NCBI GenBank assembly: GCA_934792625.1
Contig: CAKVON010000006.1
Coordinates: 58,727 to 122,726, forward strand
DNA length: 64,000 bases
Reading direction: 5' to 3'
Origin: an uncultured Atopobiaceae bacterium
GTDB lineage: Bacteria > Actinomycetota > Coriobacteriia > Coriobacteriales > Atopobiaceae
Made by a program: the position numbers and the translations under genes. The notes beneath the pieces are model-generated. The model worked only from the letters and a program-made list of their open reading frames with translations, ran no database searches and was not told where the DNA came from. Positions 1-64,000 of the stretch are shown one piece after another. Positions within the stretch are counted from its first letter, which is position 1. Every line of letters starts with the position of its first letter.

Positions 1-54
1 GACAGAGACACCGAGGCCCTGCAGGAATCCAAAGAATGCGATAACTGCGTCCAT
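1..54 (-). CDS. gatC: PTS galactitol-type transporter IIC, N-terminal fragment
   Basis: Only the first 18 codons lie in the window; the gene runs off the left edge. The peptide begins MDAVIAFFGFLQGLG, which matches the hydrophobic start of GatC-like IIC permeases. A ribosome-binding site, GGAAGG, lies 5 bases upstream of the ATG. The gene follows the IIB gene on the same strand after a 98-base gap, so the two are probably one operon. The assignment rests mainly on the neighbour and the start peptide; another IIC of the same superfamily is possible. Confidence 0.6.
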   Translation of the reverse strand, partial: MDAVIAFFGFLQGLGVSV

Positions 55-152
55 TTCAACCTTCCTTCCAAAATCCAATCATGCGCGGCACCCCATGCGC
101 CACGCGACAATCCCAAAAGCGAATGCGCCCGTCGGCGCCTGTCGGCAGCCGA

Positions 153-431
153 CTACTTAACGGCGGCGAGGATGTCCTGCTCGGCCTGGGCCTTGCCCAC
201 GGTCGTCAGGAACGGGACGCCGGAGACCACGGGGCAGGGAATGCCCGCGGGGGCAGCGGCAGTGCAGACGAGAAGGGTCGCGCCGTCGCACTGGCTCGGG
301 GCCTCGGCGATGGAGCACTTGGTGATCTCGTAGTCGGTGACACCGTTGCCGTCGAGAAGGTCCTTGACCTTGGTTGCGACGACGGTGGACGTGGCGATGC
401 CCGAACCACAGGCGACGACGATCTTCTTCAT
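153..431 (-). CDS. gatB: PTS galactitol-type IIB component
   Basis: A 92-residue protein of usual length for a soluble IIB subunit, which passes phosphate from IIA to the sugar as it crosses the IIC channel. The N-terminus MKKIVVACGSGIATST carries the P-loop with the phospho-accepting cysteine at residue 8 followed by GSGIATS, typical of galactitol/galactose IIB proteins. I chose the ATG at 431 because GAGG lies 7 bases upstream; an in-frame ATG five codons earlier has no better site. The IIC gene follows; a LacI-type regulator is divergently encoded upstream. The actual substrate (galactitol or another polyol or sugar) cannot be told from sequence alone. Confidence 0.8.
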   Translation of the reverse strand: MKKIVVACGSGIATSTVVATKVKDLLDGNGVTDYEITKCSIAEAPSQCDGATLLVCTAAAPAGIPCPVVSGVPFLTTVGKAQAEQDILAAVK

Positions 432-463
432 TTGGGTTCCTCTCATTCGCTGTGAAGCGGTTT

Positions 464-487
464 GGTAAATCGCTTTATCGATTTACC
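464..487 (-). promoter_or_regulatory. Inverted repeat in the leader of the PTS operon
   Basis: Perfect 9-base arms GGTAAATCG and CGATTTACC are separated by 6 bases. The element lies downstream of the proposed promoter and 33 bases before the gatB start codon, so it would be transcribed. It could be a LacI-family operator acting as a roadblock or an RNA hairpin. The neighbouring LacI regulator is the natural candidate binder; this is inference. Confidence 0.5.
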
Positions 488-502
488 ATTTTTCGATTGC
501 GT

Positions 503-531
503 AGTGTAAAACATAATTAGTTAATGTTCAA
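503..531 (-). promoter_or_regulatory. Sigma-70-type promoter of the gat operon
   Basis: Read on the minus strand there is TTGAAC (526-531), a 17-base spacer and TACACT (503-508). This is a close match to the housekeeping consensus in an AT-rich stretch, placing the start of transcription near 496 and leaving a leader of about 65 bases before gatB. Confidence 0.6.
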
Positions 532-539
532 TTAAGATG

Positions 540-700
540 TTCAATACGTTTACTATTCAATACGCGCATTTGGCCAGGTAACCGACGAGTAGTTGATTAT
601 CAGTCGTAAAATTTGGCGAAAAGACAGCAAGATAATGTGCCTAGCCGTTCACCCAACTGGACAAACATGCTTGGCAATAACTAAATAGTGTTTAGTAAAC
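540..700. promoter_or_regulatory. Direct and inverted repeats between gatB and the LacI gene
   Basis: The 9-mer TTCAATACG occurs at 540-548 and 556-564, 16 bases apart, and a dyad GTTTAGTAAAC lies at 690-700, about 75 bases before the regulator's start codon. The whole 455-775 gap is much richer in A+T than the flanking genes, as expected for a divergent control region. These are candidate operator sites; no consensus is established. Confidence 0.35.
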
Positions 701-775
701 TGACCGTACGCAGCACGATATGGCAAAGTGAAAGCGAAGCTCCAGCGAGATACGCAGCAGGCAGGCGAGGCAACA

Positions 776-1789
776 ATGGGCAACAAGGTCAGCATCCGAG
801 ACATCGCGGCCGAGACGGGATACTCCGCGGCCACGGTCTCGAACGTCCTCAACAACAAGGGAAACGTTGGGGCAAAGGCAACCCAGACCATCCTGGATGC
901 CGTCGAGCGCATGGGCTATCGCCGTCGCGGTGGCATCGATCACATCACGTTCGTCGTGGCGCGACGCAACGGCAAGGCGGTAGACAGCCAGCCGTTCCAC
1001 CCCGCCGTCATCGAGGGGCTCGAGGGCGCCGCACGCAAAGTCTCGCTCAGGGTCTCCCTGTCCATCCTCAACCTCGACGACAACGCCAATCTCCGACGTC
1101 AGGTCAACGAGCTGCGCCAGGACCCACGCGGCTCACTTGTGGTCCTTGCCACCGAGATGACGTCCGACGACGACTTCGCCCTGTTCGACGGTTGCGAGTG
1201 CCCCCTGGTGTTCGTCGACGGCTGGAGTGACAGGCTCCCCTTCGACACCATCTCCATCGCCAACGAATCCGCCGCCTACAGGGCGACGACCCACCTGACC
1301 GCCTGCGGCCACCAGCGCATCGGCTACATAGGCGTCGACTTCAGGATCAGGAACTTTCCCCTGCGCGAGCGCGGCTTCCTTAAGGCGCTGCACGATGTGG
1401 ACCTCGAGCTTCGCAGCGAGGACAGGCTGCTCGTTGACCCCAACCCAACCCTGGCGGCGAAGCAGATCGCCGACTGGGCCAAGGCCTCCCGGGACCTGCC
1501 GACCGCACTCTTTTGCGACAACGACACCACCGCCGCGGCGGCGGTACGTGGTCTCAACGAGAGGTCAATCTCGGTTCCCGGCGACGTCTCCGTCATCGGG
1601 TTCGACGACCAGGACGTCTGCAGGCTGATAACGCCGCAGCTCACCACTATGCGCGTCCCAAAGCAATTCATGGGCAGGCTGGCGGTGGAATCCATCAGGG
1701 CACAGATTACCGAGGGCACGAACCACGAGCCGATTGCCGCCCAGGTTCATGCGTCGCTGCTGGAAAGGGAGAGCGTTCGCAAGATCTGA
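776..1789 (+). CDS. LacI-family transcriptional regulator
   Basis: 337 residues, the usual LacI length. Residues 5-50 form the helix-turn-helix (VSIRDIAAETGYSAATVSN followed by VLNNKGNV), then comes a periplasmic-binding-protein-like effector domain with the typical FCDNDTTA and GDVSVIGFDD segments. The ATG at 776 is preceded by GGCGAGG with a 5-base spacer, so I prefer it to an upstream ATG at 728, which lacks a site. It is divergent from the PTS IIB and IIC genes and probably controls them in response to the PTS sugar or its phosphate. The effector is not deducible. Confidence 0.85.
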   Translation: MGNKVSIRDIAAETGYSAATVSNVLNNKGNVGAKATQTILDAVERMGYRRRGGIDHITFVVARRNGKAVDSQPFHPAVIEGLEGAARKVSLRVSLSILNLDDNANLRRQVNELRQDPRGSLVVLATEMTSDDDFALFDGCECPLVFVDGWSDRLPFDTISIANESAAYRATTHLTACGHQRIGYIGVDFRIRNFPLRERGFLKALHDVDLELRSEDRLLVDPNPTLAAKQIADWAKASRDLPTALFCDNDTTAAAAVRGLNERSISVPGDVSVIGFDDQDVCRLITPQLTTMRVPKQFMGRLAVESIRAQITEGTNHEPIAAQVHASLLERESVRKI

Positions 1790-1835
1790 CTGCGTCCGCA
1801 AGACCTGACCCAGGCCGCACAAGCACATTCGCATC

Positions 1836-1879
1836 AAAACGTGACGGACCCGCACGCATTGGCGGGTCCGTCACGTTTT
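1836..1879 (+). terminator. Rho-independent terminator of the LacI gene
   Basis: A long hairpin has 16-base arms, AACGTGACGGACCCGC and GCGGGTCCGTCACGTT, around an 8-base loop, with A residues before and TTTTC after it. It lies 46 bases beyond the stop codon. The A-tract on the left means it may also work for transcripts arriving from the right. Confidence 0.85.
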
Positions 1880-1949
1880 CCCGTGGGTGACGAGAAGGAA
1901 GACACAGTCGGCCCGTTACCTCCGACTAAGTCACGAATTGGGAGGGAAG

Positions 1950-1988
1950 GCGGCCACCCCGACATGCGGTCGGTGCCGGAGTGGCCGC
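1950..1988 (-). terminator. Possible terminator after phosphoketolase
   Basis: Arms GCGGCCAC and GTGGCCGC flank a 23-base loop just after the xfp stop codon. There is no clear U-tract, so the call is tentative. Confidence 0.35.
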
Positions 1989-1997
1989 GGAGAGGTT

Positions 1998-4508
1998 CTA
2001 CTCGTTGTCGCCAGCGGTCATCTGGGTTGCGGAGAGCTCACCCTCGCTGGCAGCGGCGGCGTCTGGCCAGACCCAGCCGGTGAACTCGGGCACGTCAAAG
2101 CCCTCGTCCACGGCAAACTGGAAGGCGTCCTGGCGGAACTGCTCCCACTCGGCGATCTTGTCGGCGTACTTCTCGGCATCGATGATGCGCAGGGCGTCGG
2201 CGGCCAGGGCCCAACGATCCATGTTGTTGAGGCGTAGCATGTCGAACGGGGTGGTCGTGGAGCCCTTCTCCTCGTAGCCGTGGACGTGCCAGACGTCGTG
2301 GCCCGGACGCTCCCAGACGAGGCGACGGATGGTGCCGGCGTAGGCGTGGAAGGCGAACAGGACGGGCTTCTCGCCAGCGCCGAAGAGCTCGGCGAACTCC
2401 TCGTCGGAGATGGCGAGGTCGTTCTCGGAGACGTTCTGGATCTTCAGGAGGTCGACGACGTTGACGAACTTGGCCTTGATGCCCTCGCCCTTGAGCATGT
2501 CGAGGGCGGCGAGGGCCTCGAGGGCCGGCACGTCACCGCAGGTGCCGATGACGATGTCGGCGTCGGCGAGGGTCTCGGCGGAGCTGGCCCACTTCCACTC
2601 GGCGACGCCCTTCTCAAGCTCGGCCTTGGCCTCGTCGACCGTCAGGAAGGTCGGGGCGGGCTGCTTGCCGCAGAAGATGGCGTTCACGCAGTTCGTGGAC
2701 TGGTAGCAGCGCTCGGCGACGGCCAGCGCCATGTTGGCGTCGCAGGGGTAGTAGGCGTTGACGACGTGGGTGTCGTTGGCCTTGTTGAGCAGCAGGTCGA
2801 CGAAGCCCGGGTCCTGGTGGGAGAAGCCGTTGTGGTCCTGGCGCCAGACGTGGCTGGACAGCAGGATGTTGAGGCCGGCGATGGGCTTGCGCCAGGGAAT
2901 CTCGCGCACGGTGGCCTCGAGCCACTTGCAGTGCTGGTTCACCATGGAGTCGACGACGTGGACGAAGGACTCGTAGGAGCTCCAGACGCCGTGGCGGCCG
3001 GTGAGCACGTAGGCCTCGAGGAAGCCCTCGCACTGGTGCTCGGAGAGCTGCTCGACGACCTTGCCGCGCGGGCAGAGCAGCTGGTCGTTGTCGGCGTCGG
3101 CGTAGTAGCCGCCCTCCCACTGCTTCGTCGTGTACTTGTAGGCGTCCTGCAGGCGGTTGGAAGCGGTCTCGTCCGGGCCGAAGATGCGGAAGTTGTCGGG
3201 GTTGCCGGCCAGCACGTCGGCGGTGTAGGCGCCGAAGACGCGGGCGGCCTCGGTGGCACCCCAGCCGTGGCCCTTCTGCGCGACGGGGACCTCGTGGGCG
3301 TGGATGTCGGGCAGCGCGAGCTCCTGGCGGACCACACCGCCGTTGGCGTTGGGGTTGGCACCGATGCGCAGGTCGCCGGTGGGCATGAAGTCGGTGACCT
3401 CGGGGCGGATGGCGCCCTTCTCGTCAAACAGCTCCTCGGGCTTGTAGGAGCGCAGCCAGCTGCGCAGGACGCGGAAGTGCTCGTGGGTGTCCTTCGCGGA
3501 GGCCAGCGGCACCTGGTGGGCGCGCCAGGAGCCCTCGGTCTTCCTGCCGTCGATGTGCTTGGGGCAGGTCCAGCCCTTGGGGGTGCGGAAGACGATCATC
3601 GGGTAGATGGGACGGGTCTCGTCGCCGGCCTCGGCGTGGGCCTTGATGTCGCAGATCTCGTCGAAGACCTCCTCGAGAAGGTCGGCGAAGCGGCGGTGGA
3701 TCGAGGAGTGGGGCTCGTTGTCGAAGCCCGCGACGAAGAAGTGCGGGTCGTAGCCCATGCCCTCGAAGAACTCGGTGAGCTCCTCGTCGGAGATGCGGGA
3801 GAGGATCGTCGGGTTGGCGATCTTGTAGCCGTTGAGGTGCAGGATCGGCAGGACGATGCCGTCGGTCTTGGGGTTGACGAGCTTGTTGGACTGCCAGGAG
3901 GTGGCAAGCGGGCCGGTCTCGGCCTCGCCGTCGCCGACGACGGCGACCGCGAGCAGGCTCGGGTTGTCCATCACGGCGCCGTAGGCGTGGGACAGGGTGT
4001 AGCCGAGCTCGCCGCCCTCGTGGATGGAGCCGGGGGTCTCGGGCGCGAAGTGGCTGGGGATGCCACCGGGGTAGGAGAACTGGCGGAAGAACTTCTGGAG
4101 GCCGGCCTCGTCATCGGTGATGTCGGGACGGATCTCGCGGTAGGTGCCGTCGAGAAGGGACTGCGCGGTGCCGGCGGGTCCGCCGTGGCCGGGGCCCATG
4201 AGGAAGACGGCGTTCTGCCTGTGGTCGGCGATGAGGCGGTTGACGTGGCCGAACAGGAAGTTGACACCCGGCGTGGTGCCCCAGTGGCCGACGAGGCGGT
4301 GCTTGACGTCGGGACGGCCGAAGTCGCGGGTCTCGCCGGTCTTCTCGTCAACCCAGTCCTTGCGCATCAGCGGGTTCGAGCGCAGGTAGATCTGGCCGAC
4401 GGACAGGTAGTTGGCGGTACGCCAGTACCTCTCGACACCCTCGAGCTCGCTTACGGGGACCTGGTGGTCCAGCTTCTCCCACGGCGTACCGATGACCGGC
4501 TGCTCCAT
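1998..4508 (-). CDS. xfp: Xylulose-5-phosphate/fructose-6-phosphate phosphoketolase
   Basis: 836 residues, slightly longer than usual (about 790-830). The thiamine-diphosphate enzyme splits xylulose 5-phosphate, or fructose 6-phosphate, with phosphate into acetyl phosphate and a shorter sugar phosphate. Visible signatures are [10 protein letters not shown] near residue 105, the cofactor motif [17 protein letters not shown] near residue 190, and [12 protein letters not shown]. The ATG is preceded by AAAGGGAG. The last residues form a short acidic tail. It would supply acetyl phosphate for ATP synthesis in a heterofermentative or bifid-type route and feeds the same acetate/formate metabolism as the pfl genes at the right edge. 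A LacI regulator lies upstream on the same strand with an operator palindrome in between. Confidence 0.95.
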
Positions 4509-4581
4509 GTGTGACTCCCTTTCGTTCGGGCGACGGCCCCGTGGGCGCGCCGCTCCTTTCTGGTTACTCTCTCGATTCGGG

Positions 4582-4607
4582 AGTATAACTGCTAAAACGT
4601 TTTAGCA
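4582..4607 (-). promoter_or_regulatory. xfp promoter with LacI-type operator palindrome
   Basis: TGCTAAAACGTTTTAGCA (4590-4607) is a perfect 18-base palindrome with the central CG typical of LacI-family operators. Read on the minus strand it ends two bases before a good -10 box, TATACT (4582-4587), so it fills the space between -10 and -35. A bound repressor would block RNA polymerase. The LacI gene just upstream is the obvious candidate. The -35 element is weak. Confidence 0.75.
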
Positions 4608-4798
4608 CACAACGAATAGTCATTAATTTGAACAACGATTTGATATCGAGAAGAACGCGGGCGCGGCGGAGATGTCACGGCTGCCATAAAACAGGGCTTT
4701 GACCTTTGAGTTTATCCAGTTGGGCAACCCGTCGAACGGGTCTGCGAACACGGGTTAACAGATGGTCGGCAACAAATAAACGTTCACTAAACAATCAA

Positions 4799-5869
4799 CT
4801 AAAGCTCGCGTGCCACCTGACGCAGGGACACGCCCGGATCGGTCGCGCGCGGGGCGGCGACGCTCTCGTGCGAGACGAGCTTCGGGGCGAGAAGAATCTC
4901 CTCGGGGTCGGCCTTGACGTCCTGGGACGCCTCGCGGATGCGCTTGAGCAGAAGGTCGAGGGCAACCGCGGACAGGCTGTCGACGTTCTGCTCGACCGAG
5001 GTGAGGGACAGCTCGAACATCGTGTCCGCGAGCATGTTGTCGTAGCTCACCACGGAGCAGTCGCGCGGCACGGACAGGCCGCTGCCGTAGAGGCGGCGCA
5101 GGAGGCCGAGGACGATGCTGTCGGAGCTCGCGAACACCGCGGTGACGTCCGTGTCCAGGAGGCGCGCCGAGGCCTCGTAGGCGTCCGGGATGTAGTAGTC
5201 GCTGGTCACGACGTATTCCTGGCACGGCTGGATGCCCGCCTCGACGAGGGCGCGACGGTAGCCCGAGAGCCTGTCGGCGCCGGTGTTGGAGCGCTCGTTG
5301 ACGATGCAGCCGATCCTGCGGTGGCCCTGGCGGATGAGCTCGCGGGTGGCGAGGTAGCCACCCTGCTCGTTGTTGAAGCGCACCTTGTCGCAGGCAAGCG
5401 AGCCGATGAAGCGGTCGACCATCACGTAGGGAATGGGCAGCCCCTCGAGGTCCTCGATCAGCCGCTCGCTGGGCGCGACCTCGTCGGAAACGACGATCAG
5501 CAGGCCGTCGACCCCATGGTTGACCAGCAGGCGCACGAACTCGGCGTCGTTTTCGGGGTCGCCGTCGGTGTTGGTGATGAACAGGGCGTAGCCGCTCTTG
5601 CGCGCACGGGCCTCGAGCGACTTGGCGAGCGAGGAGAACAGCGGGCTCGCGATGTTGGGGACGATGAGCCCGATGGTGTTGGAGTGCCTGGTCACGAGGC
5701 TGCGGGCGATCTGGTTGGGGACGTAGTTCAGGCGGCGTGCCGTCTCGCGGATGCGACGCTTGTTGGCGTCCGACACGCGACAGGGCCTGTCGTTGAGGAC
5801 GAGCGAGACGGCTGTCGGCGACATACCAACGGCCTCGGCTATCTGCTTGAGCGTGACCTTGCGCGCCAC
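4799..5869 (-). CDS. LacI-family regulator next to phosphoketolase
   Basis: 356 residues starting at a GTG (5869) preceded by GGGGAGGG. The DNA-binding domain is at residues 1-50 ([20 protein letters not shown], then [13 protein letters not shown]), with the hinge-helix region near residues 48-60 ([14 protein letters not shown]) and a sugar-binding-type effector domain after it. It lies immediately upstream of xfp on the same strand, and the intervening DNA holds an 18-base operator-like palindrome. I infer that it represses xfp, and perhaps itself, in response to a sugar or sugar phosphate. The weak near-palindrome GTTCACTAAAC at about 4782 resembles the site near 690. Confidence 0.85.
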
Positions 5870-6078
5870 GTGCCCTCCCCAAAGTCGACCCCTGCGACCC
5901 GCGCGTCCTTCTCGGCAGGCGCATCTGTTCCACGCCGCGCGACGGGCGTGGTTGTTTCGCCTTGTTTGCCCAGACCGACAGATTGTGCGAGGTTCGGACG
6001 CACGTGGCTCCCCCACAATATAATGCAGGGTACGCAAATTGGACGGGCGCCGATGCGCCGCCGAGAAGGGACAGACCC

Positions 6079-7443
6079 ATGGCAATCACTTTCGAAGAGG
6101 TCGCCGAGACCCTCAACATGGTTTCCCAGCAGCACCTCGACATCCGCACGATCACCATGGGCATCAACCTGGCAGGTTGCGCCGACGAGGACATGGGCCG
6201 CATGTGCACCAAGGTCTACGACCGCATCACCGGCCTGGCCGCCGACCTCGTGCCCACCGCCGAGGCGCTCGAGCGCGAGTACGGCATCCCCATCGTCAAC
6301 AAGCGCGTCTCGGTTACCCCGATCGCCCAGATCGCGGCCGCCTGCCCCGACGCCGACCTCGTGCCGCTCGCGCACGCGCTCGACCGCGCGGCCGAGACGC
6401 TTGGCATCGACTACCTGGGCGGATACTCCGCCCTCGTGCACAAGGGCATCGGCGACGCCGACCGCAGGCTCATCAACTGCATCCCGCAGGCCCTGGCCGA
6501 GACCAGCCGCGTGTGCTCCTCGGTCAACGTTGCCAGCCTGCACGCCGGCATCAACATGGACGCCGTCCTCATGGCTGCCCAGACGATCCTGGACTGCGCT
6601 CGCCTGACCGCCGACCGCGACTCCGTCGGCGCCTCCAAGTTCGTCTGCTTTGCCAACATGGTCGAGGACTCCCCCTTCATGGCAGGCGCGGTCCACGGCA
6701 CCGGCGAGGCCGACGCCGTCATCAACGTGGGCGTCTCCGGCCCCGGCGTCATGGCCGCCGCCCTGGAGGAGCTGCCCGAGACCGCCGATATGATGCAGGT
6801 CGCCGAGCGCATCAAGCAGACCGCCTTCAAGATCACCCGCGCCGGCGAGCTCATGAGCCGCGAGGCCGCCAAGCGCCTTGGCGTCGAGAAGGGCATCGTC
6901 GACCTGTCGCTCGCCCCCACCCCTGCCGTCGGCGACTCCGTCGCGCGCATCCTGGAGATCATCGGCGTCGGCCAGTGCGGCGGCCCCGGCACCACCTGCG
7001 CCCTCGCCATGCTCAACGACGCCGTCAAGAAGGGCGGCGTCATGGCCAGTTCCAGCGTCGGCGGCCTGTCGGGCGCCTTCATCCCCGTGTCCGAGGACGC
7101 CGGCATGATCGACGCCGCCGAGGCGGGCGCGCTGTCGCTCGAGAAGCTCGAGGCCATGACCTGCGTGTGCTCCGTCGGCCTGGACATGATCGCCGTGCCG
7201 GGCGACACCCCGGTCGAGGCGATCGCCGGCATCATCGCCGACGAGATGGCCATCGGCGTCATCAACAACAAGACCACGGCCGTGCGCCTGATCCCGGCCA
7301 TCGGCAAGTCCGAGGGCGAGTCCGTCGAGTTCGGCGGCCTGTTCGGACGTGCCCCGGTCATGCACGTGAACCCCAACGCTGGCCGGGTCCTGGCGCACCG
7401 CGGCGGCCGCTTCCCGGCCCCGCTGAACTCCCTCAAGAACTAG
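6079..7443 (+). CDS. DUF711 / UPF0210 (PFL-like) family protein
   Basis: 454 residues, matching the family. UPF0210 proteins adopt a glycyl-radical-enzyme-like barrel fold but have no established reaction. Recognisable stretches are the start [18 protein letters not shown], the glycine-rich GVSGPGVM near residue 220, [10 protein letters not shown] near 280, and the C-terminal [18 protein letters not shown]. The ATG at 6079 follows GAGAAGGGA, a ribosome-binding site that is part of a copy of the dispersed motif (CGCCGAGAAGGGAC). In other bacteria the partner is a small ACT-domain protein; none is adjacent here. It is a single-gene unit, closed by a strong terminator. Confidence 0.85.
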
Positions 7444-7510
7444 GGACGACGCTCAAGGCACGAGATCGCGCAAGATCGCACGCGCCCCGCACGTCACTCA
7501 GATCCGCCTA

Positions 7511-7556
7511 CAGAGAAGGGCGGCCTCCCGACAACATCGTCGGGAGGCCGCCCGTT
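7511..7556. terminator. Strong hairpin between DUF711 and murB genes
   Basis: Arms GGGCGGCCTCCCGAC (7518-7532) and GTCGGGAGGCCGCCC (7539-7553) are perfect around a 6-base loop and are followed by GTTTAGTT. It lies between two genes facing each other and may serve both, although no run of more than three T follows. A near copy of the dispersed motif (ACAGAGAAGGGC) runs into its left arm. Confidence 0.75.
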
Positions 7557-7588
7557 TAGTTGGCCATGGCTTTTTGTTGGCAGGTGCC

Positions 7589-8518
7589 CTAGAACTCGCC
7601 CAGGAAGCGCACCTCGGGCTCCAGGCGGACGCCAAACTGGCGCTCGACCTCGTCCTGCACGTGCGCGATGACGGCACGCACGTCGGCCGCGGTGGCGTCG
7701 CCCACGTTGACGACGAAGCCGGCGTGCTTGGTCGAGACCTCGGCGCCGCCGCAGCGATATCCCTGCAGGCCCGCGTCGGAGATCAGCTTGCCGGCGAAGT
7801 GGCCCTCGGGACGCTTGAAGGTCGAGCCGGCGCTGGGAAGCTCCAGCGGCTGCTTCTCCTCGCGGCGCTCGGTGAGGTCGTCCATCGTGGCACGGATCTC
7901 GGCCTCGTCGCCGGGCTCCAGCGCGAAGGTGGCCGACAGCACGAACAGGCCGTCATCGGCAATGCGGCTGTGACGGTAGCCCAGGTCGAGCTCGTCGACG
8001 CCCATCTCGCGAACCTCGCCGGCGGCGTCGACCACGCGGACCGACTCGAGCACGTCGGCGATCTGGCCGCCGTAGGCACCGGCGTTCATGAAGACGGCGC
8101 CGCCGACGGTGCCGGGGATCCCACAGGCGAACTCAAGGCCTGTCAGACCCAGGGCGCAGGCCATCTCGGCCGCGTCGGACAGGGTGACGCCCGACTGGCA
8201 CACGAGCTTCTCGTCCTCCACCACCAAGTCGTCCAGGGCGTCGGCCATGCAGATGATGACGCCACGGTAGCCGAGGTCGCTCACCAGAAGGTCGCTGCCA
8301 CGGCCGAGCACGAAGAAGGGCACGCCCTCCTCGCGGCAGACGGCGATGGCACGCTCGGCGGACTCGATCGAGTCGGGCGCCACGAAGACGTCGGCGGGGC
8401 CGCCGATCTCGAAGGTGGTGTGCTCGGAAAGGGGCTCGCTGAGGCTGACGCCGTCCTCCCCCACAACGTCTAGCAGGCGCTGGGCGACGGTCGGTCTGTC
8501 GGGAACCTTGTCGGACAT
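7589..8518 (-). CDS. murB: UDP-N-acetylenolpyruvoylglucosamine reductase
   Basis: 309 residues, the usual length of type II MurB. It is a cytoplasmic FAD enzyme reducing UDP-GlcNAc-enolpyruvate to UDP-MurNAc with NADPH in peptidoglycan synthesis. The FAD-binding part shows HTTFEIGGPADVFV near residue 33, VLGRGSDLLV near 70 and CGIPGTVGGAVFMNAGAYGG near 135. Catalytic features are YRHSRI, the serine in SAGSTFKRP and the terminal glutamate in LEPEVRFLG. AAGGAG precedes the ATG by 11 bases. It stands alone, facing the DUF711 gene. Confidence 0.95.
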   Translation of the reverse strand: MSDKVPDRPTVAQRLLDVVGEDGVSLSEPLSEHTTFEIGGPADVFVAPDSIESAERAIAVCREEGVPFFVLGRGSDLLVSDLGYRGVIICMADALDDLVVEDEKLVCQSGVTLSDAAEMACALGLTGLEFACGIPGTVGGAVFMNAGAYGGQIADVLESVRVVDAAGEVREMGVDELDLGYRHSRIADDGLFVLSATFALEPGDEAEIRATMDDLTERREEKQPLELPSAGSTFKRPEGHFAGKLISDAGLQGYRCGGAEVSTKHAGFVVNVGDATAADVRAVIAHVQDEVERQFGVRLEPEVRFLGEF

Positions 8519-8716
8519 GGGTTCAGATCACTCCTTGTGCGCACGACGGCGCAGGTTGTGGCGGTGCCCGCGCGGGGCTACCGGGCCAAACATACTAGCA
8601 ACCGAGTATACAGGGCTTTTGCCGCGACCACTAAGACTCACCAATACCATGTCGTAACCATGACAGTGGCCGTCCCACTTGCGGCATGCCGCCCCGGGTG
8701 CTATCGTGCGTTGCCA

Positions 8717-8860
8717 GTTTCAGGGCGGGGTGGAATTCCCCACCGGCGGTGACGGGACGGCGCACGGGGCGCCCCACCCGAAGTCCGCGAGCCGCGACGA
8801 AAAGAGCGGCCGACCCGGTGCGAATCCGGGACCGACGGTCAGAGTCCGGATGGAAGAAAC
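8717..8860 (+). promoter_or_regulatory. FMN riboswitch (RFN element)
   Basis: The conserved FMN aptamer core is visible: CAGGGCGGGGTGGAATTCCC followed by CACCGGCGGT, later GACCCGGTGCGAATCCGGG and GACGGTCAGAGTCCGGATGG. A variable arm carries ACGGGGCGCCCC. It ends about 10 bases before the ribU start codon, so control may be of translation as well as transcription. Binding of FMN is expected to lower expression of the riboflavin uptake operon. Confidence 0.95.
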
Positions 8861-8870
8861 GGAGGCCACC

Positions 8871-9452
8871 ATGGCTAACGCAACCACCGGCATGCGCCAC
8901 GACAACCACTCGACCACCTCGCAGGGGGCCTGGTCGACCAAGCGCATCGCCACGACCGCGCTTTTGTGCGCGCTGTCGCTCATCTGCACGATGTTCATCC
9001 AGTTCCCGATCATCCCGGGAGTCCCCTACCTCATGTACGACCCGTCGGGCGCCGTCGCGCTGGTCGCGGGCTTCGCCTTTGGCCCCGCCACGGGCGCCAT
9101 CGTGTCGACCCTGCCCAACCTCGTGCACGTGGTCAGCGCCGGCGGCGTCTGGGGCACCCTCATGGCCGTGCTGGCATCGGCGACCCTCGTCGTGCCCGCC
9201 GCGCTGGTCTACAGGCGCGACACCACCCGTCGCGGCGCCGCCGTCGGCATGGCGCTGGGTGCCGTCGCGTGCCTGGCAGCCTGCATCCTGGGCAACATCG
9301 TCGTGACCCCGCTGTACACCAACGTCACGACCGAGCAGGTCATCGGCATGATCGTGCCCGCGCTGCTCCCCTTCAACCTGGCCAAGATCGCCATCAACTG
9401 CGCGCTGGGCGCCCTCGTGTACAAGCCGGTCTCGAAGGCCCTGGCGGCCTAA
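8871..9452 (+). CDS. ribU: Riboflavin ECF transporter S component
   Basis: 193 residues with about six hydrophobic segments, the size of an ECF S component. After a 25-residue polar N-terminus comes TKRIATTALLCALSLICTMF, then FPIIPGVPYLMYDPSGAVAL, which matches RibU proteins (aspartate and proline of the substrate-binding loop). GGAGG lies 5 bases before the ATG. Control by the FMN riboswitch makes riboflavin the substrate with high probability. The fused ATPase and EcfT genes follow directly and should form the energising module. Confidence 0.93.
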   Translation: MANATTGMRHDNHSTTSQGAWSTKRIATTALLCALSLICTMFIQFPIIPGVPYLMYDPSGAVALVAGFAFGPATGAIVSTLPNLVHVVSAGGVWGTLMAVLASATLVVPAALVYRRDTTRRGAAVGMALGAVACLAACILGNIVVTPLYTNVTTEQVIGMIVPALLPFNLAKIAINCALGALVYKPVSKALAA

Positions 9453-9470
9453 CGGCCCTTGTCAGACGTC

Positions 9471-11411
9471 ATGTCGGACACCCCCAACAACACGCTTCCT
9501 GCCGAGAAGGACGTCGAGCCGACGCCCTTCTCGGCAGTCGTGTCCGCCGCGGCGGCGGACGCCGCAGGCGCAACGGGCGCCCCTGGCGCGGCGGGTGCCG
9601 CGTGCGCGACGGTCGCGCGACTGGAGCGCGTGACGTTGGCATACGAGCGCACGGGCGTCGCCCTCGACGACGTCTCGCTCGAGCTTGCCGCAGGCGAGCG
9701 GGTGTGCGTGCTGGGCGCCAACGGCTCCGGGAAGACGACGCTGGCCCTCGTGCTGTGCGGCCTTCTGGCCCCGGACGCCGGCTCGGTCAAGCTGCTGGGG
9801 CACGCGTGCTGCGTCGACGGCGCGCCGGATATGGACGCCTATCGACGCGCGCGCCGCGAGCTCGGCCTGGTGTTCCAGGATCCCCAGGACCAGATCGTGA
9901 CCTCGGTCGTCGACGAGGACGTGGCCTTCGGCCCCGAGAACCTTGGGCTGGACGCGGAGGAAATCGGCAGTCGCGTGGCCCGTGAGCTGGGGCGCGTTGC
10001 CATGGGCGACTTCGCTCACGCCGACCCGTCGCGCCTGTCCGGCGGCCAGCGGCAGCGTGTCGCCATCGCCGGGGCGCTTGCGATGGACCCGCGCCTTCTG
10101 GTGCTCGACGAGCCCGGGGCGCTTTTGGACGTGCGCGGACGGCGCTCCATCATGCGCGTGATGGGGAGGCTTGCCGCGGCCGGAACCACCGTCGTGCACG
10201 TGACCCACTTCATGCAGGAGGCGCTCTCCGCCGACCGCGTGATCATCATGGACGCCGGGCACGTCGCCTTCGACGGGCGTCCCGACGAGGCGTTCTCTCA
10301 CGTGGAGGCCATGCGCGGCCTCGGGCTGGAGGAGCCCTTCTGCGGCAGCCTCGCCGCGAGCCTTCGCGCCCGCGGCGTCGACGTGCCATGGACCTGCCGC
10401 GCCGACGAGCTCGTCGCCTCGCTGGCGGCCCTCCCCCACGCGACCGCGGACGCGACCGCCACGGGCGTCACCTCCACCACGGACGCTGCCCCCACCCCTA
10501 CCGAGAAGGACACCGAGGTCGCGACCCCCGCGATCGTCTCCTGCGACAACGTCGGCCTGTGGTACGGGCGCCGCAACGGCGGCGCCGCGCTCGAGGGCGT
10601 CTCGCTCGAGCTTGCGCCCGGCACGTTCTGCTCGGTCGTGGGACAGACGGGCTCGGGAAAGTCCTCCCTGCTCAGGTTGCTCGCCGCCCTAGACGCGCCC
10701 GACGAGGGCACCGTCCGCATGTGCGGCGTTTCCACCAGCAAGAGGCGCGACCGCAGGCGCCTGCACGGGCGCGTGGGCCTGGTCATGCAGCGTCCCGAAC
10801 GCCAGCTGTTTGCCGAGACCGTGCTCGACGACGTCGCATACGGGCCCTCCAACCAGGGGCTGTCCCGCAACGAGGCGCAGGCAAGGGCCCGCGAGGCACT
10901 CGCGACCGTTGGTCTGGTCGGACGCGAGGACGCCTCGCCCTTCTCGCTGTCGGGCGGCCAGCGCCGCCTGTGTGCCATCGCCGGGATCCTGGCCATGCGC
11001 CCGGAGGTCCTGCTCCTGGACGAGCCCATGGCAGGGCTCGACCCGCGGGGTCGCGACAGGCTGCGCGAGATTCTCGCCACCGTGCACGCGACGGGAACCA
11101 CCGTCGTCCAGGTGACGCACTCGATGGACGAGGCCGCGCGCTCCGACGTCGTGGCCGTGCTCGACCGTGGGCGCCTGGCTGCCTTCGACTCCCCCGCGGC
11201 CGTGTTCACCCACGACAACGAGGCCAGGCTGCGCGAGGCGGGCCTGGGCCTTCCCCACCCCCTCGAGTTCGCGCACGCGCTGGGACGCAAGGGGCTCGAG
11301 CTCGACTGCGAGCCGCTTTGCGCGACGCAGCTTGCCGACGCCATCGCACGGGCCACAAGCCCGACGCACTTCTCGGCAGGCAACGCCGCGGGCGACGGGG
11401 AGGTGCGCTGA
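9471..11411 (+). CDS. ecfA: Fused double ATPase of ECF transporter (EcfA-EcfA')
   Basis: 646 residues from the ATG at 9471; a TTG at 9459 would add four. Two complete ABC ATPase domains are joined. Domain 1 has Walker A GANGSGKTT (about residue 80), Q-loop VFQDPQDQ, signature LSGGQRQR and Walker B LLVLDEP; domain 2 has GQTGSGKSS (about 390), MQRPERQLF, SLSGGQRRL and LLLDEP. Most ECF systems encode these as two genes. The 45-residue N-terminus and the inter-domain linker are low-complexity Ala/Thr/Pro/Asp and hold copies of the dispersed motif, including an inverted pair at 9500-9536 and PTEKD in the linker. The C-terminus holds another copy (HFSAGN). The stop overlaps the ecfT start. Confidence 0.9.
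   Translation: MSDTPNNTLPAEKDVEPTPFSAVVSAAAADAAGATGAPGAAGAACATVARLERVTLAYERTGVALDDVSLELAAGERVCVLGANGSGKTTLALVLCGLLAPDAGSVKLLGHACCVDGAPDMDAYRRARRELGLVFQDPQDQIVTSVVDEDVAFGPENLGLDAEEIGSRVARELGRVAMGDFAHADPSRLSGGQRQRVAIAGALAMDPRLLVLDEPGALLDVRGRRSIMRVMGRLAAAGTTVVHVTHFMQEALSADRVIIMDAGHVAFDGRPDEAFSHVEAMRGLGLEEPFCGSLAASLRARGVDVPWTCRADELVASLAALPHATADATATGVTSTTDAAPTPTEKDTEVATPAIVSCDNVGLWYGRRNGGAALEGVSLELAPGTFCSVVGQTGSGKSSLLRLLAALDAPDEGTVRMCGVSTSKRRDRRRLHGRVGLVMQRPERQLFAETVLDDVAYGPSNQGLSRNEAQARAREALATVGLVGREDASPFSLSGGQRRLCAIAGILAMRPEVLLLDEPMAGLDPRGRDRLREILATVHATGTTVVQVTHSMDEAARSDVVAVLDRGRLAAFDSPAAVFTHDNEARLREAGLGLPHPLEFAHALGRKGLELDCEPLCATQLADAIARATSPTHFSAGNAAGDGEVR
9500..9536. repeat. Inverted pair of the dispersed motif inside a coding linker
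   Basis: TGCCGAGAAGGAC (9500-9512) and its counterpart GCCCTTCTCGGCA (9524-9536) face each other across 11 bases in the N-terminal tail of the ECF ATPase, where they read PAEKD and PFSA. The 10-base core arms could pair as a hairpin. Confidence 0.75.
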
Positions 11412-12205
11412 TGGCCTTTAGGGTGAGCATGGGGCAGTACGTGGCGGGCACGTCGTGCGTGCACCGCCTGGACCCACGTGCCAAGATCGTGGGCGCCATC
11501 ATCGTGAGCTGCGCGGGGTTCCTCGTCTCCAACGCGCCGCAGCTGGCGCTGGCCATGGGCTTCGTGCTCGTGGCGATAGCGCTGTCGCGCGTGGGCGTCG
11601 GCCGCGTGCTGGCGTCGATGCGGCCCATCCTGGCGATGCTGGTGTTTTTGGGCCTGGCAAACCTGCTGATTGTCAGACAAGGCGGCGTCGTGTGGCAGGC
11701 GGGACCCATCTGCGTGACCGAGGTCGGCCTGAGCTCGGCGATTCTTTTCCCGCTGAGAATGGCGGTCGGCGTCGCCGCGTTCGCGCTGCTGTTGCTCACG
11801 ACGACGCCGTCGCAGCTGACCGACGCCTTCGACTCCTTCATGGCCCCGCTGTCGCGCATGGGGCTGCCAGGCCACGAGCTCGCCATGGTCTTCTCGCTCA
11901 TGCTGCGCTTCGTGCCCACGCTTGCCGACGAGGCCTCCGCCGCGATCGACGCGCAGGCAATCCGCGGCGCGGGCATTGGCGAGGGCGGCATCGTGCGGCG
12001 CATGCGCTCGGTCGTTCCCGTGGTGACTTCGCTCATGGCGAGCTCGCTGCGACATGCCGACAGCCTTTCGCGCGCGCTCGACGCCCGTTGCTACGAGGGT
12101 GGCGCCGCGCGTTCGCACTGGCACCCGCTTTCGTTTGGCGCGCGCGACGCGGCCGCCGTGGCGCTTTGCGCGCTGCTGGTCGTGGGGCTTCTCGCCTTGG
12201 GGTAG
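11411..12205 (+). CDS. ecfT: ECF transporter transmembrane component EcfT
   Basis: 264 residues with a hydrophobic core of 4-5 segments. The N-terminal HRLDPRAKIVGAI is the conserved EcfT start; near residue 190-215 the coupling-helix Ala-Arg-Gly type motifs appear as AIDAQAIRGAG and HADSLSRALDARCYEG, which contact the two ATPases. Its ATG overlaps the upstream stop codon by one base, implying coupled translation. With RibU and the fused ATPase it completes a riboflavin ECF transporter; it could also serve S components encoded elsewhere. Confidence 0.9.
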   Translation: MAFRVSMGQYVAGTSCVHRLDPRAKIVGAIIVSCAGFLVSNAPQLALAMGFVLVAIALSRVGVGRVLASMRPILAMLVFLGLANLLIVRQGGVVWQAGPICVTEVGLSSAILFPLRMAVGVAAFALLLLTTTPSQLTDAFDSFMAPLSRMGLPGHELAMVFSLMLRFVPTLADEASAAIDAQAIRGAGIGEGGIVRRMRSVVPVVTSLMASSLRHADSLSRALDARCYEGGAARSHWHPLSFGARDAAAVALCALLVVGLLALG

Positions 12206-12261
12206 GCGCCTGATTAGAAGCGCCTGATTCGAATCTGGGGCGTTTCGTGTGCACGCATTTC

Positions 12262-12595
12262 GCACGTTTGCGCAAAACGTGCCGGCTCGCACAGCCACAT
12301 GCGATTTCTGGTGGCGCAAATTGGCACGTTTTACAAGAACGTACTGCTTTGCTCCCTATGAGAGGGCGTCGGACGGCACGTTTGCGAAAATCGTGCCAAA
12401 TGGAACCATGCATCTAGGCGCCATCACCGCACGGTCTTTTGCATGACGAAAGAACCCCCAGCTAGAAGCTCCGCTTCAGTTTGTTGCAACACGTCACCCA
12501 AAAGACAGATGGCTCTACGCGGCACAGTTGCGCAAAACGTGCCTCCTCGCACCCTTCAAAAGCGCGCCAATCGACACGTTTTACGCAAACGTGCC
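12262..12595. repeat. Array of five imperfect palindromes (GGCACGTTT...AAACGTGCC)
   Basis: Five related units of about 21-23 bases lie at 12262-12282, 12324-12344, 12375-12397, 12521-12543 and 12573-12595. The consensus is GGCACGTTTTGCG on the left and CGCAAAACGTGCC on the right, overlapping at GCG. Each copy has 1-5 differences. Start-to-start distances are 62, 51, 146 and 52. They fill the 488-base gene-free stretch between ecfT and azlD, which is less GC-rich than its surroundings. Short frames through them read FAQNVP or HVLRKRA but look non-coding. Nothing else is visible in this gap. Confidence 0.75.
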
Positions 12596-12693
12596 ATTCG
12601 CCGCCTTGCTGGCACGCCTAGGATCGCGAACAAGCGCATCGCGATCGGCATCTCACGCAACGCCACGAGGCAAGCCCCTGGCACCACCATGCG

Positions 12694-13029
12694 CTATATG
12701 AGCGAAAGCAGCAGGTAGAACGCGAGTCCAAGCACGCAGCACCACAACATCGAGCGCGTGACGCGCGCCACGACCGCCACAAGCGCGGCCGCGATGACGG
12801 GCACGGCGCAGGCCCAGGGGCCGGACGCCAGACGGGCGGGGTCAAACAGGTCGTTGGCCACCAGCGCGGCGAACGCCGCGGGAGGAATCAGGCCCAGAGC
12901 CTCGACGACGCGCGGCGGCAGGGCGCGCCCACGCAGGGCGAGCGCGGGGACCATGCGGCAGGCGAGAAGTGCCGCCGAGCAGGGAATCCACAACATGAGG
13001 AAGTCGTTGGCGCTCATCGGGGCGGTCAC
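12694..13029 (-). CDS. azlD: Branched-chain amino acid permease small subunit, AzlD type
   Basis: 111 residues from a GTG at 13029 (GTGA overlap with the azlC stop), or 107 from an ATG at 13017. About three or four hydrophobic segments and a polar N-terminus match AzlD-family proteins, which pair with AzlC to export branched-chain amino acids and analogues. The segment PRVVEALGLIPPAAFAALVA is typical. The four-base overlap indicates translational coupling with azlC, its partner. Confidence 0.85.
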   Translation of the reverse strand: MTAPMSANDFLMLWIPCSAALLACRMVPALALRGRALPPRVVEALGLIPPAAFAALVANDLFDPARLASGPWACAVPVIAAALVAVVARVTRSMLWCCVLGLAFYLLLSLI

Positions 13030-13832
13030 TCGACCTCACCGTCCTCCCCGGCGGCAGGGGTCGCGGGCGAATCAGGCTCAGCGGGCGCGGGGGCTGGCAC
13101 GGTCGGCGCGGGCGAATCGGCGGTCGCGGCGGGCGAGCCAATCGCGAACGCGACCAGGCCGCAGGCCACACCCACGAGCGCGGCCACCAGAATCGCGACC
13201 GACGCAAGGCCGGCAAGCTTGAGCACGACCACGGCCACGGCGGCGGTCAGGGCCGCGACCACGTTGGGACGCACGGTGAGCTGGCAGTGCAGCAGGAACA
13301 CGAACAGAGCCGTGACCATGAACGACACCACAGTCGTCGGGATGTCGACGGCCGACCCGATGGCAGCGCCCACCGCGCACGACACGCCCCGGATGAGAAC
13401 GAGCACCAGGTTGAGCGCGAGGGCATGGCTCGTCGTCCACCCATCACCAGCGACGAGCTTGGCCAGGCTGATGCCGTAGGCCTCCTCGGTCAGGGTGGCC
13501 GAGATCGCGGCAGCCTTCGCGCGGGAGGCGCCCTTGAGGTACGGCGCGATCGACGCCGAGTACAGCGCGAAACGCGAACTGACGGCGACGACGCTCACCA
13601 CAATCGAGGCAACCGGAACACCCGCCAGCCACAGGTTTCCCACCATGAACTGTCCCGAGCTCGTGAGCAGGGCCACGGCCAGCAGAAACGACATGGCGGG
13701 CGTCATGCCGGCCTTGGCCACCAGCATGCCGCAGGGCAGGCCGATGGCGACGTAGCTGAGCATGATGGGCCAGGCAACGTTGAGGGCCGCGGGCAGGACG
13801 CCCACGGCCCCCTTCTCCAAACTTGTTCGCAT
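13026..13832 (-). CDS. azlC: Branched-chain amino acid exporter large subunit, AzlC type
   Basis: 268 residues. The N-terminal 220 residues carry the hydrophobic AzlC fold, with PAALNVAWPIMLSYVAIGLP near residue 15 and LTEEAYGISLA near 125, a conserved family segment. The C-terminus adds about 40 residues of Pro/Ala/Glu-rich, probably disordered cytoplasmic tail that most AzlC proteins lack. The start codon at 13832 lies 4 bases after the stop of the upstream gene. AzlC/AzlD pairs confer resistance to azaleucine by export; the substrate here is inferred from family. Confidence 0.85.
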   Translation of the reverse strand: MRTSLEKGAVGVLPAALNVAWPIMLSYVAIGLPCGMLVAKAGMTPAMSFLLAVALLTSSGQFMVGNLWLAGVPVASIVVSVVAVSSRFALYSASIAPYLKGASRAKAAAISATLTEEAYGISLAKLVAGDGWTTSHALALNLVLVLIRGVSCAVGAAIGSAVDIPTTVVSFMVTALFVFLLHCQLTVRPNVVAALTAAVAVVVLKLAGLASVAILVAALVGVACGLVAFAIGSPAATADSPAPTVPAPAPAEPDSPATPAAGEDGEVE

Positions 13833-13836
13833 GGGT

Positions 13837-14772
13837 CTAGAGATACTTCTTCCAGTCGGGTTCGCCCTCGTCCCCGTCGTCCTTCTCGGGACGCTTGGGC
13901 TCGACGGGCTCGGCAACCAGCGGGGCGGTGTAGGGCTCCTCGTTTGCCTGCGGGAACTTGGCGAAGACGTGCGAGAACACGTCGAGGTTCTCGTCGTGGC
14001 GGCGGCGCGGGACGGCAAGCGTCACCTTGGACGCGCGGTGGGTGCCACAGGCAAGCTCCTCCAGCAGGATGCGCGCGACCGTGGCCGCGTCCCAGCCAAA
14101 GACGCCGCAGCCGAAGGCGCCCAGCACGAGCTTGTCGTGGCCGAGCGAGTCGGCAATCGCCATCACCAGGCGCACGCGGCCGCGCATCGCACGCTCGAGC
14201 ACGTCGTCGCCGAGGTGGTAGTCGGCGCGGGCGCGACGCGCGTTGGGAGCGGCCGCGACGATGACGTCGGCATACGAGTGGTACTTCTCGCGCTCGAAGC
14301 GCACCTTGGGCACGACCATCGCGCGGTCGCGGTACAGCTCGCAGTTGATGTTGGCGCGACGGTTCTCGGAGTACCAGCCGTCGAAGCGGCGCAGCACGTT
14401 GTAGAGGAACGACTCGGCGCACAGCGACTCCTCCTGCGCCATGGTGCCGCGGTCGTAGCCGCCGCCGGGGTGCGTGAAGGAGGCGAAGTCGAGCACCGCC
14501 AGGTCGCACATGTCGGCACGGCCGCGTCCGCGCGCGAGCACCGCCGCGACGCTGTCCTCGTCGACGACCTCGACCTCGGGCACGACGCCCGCCTGGCCCG
14601 CGGCGGGCTTGGGCGCCGCGTCGAAGAAGAGGGTCCCGCGGACGGCACGGTCGATCTCGGACCCCAGGCGCTCGTCCATCTCGAACGTGTGCCTCTCGGC
14701 CTCCGCGCGTCGCGCGTTTTTGCGGTCGCTCGGGTTCCTGCGATCGTTCGGGCCGTTCTGTGGCTTGGCCAT
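13837..14772 (-). CDS. TIGR02452-type protein, bacterial poly(ADP-ribose) glycohydrolase-like
   Basis: 311 residues. The central macrodomain-like region has GGGYDRGTMAQEESLC near residue 100: the GGG...QEE signature in which the second glutamate is catalytic in bacterial-type PARG. Further matches are FASFTHPGG, AAPNARRA and GAFGCGVFGWD (the phosphate-binding loop). Such enzymes remove ADP-ribose polymers or related adducts. The first 30 residues are basic and the last 35 are acidic with EKDDGDEGEPDW, both probably flexible. I chose the ATG at 14772, preceded by AGGGGG, over one at 14811 without a site. It may be cotranscribed with azlCD (4-base gap). No ADP-ribosyltransferase is nearby. Confidence 0.85.
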   Translation of the reverse strand: MAKPQNGPNDRRNPSDRKNARRAEAERHTFEMDERLGSEIDRAVRGTLFFDAAPKPAAGQAGVVPEVEVVDEDSVAAVLARGRGRADMCDLAVLDFASFTHPGGGYDRGTMAQEESLCAESFLYNVLRRFDGWYSENRRANINCELYRDRAMVVPKVRFEREKYHSYADVIVAAAPNARRARADYHLGDDVLERAMRGRVRLVMAIADSLGHDKLVLGAFGCGVFGWDAATVARILLEELACGTHRASKVTLAVPRRRHDENLDVFSHVFAKFPQANEEPYTAPLVAEPVEPKRPEKDDGDEGEPDWKKYL

Positions 14773-14892
14773 GGTGCCCCCTAAAGACGAGTCCGCACGG
14801 CGATTTGCCATGACAGTCTAGGCACATGGCGAGAAGTGCGTGCGAACACCCTGCGCATTTACGCGGATTGTAACGTTTCGCCTGATGCGTGC

Positions 14893-15753
14893 CTAGATGT
14901 CGCGCATGGCCAGCGCCACGGCCTCCTGCGGGTCGTCGGTGACCGCGACGAGTTCGGGGTCGAGCGCGGACACGTTGCCCGACGCGACCACGGTCCCGCC
15001 GATCCAGTCCAGAAGCCCCTGCCAGTACTCGGAGCCGTACAGCACCACGGGCATGTTCGCGATCTTGTGGGTCTGCACCAGGGTCAGAAGCTCGAACGCC
15101 TCGTCCAGGGTGCCGAATCCGCCCGGGCACACGATGGCGCCGCGCGAGTACTTGACGAACATGACCTTGCGCACGAAGAAGTACCTGAATGACACGCCCA
15201 GGTTGACCCACTCGTTGAGGCCCTGCTCGTGCGGGAGCTCGATGCCCAGGCCGACCGACTTGCCGCCCTGCTCGGAGGCACCGCGGTTGACGGCCTCCAT
15301 CACGCCGGGGCCGCCGCCGGTGATCACGGCCGCGCCGCGCCGCGCGATGAGGCCGCCCATGGTGTAGGCCGCCTCGTAGACCGGGTCGGTGCGAGGGGTG
15401 CGGGCCGAGCCGAACACCGCGACGGCGGGGCCAAGCTCCGCCAGCGCGCCGAAGCCCTCGACGAACTCGGACTGGATGCGCATGACGCGCCACGGGTCCA
15501 TGTGCAGCCAGTCGGTGGAGTCCTCGGGCGCCAGCAGGTTGCCCGTGGTGGTGGACTTGGGGATCATCTGGCCGCGCAGCAGCACGGGGCCGCGGCGGTA
15601 GGCGTCGCCCAGGGGGCTTTCGGCCTGCATCCGGCTTGCCGGCATGCCCTGCGGGCGCACGGTGTTTGCCGCGGTGCGCGCGACGTCCTTCTCGGCAGAC
15701 GGCGAATCCGAGTGGCCGGACTTGTGGGAGTGCTTCTTGCTCTTCTTGGACAC
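14893..15753 (-). CDS. LOG family (TIGR00730) Rossmann protein
   Basis: 286 residues from a GTG at 15753 preceded by AAGGAGG. Residues 110-270 carry the lysine-decarboxylase-like LOG fold: VAVFGSART, ITGGGPGVMEAVNRGA and the signature PGGFGTLDEAFE. Characterised LOG proteins hydrolyse nucleoside 5'-monophosphates to base and ribose phosphate; the true substrate in bacteria is mostly unknown. The first 75 residues form an extra Lys/His/Ser-rich tail (SKKSKKHSHKSGHSDSPS) containing a dispersed-motif copy, read as SAEKDV. The gene is followed by the macrodomain gene after 120 bases. Confidence 0.85.
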   Translation of the reverse strand: MSKKSKKHSHKSGHSDSPSAEKDVARTAANTVRPQGMPASRMQAESPLGDAYRRGPVLLRGQMIPKSTTTGNLLAPEDSTDWLHMDPWRVMRIQSEFVEGFGALAELGPAVAVFGSARTPRTDPVYEAAYTMGGLIARRGAAVITGGGPGVMEAVNRGASEQGGKSVGLGIELPHEQGLNEWVNLGVSFRYFFVRKVMFVKYSRGAIVCPGGFGTLDEAFELLTLVQTHKIANMPVVLYGSEYWQGLLDWIGGTVVASGNVSALDPELVAVTDDPQEAVALAMRDI

Positions 15754-15878
15754 GGTTCCTCCTTGCCCGCGCGGCGCAGCCCCGCGCCGCGAGCATTCGT
15801 CTGTTAGGTATCTATTCCCAACGGCCGATGTTAGATGCGCGCCCATGTCGAGAAGGACAGCGGGCCGTAAGGCCTTCG

Positions 15879-16451
15879 TCAGAGCAGATGCCCCGACAGC
15901 GCCTCGGACCAGGCGGCCGTCAGGCGCTCGACCGACCAGGCGGCGTTGGCGGGGCTTGTGGAGGGCAGCGCGACCATGGGGACGTCGCCCACGGCGTCGG
16001 CCAGGTGGCGGCGGAACAGCCTCGCCGAGGTGCCGCCGTTGCACGCGACAAGGCGCACGGACGAGACGCGCAGGATGGGCGCGACGTCCACGGGCACCAC
16101 GTTGCGTATGCTGGCGTCGCTCGAGCCGCGCACGTCGCAGCCGGCCACGACGTCCCACAGGGCGATGCCGTGCGCGAGCAACATCTTGCGCTTGAGCCCG
16201 ACGGACTCGGCGAGCGTCGCTGCATGAGCGGGCAGGCCGTCCGCGGTGCCGGCAATCGGGTCGCCGGCGTTGGGCGGCACGTCGCAGCCACAGCACGCAG
16301 CGACCACCTGCCAGAAGCGGTTGCGCGGGTTGCCGTAGTAGAAGGCGTTCTCGCGGGAGAGCACCGACGGGAACGACCCCAGCACGAGCACGCGGCTGCG
16401 CGAGTCGAACACGGGGTCGAAGCCATGGTCTATGTGGGTGAGCTCGGCCAT
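15879..16451 (-). CDS. DNA-deoxyinosine/hypoxanthine glycosylase (UDG superfamily)
   Basis: 190 residues. The active-site segment LVLGSFPSVLSRENAFYYGN followed by PRNRFWQVV near residues 23-50 matches the hypoxanthine-DNA glycosylase branch (TIGR04274, UDG family 6); ALWDVVAGCDVRGSSDASI follows, and the C-terminal PSTSPANAAWS supplies the DNA-insertion loop. It would excise deaminated adenine in base excision repair. The start codon has only a weak ribosome-binding site. It lies just downstream of the ornithine-cyclodeaminase gene on the same strand (15-base gap) and may share its transcript. Confidence 0.8.
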   Translation of the reverse strand: MAELTHIDHGFDPVFDSRSRVLVLGSFPSVLSRENAFYYGNPRNRFWQVVAACCGCDVPPNAGDPIAGTADGLPAHAATLAESVGLKRKMLLAHGIALWDVVAGCDVRGSSDASIRNVVPVDVAPILRVSSVRLVACNGGTSARLFRRHLADAVGDVPMVALPSTSPANAAWSVERLTAAWSEALSGHLL

Positions 16452-16466
16452 GGGCCAAGCATATCG

Positions 16467-17480
16467 CTACAGCGCGACCTCGGTGCCCGCGCCGGCGTTT
16501 CGCGCGGCGTCCACGACGCGCGCGGCGCACACGACGTCCTCGGCGGCGATGCCGACCGTCTTGAAGACGGTCACCTCGTCGGGAGAGGTGCGGCCGCAGA
16601 CCTTGCCCGCCACGAGCTCGCCCAGCTCGTCGCACCGGTCGATGCCCGCGAGCGTGCCGTGGGCGATGGCGTCCAGGATCTCGCCGTCCTCCCCCAAGAT
16701 CGCGTCGCGCGAGTCCACCAGGAGGCGGTCCGCACGACCCAGAAGCGCCTCGGGGAGCTCGTGCATCTCGGGCGTGTAGGAGCCCACGCCGTTCACGTGA
16801 CAGCCGTCCGACACCCACGACGCGTCGAACACGGGGTCGTTCGACGTCGTGACGCACGTGATGACGTCGGCGGCGCGCACGATCTTCTCGGCATCCGACG
16901 AGGCCTCGATGCGCGTGCGATAGGTGCCGCCGAAGCGCTCGGACATGCGCTCGGCGAAGCGCTCGGCATACTCGGGGAAGTAGTCGGTGACGTAAACGAC
17001 GTCCAGGTCACGGGTAACGAGAAGCGCCTCGAGCTGGCAGGCGGCCTGGCCGCCGCAGCCAAACAGCGCGCCCGTGCGCGCGTCGTCGCGGGCCAGAAGC
17101 CGCGTCGCCGCACCCGCCGCGGCCGCGGTGCGCAGCTGCGTCAGGTACGTGCCGTTGAGAAGCGCGGCGGGCATGCCCGTCGCCGCGTCCATCACGAGCA
17201 TGGTCGCCGGGATCGTGGGCAGGCCGAGCCTGCGGTTGCCCTCGAAGAATCCCAGCGTCTTGACGCCCATCGAGTCGGTGCCCGCGGCGCGCTGGGCGTC
17301 GCCGCCCACGTAGCCGGGCATCACGATCATGTTGCCGTCGCGACCGGGGATGGGCAGGACGGTGCGCAGCGGCACCTCGGCTCCCCCTGCCGAGAAGGAC
17401 TCGAACGCCTCGGCGACCGCGTCGATCGCGTCGGCCATGCCAAAGCACGCACGGATGTCTTCCTCGGAAAGGATGAGCAT
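16467..17480 (-). CDS. Ornithine cyclodeaminase / mu-crystallin family protein
   Basis: 337 residues, full length. Family members are NAD(P)-dependent and include ornithine cyclodeaminase, alanine dehydrogenase and ketimine reductases. Visible are RTAAAAGAATRLLAR near residue 115, the dinucleotide-binding GALFGCGGQAACQLEAL near 137 and GCHVNGVGSYTPEMHELP near 225. AAGGGGG precedes the ATG. A dispersed-motif copy falls at residues 28-31, read as SFSAGG. Substrate cannot be assigned from the sequence. Confidence 0.8.
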   Translation of the reverse strand: MLILSEEDIRACFGMADAIDAVAEAFESFSAGGAEVPLRTVLPIPGRDGNMIVMPGYVGGDAQRAAGTDSMGVKTLGFFEGNRRLGLPTIPATMLVMDAATGMPAALLNGTYLTQLRTAAAAGAATRLLARDDARTGALFGCGGQAACQLEALLVTRDLDVVYVTDYFPEYAERFAERMSERFGGTYRTRIEASSDAEKIVRAADVITCVTTSNDPVFDASWVSDGCHVNGVGSYTPEMHELPEALLGRADRLLVDSRDAILGEDGEILDAIAHGTLAGIDRCDELGELVAGKVCGRTSPDEVTVFKTVGIAAEDVVCAARVVDAARNAGAGTEVAL

Positions 17481-17534
17481 TGGGACCCCCTTCGCGGCCG
17501 TGTCGGCGGCGTGGGACCCACGCGGTCGACGCGG

Positions 17535-18728
17535 CTAGCCCTCGTCGTCTTCGTCGTCGGGCAGCGAGCGCGCGGCCACGTCGACGTGGTCGTCGACCGC
17601 GGGGTCCGGAAGCGAGTCCGCCAGGCCGAACGGCTCGTCGAGGTCGGCCAGGTCGGCCTCCCCGGACGGGCCCGCGACCCGCGCGCCCTTCTCGGCAGGC
17701 GCACCCCCGCCCTCGGGCGCGTCCCCCTTGGCACCCTCGGGCTGCCCTGGCAGCAAATCATAGGGCATGGCATGTGCCAGCAGGTAGAACACCAGCAGCA
17801 CGGGCAACAGGACCGGAACGAACCTGATCGCGGCAAGCAACACGCAGCAGCGCGCGAGCAGGAACAGGGCGCGGCGCCAGCCGCGGCGCGGGCGCGTCTC
17901 GCAGGTCATGCGGACGAAGCCGCCACCCGGCGTGCTTCCGCCGTGCGTCGCCGGCACCAGCAGCTCGATCACGACGAACGAGGCCACCCAGATGCCCGTG
18001 CACAGCTCGTCGAACGACCCGATCCAGACGCCCCCGACCTGCGTGGCGATCTCGAGCCCGAAGGTGGCCGCCAGGTAGACCGCCATCACCAGGGCCATGT
18101 CGATGGTCAGCGCCACCCCGCGGCGCACCAGGCCGGGCGCGCGGCATATGTCCTGCTCGCCCAGCTTCCTGCGCGGCAGCAGGCGGTTGAGCACCGCCGC
18201 GAGGCACCACCCGATGGCGGCACCCGACGTGTTCCACAAAAGGTCGTCCACGTCGAAGCAGCGATACGCATACGGGTACATGCCGAACAACCCCGTGAGC
18301 TGCGATGTCTCGATCAGAAGCGACGTCAGCAGGCCCAAGGCAAGCGTCTGGGCGAACCCCCAGCCAAGGCCCCTGCCCACGACGATGCCCAGCGGCAGGA
18401 AGAAGGCCACGTTCGCCAGGATCTGGAAGACGGCCCTCGCCCCGCCGTCGCGCACGTCGGCGACGAACCCCATGGGGTCGAGCTGGGGCGCCACGCCAAA
18501 GGTCACGCCCGCGCCGCGGTCGCCCGACGGCAGCGGGTACAGCGTGAAGCACACGAGAGACAGCAGGTACAGCACCGTCAGGTAGCAGCCGAGCACCGTC
18601 CTCACGCCCAGGCGGCCGTCCCTGTGGTAGAGAAACGCCAGGATCGGCAGGGTCAAGGCGAGTGCCGCCAGCGGCCACAGCGATGCCGCGAGCCTAAAGC
18701 TCGGGCTGAACGCGACTAGATACGACAT
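17535..18728 (-). CDS. VanZ-RDD fusion membrane protein
   Basis: 397 residues. The N-terminal half is a VanZ-like domain with about five membrane segments and the family features NVAFFLPLGI, ETSQL and DVDDLLWNTSGAAIGW. Residues 200-320 match an RDD domain (RRGVALTIDMALVMAVYL, then a second membrane pair). The last 75 residues are Gly/Ala/Asp/Glu-rich, carry a dispersed-motif copy (PAEKGA) and end in DEDDEG, probably a cytoplasmic disordered tail. VanZ proteins are linked to teicoplanin and lipoglycopeptide tolerance in some Gram-positives; a role here is unproven. Confidence 0.8.
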   Translation of the reverse strand: MSYLVAFSPSFRLAASLWPLAALALTLPILAFLYHRDGRLGVRTVLGCYLTVLYLLSLVCFTLYPLPSGDRGAGVTFGVAPQLDPMGFVADVRDGGARAVFQILANVAFFLPLGIVVGRGLGWGFAQTLALGLLTSLLIETSQLTGLFGMYPYAYRCFDVDDLLWNTSGAAIGWCLAAVLNRLLPRRKLGEQDICRAPGLVRRGVALTIDMALVMAVYLAATFGLEIATQVGGVWIGSFDELCTGIWVASFVVIELLVPATHGGSTPGGGFVRMTCETRPRRGWRRALFLLARCCVLLAAIRFVPVLLPVLLVFYLLAHAMPYDLLPGQPEGAKGDAPEGGGAPAEKGARVAGPSGEADLADLDEPFGLADSLPDPAVDDHVDVAARSLPDDEDDEG

Positions 18729-18741
18729 GCCTGAAGAACCA

Positions 18742-18903
18742 CTACCTCGCCACTATCCAGAGCGCGGCCATCATGACGGCAAACACCACCGTCATCGTCG
18801 CGACCCATAGGCCCTGCTCGACAAAGCCCATCTGGCCCGAGACCATGCGCTCGTTGTTTTCCCAAAAGTCCCGCAGGCCACCCCGCGCGATTCGAACAAT
18901 CAT
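18742..18903 (-). CDS. Small single-pass membrane protein
   Basis: 53 residues from the ATG at 18903, preceded by GGGGGCAAGG. The first 30 residues are polar (MIVRIARGGLRDFWENNERM) and the last 23 are a hydrophobic helix ending in AR. It lies 13 bases upstream of the VanZ-RDD gene on the same strand and so is probably in one operon with it. I do not recognise a family. Confidence 0.55.
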   Translation of the reverse strand: MIVRIARGGLRDFWENNERMVSGQMGFVEQGLWVATMTVVFAVMMAALWIVAR

Positions 18904-19093
18904 ACCTTGCCCCCATGGCTCGGGGGGCGACGCGGCGCCTGGCGCGCCCGAACCCCCACGGGGCACGGCCCCGCACCAACCATGTTCGCGACATGCGTTT
19001 CGAGGCTCCATCGATTTGGCTTACGCCCGGCTCACGCTTTCGTAAGGCTGCTATCGTCGGGCAAAACGCCTGCAGAGAAGGACCATCCGTCAC

Positions 19094-19237
19094 ATGGACA
19101 ACCTGATATTCAGCCTCAACGCAACGATGCCCGTCTTCCTCATGATGGTCGTGGGCTACGGCCTGCGGCGTTGCGGCCTGGTGTCCGACGAGCTCACGGC
19201 ATGGCTGTGGCTTCTGCGCTCACTCGGCCTGGTGTAG
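19094..19237 (+). pseudogene. AEC-family transporter, N-terminal remnant
   Basis: The frame encodes 47 residues, MDNLIFSLNATMPVFLMMVV then GYGLRRCGLVSDELTAWL, which reads like the first transmembrane helix of auxin-efflux-carrier (malate permease) family proteins of about 310 residues. The remainder is missing and the frame ends with LLRSLGLV and a stop. A near copy of the dispersed motif lies just before the gene (19071-19083, overlapping its ribosome-binding site) and another overlaps the stop codon (19233-19245). The transporter seems to have been deleted; a functional 47-residue peptide is less likely. Confidence 0.65.
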
Positions 19238-19257
19238 AGAAGTGCCGCGCGCCGCGG

Positions 19258-20769
19258 CTACGCGGAGGTGGAGTCGGACGAGGTGGAGTTGCTCTTGCCC
19301 TGGTCCATCGCCATGAGCTCGTCGATGGTCACGAACTCGTAGCCCTTCTCCTTGAGGGTGGGCAGCGCCAGGCGCAGGGCCTCGACGGTCTGCGAGCGGT
19401 CGCCGCCGCCGTCGTGCATCAGGATGACATCGCCGGGCTGGGCACTCTCGATCGCGGAGGCGATGGCATCGGCGCCGGGACGCCTCCAGTCCTCGGTGTC
19501 CACGTTCCAGCCGATCTCTGCCGTGACGAGGTCCTTGAGGTTGGGGATGATGTCGCCGACGTAGTTGCCGCCCGGGGCGCGCAGGATGTGCTCGGGCTCC
19601 TCGCCGGTGACGCTCTTGATGGCCTCGTAGCCCTTCTCGACCTCCTGGCGCTGCTCGTCGGCAGTCATGTAGGTGAGGTTGACGCCCTGGCCGGAGCCCG
19701 CCGCGTGGTCCCAGGTGTGGGTCGCGATCTGGTGGCCCTCCTTGTGGATGCGCTTGACGACGTCGGCGTTCTCAGCAATCTGGTTGCCGATCTCGAAGAA
19801 CGTGGCCTTGGCGCCGTTGTCCTTGAGGATGTCCAGGATCTCGCCGGTGGTGTCGGGCCAGGGGCCGTCGTCGAAGGTGAGGGCGATGGCCTTCCTGTCG
19901 CCGGTGTTGACGGTGTAGACCGAGTAGCCGGAGTCCTTGGCCTTCTTGGTGACCTTGGTCGCGGTCTTGCCGGAGACCTTGCCGGTGCGGACCTCCTCCT
20001 CGCCGGCCTCGCCGTCGGAGTACACGTGGATCGAGCCCGCCCAGTAGTTCTGGTCGGTGCCGCCGGCCACGGTGGGCTCTACGGTCCTCTTCTCGGCGGT
20101 GTACTCCTCCTCGACGTCGGTGCCGTCGGAGATCTTGACCTCGGTGCCGCGCGCGAGGTGCGCCTTGGGGTCGGTGACCTTCTTGTCGCCGATGGTGGCG
20201 GTGAACTTGGTGCCGCCGCCCTTCTCCAGGACGCTGCCGTCGACGGCCACGAGGTTGCCGGCCTTGGGCGAGGCCCAGCCGCCGTCGATGGCGTCCTGCA
20301 CGGTGGTGAACCAGTTGCACATGTGGCTGACGTCGTTGACGCGGACGCTGTACAGCGGCGGGTTTACCACGCAGACGACGACCGCGATGACGAGAAGTGC
20401 CACGACGATGACGCCGGCAAACCTGCCGCCGCGCGAGCCGCCGCGACGCGTGGGCTTGTGGGCGCTGGGACGGCCGCCGTTGGGAACGCGCGTGGTGGCC
20501 TTGAAGCCGACCGCGCCGCGGGAGGCCTGGGCGTAGGGCGAGTCCGCGCTGGGGACGTAGCGCTGCGCGGGCGCCTGTCCTCCCGCGTGGCCCGCGGCGG
20601 CGCGGGACTTGGACGCGTGGGCTACGGGCGTGGTGCCGGCGGCACGGGTGGCTCCGTCGAACAGCGACCCGGAGCGGGCGTGGCCGGGCTTGGGGCGCGG
20701 GGCGGATCCGTCGTGGCGGGCATGGGGTCGGGGTGCGCCGGCGTGGCGGCCGCGGTTGTTCTCGGGCAT
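19258..20769 (-). CDS. Membrane-anchored polysaccharide (peptidoglycan) deacetylase
   Basis: 503 residues. An N-terminal basic, disordered cytoplasmic region of about 110 residues is followed by one membrane helix (FAGVIVVALLVIAVVVCVV), an extracellular region of about 170 residues, and a NodB domain. The NodB motifs are visible: TFDDGPWPDTT (catalytic Asp pair), THTWDHA (metal histidines), LRAPGGNY and VILMHDGGG. This is the PgdA arrangement, in which GlcNAc of the cell wall is deacetylated and lysozyme resistance rises. AGGGGAG precedes the ATG. It forms a single-gene unit between the AEC remnant and a divergent helicase gene. Confidence 0.9.
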   Translation of the reverse strand: MPENNRGRHAGAPRPHARHDGSAPRPKPGHARSGSLFDGATRAAGTTPVAHASKSRAAAGHAGGQAPAQRYVPSADSPYAQASRGAVGFKATTRVPNGGRPSAHKPTRRGGSRGGRFAGVIVVALLVIAVVVCVVNPPLYSVRVNDVSHMCNWFTTVQDAIDGGWASPKAGNLVAVDGSVLEKGGGTKFTATIGDKKVTDPKAHLARGTEVKISDGTDVEEEYTAEKRTVEPTVAGGTDQNYWAGSIHVYSDGEAGEEEVRTGKVSGKTATKVTKKAKDSGYSVYTVNTGDRKAIALTFDDGPWPDTTGEILDILKDNGAKATFFEIGNQIAENADVVKRIHKEGHQIATHTWDHAAGSGQGVNLTYMTADEQRQEVEKGYEAIKSVTGEEPEHILRAPGGNYVGDIIPNLKDLVTAEIGWNVDTEDWRRPGADAIASAIESAQPGDVILMHDGGGDRSQTVEALRLALPTLKEKGYEFVTIDELMAMDQGKSNSTSSDSTSA

Positions 20770-21116
20770 GGGACTCCCCTATCTGTCGTGCCGTCGCGGC
20801 ACGCGCGCCGCAGCTTGGCGGGCACGCGCGGGGCCGCAGGTCGGCTCGTGAGTCGTTCGGGCCTCGTCGGCACTTCTCGGCATGCCGAACATAGGTACCC
20901 CTGATTGTCGCACCAACCACCGACAAAAGCGATTCTTATGCAGAAACGCCACTTGCGCCCGCGACGGGAACGCCCACGGGTAGAGTGACTCGAGGATTTG
21001 AGAGAACGTGCGCCCCACAGACACTGTTGGCGCCGCCGCCTCGGACGGGCGAGCTGGCGACGGGGGCGCGCGACGCATCGGCCGCGTTTCGGCCGCAGGA
21101 TCGAGACCCACACAAC

Positions 21117-22880
21117 ATGAGTGACAACCAGAGCACCACCACGCCCGACGCCATCGACGGGTCGGACGAGCGCGGCTTTTCCGACCTGGGCCTTTCCGAG
21201 AAGGTCCTCCAGGCCGTGGCCGACCTGGGCTACGAGAGCCCCACCCCCGTGCAGCGCCAGGCCATCCCCGAGGTGCTGGCCGGTCGCGACCTTCTGGCCG
21301 CGGCCCAGACCGGCACCGGCAAGACGGCGGCCTTCCTGCTGCCCGCGATGAGCACCCTTGGCCACCACGGCCGCGGCAAGGGCAGGTACGTCCGCCGCGG
21401 CCCTGGCATGCTCGTCGTGACCCCCACCCGCGAGCTCGCCCAGCAGATCGAGGACGTCTGCCGCACGATCGAGGCCAGGACCGGCCACGACAGCGTCACC
21501 GTCGTCGGCGGCGTGGGCTACGAGCCGCAGAAGCGCGCCCTCGAGCGCGGCTGCGACGTGCTGGTGGCCACCCCCGGCCGCCTGGTCGACCTGATCGAGC
21601 AGGGCTGCTGCGACCTGTCCGGCGTGCAGACCCTGGTCCTGGACGAGGCCGACCGCATGCTTGACATGGGCTTTCTCCCCTCGATGCGCAAGATCGTCGG
21701 ACAGACCCCGTCCGACCGCCAGACGCTGCTCTTCTCGGCAACGCTGGACGAGAAGGCCATCGGCAACATCCGCGACCTGGTGGAGGACCCCGCCGTGGTC
21801 GAGATCGCGCACAAGGGCACCGTCGCCGAGACGATCGACCAGTTCGCGCTGCCCGTCTCGCTCGAGGCGAAGAACGGCCTTCTGGCCAAGGTCCTGCGCC
21901 GCGAGGGCCCCGAGCACGTGATCGTGTTCTGCCGCACCAAGCACCGCGCCGACTCGTGCTGCCGCAGGCTGCGCCGCGCCAAGATCTCGTGCGCGCCCAT
22001 CCACGGCAACCGCAACCAGAACCAGCGCGAGCGCGCCCTGGCGGCGTTTCGTCGCGGCGAGTGCGACGTCCTGGTGGCGACCGACGTCCTGGCACGCGGC
22101 ATCGACGTCTCCGACGTGCGCTACGTCATCAACTTCGACGTGCCCGCCGACCCCGAGGACTACATCCACCGCATCGGCCGCACCGGCCGCGCGGGCGAGA
22201 CCGGCTGGGCGCTGACCTTCGTCACCGTCGACGACGCCGACGACCTGATGGCCATCGAGCGCCTGATGGGCAAGGTCGTCCCCACCTTCGAGCGCACCGA
22301 CGACCTGGACCTGGGCGAGGAGCCTCCCGCGCTCGACCCGGACCGCGACGCGTGCGCCCCCGCCCGCGGCAAGTCCAAGCGCGGCGGCAAGTCCAGGCAG
22401 CGCAAGCGTGGCGGCGGCCGTTCGCGCGGCCCGCGTCGCGAGGGCGACGGCCCGGACGTCGAGGCTGCCGCCGAGGTGGCATCCGGCGTCGACGCGTCGG
22501 GCGCGCTGCTGACGCCCGCCGAGGTCAAGGCGCTTCAGGCTGCCGAGAAGAACGCCGAGAAGGGCGAGCGTGGCGGTCATGGCGGCCGTGGCGAGCGTGC
22601 GGACCGTGGCGGCCGAGGCGGTCGTTCCGGTCGCGGCGAGCGCGGCGGCAGGGGCAAGGGCGGCGACCCCGCGCGCAACGACCGCGCCGGACACGAGGGC
22701 CGCAACAACAAGCAAGCCAGGGGCGGCAGGGACGGCCGCGCCGGTCAACCTCGTCGCGAGGGTGGCCGCAAGCAGGGAGGCAACCGCGGCGGCAGGCAGA
22801 ACGCCCAGACCAGGGGCGGCGCCGGCAAGCAGCGTCGCCGCGTCGGCGACAGGCTCGGCGCGCGCGGCAGCAGGCGTTAG
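21117..22880 (+). CDS. DEAD-box RNA helicase with RGG-rich tail
   Basis: 587 residues. All core motifs are present: Q motif YESPTPVQRQAIP, Walker A AQTGTGKT, PTRELAQQ, DEAD in LVLDEADRMLD, SAT in LLFSATLD, ARGIDVSDV and HRIGRTGR. After residue 400 the protein becomes basic and Gly/Arg-rich (KRGGKSRQRKRGGGRSRG; later repeated RGG and GGRGGR), a likely RNA-binding disordered tail of about 190 residues that also includes AEKNAEKGERGG, a pair of motif copies. It resembles DeaD/RhlE/CshA helicases used for ribosome assembly and RNA decay in the cold. The start codon at 21117 lacks a strong ribosome-binding site. The 347 bases before it show no further feature except a motif copy at 20870. Confidence 0.92.
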   Translation: MSDNQSTTTPDAIDGSDERGFSDLGLSEKVLQAVADLGYESPTPVQRQAIPEVLAGRDLLAAAQTGTGKTAAFLLPAMSTLGHHGRGKGRYVRRGPGMLVVTPTRELAQQIEDVCRTIEARTGHDSVTVVGGVGYEPQKRALERGCDVLVATPGRLVDLIEQGCCDLSGVQTLVLDEADRMLDMGFLPSMRKIVGQTPSDRQTLLFSATLDEKAIGNIRDLVEDPAVVEIAHKGTVAETIDQFALPVSLEAKNGLLAKVLRREGPEHVIVFCRTKHRADSCCRRLRRAKISCAPIHGNRNQNQRERALAAFRRGECDVLVATDVLARGIDVSDVRYVINFDVPADPEDYIHRIGRTGRAGETGWALTFVTVDDADDLMAIERLMGKVVPTFERTDDLDLGEEPPALDPDRDACAPARGKSKRGGKSRQRKRGGGRSRGPRREGDGPDVEAAAEVASGVDASGALLTPAEVKALQAAEKNAEKGERGGHGGRGERADRGGRGGRSGRGERGGRGKGGDPARNDRAGHEGRNNKQARGGRDGRAGQPRREGGRKQGGNRGGRQNAQTRGGAGKQRRRVGDRLGARGSRR

Positions 22881-23029
22881 GGTCGCCCGACGCAACCATC
22901 TGCGCCAACGGCGACGATTACAAACCGATCGAGGTCATGGCCCTGGCTCCCGGCAGTCCGTCCGGGGCCGGGGCCCTTCTGATGGGTGTTGGGCTTGCCA
23001 CCTCAGGCCAGTGGCGCAACGGGTGGTCG

Positions 23030-23310
23030 GCGACTTGGTCAATGGGCCTCTCTTCTTCGGATCTTCCTGGTCAAAGGAGCCCTGTTCTTCGGATGGGGCC
23101 TCTGGCGCCGGTCACTCGAGCCGAAGTCTTCGGCTCCGTTGACCACGCCGCCGGCGTTCGCCCAGGATTCGTTTGTGGGAACCCGCCTTCCGTGGTCACT
23201 CGTGCCGAAGTCTTCGGCGCGAGTGACCACAGCGGGAGAGCCCATCCGAAGAAGTAGGCCCGACTGACCACGGGAATCCGAAGAGGAGGGCCCGACTGAC
23301 CGAGCGGGCG
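23030..23310. repeat. Quasi-symmetrical intergenic repeat cluster
   Basis: Two hairpins lie in the middle: 23110-23144 with core GCCGAAG-T-CTTCGGC, and 23192-23230 with 19-base arms GTGGTCACTCGTGCCGAAG and its complement with one mismatch. A further unit, ATCCGAAGA...GGCCC...TGACC, occurs twice on the minus strand to the left (about 23033-23061 and 23069-23094) and twice on the plus strand to the right (23244-23269 and 23276-23301). The layout is left inverted units, two hairpins, right direct units. It lies in the 576-base gap between the helicase and the ABC exporter; the rest of the gap shows nothing I can name. Confidence 0.7.
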
Positions 23311-23456
23311 CCCGTCGCTCGCACACCATCGTCAACCCGGCGTCACAACTACGTCACGACATCCCCGCGCGGCACCAACCAGGACTAGCATGTTGGGGCG
23401 CGAGCAGCACGGCGCTCACGCGACACCGAACCGACACCCACCCCGCACGGAGGAAC

Positions 23457-25280
23457 ATGTTCAAACTCAGGCGATACCTGCGAGGTCGCTACCTGGAATG
23501 CGTTCTCGCCCCGACCATGAAGGGACTCGAGGCGATCCTGCAGCTTCTGGCACCACTCGTCATGGCGCAGGTCATCGACGTCGGGATCGCCAGTCGCGAC
23601 GCGCGGTTCGTCCTGTGGCACGGCCTTCTTCTCGTGGGCATCGGCGTTTTCTGCTACGTGGTCGCCATCGTCGCCCAGTACTACTCGTCGAAGCTCGCCG
23701 CCCAGTTTGGCACCGCCCTGCGAGACGACCTGTTCCGCCACGTCATGACCCTGTCGCGCGAGGACATCGACCGCCTCGGCAAGGCCAGCCTGATCACGCG
23801 CATAACCAACGACTCGCAGCAGACGCAGGACGGCCTCAACATGTTCTTCCGCCTGATCCTGCGCTCCCCCTTCATCATCGTCGGAACCGTCGTTGCGACG
23901 TTCCTGGTCGACGGCTGGGAGGGCGCCTGCCTGCTCGTGTCGACGACGGCCTGCGTGGCGACGGTGCTTCTCTTCATGCGAGTCACGTCCAGGCGCTACC
24001 GCCGCATCCAACAGGGGCTGGACGACGTGCTTCTCAAGACCGACGAGAACCTGGAGGGCGTCCGCGTGCTGCGCGCGTTCCGCCGCGAGCCTGCCGAGAA
24101 GGACGCCTTCTCGACGGCCGCCAACGACGTTCGTGACCTGCAAGTCTCCACGGGCGACATGGCCGGGCTGGTCAACCCAATCACCTACGCGCTGGTCAAC
24201 TGCGGGCTGATCGCGCTTCTGTGGGTCGGCGGATGCCAGGTGCAGGTGGGCAACCTGTCGCAGGGCCAGCTCGTCGCGCTGGTCAGCTACGTCAGCCAGG
24301 CGCTGGTCGAACTGCTCAAGCTGACCAACCTGATCACCATGCTCGCCAAGGCGCAGGCCTGCGCCGGGCGCATCAACGAGGTGTTCGACACCGCCCCGAC
24401 GCAGGTCGACGGCACCCTCGGCCTCGACGCGATCGGTGTCGCGCCCACGGCCGCCGCCGCATCGGCCGACGCGCCCGCGACAGCCACCACCGAGAAGGGA
24501 ACGCCGCCCGAGGCGGCCGCCGGCGCCTCCCCCGTCCCCGCAATCGAGTTCCGCGACGTGAGCTTCGCCTACCCAGGCGCGGGTGGCGAGGCGCTGACCT
24601 GCGTCTCGTTCTCACTCGAACCGGGACAGACGCTCGGCATCATCGGTGGCACCGGCTCCGGCAAGACGACCGTCGCCAACCTGGCCATGCGCTTCTACGA
24701 CGCAACGTCCGGATGCGTCCGCGTCTTCGGGCACGACGTCCGCGAGCTCAGGCAGCGCGACCTCAGGCAGATCGTCGGCCTGGTCGAGCAGGGTCCCAGG
24801 CTCTTCTCGGGAACCATCGGGTCCAACCTGCGCTGGGGCAGGGCCGACGCGACCGACGACGAGCTCGCGGCCGCCGTGGGCTGCGCGCAGGCCGACGACG
24901 TCGTGGCATCCAAGCCCGAGGGCCTGGCCGCGCGCGTCGAGCAGTACGGCAGGAACTTCTCGGGCGGCCAGAGGCAGCGGCTCGCCATTGCCAGGACCGT
25001 CGTGCGCAGGCCGCGGGTACTGGTGCTCGACGACGCCTCGAGCGCTCTCGACTTCGCGACCGACGCGGCACTGCGCCGCAGCGTCAGACGCGAGTTCGCG
25101 GGCGACTGCGTCATCACCATCTCGCAGCGCGTGACCGCGATGCGCGGCGCCGACCGCATCCTGGTGCTGGACGGCGGCCGCGTCGCCGGCCTCGGCACCC
25201 ACGACGAGCTGCTGCGAGACTGCGGGGTCTACCGCGAGATCTGCGAGTCGCAGCTGACCGAGGAGGAGGTGTCCCGATGA
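23457..25280 (+). CDS. ABC exporter half-transporter with degenerate catalytic site
   Basis: 607 residues: a six-helix membrane domain (about 1-310), a low-complexity linker at 320-360 with a motif copy (TEKGTP), and an ATPase domain with Walker A GGTGSGKTT, signature FSGGQRQRLA and Walker B VLVLDDASSALD. The catalytic glutamate is aspartate and the switch histidine is glutamine (ITISQRVT instead of AHR). This pattern is normal for one half of heterodimeric exporters such as the MdlA/YheI type. A motif copy interrupts the membrane domain's cytoplasmic loop (REPAEKDAF). The stop overlaps the next gene's ATG, giving an obligate pair. Confidence 0.88.
   Translation: MFKLRRYLRGRYLECVLAPTMKGLEAILQLLAPLVMAQVIDVGIASRDARFVLWHGLLLVGIGVFCYVVAIVAQYYSSKLAAQFGTALRDDLFRHVMTLSREDIDRLGKASLITRITNDSQQTQDGLNMFFRLILRSPFIIVGTVVATFLVDGWEGACLLVSTTACVATVLLFMRVTSRRYRRIQQGLDDVLLKTDENLEGVRVLRAFRREPAEKDAFSTAANDVRDLQVSTGDMAGLVNPITYALVNCGLIALLWVGGCQVQVGNLSQGQLVALVSYVSQALVELLKLTNLITMLAKAQACAGRINEVFDTAPTQVDGTLGLDAIGVAPTAAAASADAPATATTEKGTPPEAAAGASPVPAIEFRDVSFAYPGAGGEALTCVSFSLEPGQTLGIIGGTGSGKTTVANLAMRFYDATSGCVRVFGHDVRELRQRDLRQIVGLVEQGPRLFSGTIGSNLRWGRADATDDELAAAVGCAQADDVVASKPEGLAARVEQYGRNFSGGQRQRLAIARTVVRRPRVLVLDDASSALDFATDAALRRSVRREFAGDCVITISQRVTAMRGADRILVLDGGRVAGLGTHDELLRDCGVYREICESQLTEEEVSR
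24092..24113. repeat. Dispersed motif with adjacent inverted half copy
   Basis: TGCCGAGAAGGAC (24092-24104) is followed at once by CCTTCTCG (24106-24113), giving 8-base perfect arms CGAGAAGG and CCTTCTCG three bases apart within the ABC exporter gene, read PAEKDAFST. Confidence 0.6.
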
Positions 25281-27022
25281 GCGATACCGAGGTCGTCCGC
25301 CGCATGCTCGGGCTCTTCTCGGGCAGAAGGGTCGGGCTCGCAGCTACGGTTGCGCTGGTCGCCGCCGTAACCGTGGGCACCCTTGCCATCCCCGCGCTTG
25401 CCGGCCGCGCCATCGACAGCGTCGTCGGCGTGGGGCGGGTCGACTTTGCCAGCCTTGCCGCCACGCTGCGCGAGGTCGCGCTGATCCTGGGCGCGACCGC
25501 CGTATGCCAGTGGGCGCTCACCGCCCTCACCAACAGGCTCGCGTTCGACGCGGCGCGCGACCTGCGACGCCAGGCGTTCGACCACGTGCAGGACCTGCCC
25601 ATCTCTTACATCGACTCCCACGAGCACGGCGACTTGGCCAGCCGCATCGTCACGGACGTCGACCAGATGACCAACGGCCTGGTCATGGCCTTCCAACAAC
25701 TTCCCACCGGAATCCTGACGATCGTCGTGACCCTCGCGTTCATGTTCCGCATGAACGCGACCATCGCCTGCGCGGTCACCGTCCTGACGCCCTTCTCGGT
25801 ATTCGCCGCCAAGTTCATCTCGTCCCACGCGTCGCGCCACTTCGCCGGCCAGACGCGCCTGCGCGGCGACCTGACCGCCGTGACCGAGGAGATCGTCAAC
25901 GGCATCGGCACGGTCGAGGCGTTCGGGATGCAGGACGAGGTCTGCCGCCGCTTCGCCGAGGTCGACCGCGACCTGGGGCGGGAGAACTACAAGGCCGTTT
26001 TCTTCTCGTCGCTGGCAAACCCCACGATGCGCTTCGCGAACTCGCTGGTATATGCCGCGATCGGCGTCTTCGGCGCGTTCGTGGCGCTCGCCGGCGGCAT
26101 CAGCGTGGGCGGGCTGTCCGCCTTCCTGGGCTACGCCGACCAGTACGCCAAGCCCTTCAACGACATCACGGGCGTCGTCACCGAGCTGCAGAACTCCGTC
26201 GCGTGCGCGCGCAGGCTCTTCTCGCTCGTGGACGAGCCGGCCCAGCCTGCCGAGAAGGACGACGCGCTCGAGCTCGTCCCGTCGCAGGTGGCGGGCGACG
26301 TGCGCCTCGACCACGTTCGATTCGGGTACTCCGCCGAGCGGCCCGTGCTTCTCGACATCGACCTGCACGCCCGCCCGGGCAAGAGGATCGCGCTGGTGGG
26401 ACACACCGGCTGCGGCAAGACCACCCTCATCAACCTGCTGATGCGCTTCTACGACGTGGACGCGGGCGGCGTGAGCGTGGACGGTCACGACGTGCGTGAC
26501 CTGACCCGTGCGAGCCTGCGCTCGACGTGGGGCATGGTGCTGCAGGACACCTGGGCGCGCCGCGCGAGCGTGCGCGACAACATCGCCATCGGACGTCCCG
26601 ACGCCAGCGACGACGAGATTCGCGCAGCCGCGCGCGAGGCATACGCGGACGGCTTCATCCGGAGGCTGCCGCAGGGATACGACACCGTGCTCGACGGGAG
26701 CTCCTCGCTTTCCGCGGGCCAGCGCCAGCTGCTGTGCATCGCGCGCGTGATGCTTGCCAGGCCGCGCATGCTGATCTTGGACGAGGCGACCTCCAACATC
26801 GACACCCGCACCGAGATCCTGGTGCAGCGCGCGTTCGAGAACCTGATGCGCGGGCGCACGAGCTTCGTGGTGGCCCACCGCCTGTCCACCATCCGCAACG
26901 CCGACGAGATCTGCGTCATCGACGGCGGCCGCGTGGCCGAGCGAGGCACCCACGAGGAGCTTCTCGCCGCGGGCGGCAGGTACCGCGACATCTACGAGTC
27001 GCAGTTCGCCCCCGCGGAATGA
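25277..27022 (+). CDS. ABC exporter half-transporter, catalytic partner
   Basis: 581 residues. Membrane domain with HVQDLPISYIDSHEHGDLAS near residue 95, then an ATPase domain with Walker A GHTGCGKTT, signature LSAGQRQ, Walker B MLILDEATSNID and switch VVAHRLST. The catalytic Glu and His are present, unlike in the upstream partner. A dispersed-motif copy sits between the domains (PAQPAEKDDAL, about residue 325). ATGA overlap with the upstream gene supports a heterodimer. Substrate is unknown; such pairs often export drugs, lipids or peptides. Confidence 0.9.
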   Translation: MSDTEVVRRMLGLFSGRRVGLAATVALVAAVTVGTLAIPALAGRAIDSVVGVGRVDFASLAATLREVALILGATAVCQWALTALTNRLAFDAARDLRRQAFDHVQDLPISYIDSHEHGDLASRIVTDVDQMTNGLVMAFQQLPTGILTIVVTLAFMFRMNATIACAVTVLTPFSVFAAKFISSHASRHFAGQTRLRGDLTAVTEEIVNGIGTVEAFGMQDEVCRRFAEVDRDLGRENYKAVFFSSLANPTMRFANSLVYAAIGVFGAFVALAGGISVGGLSAFLGYADQYAKPFNDITGVVTELQNSVACARRLFSLVDEPAQPAEKDDALELVPSQVAGDVRLDHVRFGYSAERPVLLDIDLHARPGKRIALVGHTGCGKTTLINLLMRFYDVDAGGVSVDGHDVRDLTRASLRSTWGMVLQDTWARRASVRDNIAIGRPDASDDEIRAAAREAYADGFIRRLPQGYDTVLDGSSSLSAGQRQLLCIARVMLARPRMLILDEATSNIDTRTEILVQRAFENLMRGRTSFVVAHRLSTIRNADEICVIDGGRVAERGTHEELLAAGGRYRDIYESQFAPAE

Positions 27023-27135
27023 CACGGCGATATTTGCCGCGCACAGCGGGTACATAGACCCCGATACGGAAACGCCACCGGCAAGGTGGCATTATGGCGG
27101 GCGCCACGCGACGCCCGCGGGAGGGACGGTTCGTC

Positions 27136-27651
27136 ATGGCACTGGACGCCAAGGTCGGTGACCTTCTCAACACGCAGGTCAACAAGGAGCTGTACTCCGC
27201 CTACCTGTACCTCACCTTCGCCGACTACTACGAGGGCAGGGGTCTCAAGGGGTTTGCCAACTGGTACATGGTGCAGGTCGAGGAGGAGGTCTCCCATGCC
27301 AAGATCTTGCGCCGCTACCTGCTGGACAACGACTACGACGTGAGGATGATGGCCATCGACAGGCCCGACAAGACCTTCGACAACGACCTCGACCCGTTGC
27401 TGGCAGGACAGCAGCACGAGGCCTATGTGACCTCCCTCATCAACACCTGCTACGCCGCCGCCAACGACGTCCACGACTTCCGCACGATGCAGCTCCTGGA
27501 CTGGTTCGTGAAGGAGCAGGGCGAGGAGGAGACCAACGCCTCCGACATGGTCAAGAACATGCAGCTGTTCGGCAGCGACCCCAAGGGCCTGTACGACCTC
27601 GACCGCGAGTACCAGGCGCGCACCTTCGTCGCGCCCACCATGCCGATGTAG
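27136..27651 (+). CDS. ftnA: Bacterial non-haem ferritin
   Basis: 171 residues, the usual length. The four-helix fold and diiron ferroxidase ligands are visible: NKELYSAYLYL near residue 17, VEEEVSHA with EExxH near residue 50, and the later KEQGEEE near 128. It oxidises ferrous iron and stores it in a 24-subunit shell, protecting anaerobes from oxygen radicals. The ATG follows GGGAGGGA. It is closed by a strong terminator and probably forms its own transcription unit. Confidence 0.93.
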   Translation: MALDAKVGDLLNTQVNKELYSAYLYLTFADYYEGRGLKGFANWYMVQVEEEVSHAKILRRYLLDNDYDVRMMAIDRPDKTFDNDLDPLLAGQQHEAYVTSLINTCYAAANDVHDFRTMQLLDWFVKEQGEEETNASDMVKNMQLFGSDPKGLYDLDREYQARTFVAPTMPM

Positions 27652-27715
27652 CGAGGCCGCGGGCCGCAACCCACACGAGCCGCCGCCCGCACCCCACGAC
27701 CACTAGCGCAGTCTC

Positions 27716-27771
27716 AACGGCTGCCGCCCGGCGCCCTGCCGAGAAGGGCGCACGGGCGGCAGCCGCCTTTT
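27716..27771 (+). terminator. Terminator of ftnA with the dispersed motif in its loop
   Basis: Outer arms CGGCTGCCGCCCG (27718-27730) and CGGGCGGCAGCCG (27753-27765) are perfect and followed by CCTTTTG. Inside, GCGCCCT pairs with AGGGCGC and presents GCCGAGA in the apical loop, so a full motif copy (27737-27749) occupies the tip. Confidence 0.85.
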
Positions 27772-27797
27772 GTCGGCGTCGCGGGTTGCGGGCAGTT

Positions 27798-27837
27798 TTC
27801 GCGCGTTCGCGCGAACCGGGCACAACCACGTGCCCGG
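27798..27837. repeat. Two adjacent inverted repeats before the radical SAM gene
   Basis: TTCGCGCG-TT-CGCGCGAA (27798-27815) abuts CCGGGCAC-AACCAC-GTGCCCGG (27816-27837). They end three bases before a -10-like TAGTAT and 30 bases before the start codon of the radical SAM gene, so they may be operators. Confidence 0.5.
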
Positions 27838-27867
27838 TGTAGTATCGGCTCGAGGAAAGGGGTCCCA

Positions 27868-28644
27868 TTGTCTACGTTTCTCAACGCGAGCCCGGTGTTC
27901 GGGCCCGTCCACAGCCGAAGGCTCGGCATCTCGCTGGGCGTCAACATGATGCCCGCTGCTGGCAAGATTTGCTCGTTCGACTGCATCTACTGCGAGAACG
28001 GCTTCAACTGCCAGCGCCGATGCGCCGAGGGCCACAACGACGCCGCCACGGTGGCGGCCGGGCTCGAGGCGAGGCTTCGTGCCATGCGTGACGAGAGACA
28101 GCTTCCCGACGTGATCACGTTCGCCGGCAACGGCGAGCCCACGGCAGCGCCCGAGTTCCCCCAGGCGATCGCCGCGGCCCGTGAGCTGCGCGACGAGCTG
28201 GCTCCCTCCGCCAAGATCGCGGTGCTGTCCAACGGCACCTTCGCCGACAGGCCCGCCGTGCGCGAGGCGCTTCTTACCGTGGACGACAACATCCTCAAGC
28301 TCGACAGCGTCGACCCCGACTTCATCGAGCTCGTAGACCGCCCGGTGGGTGCATACGACGTCGAACACCAGATCGAGACGTTCGCCTCGTTCGGCGGCCA
28401 CGCCATCATCCAGACGATCTTCCTGCGCGGCAGCTTCGAGGGCCGCACGGTCGACGACACCGACGAGGCCCACGTGGCGCCCTGGCTCGACGCGATCGCG
28501 CGCATCGCCCCCGAGGCCGTGACCATCTACACCATCGCCCGCGAGACGCCCGCACCCGACCTCGCCAAGGCCGACCCGCAGACCCTCGACGCGATCGCCG
28601 GGCGCGTGCGCGCGCTGGGCATCGCCTGCAGCGTCTCCTACTAG
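27868..28644 (+). CDS. Radical SAM protein, COG0731 type
   Basis: 258 residues from a TTG at 27868 preceded by GAAAGGGG. The iron-sulphur motif CSFDCIYC (CxxxCxxC, about residue 35) follows VFGPVHSRRLGISLGVNMMP, which is the COG0731 pattern related to wyosine-synthesis TYW1 proteins and a group of uncharacterised bacterial enzymes. Next come FAGNGEPTAAPEF (SAM-contacting GGE-like segment) and a C-terminal barrel. The reaction is unknown. The LysR gene begins 33 bases after it and may be cotranscribed. Confidence 0.85.
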   Translation: MSTFLNASPVFGPVHSRRLGISLGVNMMPAAGKICSFDCIYCENGFNCQRRCAEGHNDAATVAAGLEARLRAMRDERQLPDVITFAGNGEPTAAPEFPQAIAAARELRDELAPSAKIAVLSNGTFADRPAVREALLTVDDNILKLDSVDPDFIELVDRPVGAYDVEHQIETFASFGGHAIIQTIFLRGSFEGRTVDDTDEAHVAPWLDAIARIAPEAVTIYTIARETPAPDLAKADPQTLDAIAGRVRALGIACSVSY

Positions 28645-28676
28645 CGCGGCACCCGCGGCCGGAAAGGGCACATCAC

Positions 28677-29663
28677 GTGAACCTGCAGCAGCTCAGGTAC
28701 GTCATCGCCATCGCCGAGGGCGGCTCGATCAACTCGGTGGCGAAGTCGCACTACATCTCCCAGTCGAGCCTGTCGGTCGCCATGCGCGACCTGGAGGCCG
28801 AGCTCGGCATCACCATCTTCAACCGCTCGAGCAAGGGCATCACGCTCACCAGCGAGGGCGTCGAGTTCCTCGGCTATGCGCGCCAGGTCGTCGAGCAGGC
28901 CGACCTTCTCGAGCAGCGCTACGACCGAAGCTCGGCGCGCCACCCCAAGAGACTTGCCGTCTCGTCGCAGCACTACGCGTTCGCCGTGCGGGCCTTCATC
29001 GAGTTCGTCTCCGAGCGCGCCGGCGACGAGTCCTGCGAGTTCAGCCTGCGCGAGACCCGCACCGCCGAGATCATCCGCGACGTCGCGGCATTCCGCAGCG
29101 ACATCGGCATCCTGTACCTGAGCGGCTACAACGAGGTCGCCCTGCGCCGTCGCCTGGACGAGGCCTCGCTCGCGTTCACCCCGCTGTTCCGCGCGCGCCC
29201 GCACGTCTTCGTGCGCGAGGGCCACCCCCTGGCCAGGCTCGAAACGGTCCGCGTGGCAGACCTCGAGCCCTACCCGCGCTACACCTTCGAGCAGGGCGCC
29301 GAGAGCTCGTTGTACTTCTCGGAGGAGCCGCTTTCCGCGCTGCCCCACAACCGCCAGATCACCGCGAGCGACCGCGGCACCATGACGAGCCTGCTCACGG
29401 GCTACGACGGGTTCCTCGTGTCCACGGGCGTCATGTCCGACGAGATGTTCTCGGGCATCGTGAGCCTGCCGCTGGAGACAGACGAGGTCATGAACGTCGG
29501 CTACATAACCCACTCCGAGCGCAGGCTCAGCGGCCTGGCGCTCGACTACGTCGGCAAGCTCGAGCGCCTGATCGTGGGCTTTGGGGACGAGAAGTGCGTG
29601 GTGCCGTCGCGCGTCACCCAGAAGGCGACCGTCGGCGGCGCGACCGACGGGGGCGCCGCATGA
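28677..29663 (+). CDS. LysR-family transcriptional regulator
   Basis: 328 residues from a GTG at 28677 with GGAAAGGG upstream. Residues 1-60 are the LysR helix-turn-helix (NLQQLRYVIAIAEGGSINSV, then SQSSLSVAMRDLEAELG), followed by a substrate-binding domain. The ATG of larE overlaps its stop codon, so the two proteins are made together. It may respond to a metabolite tied to the nickel-pincer cofactor or its client enzyme; this is inference. Confidence 0.85.
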   Translation: MNLQQLRYVIAIAEGGSINSVAKSHYISQSSLSVAMRDLEAELGITIFNRSSKGITLTSEGVEFLGYARQVVEQADLLEQRYDRSSARHPKRLAVSSQHYAFAVRAFIEFVSERAGDESCEFSLRETRTAEIIRDVAAFRSDIGILYLSGYNEVALRRRLDEASLAFTPLFRARPHVFVREGHPLARLETVRVADLEPYPRYTFEQGAESSLYFSEEPLSALPHNRQITASDRGTMTSLLTGYDGFLVSTGVMSDEMFSGIVSLPLETDEVMNVGYITHSERRLSGLALDYVGKLERLIVGFGDEKCVVPSRVTQKATVGGATDGGAA

Positions 29664-30505
29664 GCGACGCCACCTTCCGCGCGACCGACGCGCAGCACGA
29701 CAAGCTGCGTGAGCTGCGACGCATTCTGTCCGACATGGGCAGCGTGGCCATCGCCTTCTCCGGCGGCGTCGACTCGTCGCTGCTTCTGCACACGGCGCAC
29801 AAAGAGCTTGGCGAGAAGTGCCTCGCGGTCACGGCGTCGCTTCGCTCAACCCCCACAGACGACGCGTCCGCGGCCGAGGCCTTCTGCCAGGAGCACGGCA
29901 TCCGCAGGCGCGTCGTCGAGGTGGACGAGCTTGGCGTCGAGGGCTTCTCGCAAAACCCGCCCGACCGCTGCTACCTGTGCAAGTCCACGGTCCTGTCCCG
30001 CATAGGCGAGGTCGCACGCGAGAAGGGCTGCGCCTGGGTCGCCGAGGGATCCAACGTCGACGACGAGGGCGACTGGCGCCCCGGCATGCGCGCCGTCGCC
30101 GAGCTGGGCGTCCGCAGCCCACTTCGCGAGGCGGGCCTTCTCAAGGCCGACGTGCGAGCGCTTGCCCGCGAGGCGGGCCTGGCGGTGTGGGACAGGCCCT
30201 CGGCCGCCTGCCTGTCGTCGCGCTTCGCCTACGGCCAGACCATCGACGCCGAGCGCCTCGCGCGCGTCGACGCCGCCGAGCGCTTCCTGCACGGTATGGG
30301 CTTCGGGCAGCTGCGCGTCCGCGTCCACGAGGGGTCGGGCGACCTGGCGCGCATCGAGGTCCTGCCCGACGAGATCGGCAGGCTCTGCTCGCCCGAGGTC
30401 CGCGACGCGGTGCGGGGGCGCCTGCGCGAACTGGGCTTTGCCTACGTCAGCGTCGACCTCGAGGGATTTCGCAGCGGCAGCATGAACGAGGCGCTGCCGC
30501 ACTAG
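29660..30505 (+). CDS. larE: ATP-dependent sacrificial sulphur transferase LarE
   Basis: 281 residues. The PP-loop SGGVDSSLLLHTA (about residue 34) and PPDRCYLCKS, GSNVDDEGDWRPGMRA, and RPSAACLSSRFAYG (about residue 177) match LarE. The cysteine in SAACLSSR corresponds to the one that gives up its sulphur to build the nickel-pincer nucleotide of lactate racemase and related LarA enzymes. LarB, LarC and LarA are not in the window, so they must lie elsewhere or the protein serves another role. Translation is coupled to the LysR gene (ATGA). Confidence 0.88.
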   Translation: MSDATFRATDAQHDKLRELRRILSDMGSVAIAFSGGVDSSLLLHTAHKELGEKCLAVTASLRSTPTDDASAAEAFCQEHGIRRRVVEVDELGVEGFSQNPPDRCYLCKSTVLSRIGEVAREKGCAWVAEGSNVDDEGDWRPGMRAVAELGVRSPLREAGLLKADVRALAREAGLAVWDRPSAACLSSRFAYGQTIDAERLARVDAAERFLHGMGFGQLRVRVHEGSGDLARIEVLPDEIGRLCSPEVRDAVRGRLRELGFAYVSVDLEGFRSGSMNEALPH

Positions 30506-30588
30506 CGACAACGCCTCGCAGGTCAGACGCTATGTTTCTTACGTGCCACGACCTGCGCCGGACTCACGCGGCGCGGCGGGCCCTCCCG

Positions 30589-31434
30589 CTACTCCTCGGG
30601 CGAGAAGTACCCCAGGGCGATGGCACCAGGGCCCACGTGGGTGCCGATCGTGCCGCCCACCTGGCTGATGGGGAGCTTCTCGACCTTGCCCTCCCACAGG
30701 TAGGCGCTGTCCAGGATGTACTTGCGCAGCAGCTTGTCGTCCATGCCGGCATAGCCGAGCGACAGCGGCATGTCGTAGTCGATCCCGCCGTGCTTCTCGA
30801 CATACTGGTTGAGCATGTTGCGGCCGTTCTTGGAGCCGCGGGCCTTGCCCAGGATGTCCACCAGGCCGTCGGTGACGGTGATGGCAGGCTTGATCGAGAG
30901 CATGGTACCCACGCCCGCCGCCGCGGCCGAGATGCGGCCGCCGCGACGCAGGTACTCGAGCGTGTCCAACAGGGCGATCACGCGCACGTACTCGCGCTTA
31001 CGCTCGAGCTCGTCGGCGATGGCGTCGGCGTCCCAGCCCATCCGGGCAAGGCGCAGGGCGTACTCGACCTGGACGCGCTCGCCCACGCAGACGTTGAGGC
31101 TGTCGACCACGCGCACGTGGCAGGCTGCCTGGCGCGCGGCGGTCGCCGCCGACTGGTTGGTGCCCGACAGGCGAGACGACAGGGTGATGCAGACGACCTC
31201 GTCGCCGGCGGCAGCGGCCTCGTCGAAGGCCTGCGAGAAGGCATAGGGGGTGACCTGGCCGGTCTTGGGCAGCTCGTCGCTCTCCACCAGCAGCTCGTAG
31301 AAGCGCTCGTGGGTCAGGTCGACGCCGTCGCGGTACTCGGTGTCGCCGAAGACGATGGTCAGGGGCAGGACGGTCAGGTTGTCGTGGGCCTCGACGATGT
31401 CGGAGCCGGAGTCGCAGACGATGCGGACGGACAT
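30589..31434 (-). CDS. DegV family fatty-acid-binding protein
   Basis: 281 residues, full length. Typical DegV features are RIVCDSGSDI at the start, DGVDLTHERFYELL, the phosphate/carboxyl-contacting TLSSRLSGTNQSA near residue 85, and LEYLRRGGRIS near 165. DegV/FakB proteins hold a fatty acid for phosphorylation by FakA. GAGGA precedes the ATG, which overlaps the stop codon of the MarR gene (TAATG). It probably forms one transcript with that regulator. Confidence 0.9.
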   Translation of the reverse strand: MSVRIVCDSGSDIVEAHDNLTVLPLTIVFGDTEYRDGVDLTHERFYELLVESDELPKTGQVTPYAFSQAFDEAAAAGDEVVCITLSSRLSGTNQSAATAARQAACHVRVVDSLNVCVGERVQVEYALRLARMGWDADAIADELERKREYVRVIALLDTLEYLRRGGRISAAAAGVGTMLSIKPAITVTDGLVDILGKARGSKNGRNMLNQYVEKHGGIDYDMPLSLGYAGMDDKLLRKYILDSAYLWEGKVEKLPISQVGGTIGTHVGPGAIALGYFSPEE

Positions 31435-31913
31435 TAGCGTTCCTCGCTTTCGGCGATTGCGGTCAGGTTGGAGAGGATGGCACCGAGCGCGCGGTACATG
31501 GCGGCGCGGTCGGACGCGGGCACGCCGCGGACGGCGCCGGCGACGAACTCGTCGATCACGCCCATGAGCTCGCCGGCGACCTCGCGCCCGCGGCCGGTGA
31601 GCGTGACGGGTGCCCGGTACCCGCGCGAGCCGGGGGTGTCGTCGGCATCGGCGCGCCGGCCCACGCAAACCAGCCCATCGCGCTCGAGCGCGGCCAGGGT
31701 GCGCGACGTGGCAGCTCGGTCGACGCCCGCCAGGCGCGCGAGCTCGGACGACGTGACGCCCTCCGGGTTGCGCGCGAGGTAGTACAGCGCCATGACGTCG
31801 GTGCCGCGCAGGCCCCAACGACGCATCTGCGTCGCCTTGATCCTCTGGATCTCCTTCGAGCAGCGCGTGATGACGCCGACGAAGTCCTCGAAGCTGCCGT
31901 CAGCCTGAGCCAT
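31434..31913 (-). CDS. MarR-family regulator
   Basis: 159 residues with a winged helix: VTSSELARLAGVDRAATSRT (about 52-71), then LERDGLVCVGRRADADDTPG as the wing. GGGAGGA precedes the ATG. It is upstream of and coupled to the DegV gene. Its promoter region, 31914-32158, holds an inverted GTTGAGGTGTCAAC-like dyad near 31985 and two near copies of the dispersed motif in opposite orientation (31951, 32008). FabT/MarR control of fatty acid genes elsewhere makes a lipid-related role plausible. Confidence 0.85.
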   Translation of the reverse strand: MAQADGSFEDFVGVITRCSKEIQRIKATQMRRWGLRGTDVMALYYLARNPEGVTSSELARLAGVDRAATSRTLAALERDGLVCVGRRADADDTPGSRGYRAPVTLTGRGREVAGELMGVIDEFVAGAVRGVPASDRAAMYRALGAILSNLTAIAESEER

Positions 31914-32158
31914 GCGTTCCTCCCGTTGCGCGAGCGGGCCGCGACCCGCCGTCCTTCTCGACAGGAAATCATCTTACGCATGGATGTTGAGGTGTCAACG
32001 TCTTTCCAACCGAGAAGTGCGCGCGACACGCCGCCGCCACAATTGGCGCCCGCCACATGCGATTGGCGCAGGCCACATTTGGTACTGTGGGGAGCGCGAC
32101 GCGCGGGACGGCACGTCGACGGACGACGACGCACAACGGACGACGGCGGGAGGAACGC

Positions 32159-33124
32159 ATGAACCTGAGCGAGGCGATCGAGCACGCGGGTGCCCTCAGC
32201 TTCCCCGGCTTCGTCACCGACGACGCGACCCTCACGGCCGACCGCATGGCCAACGAGGAGGCCATCTCGCTTCTGTCCGACGCCTGGTGGCAGGCGGAGG
32301 CGGGCGCCGAGCCCTTCTCGTTCGACCTGATCCGCAGCCTGGCCGACCGCAACCGCCCCACCTGCGACTCGTTCGGCGCCGACCGCCTGCGCGACACGCC
32401 CGGCTCGGGCCTGGCGCGACGCCTGTCCGACGACGACCTGGTCCGCGGCGTGGCCACCCTGCAGCACCGCGACCCCGCCGAGGTCGCCCGCACCGCCGGC
32501 CCCACCCTCGACGACCTGAACATCGCCTACGTCGAGGCACCCGTCTCGGGCCTGGTCATGGGCATCGACATCGAGACCACCTCGCGCGAGCCGTCCCGCG
32601 GCTACATCGTCAACGTCGGCCTGGAGTTCATGCGCATGACGCCCGACGCCAAGCCGCACGACCCCTTCAGCGCCTACTTCGGCCTTCCCGACCTCTATCG
32701 CGAGAAGGGCGTTCCCCTCGCCGAGATCCACCATATCGCCTGGGACGACGTGAGCGGACGCAAGCCGTTCCGTCAGGACCGCAAGGCACAGAGGGCCCTT
32801 CTCGCCTGCATGGAGCGCTTCCCCTACATGGCGCACAACGCCGCCTTCGAGGACTCCTGGTTCAAGCTGCACATCGACGGCTACGCCGAGGCGCGCAAGG
32901 CCGGCCGCATCGTGCCCATCGACACGCGCGACGTCTGTCGCCGCGTGGACCCCGAGACCAAGCTGCTGCCGCACGAGCAGCGACCCGCCTCGCTGGAGAG
33001 TTGGGCGCGCCGCCGCAAGACGCTTCTGACCGGCGAGTCCGAGAAGCACCTCGGCCTGGAGGACGTAGAGCTGATGCTACGTACGGTCCAGGCCGAGTTC
33101 GCCGAGCGCAATATGTTCGCCTAG
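32159..33124 (+). CDS. DnaQ-like 3'-5' exonuclease domain protein
   Basis: 321 residues. An N-terminal domain of about 130 residues without a recognised family precedes a DEDD exonuclease domain: VMGIDIETT (exo I, about residue 137), MAHNAAFEDSWF (exo II, about 222) and the C-terminal HLGLEDVELM (exo III-like). The metal ligands Asp and Glu of exo I are present. The ATG follows GGGAGGAACGC. It is a single-gene unit, and whether it trims RNA or DNA is not clear. Confidence 0.75.
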   Translation: MNLSEAIEHAGALSFPGFVTDDATLTADRMANEEAISLLSDAWWQAEAGAEPFSFDLIRSLADRNRPTCDSFGADRLRDTPGSGLARRLSDDDLVRGVATLQHRDPAEVARTAGPTLDDLNIAYVEAPVSGLVMGIDIETTSREPSRGYIVNVGLEFMRMTPDAKPHDPFSAYFGLPDLYREKGVPLAEIHHIAWDDVSGRKPFRQDRKAQRALLACMERFPYMAHNAAFEDSWFKLHIDGYAEARKAGRIVPIDTRDVCRRVDPETKLLPHEQRPASLESWARRRKTLLTGESEKHLGLEDVELMLRTVQAEFAERNMFA

Positions 33125-33185
33125 CAAGGCACGGGTCGAAGCCTGCGGGTCGGAAGGCCGCAGCCCCCGGGTCGAGACCGAAGGG

Positions 33186-33611
33186 CTAGAGGTCCTCCTG
33201 CCTCAGAACCTTGAAGCCCGCCTCCTCCAGCTTGAAGGTGGCCTCGGCCGCCTTGGCAGCGTCGCGGATCTTGAAGACGTCGACGGCCGTCTCGCCGGCG
33301 TTGGAGAAGCAGTAGCCGTACTCGATGTTGAGGCCCAAATCCTCCAGGGCGGCGAGCAGGCTCGCCAGCCCACCGGCGGCGTTGGACACCTGGATCGCGG
33401 CGACCTTGGAGACGGTGGCGCGGAAGTCGGCGGCCTGCAGGGCCTCCATGGCGGCGTCGGTGTCGCGCGTGATGATGCGAACCAGGCCGTAGTCGGAGGT
33501 CTCGGCGATGGTCAGGGCGTGCATGTTGACTCCGGCATCGCCCAGGCAGCGCGTGAGTGCGAGCAGGCGGCCCTTCTCGTTATCCAAAAAGACCGTGATT
33601 TGCTTGATCAT
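33186..33611 (-). CDS. Tandem ACT-domain protein
   Basis: 141 residues with two ACT repeats, starting IKQITVFLDNEKGRLLALTR and VSKVAAIQVSNAAGGLASLL. It lies 3 bases after the stop of the phenylacetate-CoA-ligase gene, and its ribosome-binding site GGGGGAG is inside that gene. ACT domains bind amino acids; paired with this ligase in many anaerobes it is thought to sense aromatic or branched amino acids, but this is unproven. Confidence 0.85.
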   Translation of the reverse strand: MIKQITVFLDNEKGRLLALTRCLGDAGVNMHALTIAETSDYGLVRIITRDTDAAMEALQAADFRATVSKVAAIQVSNAAGGLASLLAALEDLGLNIEYGYCFSNAGETAVDVFKIRDAAKAAEATFKLEEAGFKVLRQEDL

Positions 33612-33614
33612 GTG

Positions 33615-34919
33615 CTAGTTCTCCCCCCTGAGGTCGATGACGCGCTTTGCCTTGCCCTCGCTGCGCGGGATGGAGTGCGGCTCCACCAAGCGCACGCGGA
33701 CGCCAACCGAGAGCGCCGCCTTGAGGGCCGCCTGAATCTGGCGCTGCAGGCCCTCGATGGCGGACATGTCGTCGAAGTCGAAGCCGGGGTTGACCTCGGC
33801 CTTGAGGGTGACGACATCGAGGTAGTTCTTGGTGGTGAGCTCGATCTGGTACCAGGACGAGACGGCGTCGAAAGTCTCCATGACGTTCTCGATCTGGCTC
33901 GGGAAGACGTTGACGCCGCGGATGATGAGCATGTCGTCGGTGCGGCCGTGCAGACGGTCGATGCGACGGTGGGTGCGGCCGCAGGCGCACTGCCCGGGGA
34001 TGATGCGGGTGATGTCGCGGGTGCGGTAGCGCACGACGGGGCTGGCCTCGCGGTCGAGCGTCGTCAGGACGAGCTCGCCCCACTCGCCGTCGGGCAGGAC
34101 CTCGCCGGTGGCGGGGTCGATAATCTCGGCGTAGAAGTGGTCCTCGGCCAGGTGCAGGCCATCCTGCTCGAGGCACTCGACGGCCACGCCCGGGCCCATG
34201 GTCTCGGTGAGGCCGTAGACGTCGAGCACGCGGTAGTTGAGCTTGCGCTCGAGCTCGCGGCGGAAGTTGTCCGAGAAGGCCTCGGCACCGTGGATGCCGG
34301 CGCGCAGGTGGAACTCCTTGGCGGGGTCGATGCCCATCGAGATCGCGGTGTCGGCGATGTGCATCGCGTAGCTGGGGGTGCAGCACAGGATGGTCGAGCC
34401 CATCTCGCGCAGCACGCGAATCTGGCGCTCGGTGTTGCCGGCGCTCATCGGGATGGTCAGCGCGCCAGAGTGCAGACCGCCATAGTGGGCACCGAGGCCG
34501 CCGGTGAACAGGCCGTAGCCATAGCAGACCTGCACGATGTCGTCGGGGCCGGCGCCCGCATAGGCGATGCCACGGGCAAAGCAGTCGCCCCAGAAGTCGA
34601 GGTCGTGGGCGGTGTAGCCACCAACGGTGGCGACGCCCGTGGTGCCCGAGGACATGTGGAGCTCCTTCACCTCGGACAGGGGGACGGCGAACATCCCATA
34701 GGGGTAGTTGTCGCGCAGGTCCTGCTTCGTGACGAAGGGGGCGCGGGAAAGGTCGTCGAGGCTGGTCACCGAATACGGGTCGAATCCCGCGTCGTCAAAG
34801 CTCTTCTTGTAGAACGGCACGTTCTCGTAGCATGCGACGACGGTCTTCCTGATGCCCTCCAGCTGGATTGCCTCGATCTGGTCGTGAGGCATCGTGAGGA
34901 CGTCCTTCTCTGTTGGCAT
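33615..34919 (-). CDS. paaK: Phenylacetate-CoA ligase family enzyme
   Basis: 434 residues, full length for PaaK. AMP-forming ligase motifs: HMSSGTTGVATVGGYTA (about residue 90), YGLTETMGPGVAVEC (about 238), VVRYRTRDI and RTDDMLIIRGVNVFPSQIE. It activates aryl acetates, such as those formed from indolepyruvate or phenylpyruvate, as CoA thioesters. The gene starts with ATGCCAACAGAGAAGGACG, a divergent dispersed-motif copy that includes the start codon; AAGGGAG precedes it. The partner ACT protein follows. No indolepyruvate oxidoreductase is in view. Confidence 0.88.
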   Translation of the reverse strand: MPTEKDVLTMPHDQIEAIQLEGIRKTVVACYENVPFYKKSFDDAGFDPYSVTSLDDLSRAPFVTKQDLRDNYPYGMFAVPLSEVKELHMSSGTTGVATVGGYTAHDLDFWGDCFARGIAYAGAGPDDIVQVCYGYGLFTGGLGAHYGGLHSGALTIPMSAGNTERQIRVLREMGSTILCCTPSYAMHIADTAISMGIDPAKEFHLRAGIHGAEAFSDNFRRELERKLNYRVLDVYGLTETMGPGVAVECLEQDGLHLAEDHFYAEIIDPATGEVLPDGEWGELVLTTLDREASPVVRYRTRDITRIIPGQCACGRTHRRIDRLHGRTDDMLIIRGVNVFPSQIENVMETFDAVSSWYQIELTTKNYLDVVTLKAEVNPGFDFDDMSAIEGLQRQIQAALKAALSVGVRVRLVEPHSIPRSEGKAKRVIDLRGEN

Positions 34920-35217
34920 TCGACTCCCTTCCCGTTGGAACGACGGACCTGCCCGGGCGCTCGCCGCACAGCCACGCGAATTTCGGGGCCATACAGGTCG
35001 GACGGGCGATCATTTGCTAAAGGGTGGCACAAGCGGGACGGGGCGCGAGGCGGCGTCGGCAGCTGGTTTCCGAATTGTTAAACAGCCCGCCGTACCCCGC
35101 CGACCAAAAACGACGCCCACCCAAGGCCCGCCCGGCACGACAGACGCCGCGAATGGGTAGTAACGTAGGGAACTCAGACTCCGATCGCGGCACGCCGCGT
35201 CTACCGAAAGGCCCACC

Positions 35218-37593
35218 ATGGCTAAGCTGACCGAGGGCAACGCCCTCTACCTGTACCGACTTCTCCGCGACGAGCTTGGCGCGGGCAGGCAGACCCCTGT
35301 CGCACGCGTGGAGGAGGTCCTCGCCGCCGATGGGATCGCGCCCGCCGACGTCGGCTGTTCCGACGTGGCCGAGCTGCTGGGCAAGCTCGACGCCTTCGTG
35401 CGCCTGACCACCTTCAAGAAGGGTCGCCTGTACGCGACCATCGTCGCCAACGATCCGATGGACCGCGCGCTGGAGAAGGCGGGCGACGCCGACCCTGCCG
35501 AGAAGGGCGCGAAGAACGGCAAGCCCTGGAAGCGCAAGCGCGGCCCCAAGTCGGTCCGACCGACCAAGCCCCGCCACATCGAGCCCAAGGCCCAGAAGCC
35601 CGCCAAGGCCGAGCCCTCCCCTACCGAGAAGAACGCCGAGGTCGAGGCCGAAACAACCGAGTCGGTCGAGGCACCCATCGCCTCGGAGGCGACCGCAGCC
35701 GAGACGACCGCGGTCGAAAGCCTCGCAGCCGAATCGACCACGATCCCCGCGCAACAGGCCGAGGCCGTCGCCGATTCCATGACCGCAGCCGACGCCAACA
35801 CCGACGCCGTGGCAACGCCCGAACCCGAGGCAGCCGACTCGGCGACCACCGTGGAAGCCCCTGCCACGACCGAGGAGCCCGACGCACCCGCGGCGACCGC
35901 CGAATCCGTGGCGGCAACTGCCCCCGAACCCGAGCCCGCAAAGCCCTCCATCACGCTCAACATCACCTACGACCCGTACGAGGGAGCCGAGGACGGCCTG
36001 CTCGACCCCGCGCCCGAGAACGACATGCCCGGACCCGAGCCCAATCCCAGGGTCGAGGCCCCGAGGGCCGACGCCACGCCAACCATGCCCACGCATGCAA
36101 CCGCCGCCACGCAGGGCGCGCCTGGCGCCGCGGCCGGTGCCGCCACCCCCGTCGCGGCCGCGAGCCGCGTGCCCGCAGGCTCCCCCGTCGCGGCCGCACC
36201 GCACGCCGACGCGGAGCCCGCGGCTCCCGCCGAGCTCGCCGAGGCGGCCGAGCCGCGTCCCCAGGCCATCCCGGTGAGGCTGCAGTCCGACCTGCCGCAG
36301 GACTTCTCGGCAGAGGTCCACTGCAAAGACGAGCTGCTCAACATGCTCTATCGCATCCTGCCGCTGGACGAGGACGTCATGGCGCTGCTGGACGAGGACT
36401 GGCGCGTGGCCAGGTCCACCGGCTCGCTGTCGGGAACGCGCAGCAAGGTCAGCTTCCCGCTGCGCTACCTGCGCGAGGACGGCTCGACCCCCGTCGAGGT
36501 GACGCTGCGCCGCACGACCAAGCCAACCGCGGGCAAGCGCTGGAACCTCGCCTACGTCGACGGCGACGACGGCACCGGCTCGCTTCACGAGGCGGCCGGG
36601 CTGGAGGGGCTGCCCAAGGCCGACGAGGGCGCGTGGTCGGACCTGTCCGGCAGGCGCAACGGGGCCGCGACCAAGAGCCCCGCGCGCGAGCTGGCGCAGT
36701 TCGCGGTGATTGGCTCGTGGGATGCCTTCCTGGGGTCGCTCGCCACCATGTGCGCGCCGGAGCGCTGGAACCTCCCCGACGAGGGCGTGGGCAAGCCGAG
36801 TCGCTACGGCGTGCTGCGCGAGTACGTATGCGTGACCTTCGCGCGCGTGATGGCCGAGGACAAGCTCGCGGTTGCGGCCGACGGGTCGCTCGCCGCGTTC
36901 AACACGGGGCTTCTCACCCCGTTCTACCAGGACGTCATTGCCTGCTTCGAGCCCCGCAAGGGTGACATCGCATGGCAGTTCGCGGGCTTTGCCACCGCGG
37001 GCTCGGGCGAGCTGGGCGCGCGCGTCGCCGCCGCCTTCGACCCGCTGCCGCAGGTGCCCGACTACCTGCGCGGACTGGGCGACGTTGCCCCCGAGCGCAA
37101 CCGTCTGGCGATCCTGGACACCGACGCCCTGCTGGGCCGCCAGCTGGGGCGCCTGCCCCTGGCCTTCCTGGCGGAGGGACTGGAGAGCAACCCGAACGCG
37201 TCACGCCTGGTCGCCGAGCTCGGACGCGCCGACGCCACGCGTCGCGGCGAGGCCCTCACCGAGCTGGCGCGCGCCATCAAGCAGGACCCCGGCAGCTACC
37301 GCAGGCTCGGCCGCGACCTGGAGGACGCCTGCGAGCTGGCCCTGCGCCGCTGCCGCGCCAGCTACCGCGTGGCCGCCCCCGCCTGGGACCCGGCGACCGG
37401 CGAGATGCGCCTGCTCGTTCCGATGGCGCTTCTCGACGACGCGCGCGCGGACTGCGCGCTGGTGCTGGCTCCGCAGCCCTCGGGCAACTACCGCGGCGTG
37501 GCCGTCATGTCGCTGGCGCGCGCCTATGTCTGCGCCCGCGTGGTGAGCGCCGAGCAGCCCGCCTGGCTCGCCGCGGACGTGGCCCTCGCGTAA
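35218..37593 (+). CDS. DUF3825-type protein with long acidic linker
   Basis: 791 residues. Residues 1-90 form a compact domain ([20 protein letters not shown] and [15 protein letters not shown]) of unknown family, perhaps a winged helix. Residues 95-345 are a very Ala/Glu/Thr/Pro-rich linker containing two motif copies ([18 protein letters not shown]). From about 345 the protein resembles DUF3825: [37 protein letters not shown] and [16 protein letters not shown] third motif copy begins the second domain (DFSAEV). DUF3825 proteins occur with RNA-binding domains, but the function is unknown. About 300 bases upstream (34920-35217) hold no gene. Confidence 0.75.
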
Positions 37594-37723
37594 CGCCTTG
37601 GTGTCCGCGGCCGCCTGCCCGGCGCGCTCGGCATACAATCTGGGCAGCGTGCGACCCCTCGCGGCACTTCTCGCCAGGGGTCGCGCCGAGACCGACGACA
37701 TCCGCCTACCACGGGAGAAGACC

Positions 37724-38941
37724 ATGTCCAAGATCCAGATGAAGACCCCGCTCGTCGAGATGGACGGCGACGAGATGACCCGCATCATGTGGCAGATGAT
37801 CAAGGACGACCTGATTCTGCCGTACGTCGACCTCAAGACCGAGTACTACGACCTCGGGCTGGAGCACCGCGACGCCACCGACGACCAGGTCACGATCGAC
37901 TCCGCCGAGGCGACCCGCCGCCTGGGCGTCGCCGTCAAGTGCGCGACCATCACCCCCAACGCCCAGCGCGTGGAGGAGTACGGCCTCAAGCGAATGTGGA
38001 AGAGCCCCAACGGCACCATCCGCGCCATGCTGGACGGCACCGTCTTCCGCACCCCCATCATCGTGCGCGGCATCGAGCCGCAGGTCCGCTGCTGGAAGAG
38101 GCCCATCACCATCGCGCGCCACGCCTACGGCGACGTCTACAAGAACGCCGAGATGCGCGTCCCGGGCCCGGGCAGGGTCGAGCTCGTCTACACGGCAGCC
38201 GACGGCACCCAGACCCGCGAGCTCGTCCACGAGTTCGACGGCGCCGGCGTGGTCCAGGGCGTCCACAACCTCGACGGATCGATCGAGAGCTTCGCGCGCA
38301 GCTGCTTCGAGTTCGCCCTCGCGCAGGGCCAGGACCTGTGGTTCGCCACCAAGGACACCATCTCGAAGACCTACGACCACCGCTTCAAGGACATCTTCGC
38401 GGACCTTTACGAGGCAGAGTACAGGGGCCGCTTTGCCGAGAAGGGCATCGAGTACTTCTACACCCTCATCGACGACGTCGCCGCGCGCATCATGCGCACC
38501 GAGGGCGGCTTCATCTGGGCCTGCAAGAACTACGACGGCGACGTCATGAGCGACATGCTCTCGTCGGGCTTCGGCAGCCTGGCCATGATGACGTCGGTGC
38601 TGGTGAGCCCCCACGGCTACTACGAGTACGAGGCCGCCCACGGCACCGTGCAGCGCCACTACTACAAGCACCTGAAGGGCGAGCCCACCTCCACCAACTC
38701 GGTGGCCACGATCTTCGCCTGGACCGGTGCCCTGCGCAAGCGCGGCGAGCTCGACGAGGCCCCCGAGCTGGTCGAGTTTGCCGACCGCCTGGAGCGCGCC
38801 ACCATCGACACGATCGAGTCCGGCCGCATGACGGGCGACCTCGCGCGCATCACCACCCTGCCCGACCCCCGCGTCCTGGGCACCGAGGAGTTCATCCTCG
38901 CGATCCGCGACACCATGGAGTCTGCCGAGAAGAACGCCTAG
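37724..38941 (+). CDS. icd: NADP-dependent isocitrate dehydrogenase
   Basis: 405 residues. This is the dimeric eukaryote-like class: [19 protein letters not shown] start (here [17 protein letters not shown]), then [22 protein letters not shown], the metal-binding [10 protein letters not shown] and [12 protein letters not shown]. It oxidises isocitrate to 2-oxoglutarate and CO2, giving NADPH and the glutamate skeleton. The start codon follows GGGAGAAG. A -10-like TACAAT is at 37634-37639. A motif copy ends the protein (SAEKNA). The YdcF gene follows after 17 bases. Confidence 0.95.
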
Positions 38942-38958
38942 TCGCGACGGAGGTTCGC

Positions 38959-39699
38959 ATGGACGTCGTCCTGATCGCGTTGGGCCTGGCAAGCGTCGGC
39001 TACGGCCTGAGCGTCATGCTCGTGTGGTCCGGATCGAGCTTCTTCGCCGTGTGGTACGCCATCGGCGTCACGCTCGCGGGCGTGGGGCTGGCCATGCGCA
39101 TGGGCGCATGGCAGCAGCTGCCGCACGCGCTGCGCGTGGCAGCCGGCGTCGTGGCGGGGGCCACCCTCGTGGTGACGCTCGCCGTGGCCGCGCTGATTCT
39201 GACGACCGCGAGCGAGCCCGCGCCCGCCGCCCTCGACGAGGTCGTCGTGCTCGGTGCGCAGGTCCGCGCCGACGGGTCGCCCAGCACCGTCTTGCGCTAC
39301 CGACTGGACACCGCCGCCGACTACCTGCGCGACAACCCCACGACGCGCGTGGTCGTCTCGGGCGGGAAGGGTCCCAACGAACCCTGCACCGAGGCAGAGG
39401 CGATGGCGCGCTACCTGGAGTCCAAGGGCATCGACGCGAGTCGCATCGTGCTGGAGGACGCCTCCACCACCACCGTCGAGAACCTCCGCTACTCCAAGGC
39501 ACTTCTCGGCAGCGCGAACGACGAGGTCGGCATCGTGACCAACGACTTCCACGTGCTGCGCGCGACCCGCATCGCCGCCAGGCAGGGCTACGCCCACGCG
39601 CACGGCATCGCGGCCCCCTCGGACGCCTGGTACGTGCCAAACAACGTCCTGCGCGAGGTCATGGGCGTGGTGAAGGACGCGCTCCTGGGCAACATGTAG
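38959..39699 (+). CDS. YdcF/DUF218 membrane protein
   Basis: 246 residues. Three hydrophobic helices at the N-terminus precede an extracytoplasmic DUF218 domain: DEVVVLGAQVRADGSPS, VVVSGGKGPNEPCTEAEAMA, LEDASTTTVENL and VTNDFHVLRA. Such proteins (SanA, ElyC, YdcF) are involved in envelope or lipid-carrier metabolism. ACGGAGG precedes the ATG. A motif copy (39499-39511) is read as ALLGS within the conserved domain, a frame different from most others. Confidence 0.85.
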   Translation: MDVVLIALGLASVGYGLSVMLVWSGSSFFAVWYAIGVTLAGVGLAMRMGAWQQLPHALRVAAGVVAGATLVVTLAVAALILTTASEPAPAALDEVVVLGAQVRADGSPSTVLRYRLDTAADYLRDNPTTRVVVSGGKGPNEPCTEAEAMARYLESKGIDASRIVLEDASTTTVENLRYSKALLGSANDEVGIVTNDFHVLRATRIAARQGYAHAHGIAAPSDAWYVPNNVLREVMGVVKDALLGNM

Positions 39700-39713
39700 G
39701 GAGCGTTGCGCCC

Positions 39714-39741
39714 TTGCATCGCGTGGCTCGCGGCCTACACT
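39714..39741 (+). promoter_or_regulatory. Promoter of the pantothenate genes
   Basis: TTGCAT (39714-39719) and TACACT (39736-39741) are 16 bases apart, giving a good housekeeping-type promoter about 80 bases before panB. Confidence 0.55.
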
Positions 39742-39822
39742 TGTGGCACACCCACGACGCCGGCGCGCCGCGAGTGTGACACGCCGCGCCAAAGCGGACA
39801 CATCACACCGGAAAGGTTGACG

Positions 39823-40668
39823 ATGGCAAAGAACACCGTTCTCACCCTGCGCAAGAAGGTCGACGAGGGCGGGAAGGTCACGATGCTGACCTCCTACGAC
39901 TACACGATGGCGGCGCTCACCGAGCAGGCGGGGATCGACATGATCCTCGTGGGCGACTCGCTGGGCATGACCATGATGGGATACGACTCCACCCTGCCCG
40001 TGACCATGGACGACATGGTCCACCACACCCGCTGCGTGACGCGGGCCACAAGCGACACCTTCGTCGTCGGCGACATGCCGTTCGGCTCGTACCAGACAGA
40101 CGTCCCCACCGCCGTCGCCAACGCCGCCCGCCTGATGAAGGAGGGCCGGTGCCAGGCCGTCAAGCTCGAGGGCGGCGCCGGCGTCTGCGAGCAGGTCCGC
40201 GCCATGGTCGACGCGGGCATCCCGGTGGTCGGTCACATCGGCCTGACCCCGCAGTCCGTCAACGCGTTCGGCGGCTTCAAGGTGCAGGGCAAGTCCGTTG
40301 AGGCGGGCCGCCAGCTCGTTGCCGACGCGCTGGCCGTGGAGGCCGCGGGCGCCTTCGCCATCGTGCTGGAGTGCGTGCCCGCCGACCTCGCGGCACTTGT
40401 CACCAGCAAGCTGACCCGTGCCTTTACCATCGGCATCGGCGCGGGCAACGGGTGCGACGGCCAGGTGCTTGTCGTGCAGGACATGCTCGGCATGACGCCG
40501 GGCGGCTTCAAGCCCAAGATGGTGCGCCAGTTCGCGCAGGTCGGCGAGACCATCGTGGGCGCCATGCACGCCTACGACGAGGCCGTCCAGGCGGGCGAGT
40601 TCCCCGCCGCGGCCGAGAGCTACAAGATCGATGCCGAGGTCATGGACCAGATCAGGAGTGATTGCTAA
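39823..40668 (+). CDS. panB: 3-methyl-2-oxobutanoate hydroxymethyltransferase
   Basis: 281 residues. Signature parts are MLTSYDYTMA, the metal-binding VGDSLGMTMMGYDSTLPVT, VVGDMPFGSY and VKLEGGAGVC. It transfers a hydroxymethyl group from methylenetetrahydrofolate to ketoisovalerate to give ketopantoate. The ATG follows GGAAAGG. Its stop overlaps the panC start (TAATG). Confidence 0.95.
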   Translation: MAKNTVLTLRKKVDEGGKVTMLTSYDYTMAALTEQAGIDMILVGDSLGMTMMGYDSTLPVTMDDMVHHTRCVTRATSDTFVVGDMPFGSYQTDVPTAVANAARLMKEGRCQAVKLEGGAGVCEQVRAMVDAGIPVVGHIGLTPQSVNAFGGFKVQGKSVEAGRQLVADALAVEAAGAFAIVLECVPADLAALVTSKLTRAFTIGIGAGNGCDGQVLVVQDMLGMTPGGFKPKMVRQFAQVGETIVGAMHAYDEAVQAGEFPAAAESYKIDAEVMDQIRSDC

Positions 40669-41525
40669 TGAAGACCGCTACCACCGTCGCCGAGGTTCGC
40701 GAGCAGGTTCGTGAGTGGAGGCGCGAGGGCCTGACCGTGGGCCTCGTCCCCACCATGGGCTTTCTGCACGAGGGTCACAAGAGCCTGATCGTTCGCGCCG
40801 CCGCGGAGAACGACCGCGTCGTCGTGTCTGACTTCGTGAACCCCACGCAGTTTGGCCCGACCGAGGACCTGGAGAGCTACCCGCGCGACTTCGACCGCGA
40901 CTGCAAGCTGTGCGAGGAGGCGGGCGCCGCCCTGGTCTTCCACCCCGAACCGTCCGAGATGTACGCGCCCAACGCCTGCACCTACGTCAACATGGACGAG
41001 CTGACCCACGAGCTGTGCGGCCTCACGCGACCGATCCACTTCCGCGGCGTGTGCACTGTCGTCTCGAAGCTGTTCAACATCGTGACGCCGGACCGCGCCT
41101 ACTTCGGCCAGAAGGACGCCCAGCAGCTCGCCGTCATCCGCCGCATGGTGCGCGACCTCAACTTTGGCATCCAGATCGTCGGCTGCCCGATCATCCGCGA
41201 GGGGGACGGCCTGGCCAAGAGTTCGCGCAACACCTACCTCTCCGCCGAGGAGCGCACCGCGGCCCTGTGCCTGTCGCGTGCCGTGTTCGCGGGCCAGAAG
41301 ATGGTCGAGGACGGCGAGCGTGACGCCGCAGTCGTGCTCGACGCCATGAGGGCCATCATCGAGGCCGAGCCGCTCGCCAAGATCGACTACGTGAAGATGG
41401 TCGACTTCGAGAACATCGTCCAGGTCGAGAAGATCGCCGACGAGCCGGTCCTGTGCGCCATGGCCGTCTACATCGGCAAGACGCGCCTGATCGACAACTT
41501 CATCTTCGACCCGAAGGCCGAGTAG
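40668..41525 (+). CDS. panC: Pantothenate synthetase
   Basis: 285 residues. The nucleotidyl-transferase motifs VPTMGFLHEGHKSLI (HIGH-like), NPTQFGPTEDLESYPRD, FGQKDAQQLAVIRRM and GLAKSSRNTYLS are all present. It joins pantoate and beta-alanine with ATP. AGGAG lies 8 bases before the ATG inside panB. The stop overlaps the GTG start of the next gene. Confidence 0.96.
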   Translation: MKTATTVAEVREQVREWRREGLTVGLVPTMGFLHEGHKSLIVRAAAENDRVVVSDFVNPTQFGPTEDLESYPRDFDRDCKLCEEAGAALVFHPEPSEMYAPNACTYVNMDELTHELCGLTRPIHFRGVCTVVSKLFNIVTPDRAYFGQKDAQQLAVIRRMVRDLNFGIQIVGCPIIREGDGLAKSSRNTYLSAEERTAALCLSRAVFAGQKMVEDGERDAAVVLDAMRAIIEAEPLAKIDYVKMVDFENIVQVEKIADEPVLCAMAVYIGKTRLIDNFIFDPKAE

Positions 41526-42397
41526 TGGCCGCCAAGACCAACGGGGCCAAGCTCGAGGGGCGCGTCGCTTTTGGCGCGCCCCTTCGCGTAGGCTTCGTCG
41601 GGGCTGGCAAAGTTGCCTGCTCGCTCGCACGGTATCTGCAGGCCGACGCCGCCATCGGGCAAACTGGCTTCTGCAGCAGGTCGGCCGAGCATGCCCGCGA
41701 GGCTGCCGAGTTCTGCGACGGCTGCGCGTATGGCTCGCTTGCCGAACTCGCCGAGTTCGGTCAGGCCATCTTCCTGACGGTGCCCGATGGCGCGATCGCC
41801 CGGGTCGCGGAGGAGCTAGCCGGCTGCGGCGTGAGCCTCGCCGGTAAGATCGTCGCGCACTGCTCGGGGGCCATCGCCTCCGACGCGCTCGCCGCATGCC
41901 GCAACGCGGGCGCATACGTGGCATCGATGCACCCGCTGTACGCCGTGAGCAGCCGCTTCGGCTGCTGGCAGGAGCTCGAGCGAGCGTGGTTCTCGCTCGA
42001 GGGCGACGACGTGGCCGTTCGCACGCTCGAGGCACTTCTCGACAGGCTGGGCAACGCTCATGCGAGGATCGACGCTTCCGACAAGCCCCGCTACCACGCC
42101 GCCGCCGTCATGGCGTCGAACCTGGTCGTGGGGCTGTACGACATGGCCGCCGGCGAGCTGGCCCGCTGCGGCATCGACCGCGACGAGGCGGAGTCCGCGC
42201 TCGCGGCGCTCTTCCTCGGCAATGCGCGGCACGTGGCGTCCGACGGGGTGGAGGCATCGCTCACCGGCCCCGCCGCTCGCGGCGACGAGGCAACCATCGC
42301 GCGCCACCTGGACGTGCTGGCAGACGACGCCGGGGTCGCGAGCGCATACCGCGTGCTGACGGAGCGCTGCCGCCGGATTGCCGCCCGCACGCGCTGA
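41525..42397 (+). CDS. Rossmann-fold DUF2520 protein, candidate ketopantoate reductase
   Basis: 290 residues from a GTG that shares one base with the panC stop. The N-terminal part has a dinucleotide-binding RVGFVGAGKVACSLARYL (about 23-40) and LTVPDGAIARVAEEL, then HCSGAIASDAL and SMHPLYAVSS; the C-terminal helical domain is DUF2520. It lies between panC and panD, exactly where the ketopantoate reductase (PanE) step is missing. I infer that it makes pantoate. The dispersed motif occurs here as a near copy (42008-42020, ALLDRL). Confidence 0.75.
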   Translation: MAAKTNGAKLEGRVAFGAPLRVGFVGAGKVACSLARYLQADAAIGQTGFCSRSAEHAREAAEFCDGCAYGSLAELAEFGQAIFLTVPDGAIARVAEELAGCGVSLAGKIVAHCSGAIASDALAACRNAGAYVASMHPLYAVSSRFGCWQELERAWFSLEGDDVAVRTLEALLDRLGNAHARIDASDKPRYHAAAVMASNLVVGLYDMAAGELARCGIDRDEAESALAALFLGNARHVASDGVEASLTGPAARGDEATIARHLDVLADDAGVASAYRVLTERCRRIAARTR

Positions 42398-42625
42398 CGG
42401 GTGACGCCGACAAACCGCACTCACGCACGCCCGCAGACCGCGACGTCGGCCCGCAGGCGTGTCCGTTATGCATAGATTTGTGAACAAGGGACGCGAATTT
42501 GCTCCGGGGCGTCCCACGCGTCCTATCATGTACGCGCTTCCCGTGACGGCCCCGCACGCGTCGGGCGCGACGGGCGCCAAGGCCACACGGCACTTCTCGA
42601 CAGCCAGACACGAAAGGCTCACCAC

Positions 42626-43018
42626 ATGGTTCTGGACATGCTCAAGGGCAAGATTCACCGCGCGACGGTCACGCAGGCCGAGATCGACTACGTGGGCTCG
42701 ATCACGATCGACCGCGACCTGATGGACGCCGCGGGAATCCTGGAGTACGAGCGCGTCCAGGTGGCCGACGTCGAGCGCGGCACCCGCCTGGAGACCTACG
42801 TCATCGCGGGCGAGCCCGCAAGCGGCGTGATCTGCCTCAACGGCGCCGCCGCGCAGCTGGTGGACGTGGGCGACAAGGTCATCATCATGGCATACGCGCA
42901 GATGACCCCCGAGGAGGCCGCTGCCAACAAGCCGCACGTCGTCTTCGTCGACGAGCACAACAAGATCGCCCGCCTGACCCGCTACGAGCGCCACGGCCGC
43001 CTGGAGGACATGGCCTAG
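42626..43018 (+). CDS. panD: Aspartate 1-decarboxylase precursor
   Basis: 130 residues. The self-cleavage site is visible as DYVGSITID: the Gly24-Ser25 bond breaks to create the pyruvoyl group. [30 protein letters not shown] and the C-terminal HNKI complete the fold. It makes beta-alanine for PanC. A 228-base gap separates it from the DUF2520 gene and contains a motif near copy (42591-42603) read in no gene, so panD may have its own promoter. Confidence 0.95.
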
Positions 43019-43153
43019 CGCCGCGACGCATCGCGGCGTGCCGCGGCGTCGGCACGATCCCGCGGTCGCGACCCCGCATTCGAAAACTCCATCCCCACAC
43101 GGTAAAGTTGTCATCCGGACACAATGGTTTGCGCGGACGGAGAAAGGGAGCCC

Positions 43154-44047
43154 ATGGTCATCACCCACGACGAGTTCCGCTCGCCGAACGACCTGCGCAA
43201 CCTGCGCATATGGCTGCCCGACAACTACTGGCAGACCGAGGAGCGCTTCCCCGTCACCTACTTCCTCGACGGGCAGTGGGTCCTGGGCGACCCCACGACC
43301 CCCACGGACCCGCCTGCCAACAACGCTGCCGAGAAGGACGCGCGGCGCGGCACCGCATCCGCCGCCCACAGGCGCAAGGCGCCCAAGCCCGTGGCAGCGC
43401 AGACCCGCCGCGGGCTTTGTCTGGAAGACTACCTGCGCACCTGGCACAAGCCCATGATCGTGGTGGGCGTGCCCAGCCCCGAAGCCGAGGACGAGCGCGC
43501 CGCCGAGCTGTGCCCCTGGCCCGCGCGCATCCGCCACACCGACATCGCCCGCGCGGGCGGGGCCGAATTTGCCGACTGGCTCGCCGACGTGGTCAAGCCG
43601 CATGTGGACGCGCGCTTGCGCACCTGGTCTCACCGCGAGGCCACCGCGATCTGCGGCTTCAGCCTGGGCGGCATGGCGGCTGCCTACGCCACCGCGGCAC
43701 GCAACGACGCCTTCTCGAAGGCGGGATGTCTCTCCCCCAGCGCCAGGACCTGGGAGCGCCAGCTCCGCCGCGAGGTCGCCGACGCCGCGCACGATCGCAG
43801 GCTGAGCCCCGACACGCGCGTCTTCCTCTCGTTCGGCTCGCGCGAGTGCGGGCGCAAGCCCCAGGGCGGCGACCCCGCGCACACCAGCCAGGAGGCGCTC
43901 GCCGCGTCGCGGCTGGCACACGCCCTCGACACGCATGGGGCAGCGAACTGCGTCCTGTGCCAGCGCGGCGGCCGACACCGCATGTCGGACTGGTCGCGCC
44001 TGACCGACGCGATGATGGGATTCCTCTGGGAGGCGCGTCTTCCCTAA
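43154..44047 (+). CDS. Alpha/beta-hydrolase esterase of the Fes/IroE-like family
   Basis: 297 residues. The fold is that of putative esterases: LRIWLPDNYW, PVTYFLDGQW, then the nucleophile elbow GFSLGGMAAAYA (Ser about residue 178), FGSRECG and a late RGGRHRMSDW with a plausible catalytic His. Residues 52-85 form an insertion with a dispersed-motif copy (NNAAEKDARRG). GAGAAAGGGAG precedes the ATG. Substrate unknown; siderophore esters or acyl esters are possible. Confidence 0.75.
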   Translation: MVITHDEFRSPNDLRNLRIWLPDNYWQTEERFPVTYFLDGQWVLGDPTTPTDPPANNAAEKDARRGTASAAHRRKAPKPVAAQTRRGLCLEDYLRTWHKPMIVVGVPSPEAEDERAAELCPWPARIRHTDIARAGGAEFADWLADVVKPHVDARLRTWSHREATAICGFSLGGMAAAYATAARNDAFSKAGCLSPSARTWERQLRREVADAAHDRRLSPDTRVFLSFGSRECGRKPQGGDPAHTSQEALAASRLAHALDTHGAANCVLCQRGGRHRMSDWSRLTDAMMGFLWEARLP

Positions 44048-44137
44048 CGAACCGGGTACGTTACTCGGATACGGCTTGCCACCTGCGGCGCATTGCCCGC
44101 GGCAAGGCAGGTCCGACCCAGGCGGGAGGAGCCAAGC

Positions 44138-44818
44138 ATGAGTGACGCGCACACGAACAAGACCAGGCCCGACGACCATCCCAACCCCCTTGGCAGGCCC
44201 GCCATCGAACACGGCCTGTCAGATGCCGAGAAGAGCGTCATCTCGCAGATCACCGCCTCCGACTCCTGGGTCGGGCGCGTCGACGCGACCGCCATCGCCA
44301 TCCAGAACCGCGCACGCGAGCTGTGCCTGGAGCTCGACCGCGTGAGCCCGGCGGACACCGCGGAGCGCAACCACATCCTGGGTGAGCTGCTGCCGCCCGA
44401 CAGTCACCTGCCCGTGGTCATGCCGCCATTCAGGTGCGATTACGGCTTCAACATCCACTTCGAGGGGTTCGCGTTTCTCAACTACGGGGTCACGATCCTG
44501 GACACGTCACCCATCAGGATCGGCCATGGCACCTTCATCGCGCCGGGCGTCACCATCAGCGCGGCGGGACATGCCCTCGACCCAGCACAGCGCGCGCAGG
44601 CGATCTCGACCTCCGAGGCGATCGCCATCGGCAGCAACGTGTGGATAGGCGCCAACGCCACCATCTGCGCGGGCGTCACCATTGGCGACGACTCCGTCAT
44701 CGGCGCGGGCGCGGTCGTGACCCACGACATCCCGGCGGGCGTCGTGGCCGCGGGCGTGCCGGTGCGCGTCCTGCGCGAGCTGGGGCCCGACGACCGCGTC
44801 ACGCCGACGTTGTCCTAG
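44138..44818 (+). CDS. Maltose O-acetyltransferase-type sugar acetyltransferase
   Basis: 226 residues. The C-terminal half is a left-handed beta-helix of hexapeptides (RIGHGTFIAPGVTIS, IGSNVWIGANATICAGVTIG, SVIGAGAVVTHDIPAG), and the front end contains FRCDYGFNIHFEG, typical of MAA/galactoside acetyltransferases. It transfers acetyl from acetyl-CoA to sugars. The first 30 residues are an unusual polar extension. GGGAGGA precedes the ATG. No substrate can be read from the sequence. Confidence 0.85.
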   Translation: MSDAHTNKTRPDDHPNPLGRPAIEHGLSDAEKSVISQITASDSWVGRVDATAIAIQNRARELCLELDRVSPADTAERNHILGELLPPDSHLPVVMPPFRCDYGFNIHFEGFAFLNYGVTILDTSPIRIGHGTFIAPGVTISAAGHALDPAQRAQAISTSEAIAIGSNVWIGANATICAGVTIGDDSVIGAGAVVTHDIPAGVVAAGVPVRVLRELGPDDRVTPTLS

Positions 44819-44845
44819 GCAGCCCGGGACGTCCCCGACAGAAAG

Positions 44846-45316
44846 CTAACAGCTGACGGACACCTGGCGGTAGCTGATGCCGCACGACGACAGGATCCGC
44901 TTGGAGATGCGGTTGCCGTCGGTGCCGTCGTACTTGTCGTCCAGGTAGACGACCTCGCCAATGCCCGCCTGCGCCAGGATCTTGGCACATTCGTGGCACG
45001 GGAACAGCGTGACGTAGACGCTCGCGTGCGAGAGGTCCTTGAGCGAGCCACGATAGTTGAGGACCGCGTTGGCCTCGGCGTGGACCACGTAATTGTGCTT
45101 GTCCTGCAGCGGGTCATCCGAGGTGCCCCACGGGAAGTCGTCGTCGTTGAGGGCGGACGGCGTGCCGTTGTAGCCCACCGAAAGGATGCGGTGGTTGGTG
45201 TCGGCGATGCAGGCACCCACCTGCGTGTTGGGGTCCTTGCTGCGCAGCTGCGCGGCGATCGCGACCCTCATGAAGAACTCGTCCCAGGTGATAACGTCCC
45301 TGCGCTTGTCTGGCAT
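44846..45316 (-). CDS. comEB: Deoxycytidylate deaminase
   Basis: 156 residues starting at 45316 after GGGGAGG. Zinc-site motifs are HAEANAVLN (about residue 70) and PCHECAK (about 97); QVGACIADTNHRILSVGYNG and the HNYVVHAE region match dCMP deaminases. The enzyme makes dUMP for thymidylate. The comEB name comes from a Bacillus operon and does not itself imply a competence role. Confidence 0.92.
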   Translation of the reverse strand: MPDKRRDVITWDEFFMRVAIAAQLRSKDPNTQVGACIADTNHRILSVGYNGTPSALNDDDFPWGTSDDPLQDKHNYVVHAEANAVLNYRGSLKDLSHASVYVTLFPCHECAKILAQAGIGEVVYLDDKYDGTDGNRISKRILSSCGISYRQVSVSC

Positions 45317-45427
45317 GCGGGCCTCCCCATCGCGCGCCACGCCCGTCGCGGCGCGCCCATCGTGTTTCCTGCGTCGCACGATGACGCATCGGGCGACGTC
45401 TTGCAAGTGCGCGTGATGCCGCGCGGC

Positions 45428-46903
45428 CTAACGCCGGGCCAACGCGCGCAATGCCTCGGTCGCGCGCGGCTCGTCCACCGAGTCGTAGCGCACCACCAGC
45501 CGGCGCAACCCATCCGCCGCGGTCGCGTTTCGCGCGTCGTACGCTAGCTCGCCCATCGGCCGCGCCTTGATCCCCCTGCTGCCGAGAAGTGCCGCGAGCT
45601 CGGACTCCGACCGTCGCGCGTCGACCGCAAGCACGCAGTGCAGGCCCGCATCGGCCGCCTCCATCCGCACGCACCCGGACGCGACACTTGCCTCCAGCGC
45701 GCGGCGCAGGGCGTCGCGCTCGTCGCGGGCGCGCTTGCGCACGCGGGCCACGTGGCGCTCGTAGCTGCCGTCCGTCAGGATGCGCGCGAGGGCCAGCTGG
45801 TCGATGGTGCCCACGGTGGAGGAGTAGAACCCAAGCTCGCCCACGTAGCGACGAGCCAACTGCGGCGGCAGAACCATGTAGGCAAGGCGCAGCGCCGAGC
45901 CCAGGCCCATCGAGAACGTGTTGGTGTAGATGACCCGCCCGCAGGCGTCCACGCTCGCGAGGGACGGCACGGGCCTTCCCGCCAGCCGAAACTCGCAGTC
46001 GTAGTCGTCCTCCACAATCCAACGGTCGGTGTTGGCACGCGACGCCCAACCAAGCAGCTCGTAGCGCCTGGCGATGCTCGTGACCAGGCCCGTCGGGTAC
46101 TGGTGCGACGGCATCAGGTGCACGACGTTGGCACCGCTTTGCTCCAGGAGGCCGCAGCGCATGCCCTGGGCGTCCAACGGGATGTGTTCGACGCGGGCGC
46201 CATGCGCGCGATACAGAGACGTCAGGCGAGGGTAGCCGGGGTCCTCCAACGCGACCGAGAGGCCATGGCGCCCCAACAGCTGCACGATGGCGCCGTCAAG
46301 CACCTGGGCGCCGGCCCCCACGACCACGCATTCGGGGTCGACCTCCATCCCACGCGTCTGCCGAAGGTATCTCGCTATCGCCTCCCGCAGGCGCGGCAAC
46401 CCCTGCGCGGGGCTCGCGGCAAACAGCGAGGCGTCCGGCTCCTCCGCAAGCGTCGCGCGCAACGCACGCGTCCACAAACGTCCCGCCTCCGTCGCCGAGC
46501 CGCCCATGCGCCCGGTCGCCACACGTGGGGCCGCATCCCCCACGCGCACGTCACCCTCCTGCCGAGAAGTACCACGGGTCGCAGGCACCACCGGCGCGGT
46601 CGCGCCCGTCGCCACAGGCACCCCCGCCATGCCGGCGCCCGCCATGGCGTGCGCGCCCGCAGGCAGCTCGCACACGTAGAAGCCGCTTCGCGGACGGGAG
46701 GCCACGTAGCCCTCGACCACCAACTGCTCGTAGGCGCCCTCGACGGTGACCACGCTCACGCCAAGGTGCTCTGCCAGCGCGCGCTTCGACGGCAGCCGGT
46801 CGCCCGCGGCAAGCCTGCCGGCGACGACATCGTCGCGAATCGAGCGGTAGAGAAACTCGTAGAGGGGAACGTCGCCGCGCGCCGACAGATCGTAGTCGAG
46901 CAA
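45428..46903 (-). CDS. pdxR: MocR/PdxR-type regulator without the PLP lysine
   Basis: 491 residues from a TTG at 46903 with AAGG upstream. An N-terminal GntR winged helix ([20 protein letters not shown]) joins an aminotransferase-like domain. It is divergent from pdxS and pdxT, the position of PdxR, which activates them and senses PLP. In the segment that normally reads TFSK, with the PLP-binding lysine, the protein has [15 protein letters not shown], so lysine is replaced by methionine. Motif copies lie in the inter-domain linker (GTSRQ) and near the C-terminus (LLGSRG). The function may be altered; see findings. Confidence 0.85.
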
Positions 46904-47059
46904 CTGACCTTATCGCCACCTTGCGTCTGGCCTTACACTGACCCGACGATTTTCTCACCAACTGGGTGTTTTGCCAATGTCAGACCAACCCTATCCTTAC
47001 GGGAATCCAACACGGACACACGGTGGCAAACACGTCACCGCACGACGAAGGGAACGAGA

Positions 47060-47944
47060 ATGGCACAGGACACCCAGGACCGCGGCGCGCTCAACAGGGA
47101 ACTCGCGCAGATGTTCAAGGGCGGCGTCATCATGGACGTCACCACCCCCGAGCAGGCACGCATCGCCGAGGAGGCGGGCGCCTGCGCCGTCATGGCACTC
47201 GAGCGCATCCCGGCCGACATCCGCGCCGCCGGTGGCGTCAGCCGCATGAGCGACCCCAAGATGATCAAGGGCATCCAGCAGGCCGTCTCCATCCCCGTCA
47301 TGGCAAAGGTGCGCATCGGCCACTTCGTCGAGGCGCAGATCCTGCAGGCCATCGACATCGACTACATCGACGAGTCCGAGGTCCTGACCCCCGCCGACGA
47401 CACCCACCACATCGACAAGACCAAGTTCGCCGTGCCGTTCGTCTGCGGTGCCCGCGACCTGGGCGAAGCCCTGCGCCGCGTCGCCGAGGGCGCGAGCATG
47501 ATCCGCACCAAGGGCGAGGCTGGCACCGGCGACGTCGTCCAGGCCGTCCGCCACATGCGCAAGATGCAGAGCCAGATCCGCGAGGTCGCGGGCCTCGCCG
47601 AGGACGAGCTGTTCGAGAAGGCCAAGCAGCTCCAGGTGCCCCTCGACCTGCTGCGACAGGTCCACGAGACCGGCGAGCTGCCCGTGGTCAACTTCGCCGC
47701 AGGCGGCGTGGCGACGCCTGCCGACGCCGCCCTCATGATGCAGCTGGGCGCCGAGGGCGTCTTCGTCGGCTCGGGCATCTTCAAGAGCGGCAACCCCGCG
47801 AAGCGCGCCGCCGCCATCGTCAAGTCGGTCGCCAACTACACCGACGCGGCACTTATCGCCAGCCTTTCCGAGGACCTGGGCGAGGCCATGGTCGGCATCA
47901 ACGCCGGCGAGATCGACGTCATCATGGAGGAGCGCGGCCTGTAG
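47060..47944 (+). CDS. pdxS: Pyridoxal 5'-phosphate synthase subunit PdxS
   Basis: 294 residues, highly typical: [38 protein letters not shown] with the catalytic lysine, [25 protein letters not shown] and [20 protein letters not shown]. It condenses ribose 5-phosphate, glyceraldehyde 3-phosphate and ammonia to PLP. The ATG follows GAAGGGAACGAGA. pdxT follows after 21 bases. Confidence 0.97.
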
Positions 47945-47965
47945 GCCACGGGAAGGCGGGAAACG

Positions 47966-48538
47966 ATGAGCAGGAAAATCGCCGTCCTGGCCGTTCAGGG
48001 CGCCTTCGCCGAGCACGAGCGCATGCTCGAGGGCCTTGGCTGCGAGTGCGTCGAGCTCCGCCAGGCGGCCGACCTCGAGCGCGACTTCGACGGCCTGGTG
48101 CTTCCGGGCGGCGAGTCGACCACCCAAGGCAAGCTGCTCGACGAGCTGGGGATGCTCGAGGGACTTCGCGACCGCATCGCGGGTGGCCTGCCCACCCTCG
48201 CCACCTGCGCGGGCCTGATCCTTCTGGCGCGGCGCCTGGACGCCCACGACGACCGCGGCACCCCTCGCCTTTCCACCATGGACGTGGAGGTCCGCCGCAA
48301 CGCCTACGGTCGCCAGCTGGGAAGCTTTCGCACCACGGCCACGGTCGAAGGCGTCGGCGAGGTGCCCGCGACCTTCATCCGCGCGCCCTACGTCACGCAT
48401 GCCGAGAAGGACGTCGAGGTCCTGGCGCAGGTCGACGGTCGCATCGTGGCGGTGAGGCAGGGCAGGCAGCTGGGCCTCGCCTTCCACCCCGAGCTCGATC
48501 CCGACACGCGCCTGCACGAGCTGTTCCTCTCGCTGTAG
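47966..48538 (+). CDS. pdxT: Pyridoxal 5'-phosphate synthase glutaminase PdxT
   Basis: 190 residues. Triad and fold: GGESTTQGKLL, the nucleophile in LATCAGLILLA, and the C-terminal LAFHPEL histidine/glutamate. It supplies ammonia to PdxS. A motif copy falls in a surface loop (THAEKDVEVL). A terminator with another motif-like loop follows 93 bases after the stop. Confidence 0.96.
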   Translation: MSRKIAVLAVQGAFAEHERMLEGLGCECVELRQAADLERDFDGLVLPGGESTTQGKLLDELGMLEGLRDRIAGGLPTLATCAGLILLARRLDAHDDRGTPRLSTMDVEVRRNAYGRQLGSFRTTATVEGVGEVPATFIRAPYVTHAEKDVEVLAQVDGRIVAVRQGRQLGLAFHPELDPDTRLHELFLSL

Positions 48539-48630
48539 ACACCGCGACCCACGGGGTCCAACGGGAGCCCACCGGAGCCAGACAGTCATCCGACGGCATC
48601 CCGACAGCATCGAACAACATTCCAACAAGA

Positions 48631-48662
48631 ATGGGGCCGCCCGAGAAGATCGGACGGCCCCA
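48631..48662 (+). terminator. Hairpin terminator after pdxT, motif-like loop
   Basis: TGGGGCCGCCCG and CGGACGGCCCCA pair (one mismatch) around AGAAGAT, followed by TCTCATT. The loop side reads CCCGAGAAG, a partial copy of the dispersed motif, as in the ftnA terminator. Confidence 0.65.
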
Positions 48663-48713
48663 TCTCATTGCGCGATTCTTGTCGCGTGTGACTCGACGCG
48701 CGGCAGGCGAATC

Positions 48714-49808
48714 CTAGTAGCGGTTGCCGCCACGGTAGCCGCCGCGGTCGTTGCCGCCGCGATAGCCACCACGATCGTTGCCGCCACGGTAGCCGCCACG
48801 GTTGTCGCGGCCGCCGAAGCCGCGATCGTTGCCGCCACGGTAACCACCACGGTTGTCGCGGCCGCCGAAGCCGCGGTCGTTGCCGCCACGGAAGCCGCCG
48901 CGGTCGCCACCACGACGGTCGTCACGGCCGCCGAAGCCGCCGCGGTTGTCGCGGCCGCCGAAGCCGCGGTCGTTGCCGCCACGGAAGCCGCCGCGGTCGC
49001 CGCCACGGTTGTCACGGCCGCCGAAGCCGCCGCGGTCGCCGCCACGACGGTCGTCACGGCCTCCGAAGCCGCCACGACGGTCGCCGCCACGGTCGCCGCC
49101 GCGGAAGCCGCCACGGTTGTCGCGGCCGCCGAAGCCGCCGCGACGGTCGCCGCCACGGAAGCCGCCGCGGTCGTTGCCGCCACGGCCGCCGAAGTCACGG
49201 TCGTTGTCCAGGCCCATGGCAACCAGCGGGTCGATGACCTTGTCGAGCATGGCGAACAGCTCGTCGAGCTCCTCGTCGGACAGGCCGGGCACGTAGCGCT
49301 CGGCGTCGACGCCGGCAGCCTCGGCCTCGTCGGCGGCACCCTCGGCGGCGCGCACGACGACGTGGCGCTTGTCCTCGTCCTCGGGGACGATGCGGGCCAC
49401 GAGGTCCTTCTCCTCGGCCTCGGCCAGGATCTCGTCCAGGGCACGGACGCCCATGCCCAGCAGGTCAGCCATCTCCTTCTGCTCCATGCTCGGCTTGAGC
49501 TCGAGCAGGCGCAGCGCGCGGACCAGGTCCTTCACGCGGCCGGCCTTCTCCTCGGCGGCGTCGTTGATGGCGTTGCGGCGGTTGCGCAGCAGGCGAGCGG
49601 CACGGTTGCACTTGTCCAAGAGGGTCGCGTCGTAGTCAGGCTCAACCTCGTCGTCCTTCTCGGCATCCTCGGCCTCGTCGTCGGCCTGCTCCTCGTCGAA
49701 CTCGGCCTCGTCGAAGGACTCGACGGTCTCGTCGATGGCGTCATCCATGGCGTCGTCGATGTTCTCGCTCTCGAAGTTCTCGTTCTCGTAGTTCTCGTTC
49801 TCGGACAT
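48714..49808 (-). CDS. Winged-helix protein with acidic head and RGG-repeat tail
   Basis: 364 residues from 49808 (GAGAGGG upstream). The first 60 residues are Glu/Asp/Asn-rich (MSENENYENENFESENID). Residues 65-190 contain a MarR-like helix-turn-helix (MEQKEMADLLGMGVRALDEI) and LSDEELDELFAMLDKVIDPL. From about 195 to the end come about 17 repeats of GG(F/Y)RGGNDRG and GGFGGRDNRG. Such RGG/GR-rich tails bind RNA and drive condensate formation in other proteins. The acid head may neutralise the basic tail. It is a single-gene unit; function not assigned. Confidence 0.8.
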   Translation of the reverse strand: MSENENYENENFESENIDDAMDDAIDETVESFDEAEFDEEQADDEAEDAEKDDEVEPDYDATLLDKCNRAARLLRNRRNAINDAAEEKAGRVKDLVRALRLLELKPSMEQKEMADLLGMGVRALDEILAEAEEKDLVARIVPEDEDKRHVVVRAAEGAADEAEAAGVDAERYVPGLSDEELDELFAMLDKVIDPLVAMGLDNDRDFGGRGGNDRGGFRGGDRRGGFGGRDNRGGFRGGDRGGDRRGGFGGRDDRRGGDRGGFGGRDNRGGDRGGFRGGNDRGFGGRDNRGGFGGRDDRRGGDRGGFRGGNDRGFGGRDNRGGYRGGNDRGFGGRDNRGGYRGGNDRGGYRGGNDRGGYRGGNRY

Positions 49809-50081
49809 GCGTCCCTCTCCTTCTGCGCCGACCCTTCGGCGCGTCACGTGCCCCTCGCGGGGGCAGCACGCCTTCGTCGCGTGCGATTCAAACGGGCGGT
49901 GTCCCGATGCGGGACCCGCGTTCCATGGCCGGCCGCCCCATGCGACCGACAAAACCTGACCAAGTTTAGGGGCGCGGACACCCGATGCGTGCCCGCGCCC
50001 CGTTTGCCCACGAAAGGCCCACGTCATGTGCATGTTTCCTGCAGAGAAGTGCCTCGCGCGCAGGACGGTCCCCGCGGGTCC

Positions 50082-51746
50082 CTACGCCTGCCTGTACGTG
50101 GAGAGGAAGTCGGCCAGGTCCTCCATGCACTCCTTGAGGACCTCCATGCGCGGCAGGTAGACGATGCGGAAGTGGTCGGGCTCCGCCCAGTTGAAGCCAC
50201 CGCCGCGCGTGATCAGGATCTTCTTCTGGTGCAGCAGGTCGAGCGCGAACTGCTCGTCGTCGGTGATGTTGAACTTCTTCACGTCGAGCTTGGGGAAGAT
50301 GTAGAACGCCGCCTTGGGCTTGACCGCCGTGACGCCATCGATCTGGTTGAGCGACTCGTAGACGTAGTTGCGCTGCTCGTAGACGCGGCCACCGGGGCGG
50401 ATGTACTCGTTGACCGACTGGTAGCCGCCCAACGCGGTCTGGACGATGGACTGCGCCGGCACGTTGGAGCACAGGCGCATGTTGGACAGCATGTTGACTC
50501 CCAGGATGAAGTCCCTCATCGAGGCGATGTTGCCCGACAACACCATCCAGCCCACTCGGTAGCCACAGATCATGTGCGACTTGGACAGGCCCGAGAAGGT
50601 GACGCAGGGAAGGTCGGGCGCGAGCGACGCGATCGAGACGTGCTCGAAGCCGTCCATGATCAGGCGATCGTAGATCTCGTCGGAGAAGATCATCAGCTGG
50701 TGCCTGCGCGCGATCTCGACGATGCCCTCGAGGATCTCGCGCGAGTAGACGGCGCCCGTGGGGTTGTTCGGGTTGATGATGACGATGGCCTTGGTGCGCG
50801 AGGTGACCTTGCTCTCCATGTCCTGCAGGTCGGGGTTCCACTCGTTGGCCTCGTCGCAGACGTAGTGGACGGGGTTGCCGCCGGCCAGGGTGACGCACGC
50901 GGTCCACAACGGGTAGTCCGGGCTGGGGATCAGCACCTCGTCCCCATCGTCGAGAAGGGCGTGCATGCAAAGCTGGATGAGCTCGGACACGCCGTTGCCG
51001 GTGTAGATGTGCCTCATGTCGACGTTGGGGATGTTGCGCAGCTGGGAGTACTGCATGATCGCCTTGCGCGCGGCGAACAGGCCACGCGAGTCGGAGTAGC
51101 CCTCGCAGTCGGCCAGCTGCTGGCGCATGTCAAAAACGACCTCGTCCGGGGCACGGAAGCCGAACGGCGCGGGGTTGCCGATGTTGAGCTTGAGGATGCG
51201 GGCACCACCCTCCTCCATACGGGCGGCCTCGTCGACCACCGGGCCACGCACGTCGTACAGGACGTTGTCGAGCTTGTCGGACTTCTTGAACTGTCGCATG
51301 GGTGTCTCCCCCTGGATGTCGTTACTGACTGTGGTTACGGGTGCGGATGCGCTCGCAGGTGACGCGGTGGTCGATACGACCGAGGTGGCAGAAGGCCCGG
51401 GCGCGGCGTTTTCGACCGCGGCGGTCGGGCTCGGGGTGGCCGGGGCCATGCCCGGCCCGCTAGCTCGTGCGGGAAGCACCGGGTTAGCTGCCGGAACGCG
51501 GGCGACGCGCGGCGCGGGATCGTCGGCTGGGACTCCCGCGAGCCAGGCGGGGTCAACCCGCAACAGGTCGGCAAGGAGCGACATGGCGTCGCGACGGGGC
51601 GTGACCTTGCCGCTGACGTACTGGCTCACCTGGGACTTACCGAGCTTGGCGCCCTTCTCGGCAGCCATTCGGACGAGGTCGGACTGCCTGATGCCCGCGG
51701 CATCCATCGTGGCCGCGAGCCTGTCTTTGAACGAGTTGCCTGGCAT
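50082..51746 (-). CDS. XRE regulator fused to AlaA-type aminotransferase
   Basis: 554 residues in one open frame. Residues 1-68 form an XRE helix-turn-helix (IRQSDLVRMAAEKGAKLGKS, then QVSQYVSGKVTPRRD). Residues 70-149 are an Ala/Pro/Ser/Thr-rich linker. From 150 on, the protein is a full PLP aminotransferase: NPNNPTGAVYSREIL, DEIYDRLI, the lysine in FSGLSKSHMICGYRVGW and ITRGGGFNWAEPDHFRIVYL. GGGGGAG stands 6 bases before the codon for Met150 (51299), so the enzyme could also be made alone. GGAAGG precedes the first ATG. The upstream region has three candidate operators. Confidence 0.9.
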   Translation of the reverse strand: MPGNSFKDRLAATMDAAGIRQSDLVRMAAEKGAKLGKSQVSQYVSGKVTPRRDAMSLLADLLRVDPAWLAGVPADDPAPRVARVPAANPVLPARASGPGMAPATPSPTAAVENAAPGPSATSVVSTTASPASASAPVTTVSNDIQGETPMRQFKKSDKLDNVLYDVRGPVVDEAARMEEGGARILKLNIGNPAPFGFRAPDEVVFDMRQQLADCEGYSDSRGLFAARKAIMQYSQLRNIPNVDMRHIYTGNGVSELIQLCMHALLDDGDEVLIPSPDYPLWTACVTLAGGNPVHYVCDEANEWNPDLQDMESKVTSRTKAIVIINPNNPTGAVYSREILEGIVEIARRHQLMIFSDEIYDRLIMDGFEHVSIASLAPDLPCVTFSGLSKSHMICGYRVGWMVLSGNIASMRDFILGVNMLSNMRLCSNVPAQSIVQTALGGYQSVNEYIRPGGRVYEQRNYVYESLNQIDGVTAVKPKAAFYIFPKLDVKKFNITDDEQFALDLLHQKKILITRGGGFNWAEPDHFRIVYLPRMEVLKECMEDLADFLSTYRQA

Positions 51747-51792
51747 GCGAGCGTCCTTCCGGTCGTGCGATTGCCCTGGAGGTGGATGGTGG

Positions 51793-51881
51793 AATTGAAC
51801 TAGTTCAATTTCGGTCTTCTCGGCAGGGCCGTTAGTTCAATTTTGTTGAACTATAGCACGTTGGAATTGAACTGATTGAAC
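51793..51881 (-). promoter_or_regulatory. Triple operator array and -10 box of the XRE-aminotransferase gene
   Basis: Site 1, AATTGAACTAGTTCAATT (51793-51810), is a perfect palindrome. Site 2 (51833-51853) has arms TAGTTCAA and TTGAACTA around TTTTG. Site 3 (51863-51881) repeats TTGAACT-GATTGAACT directly. All share the half-site TTGAACT. On the minus strand a -10 box TATAGT (51850-51855) overlaps site 2. A motif copy (51814-51825) lies between sites 1 and 2. Autoregulation by the XRE domain is likely. Confidence 0.8.
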
Positions 51882-51919
51882 TTCATGGCAGCAACATCTG
51901 GCGGGCGGCAAGTAGCGCC

Positions 51920-52762
51920 CTACCTCTCGCGACGGAGCGTCTCGAGCATGTGGCGGGGCACCGCATGGCGAGCGCAACTGCCGATGACGTTTCCCGCGGC
52001 GCGCTTGGCATCGGCCGAGCCGTTGCTCGTTGCATAGGCATGGCCGAACGCGGCGAAGCGCTCGAGCATGCAGATGTCGTTGCCGCCATCGCCGTACACC
52101 GCGACCTCGTCCTCCCCCAGGCCCAGCCATCCCGCGAGCCACGCGAGGGCCGAACCCTTGTCGACGCCCGCCGCGGTGACTTCGAACATCGTGGGATCGA
52201 AGGGGGCGTTGACGACCTCGGGATGCCCTGCCAGAAACGCCGACACCTCGCGGGCGACCTCGGGCGGCTGGCCCTGCAGGTGGAGGTTGACCTTGCAGAC
52301 GGGCAGCGACGCGAGCTGGGCGGACGTGCAGCCGTAGACGTACTCGGGCCCGCCCGTCATCCTCATTCCTCGCGTGGCGATCCTCCAGTAGCGCGGGGCG
52401 TCCGCGAACGCGGCGGCGTGCTCGTCCTCCGAACAGCGGTGGTAGGTGTGCTCGGCGGTCACAAACTCGAAGGGCAGGTCGCCAAACTCACTAACCAGGT
52501 CCACGCAGAACGCGGGGTCGACGGCCTCGGCGCGAAGGACCTCGTCGCCCTCGCCCAGCACGATCGACCCGTTGGCGCACACCACGCACATCCCCCCGCA
52601 AAAGCCGAAGTCGCGCGTCGTGCGGAACACTCGCCCGGTGGCCACCGAGAAGTGCGCGCCGGCCGCACGGACCCTGCCTATCGAGGTCAGGATCGTGCGG
52701 TCGGTCATGTGCATGGAGTTGAGCAGGGTCCCGTCGAGGTCTGCCGCGAAGAGTCTGATCAT
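51920..52762 (-). CDS. Cof-type HAD-superfamily phosphatase
   Basis: 280 residues. Motif I is AADLDGTLLN at residues 6-15, motif II is FSVATGR, motif III the lysine in VDKGSALAWLAG, and motif IV VYGDGGNDICMLE. Subfamily IIB enzymes dephosphorylate sugar phosphates, FMN, PLP or related metabolites; the specificity here is unknown. The chosen start at 52762 follows AAGGA. A motif near copy at about 52640 is read AHFSVA. Confidence 0.88.
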   Translation of the reverse strand: MIRLFAADLDGTLLNSMHMTDRTILTSIGRVRAAGAHFSVATGRVFRTTRDFGFCGGMCVVCANGSIVLGEGDEVLRAEAVDPAFCVDLVSEFGDLPFEFVTAEHTYHRCSEDEHAAAFADAPRYWRIATRGMRMTGGPEYVYGCTSAQLASLPVCKVNLHLQGQPPEVAREVSAFLAGHPEVVNAPFDPTMFEVTAAGVDKGSALAWLAGWLGLGEDEVAVYGDGGNDICMLERFAAFGHAYATSNGSADAKRAAGNVIGSCARHAVPRHMLETLRRER

Positions 52763-52846
52763 GCGCGATTCCTTACGTAGCGGCGCGGGCGGAGCGGACC
52801 TGCGAGGCGGGAGCGTCACCCTTGCGCCTGCAGGCGTCGTTCGGCA

Positions 52847-53824
52847 TCAGGCATCACGCCAGTCGAGGCGCGGCTCGGGGCAGACCAGCTGCCGCGGGTC
52901 GGCGCCCTCGGCGTCGGCGAGGCTCACCCAACGGACGGCGGGGTCGTCGTAGGTGCTGTAGTAGTAGCGACCCGTCCGGGCCGAGAAGCAGCTGGTGTAG
53001 AGGGTCTTCTCGAAGGAGCCGTCGGCCATCGCCGCGGCACCCTCGACCATGGCCACGCCCTCGAGCGTGCGGAACATGCGCACGACGTTGTCGACCTCGG
53101 AGTCCTTGACCGGGTAGTGCGCGTTGAGGTAGGCAACCTTGACGAAGCGCGACGGCGAGTAGCAGTCGCCCGGGATGCCGCGCATGCCGGCGCCCACGCC
53201 ATAGGGTGCGAGCTTGGCGCGGCCCCACTCGCTCGCCTGCGGGAATGCGTTGTCCGCCGTCACGTAGCTGCGCAGGTTCTCCAGGTGCCACTCGAGCGAG
53301 GGCTGGTTGGTCAGCACGTCCACGGGGTCGTCCAGCACGTGCATGCCGTCGGGGCGGCACTCCACCACGATGCTGCGGGCCGCGTCGCCAATAATCCAGT
53401 GCAGGTAGCTCACGCCCAGGCCCTCGCCCGCGGGCTGGCCCACGACCACCGTGTCGCGCAGCGCGGCCTCGGCCTCGTCCACTGTCGAGAAGTGCGCGCA
53501 GACCCACAGCGGAAACTCATAGGCGCACACGTTCGACCTGCCCTCGACGGGCGCGTCGGCGTACTCGGCAAAGCCCGGGAAGTTGAGGCCGGCGACGGCC
53601 AGTCCCGCGTCGTTTCCGCAGTCGAAGAACATGGGGTAGCCGTCCATGGCGACGCACATGCCGATGGTGGCGTGGGCGGCCGGGGCGTCGTCCACGTAGC
53701 GGTAGGCCACGTCGTGGCCCTTGGGAACCACACGGACCTTCTCGCCATAGCCGTGGTTCCAGTCGAGGTTGCGCCCGAGGAACATATTCCCGTCGGAACC
53801 GTTGAACCTAACAGCCGTGCACAT
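52847..53824 (-). CDS. Choloylglycine hydrolase/penicillin acylase family protein
   Basis: 325 residues. Removal of Met1 exposes the nucleophile Cys2 (MCTAVRF), and family residues Arg18 and Asp21 (GRNLDW), Asn81 (AGLNFPGFAEY), Asn173 (LTNQPSLEWHLENL) and Arg in SPSRFVKVAYLN are in place. Asn rather than Tyr at position 81 favours a bile-salt-hydrolase-like site. The protein would cleave N-acyl amides such as conjugated bile salts or quorum-signal amides. GGAGG precedes the ATG. Subclass and substrate would need a phylogeny. Confidence 0.88.
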   Translation of the reverse strand: MCTAVRFNGSDGNMFLGRNLDWNHGYGEKVRVVPKGHDVAYRYVDDAPAAHATIGMCVAMDGYPMFFDCGNDAGLAVAGLNFPGFAEYADAPVEGRSNVCAYEFPLWVCAHFSTVDEAEAALRDTVVVGQPAGEGLGVSYLHWIIGDAARSIVVECRPDGMHVLDDPVDVLTNQPSLEWHLENLRSYVTADNAFPQASEWGRAKLAPYGVGAGMRGIPGDCYSPSRFVKVAYLNAHYPVKDSEVDNVVRMFRTLEGVAMVEGAAAMADGSFEKTLYTSCFSARTGRYYYSTYDDPAVRWVSLADAEGADPRQLVCPEPRLDWRDA

Positions 53825-53949
53825 GGTGCGCCTCCGTCCCTGTCACTCGGCGGGCGCGGGTGCGCCCGGGTAGTGCGACAATCGGTTGTGTTCGCTCGAT
53901 TGTCGCACTAACACGACGGTCGGGGCCTCAGACGGCGGGAGGGCACCAC

Positions 53950-55026
53950 ATGGCCACACCAAACGGGATCGGACGCAGGGGCGCCGTGGCGCTCGCTTCC
54001 TGCATACTGGCCTTGACCTGCGCGTTTGCCTGCGGCTGCGCGGACATTGGCGCCACGGGCGAGTCCGAGCGCGAGGCCATCGCCGCGGCCGAGCCCGCCT
54101 ACGAGCAGCTGTGCGACGCGATCGACCAGCACAAGGCAATCGTCGCCATCGATGGTTCGGAGACGGACCTGTGGCGTGCCTGCTGGCGCGCGGCGCTGGA
54201 CCCCGACAACGTCTGTCTTGACGAGACACCCCAGCCGACGTTCACCGTCATGGGCAAGACGCTCGTCCTTCTCAGCTACAACTACCCGCACAGGCGCGGC
54301 ATGGCCACGCTCGCCCGATGCGAGCGCCAGGCGCAGGCGATCGCCGACATGGCGCCCGCGGGCGATGACTGGGAGCGCGCCCTGTACGCCCATGACGCGA
54401 TCTGTCGGATGGTGCGCTACGACCCCGACGAGGGCGGCAACGACCTCATCGGCTACGACAACCACACCCGCAGGGTCGACGGCGTGTTCGTCGACCACGT
54501 GGCCGTGTGCCAGGGCTACGCCGCCGCCTACGAGCTGGTCTGCGACAAGATGGGCATCCGGTGCGACACCGTGGTGAGCGAGGACCACGCCTGGAACGTG
54601 GTCACCATCGACGGCCGTCGCTACCACGTGGACCTGACGAACGACGACATGGACGAGAGGGACTCGTCGGGCCGCGAGTACGTGTGCCACGACTACTTCA
54701 TGCTCAGCACCGACGAGATGGAGGCCGCGGGCGAGAGGGTCTCGCAGGACGAGACCCCCTGCGACAGGCTCGACGATACCCGCGACGGCTACTTTCGCAG
54801 GATGGGGGCGCTGTTCGACGAGTACGACCCCAAGCGCGTGAGGGCCGCCCTCGAGCGCCAGGTAAAGCTCGGGCAGAACGCCCCCGCGGTGCGCTTTACA
54901 AACAAGGAGGCCTACCGCGCCTGCTGCGACGACCTCGACCACGGGGACGGCAGCGCCGCGCCCGACGGCGCGTCCTCCTACTGGCCGGACGACGAGCTGT
55001 ACGTGGTCACCGCCGTGATGGACTAG
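53950..55026 (+). CDS. Transglutaminase-like lipoprotein
   Basis: 358 residues. The N-terminus MATPNGIGRRGAVALASCIL... ends in ALTCAFACGCADIG, a plausible lipobox with Cys attached to lipid. The catalytic core at residues 190-240 has VAVCQGYAAAYELV (Cys), EDHAWNVV (His) and YHVDLTNDDMD (Asp), the transglutaminase-like triad. Secreted members crosslink or hydrolyse cell-wall peptides. GGGAGG precedes the ATG. Its TAG stop overlaps that of the convergent deformylase gene through CTAG. Confidence 0.82.
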   Translation: MATPNGIGRRGAVALASCILALTCAFACGCADIGATGESEREAIAAAEPAYEQLCDAIDQHKAIVAIDGSETDLWRACWRAALDPDNVCLDETPQPTFTVMGKTLVLLSYNYPHRRGMATLARCERQAQAIADMAPAGDDWERALYAHDAICRMVRYDPDEGGNDLIGYDNHTRRVDGVFVDHVAVCQGYAAAYELVCDKMGIRCDTVVSEDHAWNVVTIDGRRYHVDLTNDDMDERDSSGREYVCHDYFMLSTDEMEAAGERVSQDETPCDRLDDTRDGYFRRMGALFDEYDPKRVRAALERQVKLGQNAPAVRFTNKEAYRACCDDLDHGDGSAAPDGASSYWPDDELYVVTAVMD

Positions 55027-55442
55027 ATCAGCTTGCCGTTGCAGTGGTCGACCATGTGCTGGACCACCTGGGCCATCCAGCCCAGGAAGTCCGCCTGGCG
55101 GTTGACCAGCTTGCCGTCGACCAGCTCCTGGTACTTGACCTTGACCTTCGCGAAGCGCTTGACCCTCTGCTCCTCCTCGCGGGTGAGGCAGCCCTCGACC
55201 ACCTGGGCGGGCGCCAGGCCGAGCAGGATGTGCGGGTTGCACATGACGCGGGCACGGTCCTTCTCGTCCACGTAGGCGAACATGGCCTTGGTGACGCCAA
55301 TCTGGTTGGCGGCGAGGCACGCGGCGTCGTCGAGGGAGGCGAGGGTGTCCAGCAGGTCCTGGGCCAGCTCGGCGTCGTCGGCCGTGGCGGGCTTGCAGCG
55401 CTGGGAGAGAATGGCGTCGTCGGTGACGAGTTCCTTGATCAT
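55023..55442 (-). CDS. Peptide-deformylase-like protein lacking the catalytic Glu
   Basis: 139 residues starting at 55442 after GGAAGGAACC. The fold is PDF-like: LAANQIGVTKAMF (residues 50-62), VEGCLTREE with the metal-binding Cys, and near the end QHMVDHCNGKLI. The usual QHExDH is QHMVDH: both metal-binding histidines remain but the catalytic glutamate is methionine. The protein is shorter than ordinary PDFs (about 165-190). It could be an inactive or moonlighting paralogue. No fmt gene is adjacent. Confidence 0.78.
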   Translation of the reverse strand: MIKELVTDDAILSQRCKPATADDAELAQDLLDTLASLDDAACLAANQIGVTKAMFAYVDEKDRARVMCNPHILLGLAPAQVVEGCLTREEEQRVKRFAKVKVKYQELVDGKLVNRQADFLGWMAQVVQHMVDHCNGKLI

Positions 55443-55681
55443 GGGGTTCCTTCCATATGCGGTATCGCTGCGCACAAGCGTAGCAAATCGCGACGCGGGT
55501 CGGCGGGCGACGGGCGCCCCTGCGCCTGCAAACCATGTGTAGATGTTGACATATCAACGTAATTGCGCCGTGCGGGCCCTACAATCCCTTCCGAAAGATG
55601 TTGCGCCATCAACAACAAGAGACGGGCCGGGCCACACGCGCCGCACGCGCGCCGTCCCACCGCAGCCAGAAGGAGACCCGC

Positions 55682-57004
55682 ATGAACCCCATCCGCCGAG
55701 CCTGGTGCCGCACGTTCCAGACCGCGTTCCGCATCGCCCTGCCGCTTCTGCCCTACCGCGAGCCGAAGATCCTGCACTCGGTTGAGGAGGTCCCCGGCGT
55801 GCTTGCGAGCCAGGGCCTGACCTCGGCACTTCTCGTCACGGACACGGGCATCGCCAGGCTGGGCCTCACCCGTGCCCTGGAGGAGGCGCTCGCCGGCGCC
55901 GGCATCTCGTGCGCCGTCTACGACGGGACCGTCGCCAACCCCACCGTCGCCAACGTGGAGGCCGCGCTCGGCGTCTACCACGACCACGGCTGCCAGGCCA
56001 TAATCGGCTTCGGCGGCGGCTCGGCCATGGACTGCGCCAAGGCCGTCGGCGCGCGCGTCGCCCAGCCGAGAAAGAGCGTCAACTCGATGGGCGGCCTTCT
56101 GCGCGTGCACCGCAAGCTGCCCTGCCTGATCGCGGTCCCCACCACCGCCGGCACCGGGAGCGAGGTCACGCTCGCCGCGGTCATCACTGACGAGAGGACC
56201 CACCACAAGTACCCGATCAACGACTTCTTCCTGATCCCCACCTATGCCATGCACGACTGGCGCCTGACCGAGGGCCTGCCCGCGAGCGTCACCGCACAGA
56301 CCGGGATGGACGCGCTGACCCACGCCATCGAGGCGTACGTCGGCCGCAGCACCACCCGCCTGACCCGCGAGAAGGCCCTGTCGGCCTGCCGCCTGATCCA
56401 CGACAACCTGGCCGACGCCTACGACGACCCCCACAACGCGCGCGCCCGCCACAACATGCTCAGGGCGGCCTACGACGCGGGCATCGCCTTCAGCCAGTCC
56501 TACGTCGGCTACGTCCACGCCATCGCCCACAGCCTGGGCGGCCTGTACGGAATCCCGCACGGCCTGGCCAACGCCGTCATCCTGCCGCATGTCCTTCGCG
56601 CCTACGGCGAGGCCGCCGAGCCCAGGCTGGCAGACGTCGCCCGCGCCTGCGGCATCAGCCCCGAGGGCGCGTCCGACCACGACGCGGCACGCTCGCTCAT
56701 CGGCTGGATCGACGCGGCGAACGCGCGCATGGGCATCCCCGACCACCTCGAGGGCATCCGCGCGTCCGACGTCACGGCCATGGCGGCGCACGCCGATGCC
56801 GAGGCCAACCCCCTCTACCCGGTCCCCGTCGAGTGGGATCGCGCCCAGCTCGAGGCCATGTACCATGTTGTCGCGGGCGGCACCCTCGCCGACGAGGCCG
56901 GCGCCGCGCCCGCGGCAGCCGCGCCCGCGCACGACGCCAACAACCGGACGCACTTCTCGGCAAAAAACGCCACTGCCGAGAAGGACCAGGAGGTCGCAGC
57001 ATGA
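55682..57004 (+). CDS. Iron-containing alcohol dehydrogenase
   Basis: 440 residues. Rossmann part with GFGGGSAMDCAKAVG and VPTTAGTGSEVT; metal-binding positions appear in GMDALTHAIEAYV and HAIAHSLGG with GIPHGLANAV. It interconverts alcohols and aldehydes with NAD(H). The last 40 residues form an Ala-rich tail with an inverted pair of motif copies (HFSAKN and TAEKD). AAGGAG precedes the ATG. The stop overlaps the aldehyde dehydrogenase start (ATGA). Confidence 0.9.
   Translation: MNPIRRAWCRTFQTAFRIALPLLPYREPKILHSVEEVPGVLASQGLTSALLVTDTGIARLGLTRALEEALAGAGISCAVYDGTVANPTVANVEAALGVYHDHGCQAIIGFGGGSAMDCAKAVGARVAQPRKSVNSMGGLLRVHRKLPCLIAVPTTAGTGSEVTLAAVITDERTHHKYPINDFFLIPTYAMHDWRLTEGLPASVTAQTGMDALTHAIEAYVGRSTTRLTREKALSACRLIHDNLADAYDDPHNARARHNMLRAAYDAGIAFSQSYVGYVHAIAHSLGGLYGIPHGLANAVILPHVLRAYGEAAEPRLADVARACGISPEGASDHDAARSLIGWIDAANARMGIPDHLEGIRASDVTAMAAHADAEANPLYPVPVEWDRAQLEAMYHVVAGGTLADEAGAAPAAAAPAHDANNRTHFSAKNATAEKDQEVAA
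56950..56986. repeat. Inverted pair of the dispersed motif near the end of the alcohol dehydrogenase
   Basis: GCACTTCTCGGCA (56950-56962) is separated by 11 bases from TGCCGAGAAGGAC (56974-56986). The core arms of 11 bases could form a hairpin a few codons before the coupled start of the next gene. Confidence 0.75.
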
Positions 57005-58389
57005 GTCCCGAGCAGATCGCCAGCATCGTCGAGCGCCAGCGCGCCCACTTCCGCACGCATGCCACCGCCGACGTCTCGCGCCGCCGCGACGCGCTGCGCA
57101 GGCTCCACGCGGCCGTGCGCGCCCACGAGGACGACATCGCCCGCGCGCTTCGCGAGGACCTGGGCAAGTCGCACGACGAGGCCTACATGTGCGAGATCGG
57201 GATGTCGCTGTCCGAGATTCGCTTCCAGGAGTCGCACGTCGAGCGTTGGGCGGGCCGCCACAGGCGCCGCACCGACCTGGCAAACGCCATCGCGTCGAGC
57301 CACGTCGAGAGGGTCCCGTACGGCGTGACCCTCGTCATGGCGCCGTGGAACTACCCGTTCCTGCTGACGCTGGAGCCCCTCGCCGGCGCCATCGCCGCGG
57401 GAAACACCGTGGTCGTCAAGCCCAGCGCCTACGCGCCCGCCAGCTCGGCGGTGCTGCACCGGATCTGCGAGGAGGCCTTCGCGCCCGAGCTCGTGAGCGT
57501 GGTCGAGGGCGGCCGCGCCGAGAACACCGCGCTTCTGGACCAGCGCTGGGACAACATCTTCTTCACCGGCAGCGTCGGCGTGGGCAAGCTCGTCATGGGC
57601 CGCGCCGCCGAGAACCTGACGCCGGTCACGCTGGAACTCGGCGGCAAGAGCCCCTGCGTCGTGTGCGCCAACGCCAACCTGCGCGTGGCCGCCCGACGCG
57701 TCGCGTTCGGCAAGTGGCTCAACCTGGGCCAGACCTGCGTCGCGCCCGACTACGTCCTGGTTGACCGCCGCGTGCACGACGAGTTTCTCGCCCTGCTGCG
57801 TGAGGAGGCCACCCGCATGTACGGCGACGACGCGCTGGCCAACCCCGACTACGGCCACATGGTCAACCGCAAGCACTACGACCGCGTCTGCGGCCTGATT
57901 GATGCCGAGAAGGACGGGCGGGTCCTGATGGGCGGACGGCGCGACGACGAGACCCTGCGCATCGAGCCGACCGTGCTGGACGGCGTGACGGCGTCCTCCC
58001 CCGTCATGGGCGAGGAGATCTTCGGGCCCGTCCTGCCCGTCATGGCCTACGACGAGCTCGACGAGGCACTGGCCTTCGTCGAGTCGCGACCCACGCCGCT
58101 CGCGTTCTACCTGTTCACGGCCAGCAAGTCGCTCGCACGCCGCGTCATGCGCGACGTCGCGTTCGGCGGCGGCTGCGTCAACGACTGCATCATGCACCTG
58201 GCCACGAGCCACATGGGCTTCGGCGGCATGGGCAACTCGGGCATGGGCAGCTACCACGGACGCAAGAGCTTCGAGGCGTTCACCCACGAGAAGAGCGTCG
58301 TGTCCAAGGCGACCTTCTTCGACGCCCCGTTCCGCTACCAGCCCTACGCTGGCTGGAAGCGCGCCTTCGTCAGGATGTTCGTCCACTAG
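57001..58389 (+). CDS. Aldehyde dehydrogenase
   Basis: 462 residues. Motifs are APWNYPFLLTLEPLAGAIAAGN, FFTGSVGVGKLVM, the glutamate in LELGGKSPC, the nucleophile in NLGQTCVAPDYV, and EEIFGPVLPV. Length and sequence fit the class-3 or fatty-aldehyde type. Coupled to the iron alcohol dehydrogenase gene, it would take an alcohol to its acid, or the reverse. A motif copy lies in a surface loop (DAEKDGR). The stop overlaps the convergent GTPase gene by CTAG. Confidence 0.92.
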   Translation: MSPEQIASIVERQRAHFRTHATADVSRRRDALRRLHAAVRAHEDDIARALREDLGKSHDEAYMCEIGMSLSEIRFQESHVERWAGRHRRRTDLANAIASSHVERVPYGVTLVMAPWNYPFLLTLEPLAGAIAAGNTVVVKPSAYAPASSAVLHRICEEAFAPELVSVVEGGRAENTALLDQRWDNIFFTGSVGVGKLVMGRAAENLTPVTLELGGKSPCVVCANANLRVAARRVAFGKWLNLGQTCVAPDYVLVDRRVHDEFLALLREEATRMYGDDALANPDYGHMVNRKHYDRVCGLIDAEKDGRVLMGGRRDDETLRIEPTVLDGVTASSPVMGEEIFGPVLPVMAYDELDEALAFVESRPTPLAFYLFTASKSLARRVMRDVAFGGGCVNDCIMHLATSHMGFGGMGNSGMGSYHGRKSFEAFTHEKSVVSKATFFDAPFRYQPYAGWKRAFVRMFVH

Positions 58390-60407
58390 CGCGCGAGCGA
58401 TCCCGCGGCGGCGCCAACCCCCATGACCTCGGCCGCCGAGCGCCAGGGGCGCAGGCGGGAGGCGTCGCACGGCACGTGGGCGTGCGCGGGCACCTCGGCC
58501 CACTTGACCGTGTAACCCGCGCCGTGGCTGCAAAAGACCGAATCGGGCGTGTTGGGCAGGTCGGCCTCCGGGTCGTAGCCCGCCTCCTCGACCACGCGGC
58601 GAGCGTCGTGGCAGGGCTCGTAGCCCGACAGCTCGAGCGACAGCCTACCCAGCCCGCTCGTGTACTCGGCGAGCTCCAGCGCGTAGTCGCCCAGCTCGGA
58701 GGCGGGAACGCTGCCCGTCAGGCGGGCCTCGTCGCCCGTCTGGTCGGGCACGCCGAAGCGGGCCGACATCCGCGTGAGGTCCGACATGGCACGTCCGACC
58801 TTCTGCACGGGAAGCTCCAGCTCGAAGGCGTACCACGGCTCCAGAAGGACGCACTCGCCCCAGGCGCGCGCCACCATCAGCGCCTGGCGCATCGCACGGT
58901 AGGTTGCCTGGCGGAAGTCGCCGCCCTCGGTGTGCTTGGGGTGGGCGCGGCCGGCAAGAAGGGTCACGCGCACGTCGGTCACCGGCGCGCCCGTGAGCAC
59001 GCCCGACAGGTCGCGCTCAGCCGCGTTCGTCAGGATCAGCCGCTGCCAGTTGAGGTCGAGGTCGTCGGTCGAGCACTCCGACCCGAACGTGACGCCACTG
59101 CCGCGAGGCGCGGGCTCCACGCGCAGGCTGACCTCGGCATAGTGGCGCAGCGGCTCAAAGTGCCCGACGCCGACCGTGGCCTGCGAGACGGTCTCCTTGT
59201 AGAGGATGGCGCCCGGCCCAAACGAGATGTCCAGCCCGTGGCGGCGCGCCACGAGGTCGCGCACGACCTCAAGCTGCACCGCGCCCATCAGGCGAAGTCG
59301 GATCTGCTGCAGCCGCTCGTCCCACGAGACGCCCAGCATCGGGTCCTCCTCGGCAAGCTCGCGCAGGGCCACCAGGACCGTGTGCGGGTCGGCCTCGCCG
59401 CAAAGCACGCCATAGGTGAGCACGGGCGCCAGCGCGGGCCAGCCCTGCGCGGGCTCGGCGCCCAAGGCGTCGCCCGGCCGCACGCTCGAAAGCCCCGTCA
59501 CGGCGCAGACGCCCCCCGCTTCCACCCGCCGAACCGACTCGAAGCGCGACCCCGTGTAGACGCGCAGCTCGTTGACCTTCTGCGACCAAGGCTCGCCGCC
59601 CGTCACACCCTCCACCTGCTGCTTGGCGAGAAGGGCACCACCCGTGACCTTGAGCCAGGCGATCCTCTCGCCGCGGTCTCCGCGGCTCACGCGGTAGACG
59701 CGCGCCGCGAACTCGTGCGGCCACGTGCGGTCGGGCGCAAGCTCCGCCAGCATGTCCAGAAGCTCGGCCACGCCCTCGCCCCTGAGCGCCGAGCCAAACA
59801 GGCACGGGTAGACGCGTCGTCGCGCCACCAGGTCGCGCGCCGTGGCCTCCGCGAGCGACCCACGCTCCAAAAACTCCTCGAGCGCGCCCTCGTCGGCCAT
59901 GGCGGCCCGCTCGCCGCGAAGCTCGTCGGCGCCGACGCACCCCTCGTCCAGGCGCGAGCGCATGGTCGCGAGCAGCGCGTCCTTCTCGGCAGGAGAACCC
60001 GCGTCCGGCAGAAGATCGACCTTGTTCACGAAGACGACGGTCGGGATGCCGTGCCGCTCGAGCAGGCGCCACAGGGTGCGCGTGTGGCCCTGGACGCCGT
60101 CGTTGGCGCCCACGACCAATACCGCCATGTCCAGCGCGGCCAGCGTACGCTCGGCCTCGGCCGAGAAGTCCACGTGGCCGGGCGAGTCCACCAGCGTGAT
60201 TGCGACGCCCGCGTGCTCGATCGCCGCCTGGGACGAGAAGATCGTGATGCCACGGTCGCGCTCCATGCGGTCGGTGTCCAGGTGCGAGTCGCCGCGGTCG
60301 ACGCGGCCCGCCGCGCGGATCGCGCCCACGTCGAGCAGCATCGCCTCGGCGAGCGTGGTCTTGCCCGCGTCGACGTGCGCCAATATGCCGATGACCGCCT
60401 GCCTCAT
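58386..60407 (-). CDS. TetM/TetO-like ribosome-protection GTPase (EF-G superfamily)
   Basis: 673 residues from 60407 (GAGGGGG upstream). GTPase motifs: AHVDAGKTTL, RGITIFSSQAA, VDSPGHVDF and VNKVDLL; then EF-G domains II-V, with FELELPVQKVGRAMSDLTRM and GSVPASELGDYALELAEYTSG in domain IV/V. The order fits TetM/TetO-type ribosome protection proteins, which release tetracycline from the ribosome, but this may be a chromosomal paralogue not giving resistance. A motif copy inserts SPAEKDALL at residues 139-145 of the G domain. No mobile element adjoins. Confidence 0.83.
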   Translation of the reverse strand: MRQAVIGILAHVDAGKTTLAEAMLLDVGAIRAAGRVDRGDSHLDTDRMERDRGITIFSSQAAIEHAGVAITLVDSPGHVDFSAEAERTLAALDMAVLVVGANDGVQGHTRTLWRLLERHGIPTVVFVNKVDLLPDAGSPAEKDALLATMRSRLDEGCVGADELRGERAAMADEGALEEFLERGSLAEATARDLVARRRVYPCLFGSALRGEGVAELLDMLAELAPDRTWPHEFAARVYRVSRGDRGERIAWLKVTGGALLAKQQVEGVTGGEPWSQKVNELRVYTGSRFESVRRVEAGGVCAVTGLSSVRPGDALGAEPAQGWPALAPVLTYGVLCGEADPHTVLVALRELAEEDPMLGVSWDERLQQIRLRLMGAVQLEVVRDLVARRHGLDISFGPGAILYKETVSQATVGVGHFEPLRHYAEVSLRVEPAPRGSGVTFGSECSTDDLDLNWQRLILTNAAERDLSGVLTGAPVTDVRVTLLAGRAHPKHTEGGDFRQATYRAMRQALMVARAWGECVLLEPWYAFELELPVQKVGRAMSDLTRMSARFGVPDQTGDEARLTGSVPASELGDYALELAEYTSGLGRLSLELSGYEPCHDARRVVEEAGYDPEADLPNTPDSVFCSHGAGYTVKWAEVPAHAHVPCDASRLRPWRSAAEVMGVGAAAGSLAR

Positions 60408-60576
60408 TCGCCCGTCCCCCTCGACCTCGCGCGTGCTTCTCGGCAGCACGGCCCCGTAGGCCGCGCGCCTGTCGCCCATTATCGTGGAGGTTGTCGCGCC
60501 TGTGGGCAAACGGACAGCGCGGGGCGACTTCGGGGTACCCTAGGCACTGTATCGACGAGACGCAAAAGGAGCCCCA

Positions 60577-61713
60577 ATGGCCACCAACCAGCCCGTGAAG
60601 ATCGTCATGCTCACCGGATACCTCGGTGCCGGCAAGACGACCCTCCTCAACCACATCCTGTCCAACGACGGCGGCATCCGCGCGGCCGTCATCGTCAACG
60701 ACATCGGCGAGGTCAACGTCGACGCCGGCCTCATCGCCGACGGCGGCCTGTCCGAGACCGACGACCTCATCCCGCTGACCAACGGCTGCATCTGCTGCAC
60801 CTTGGCCGACGACCTGGCAAACCAGCTGTCCGACCTGGCCGACTCCGGCAGGTTCGACTACATCATCATCGAGGCATCGGGCATCTGCGAGCCCGTGCCC
60901 ATCGCCTACACGATCAGCGACTTCTGCGATGCCGAGAAGGTCGGCGGCAAGCCCAAGCTCGCCCTGGACAACATCGTCGCGGTGGTCGACTGCAAGCGCA
61001 TGTACGACGAGTTCGAGGGCGGTCGCAGGCTCTTGGCCGACGACATCGACGAGGACGACATCGAGAGCCTGCTCATCCAGCAGATCGAGTTCTGCTCGAC
61101 CCTGGTGCTCAACAAGGTCGACACCGTCACCGACGAGCAGCTCGCCGGCCTCAAGGCGATCGTGCGCGCCCTGCAGAAGGACGCCGTCATCGTCGAGGCG
61201 ACCCAGGGCGACGTCCCCATGGACCAGCTGCTGGACACCGGGCGCTTCGACTTCACGGCCGCCTACAACTCGGCCGCATGGGCCGAGGCCATGGAGCACC
61301 CCGAGGAACACGAGGACCCCGAGGTCCTCGAGTACGACATCCAGACCTTCGTCTACCGTCGTCGCAAGCCATTTGACGCCGAGAAGTTCCGGCGCTTCGT
61401 CGAGACCGAGTGGCCGGACGAGGTCGTGCGCGCCAAGGGCATGCTGTGGGCCGACGTCGACCCCGACATGTGCTACGTCTTCGAGCAGGCGGGCCGCGAG
61501 ATGCGCATGATGGAGAACGGCCTGTTCGTGGACAGCGCCCCCGAGGACGAGAAGGCCCGGATGCTCGCCGACAACCCCGAGCTCGCCGAGGACTGGGACC
61601 CGGTCTGCGGCGACCGCGAGACCCGCCTGTGCATCATCGGGCGCCACATGGACCCCGCCAAGGTCACCGCGCAGCTCGACGAGCTGCTGTGCGACTGGAC
61701 GCCTGGGAACTAG
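60577..61713 (+). CDS. CobW/COG0523-family metallochaperone GTPase
   Basis: 378 residues. Walker A GYLGAGKTTLLN, metal motif NGCICCTLADD (CxCC), VNDIGEVNVDAG, IIEASGICEPVPIA and VLNKVDT are all present, plus a C-terminal CobW domain (RRRKPFDAEKF). These GTPases deliver zinc, cobalt or iron to target proteins. The ATG follows AAAGGAG. The FNR-like gene begins 3 bases after its stop, so they are cotranscribed; the reason for this pairing is not obvious. Confidence 0.9.
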   Translation: MATNQPVKIVMLTGYLGAGKTTLLNHILSNDGGIRAAVIVNDIGEVNVDAGLIADGGLSETDDLIPLTNGCICCTLADDLANQLSDLADSGRFDYIIIEASGICEPVPIAYTISDFCDAEKVGGKPKLALDNIVAVVDCKRMYDEFEGGRRLLADDIDEDDIESLLIQQIEFCSTLVLNKVDTVTDEQLAGLKAIVRALQKDAVIVEATQGDVPMDQLLDTGRFDFTAAYNSAAWAEAMEHPEEHEDPEVLEYDIQTFVYRRRKPFDAEKFRRFVETEWPDEVVRAKGMLWADVDPDMCYVFEQAGREMRMMENGLFVDSAPEDEKARMLADNPELAEDWDPVCGDRETRLCIIGRHMDPAKVTAQLDELLCDWTPGN

Positions 61714-61716
61714 TCC

Positions 61717-62463
61717 GTGGCCACCGGTCGCGACAACCCCGGCGAGAACCGCGTCTGCGCGGGAGCGGGCCACGACTGTGCCTTCTCCCGCGTGGGCAGC
61801 TCGTGCATGGACAACATCCGCCTGTTCGCCGACCTGCCGGTGGACGCGAAGCGCGAGCTGCTCTCCTGCTCGCGCCACTCCAAGCACGACCAGGGCTCGA
61901 TCGTCGTGCACGAGGGCGACCCGATCGAGTCGATCATCGTCGTGCGCTCCGGGCGCATCAAGACGTTTCGCAACAGCGCCGGCGGCGAGGAGTACGTGCT
62001 CGACGTACTGCACGACGGCCAGGCCCTGTGGCACGGCATGTTCCTCGAGGACCACACCTACCACTACTCGGTCGAGTGCCTCACGCCCGTGCGGCTGTGC
62101 CGCTTCCACCGCGCCGACTTCGAGGCACTTCTCGCCAACCACCCGGACGTCGCGCTGGGACTCATCCGCATGATCACGACCGACCTGGACGACGCGGAGG
62201 AGCGCATCATGATGCTGTCCATCCGCGACCCCAGGCAGAGGCTCGCCGAGTACCTGCTCATCCGCGACAGGCGATGCTCCGGCCCCGAGATCCGCCTCAA
62301 GCTCGACGACATCGGCGCGAGCGTGGGCCTGCGCCCCGAGACCGTCAGCCGCAACATCGCCCGATTCGTGCGCGAGGGGCTGGTACAGCGCACCGGACGG
62401 GGACGCCTGCTCGTGATCGACCACGAGGGACTGCGCGAAATCAGCTCGCCAGGTGGCAAATAG
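61717..62463 (+). CDS. Crp/Fnr-family regulator, FNR-like
   Basis: 248 residues from a GTG at 61717; an ATG at 61807 would remove 30 residues. A cyclic-nucleotide-like sensor domain (GSIVVHEGDPIESIIVVRSG) and a winged helix (LKLDDIGASVGLRPETVSRN) are clear. The recognition helix ETVSRN keeps the E..SR residues that read TTGA half-sites. Cys14, Cys21 and Cys30 lie in the N-terminal extension and Cys128 aligns roughly with the fourth ligand of FNR, so an oxygen-sensing [4Fe-4S] cluster is possible. An FNR-type box lies 114 bases downstream, before pflA. Confidence 0.83.
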   Translation: MATGRDNPGENRVCAGAGHDCAFSRVGSSCMDNIRLFADLPVDAKRELLSCSRHSKHDQGSIVVHEGDPIESIIVVRSGRIKTFRNSAGGEEYVLDVLHDGQALWHGMFLEDHTYHYSVECLTPVRLCRFHRADFEALLANHPDVALGLIRMITTDLDDAEERIMMLSIRDPRQRLAEYLLIRDRRCSGPEIRLKLDDIGASVGLRPETVSRNIARFVREGLVQRTGRGRLLVIDHEGLREISSPGGK

Positions 62464-62576
62464 GCTCCCGTAATGTGCCAATTTCCACACACTTTAGCTG
62501 CGTGTTTACCGTTCACGGGCAAATACATACCGTTCACCAGCAACAAATTCGGTGCGTAAATTATTTTTGTCGTTGT

Positions 62577-62619
62577 TTGATTCTGGTCAAGGAACTACCC
62601 CCTTCCCTCCCCCTACATT
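62577..62619 (+). promoter_or_regulatory. FNR-type box and -10 of the pfl genes
   Basis: TTGATTCTGGTCAA (62577-62590) differs in one base from the FNR consensus TTGAT-N4-ATCAA. A -10-like TACATT (62614-62619) puts the likely start near 62626, so the box is centred about 42 bases upstream, the class II activation position. The direct repeat ACCGTTCAC occurs twice (about 62509 and 62530). Region 62464-62654 is AT-rich. Confidence 0.7.
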
Positions 62620-62654
62620 CATAGCTGGACAACCACAAGCAAGGGAGGTGCGCC

Positions 62655-63386
62655 ATGCAGGGACGTGTTCACTCGACGGAATCCTTTGGTTCGGCCGACG
62701 GCCCCGGCGTGCGTTACATCGTCTTTTTGCAGGGCTGCCCCATGCGTTGCCGCTACTGCCACAACCCGGACACCTGGAAGGCGGGCACCGGCGAGCTGAT
62801 GGGTGCCGACGAGATCCTGGACGCCGCCGAGCGCTACCGCGGCTACTGGGGACCCGAGGGGGGCATCACCGTCTCGGGCGGCGAGGCCCTCATGCAGGTC
62901 GACTTCGTGGCCGAGCTGTTCGAGAAGGCCCATGCGCGCGGCATCAACACCTGCCTGGACACGTCGCTGTCCACGTTCACCCGCGAGGAGCCGTTCTTCT
63001 CGGCATTCGGGCGGGCGATGGACGCCTGCGACCTGGTCATGGCCGACATCAAGCACATCGACCCCGAGCGCCACGAGTGGCTCTGTGGGCGAGACAACGA
63101 CAACATCCTCGACTGCCTGCGTCTTCTGGCCGAGAAGGGCCAGCCCATGTGGATCCGCCAGGTGCTGGTCCCGGGCATCACCGACGACGAGGCCACGCTG
63201 CGCCGCACGCGCGAGTTCATCGCGTCGCTGGGCGACGCCGTCAGGCGGGTCGAGGTCCTTCCGTACCACACGCTGGGCATCTTCAAGTGGGACGAGCTCG
63301 GCATCCCCTACACCCTCAGGGACGTCGAGCCCCCGACGCCCGAAAGCGTCGAGTTCGCCACCAAGGTGCTGAGGGGTCAGATCTAG
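62655..63386 (+). CDS. pflA: Pyruvate formate-lyase activating enzyme
   Basis: 243 residues. The start MQGRVHSTESFGSADGPGVR and the iron-sulphur CPMRCRYCHNPDTW (CxxxCxxC, about residue 28) are diagnostic, followed by the SAM-binding GGITVSGGEALMQ. It uses SAM to place the glycyl radical on PflB. GGGAGG precedes the ATG. It lies before pflB, the reverse of the Escherichia coli order, and shares its promoter. Confidence 0.95.
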   Translation: MQGRVHSTESFGSADGPGVRYIVFLQGCPMRCRYCHNPDTWKAGTGELMGADEILDAAERYRGYWGPEGGITVSGGEALMQVDFVAELFEKAHARGINTCLDTSLSTFTREEPFFSAFGRAMDACDLVMADIKHIDPERHEWLCGRDNDNILDCLRLLAEKGQPMWIRQVLVPGITDDEATLRRTREFIASLGDAVRRVEVLPYHTLGIFKWDELGIPYTLRDVEPPTPESVEFATKVLRGQI

Positions 63387-63442
63387 GCAAACATGCGTCG
63401 CGGGGAGTGACGCAGGGAGAAAGCGAAAGCTAGGAGGAAACA

Positions 63443-64000
63443 TGCAGCTTCGTGAGGAGTGGGCCGGCTTCAAGAAGGGCCACTGGGTCGACGACATCAA
63501 CGTCCGCGACTTCATCCAGAACAACTACACCGTCTACGACGGCGACGAGTCGTTCCTGGCCGGTCCCACCGACGCCACCAACACCCTATGGGACAAGGTC
63601 CAGGAGCTCCAGGCCGCCGAGCGCGCCAACAACGGCGTCCTCGAGTGCGAGACCGAGATCGTCTCCGGCCTGACCGCCTATGGCCCCGGCTACATCGGCG
63701 AGGGCACCAAGGACCTCGAGAAGGTCGTCGGCCTTCAGACCGACAAGCCGCTGAAGCGCGCCTTCATGCCCTACGGCGGCATCAAGATGGCGCAGCAGGC
63801 CGCCGAGAACTACGGCTTCCACGTCAACGACAAGTACAACCAGATCTTCAACGAGTACCACAAGACCCACAACCAGGGCGTCTTCGACGCGTACACCCCC
63901 GAGATGCGCGCCGCCCGCCACTCCCACGTCATCACCGGCCTGCCCGACACCTACGGCCGCGGCCGCATCGTCGGCGACTACCGTCGCGTCGCCCTCTACG
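63443..64000 (+). CDS. pflB: Formate acetyltransferase (pyruvate formate-lyase), 5' part
   Basis: 186 codons before the window edge. MQLREEWAGFKKGHWVDDIN, then VRDFIQNNYTVYDGDESFL, and later LQTDKPLKRAFMPYGGIKMA and FDAYTPEMRAARHSHVITGL are typical of PflB. The enzyme cleaves pyruvate with CoA to acetyl-CoA and formate in fermentation. TAGGAGG lies 7 bases before the ATG. The active-site cysteines and glycyl-radical site lie beyond the window. Confidence 0.96.

What the first reader, a model, noticed from the sequence alone, without database searches (positions are those of the whole stretch)
5905..60445. Dispersed DNA motif TGCCGAGAAGKRC, about 34 copies in 64 kb, equally on both strands
By eye I count about 17 direct and 17 complement copies of the 10-mer, against well under one expected by chance. 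Copies occur between genes (5905, 20870, 60433), in terminators (27737), across operators (51814) and in coding linkers, where they are translated in different frames: PAEKD, HFSA, ALLGS, GTSRQ. Different frames mean that selection or spread is on DNA. Size, density (about one per 1.9 kb), strand balance and inverted pairs resemble DNA uptake sequences of Neisseria and Pasteurellaceae, which I know of in no actinobacterium. A protein-binding site or a mobile mini-repeat are alternatives. Part of the count reflects common Ala-Glu-Lys codons, so enrichment must be tested.
Basis: partly seen in the sequence, partly recalled or inferred. Interest (0 to 1): 0.9.

Follow-up and report, generated by a model that had tools for sequence, protein, structure and literature searches.

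The report
Uptake-like DNA tag in gut Actinobacteria
A short DNA word is sprinkled about once per thousand letters through the genomes of a group of gut and mouth Actinobacteria, with a different spelling in different lineages, and it looks like the self-recognition tags that two unrelated bacterial families use to take up their own kind's DNA; uptake itself is untested.

Summary
The window holds 35 exact TGCCGAGAAG copies (17 +, 18 -; 0.23 expected), part of a wider consensus GNCGAGAAGNNC: 75 copies, 10 outside predicted genes where about 0.1 is expected. It exceeds synonymous-codon shuffles. Thirteen Thermophilibacter/Olsenella-type genomes, chosen for motif-rich loci, carry 1370-2369 copies (reversed pattern 89-150); 43 of 396 Coriobacteriia genomes have at least 1000. 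In T. provencensis copies are strand-neutral, 7.7-fold enriched antisense to genes, twice as dense in convergent as in divergent spacers; both conjugative coupling-protein loci of that genome lie in near-empty blocks. Lineages have dialects around CGAGAA; one also uses CGATAAG. Lack of polarity disfavours Chi- or FtsK-like signals. Most DNA-level tests fit a DNA uptake sequence; inverted pairs were inconclusive. No report in Actinobacteria was found. Six motif-rich genomes have one type II/IV secretion ATPase, in a Tad locus where examined; Tad pili serve transformation in Micrococcus luteus. But Tad, ComEA/ComEC and DprA also occur in motif-poor relatives, no receptor was identified, and uptake is untested.

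The parts
351..362 (+). GNCGAGAAGNNC copy, antisense in gene
2166..2178 (-). TGCCGAGAAGTAC, sense in gene
2364..2375 (-). GNCGAGAAGNNC copy
3414..3425 (-). GNCGAGAAGNNC copy
4338..4349 (-). GNCGAGAAGNNC copy
5905..5917 (-). TGCCGAGAAGGAC, between genes
6883..6894 (+). GNCGAGAAGNNC copy
8204..8215 (-). GNCGAGAAGNNC copy
9500..9512 (+). TGCCGAGAAGGAC, sense (PAEKD); inverted pair with 9524
9524..9536 (-). TGCCGAGAAGGGC, antisense (PFSA)
11366..11378 (-). TGCCGAGAAGTGC, antisense
12185..12196 (-). GNCGAGAAGNNC copy, antisense
12961..12972 (+). GNCGAGAAGNNC copy, antisense
14828..14839 (+). GNCGAGAAGNNC copy, between genes
15685..15697 (-). TGCCGAGAAGGAC, sense
15847..15858 (+). GNCGAGAAGNNC copy, between genes
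16881..16893 (-). TGCCGAGAAGATC, sense
17388..17400 (+). TGCCGAGAAGGAC, antisense
17685..17697 (-). TGCCGAGAAGGGC, sense
19630..19641 (-). GNCGAGAAGNNC copy
20389..20400 (+). GNCGAGAAGNNC copy, antisense
20870..20882 (-). TGCCGAGAAGTGC, between genes
21728..21740 (-). TGCCGAGAAGAGC, antisense
21747..21758 (+). GNCGAGAAGNNC copy
22541..22553 (+). TGCCGAGAAGAAC, sense
22554..22565 (+). GNCGAGAAGNNC copy
24092..24104 (+). TGCCGAGAAGGAC, sense
26248..26260 (+). TGCCGAGAAGGAC, sense
26345..26356 (-). GNCGAGAAGNNC copy, antisense
26957..26968 (-). GNCGAGAAGNNC copy, antisense
27737..27749 (+). TGCCGAGAAGGGC, between genes, next to a hairpin and T run that look like a terminator (by eye)
29586..29597 (+). 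GNCGAGAAGNNC copy
29810..29821 (+). GNCGAGAAGNNC copy
30599..30610 (+). GNCGAGAAGNNC copy, antisense
30673..30684 (-). GNCGAGAAGNNC copy
30790..30801 (-). GNCGAGAAGNNC copy
31951..31962 (-). GNCGAGAAGNNC copy, between genes
32795..32806 (-). GNCGAGAAGNNC copy, antisense
35496..35508 (+). TGCCGAGAAGGGC, sense
36300..36312 (-). TGCCGAGAAGTCC, antisense
37426..37437 (-). GNCGAGAAGNNC copy, antisense
37664..37675 (-). GNCGAGAAGNNC copy, between genes
38434..38446 (+). TGCCGAGAAGGGC, sense
38923..38935 (+). TGCCGAGAAGAAC, sense
39499..39511 (-). TGCCGAGAAGTGC, antisense
41424..41435 (+). GNCGAGAAGNNC copy
42032..42043 (-). GNCGAGAAGNNC copy, antisense
42590..42601 (-). GNCGAGAAGNNC copy, between genes
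43327..43339 (+). TGCCGAGAAGGAC, sense
44224..44236 (+). TGCCGAGAAGAGC, sense
45580..45592 (+). TGCCGAGAAGTGC, antisense
46560..46572 (+). TGCCGAGAAGTAC, antisense
48400..48412 (+). TGCCGAGAAGGAC, sense
49653..49665 (-). TGCCGAGAAGGAC, sense
50949..50960 (+). GNCGAGAAGNNC copy, antisense
51651..51663 (-). TGCCGAGAAGGGC, between genes
51813..51825 (-). TGCCGAGAAGACC, between genes, between two TAGTTCAATTT repeats
53484..53495 (+). GNCGAGAAGNNC copy, antisense
53735..53746 (-). GNCGAGAAGNNC copy
55257..55268 (-). GNCGAGAAGNNC copy
55826..55837 (-). GNCGAGAAGNNC copy, antisense
56950..56962 (-). TGCCGAGAAGTGC, antisense; inverted pair with 56974
56974..56986 (+). TGCCGAGAAGGAC, sense
57903..57915 (+). 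TGCCGAGAAGGAC, sense
59625..59636 (+). GNCGAGAAGNNC copy, antisense
59979..59991 (-). TGCCGAGAAGGAC, sense
60160..60171 (+). GNCGAGAAGNNC copy, antisense
60232..60243 (+). GNCGAGAAGNNC copy, antisense
60433..60445 (-). TGCCGAGAAGCAC, in predicted N-terminus (start uncertain) or just upstream
60930..60942 (+). TGCCGAGAAGGTC, sense
61378..61389 (+). GNCGAGAAGNNC copy
61546..61557 (+). GNCGAGAAGNNC copy
62125..62136 (-). GNCGAGAAGNNC copy, antisense
62993..63005 (-). TGCCGAGAAGAAC, antisense
63129..63140 (+). GNCGAGAAGNNC copy

Best explanation
The motif is a DNA uptake sequence of the Atopobiaceae (Coriobacteriia). Shown: a non-palindromic 12-13 bp word (core CGAGAA, lineage-specific flanks) is present at about one per kilobase in motif-rich genomes, strand-neutral, in and between genes, far above codon and base expectation, nearly missing from the conjugative islands of one genome, and its spelling shifts in concert across each genome. 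Inferred: an exposed protein of the competence apparatus, perhaps a subunit of the Tad/Flp pilus or ComEA, binds the word on double-stranded DNA; tagged fragments are preferentially taken up, passed through ComEC and recombined with the help of DprA and RecA; alleles that carry the word are taken up more often, so copies accumulate by biased transfer (molecular drive), and each lineage's spelling follows its own receptor, giving a barrier to foreign DNA.
For: Window: 35 exact 10-mers vs 0.23; 65 in-gene 12-mers vs 23.1 by synonymous shuffle; 10 outside genes (9 with a second gene set) vs about 0.1. Genomes: 13 of 13 Thermophilibacter/Olsenella-type genomes, picked because their loci looked rich, carry 1370-2369 copies, forward about equal to reverse, reversed pattern 89-150; 43 of 396 Coriobacteriia genomes have at least 1000 (hand count). 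G003 (T. provencensis, 59 of 60 sampled stretches, 1.18 Mb): 907 sites; 188 outside genes (115 by share of bases; base-composition expectation 1.8); coding 718 vs 233.5, antisense 355 vs 46; 2.2 per kb in convergent, 1.2 in tandem, 1.1 in divergent spacers. No polarity: 462 vs 445; best two-arc split 53 of 907, null mean 111. Conjugative islands: the two coupling-protein loci of G003 (PF02534) both lie in blocks with 1 site per 20 kb; island genes hold 1 site in 27.4 kb vs 733 in 1.00 Mb elsewhere; atypical DUS distributions likewise mark ICEs in Neisseriaceae (PMC7371117, abstract). Dialects: logos and whole-genome counts: GNCGAGAAGRAC 570-861 in four Thermophilibacter/Olsenella genomes vs 35 and 48 in G262 and G230; GNCGATAAGNYC 260 in G230 vs 4-14; CGAGAAA form 634 in the 1.0-Mb G262. 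Sites are shared between orthologues about twice as often as controls, with much turnover. Machinery: ComEC 32 of 32, DprA 32 of 32, ComEA at 29 of 30 ComEC loci; one T2SSE-family ATPase in G001, G003, G013, G054, G140 and G252, in a Tad locus in G003.
Against: No uptake data. Tad genes, ComEA/ComEC and DprA are also present in motif-poor Coriobacteriia, several of which have a single T2SSE ATPase too, so machinery does not track the motif; no receptor candidate stood out by gene content or net charge. Inverted pairs are a modest excess: 10 of 27 close non-coding pairs are head-to-head, 4 tail-to-tail. A defence/restriction-type block of G003 (L216) still holds 7 sites. Motif-poor genomes also exceed the reversed pattern 3-6 fold, and some genomes scored negative keep a partial signal: GNCGAGAAGRAC 216 in G255, GNCGATAAGNYC 49 in G019, core word outside genes 4.9-fold in G146 and 3.3-fold in G105. 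Coriobacteriia are thought to lack an outer membrane, where known uptake words act (recalled). Island voids and concerted dialects would also fit another chromosomal recognition site.
Confidence: 0.72

Rival explanations
1. A chromosome-organising or nucleoid protein binds the word about once per kilobase and selection keeps the sites.
For: Genome-wide, strand-neutral spread and near-absence from conjugative islands; concerted dialects could follow any DNA-binding protein.
Against: No strand organisation; in G003 density is highest in convergent spacers and lowest in divergent ones, and coding regions carry it antisense; the word is far above expectation in some Atopobiaceae-type genomes but not clearly so in several relatives, odd for a housekeeping protein.
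Confidence: 0.12
2. A Chi-like signal that modulates a recombination/repair nuclease.
For: Short, non-palindromic, over-represented in the chromosome.
Against: Chi-like signals are oriented with replication (recalled for E. coli); here no polarity: 462 vs 445, and the best two-arc split is smaller than 97% of null draws. The origin was not mapped. Loose inner positions and dialects are unlike known Chi words (recalled).
Confidence: 0.06
3. An FtsK-guiding polar sequence (KOPS-type).
For: Over-represented short word.
Against: KOPS-type words are strongly skewed along replichores (recalled); no skew here.
Confidence: 0.01
4. The excess is codon and amino-acid composition (Ala/Val/Gly/Asp-Glu-Lys with GAG AAG codons).
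For: 37 of 65 in-gene copies of the window lie in that frame; motif-poor genomes still hold 200-565 copies, which I take to be mostly of this kind (inference).
Against: Synonymous shuffles and resampling leave about a 3-fold excess overall and 7.7-fold antisense in G003; outside genes 187 observed vs 1.8 expected in G003.
Confidence: 0.02
5. A methylation or other self-marking site of a defence system, or a short mobile repeat.
For: Conjugative islands nearly lack it; methylation is not testable here.
Against: Restriction sites are usually avoided rather than accumulated (recalled); flanks beyond the 12-13 bp carry almost no information, so copies are not parts of a longer element.
Confidence: 0.05

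Closest known systems
DNA uptake sequence (DUS) of Neisseriaceae, with dialects (PMC3630211; abstract and other passages seen)
   Same: Short non-palindromic over-represented word, in and between genes, inverted pairs at terminators (strong there, modest here), a core kept in all dialects, lineage-wide dialects; atypical distribution in ICEs (PMC7371117, abstract).
   Different: Unrelated word (core CTG there, CGAGAA here); Actinobacteria rather than Proteobacteria; Tad-type pilus locus; receptor unknown and uptake not shown here.
Uptake signal sequence (USS) of Pasteurellaceae (PMC2346458 and PMC12616744, passages seen)
   Same: Hundreds to thousands of copies of a short word, two dialects, no general orientation bias in the genome, present in reading frames with one orientation preferred.
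   Different: Unrelated word and phylum; the receptor candidate there is a type IV minor pilin (PMC12616744, title and passages).
Flp/Tad-pilus natural transformation of Micrococcus luteus (PMC6370729, 12 of 23 matching passages seen)
   Same: An actinobacterium with comEA and comEC but no comG cluster, whose Flp pili are required for transformation; a like inventory is seen here (comG was not searched by name).
   Different: No uptake word for M. luteus appears in the passages shown (those holding the phrase 'uptake sequence' were not among them); transformation is shown there, not here.
Chi and KOPS sites
   Same: Short over-represented chromosomal words.
   Different: Those are polar along replication (recalled); this one is not in G003.

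Membership tests
DNA uptake sequence (functional class) | Hundreds to thousands of copies of a short word, far above expectation | tested here: met
DNA uptake sequence (functional class) | No strand polarity along the chromosome | tested here: met
   (position-resolved in one genome, G003)
DNA uptake sequence (functional class) | Atypical (low) density in recently acquired mobile DNA | tested here: met
   both coupling-protein loci of G003 in blocks with 1 site each; one genome only; the four integrase loci lie in unsampled gaps; defence-type block L216 holds 7 sites
DNA uptake sequence (functional class) | Lineage dialects around a kept core | tested here: met
   one dialect (G230) varies the third base of GAGAAG
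DNA uptake sequence (functional class) | Inverted pairs at terminators | tested here: inconclusive
   10 head-to-head of 27 close non-coding pairs; 1.81 per kb in 3' flanks vs 0.99 in 5' flanks
DNA uptake sequence (functional class) | Competence machinery in the same genomes | tested here: met
   but also present in motif-poor genomes
DNA uptake sequence (functional class) | Preferential binding/uptake of DNA carrying the word | not testable with these tools
   bench test needed
Neisseriaceae DUS | CTG core and related sequence | tested here: not met
   consensus GNCGAGAAGNNC has no such core
Neisseriaceae DUS | ComP minor pilin on a type IVa pilus | tested here: inconclusive
   one T2SSE-family ATPase in G001, G003, G013, G054, G140, G252, in a Tad locus in G003; G008, G012 and G036 have a further match over the cut-off that was not examined; ComP itself not searched
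Chi-type or KOPS-type site | Polarity relative to replication | tested here: not met
   origin not mapped

The most novel reading that the evidence does not exclude
A third, independently evolved self-DNA uptake system, the first outside the Proteobacteria: in Atopobiaceae a Tad/Flp-pilus or ComEA-linked receptor reads a CGAGAA-core word, and receptor and word have co-evolved into at least five dialects that separate gut and mouth lineages sexually, with losses in some branches.
Probability: 0.6. Interest if true: 0.92.

Novelty: new variant of a known kind. Interest (0 to 1): 0.83.

Why it matters
Uptake words are described from two proteobacterial families, thought to have arisen independently (PMC12616744, passages), and why they exist (selection for kin DNA or by-product of receptor bias) is an old question. 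An independent case in a different phylum with another pilus would allow a comparative test. It would also imply natural transformation in gut and oral Coriobacteriia and suggest a simple label (add the word to donor DNA) for genetic work on them. In T. provencensis the word also marks conjugative islands by its near-absence.

Tried and rejected
Codon bias as the sole cause: rejected. Replichore-polar signals: disfavoured. Presence/absence of Tad, ComEC, ComEA or DprA as the explanation for motif-rich versus motif-poor genomes: no correlation. Net charge of Tad-locus proteins as a pointer to a receptor: no clear signal. EM motif fitting drifted to codon periodicity or to weak motifs in many of the 29 sets (G003, G012, G001, G252, G036, G187, G105 and others) and was replaced by leave-one-position-out counts. 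The ComEC tree has a misread row for G054 (very long branch) and open deep forks; only the placing of weak-motif G187 as sister to eight motif-rich rows is used from it. Viral contigs gave no relatives of the query gene. Among the six top k-mers shown per length, G105, G146, G015, G019, G027 and G079 show no such word; in G255 plain CGAGAAG heads the 7-mers mildly (120 vs 68). G065 was weak outside genes (3 core words, 1.2 times expectation), and G036, rich genome-wide, had 0 of the 12-mer in its 1.35 kb of non-coding sample. Integrase-marked loci of G003 could not be tested: all five matches fall outside the sampled stretches.

Literature: no paper of the held library has 'uptake sequence' with 'Coriobacteri', 'DNA uptake sequences' with 'Actinomycetota' or 'uptake signal sequence' with 'Tad pil'; (five terms) also gave none. 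One search (with 'Actinobacteria') gave 5, of which I saw passages of one (PMC6370729). Searches (15 of 1,207 listed; 10 of 29 listed) showed none with an uptake term; one search gave one unrelated paper. Preprints and most subscription papers are not held.

Full report
What was checked. The 10-mer TGCCGAGAAG occurs 35 times in the window, 17 on + and 18 on -, against 0.23 in dinucleotide shuffles. The 13-mer TGCCGAGAAGKRC occurs 25 times exactly, 54 times with at most one mismatch (0.33 expected). A blind k-mer count puts the 10-mer first among 10-mers (35 vs 1.08), with kin such as CGAGAAGTGC, CGAGAAGGGC and CGAGAAGGAC. Anchoring on GAGAAG gives [T]GNCGAGAAGNNC: three before the anchor G (0.64), one before C (0.81), three after it C (0.85), in 152 window anchors and, with another flank, in 671 anchors of 13 relatives' loci; 14 rumen relatives' loci (311 anchors) show a weak trace (0.44, 0.54, 0.55).

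Codons. Outside predicted genes the window holds 10 GNCGAGAAGNNC (9 with a second gene set) against about 0.1 from base composition. In genes 65 vs 23.1 +/- 3.3 by synonymous shuffle; for the 10-mer 30 vs 1.0. The (A/V/G/D)EK frame holds 37 of 65, antisense 27, another sense frame 1. Part of the count is protein composition, but the excess is at DNA level.

Where it comes from. No genome is held for the window. A translation-factor-type gene (58386-60479) has its best matches, 54-67%, in Thermophilibacter, Olsenella and other Atopobiaceae/Coriobacteriaceae records. The window thus seems to be from an Atopobiaceae-type lineage without a named genome here. None of 396 Coriobacteriia genomes is as rich in its exact dialect: the highest is 122 copies in 2.3 Mb (G010) against 25 in 64 kb here.

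Genome-wide counts. I gave the genomes of 21 of the 80 loci: 13 whose loci looked motif-rich (Thermophilibacter/Olsenella-type), 7 rumen Coriobacteriia and a Bifidobacterium. The 13 hold 1370-2369 copies of GNCGAGAAGNNC (reversed pattern 89-150, forward about equal to reverse), the 7 hold 202-565 (reversed 62-156), the Bifidobacterium 199 (31). Of 396 Coriobacteriia genomes, drawn evenly from a larger group, 43 hold at least 1000 (hand count) and G187 has 971. The lower counts I take to be mostly GAG-AAG codons: in G015, G019, G027, G079 and G146 no GNCGAGAAGNNC was found outside genes (0 in 7-14 kb each).

Anatomy in one genome. Sixty stretches of G003 (Thermophilibacter provencensis; L003 lies in it) cover 1.2 of 2.63 Mb. 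Without the rRNA block (59 stretches) there are 907 sites: 363 sense (192 expected by synonymous resampling), 355 antisense (46 expected), 188 outside genes (115 by share of bases), 1 straddling. Convergent spacers hold 49 sites in 22.6 kb, tandem 95 in 80.6 kb, divergent 37 in 34.3 kb (181 of 188 placed), not what promoter-type sites would show. Three-prime flanks hold 1.81 per kb, five-prime flanks 0.99; of 27 close non-coding pairs 10 are head-to-head, 9 and 4 the two same-strand kinds, 4 tail-to-tail; about four of the ten form perfect stems by eye, e.g. GGGCGAGAAGGACgaggggacGTCCTTCTCGCCC.

Polarity. 462 forward and 445 reverse; blocks with positive GC skew 232/206, negative 230/239. The best division of the circle into two arcs gives an imbalance of 53 of 907 (null mean 111); strand bias does not follow gene strand (r = 0.03; r = 0.20 with GC skew; 58 blocks). 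The origin was not mapped. KOPS-like and Chi-like polarity are thus unlikely.

Voids. Four of 60 blocks have at most 2 sites: L165 holds three complete tandem rRNA operons; L176 and L180 look like conjugative islands and L195 like a transposase/surface-protein island (read; one ATPase each in L176 and L180 matches HerA/DUF87 just over the cut-off). These were first noticed because they were empty, so their make-up was tested independently: the coupling-protein family PF02534 has matches at two places in G003, 759.5 kb and 934.5-935.8 kb, inside L176 and L180. Island genes: 1 site in 27.4 kb (2.75 expected from their own codons); L195 genes 0 in 17.9 kb (0.75); other genes 733 in 1.00 Mb (235). 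Against this, a restriction/defence-type block, L216, holds 7 sites in 20 kb, and the integrase loci fall outside the sample. In Neisseriaceae, atypical DUS distributions served to find ICEs (PMC7371117, abstract).

Dialects. Leave-one-out counts: window TGCCGAGAAGKRC (T at the first place 70%); Thermophilibacter/Olsenella-type G[GC]CGAGAAGRAC (T before it 12-32%, 0 of 5 sites in G140); G101 TGGCGAGAA[AG], A 49%; G262 YCGAGAA[AG], A 51%; G230 TGNCGA[GT]AAGAYC, T in place of G 39%; G077 TGGCGAGAAG. G101 is 1,543,805 bp, the length of the Atopobium parvulum type strain (PMC3035223, passages; 45.6% GC sampled, 45.7% published). Whole-genome counts in 20 chosen genomes: GNCGATAAGNYC 260 in G230, 4-14 in G003, G012, G001 and G008, but also 49-79 in G191, G023, G081, G065, G388, G077 and G019; NSCGAGAAANNC 634 in G262 (1.0 Mb), 489 in G101, 491-544 in G023, G081 and G240, 125-180 in those four; GNCGAGAAGRAC 570-861 in those four, 35 and 48 in G262 and G230, but 216 in G255 and 144-166 in G065, G077, G191, G136, G388, G187 and G240. 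Outside genes the core CGAGAAR is 8-29 times expectation in the Thermophilibacter/Olsenella-type sets and the window, 5-7 times in G101, G077, G262, G230 and G187, 7.6 in G134, 6.4 in G388, 4.9 in G146, 3.3 in G105, at most 2.7 in G015, G019, G027, G079, G255, G317, G049 and G065; the reversed word runs 0-7 times (two sites or fewer in most extreme cases, 4.9 with 13 sites in G262). So the lower-GC dialects rest more on the k-mer tests. Concerted spelling at about a thousand scattered sites points to one recognising molecule per lineage (inference).

Site turnover. In orthologous genes of G003 and 14 other sets, 11 sets (without G140, G187 and the window) share 25-60% of sites, against 7-28% identity for control windows; G140 75% vs 71%; G187 24% vs 16%; window 27% vs 14% (3-23 sites per side). 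The control does not match codon content, so this is indicative only.

Machinery. In 32 chosen genomes T2SSE-family ATPases occur in all; G001, G003, G013, G054, G140 and G252 (motif-rich) have exactly one match, as do motif-poor G105, G014, G015, G019, G027, G056, G079 and G202; G008, G012 and G036 have a further one over the cut-off. In G003 it lies in a Tad-type locus: T2SSE, T2SSF and TadE over their cut-offs, Flp1-like and RcpC below them. ComEC is in 32 of 32, DprA in 32 of 32, a ComEA relative beside ComEC in 29 of 30 loci. Tad genes are largely the same in 11 motif-positive and 9 motif-negative loci, some cut short, weak in G027 and G079. In Micrococcus luteus Flp/Tad pili are needed for transformation (PMC6370729, passages). 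A route for uptake exists; the gene that would make it selective is not identified.

Phylogeny. In a 30-row ComEC tree eight motif-rich rows group (100/96), G187 (weak motif) is their sister (100/100), and other motif-bearing rows (G077/G065, G262, G230) lie among motif-poor ones, with open deep forks. This fits an old word with losses; independent gains are not excluded.

Novelty. Searches found no paper joining uptake sequences with Tad pili, Coriobacteriia or Actinomycetota; the library lacks most subscription papers and all preprints.

Noticed in passing
window 8712-8865 (+): FMN riboswitch aptamer (RF00050, 92.9 bits) directly before a predicted membrane-protein gene at 8892-9452.
   Followed up: no
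window 58386-60479 (-): Translation-factor GTPase that looks like the TetM/EF-G type (label from its N-terminal sequence, recalled; no family scan); relatives at 47-67% in Atopobiaceae, Clostridia and a Bifidobacterium. Used only as a search query.
   Followed up: no
L165 (G003:C3:264001-284000): Three complete tandem 16S-23S-5S rRNA operons within 20 kb, an unusual array and a motif-free block.
   Followed up: partly
L176 and L180 (G003): Two related conjugative-type islands, each with a coupling-protein match (PF02534) and a HerA-type ATPase, visible as motif near-voids.
   Followed up: partly
L093 (G134:C1:1-20000): GC-rich words (AGCGGGGAT, GGGGATGAT, GGGGAGCAC) 48-49 times in 20 kb; may be a CRISPR array, not checked.
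   Followed up: no
Thermophilibacter/Olsenella-type loci (13 pooled): Further over-represented words such as TCCCCAATT and GGGACTGTC (29-42 copies where 0.2-0.7 is expected), apparently a separate dispersed repeat.
   Followed up: no
G003 sample: Word GTGCAAAAG/CTTTTGCAC, 70 copies vs 3.0 expected, unexplained.
   Followed up: no
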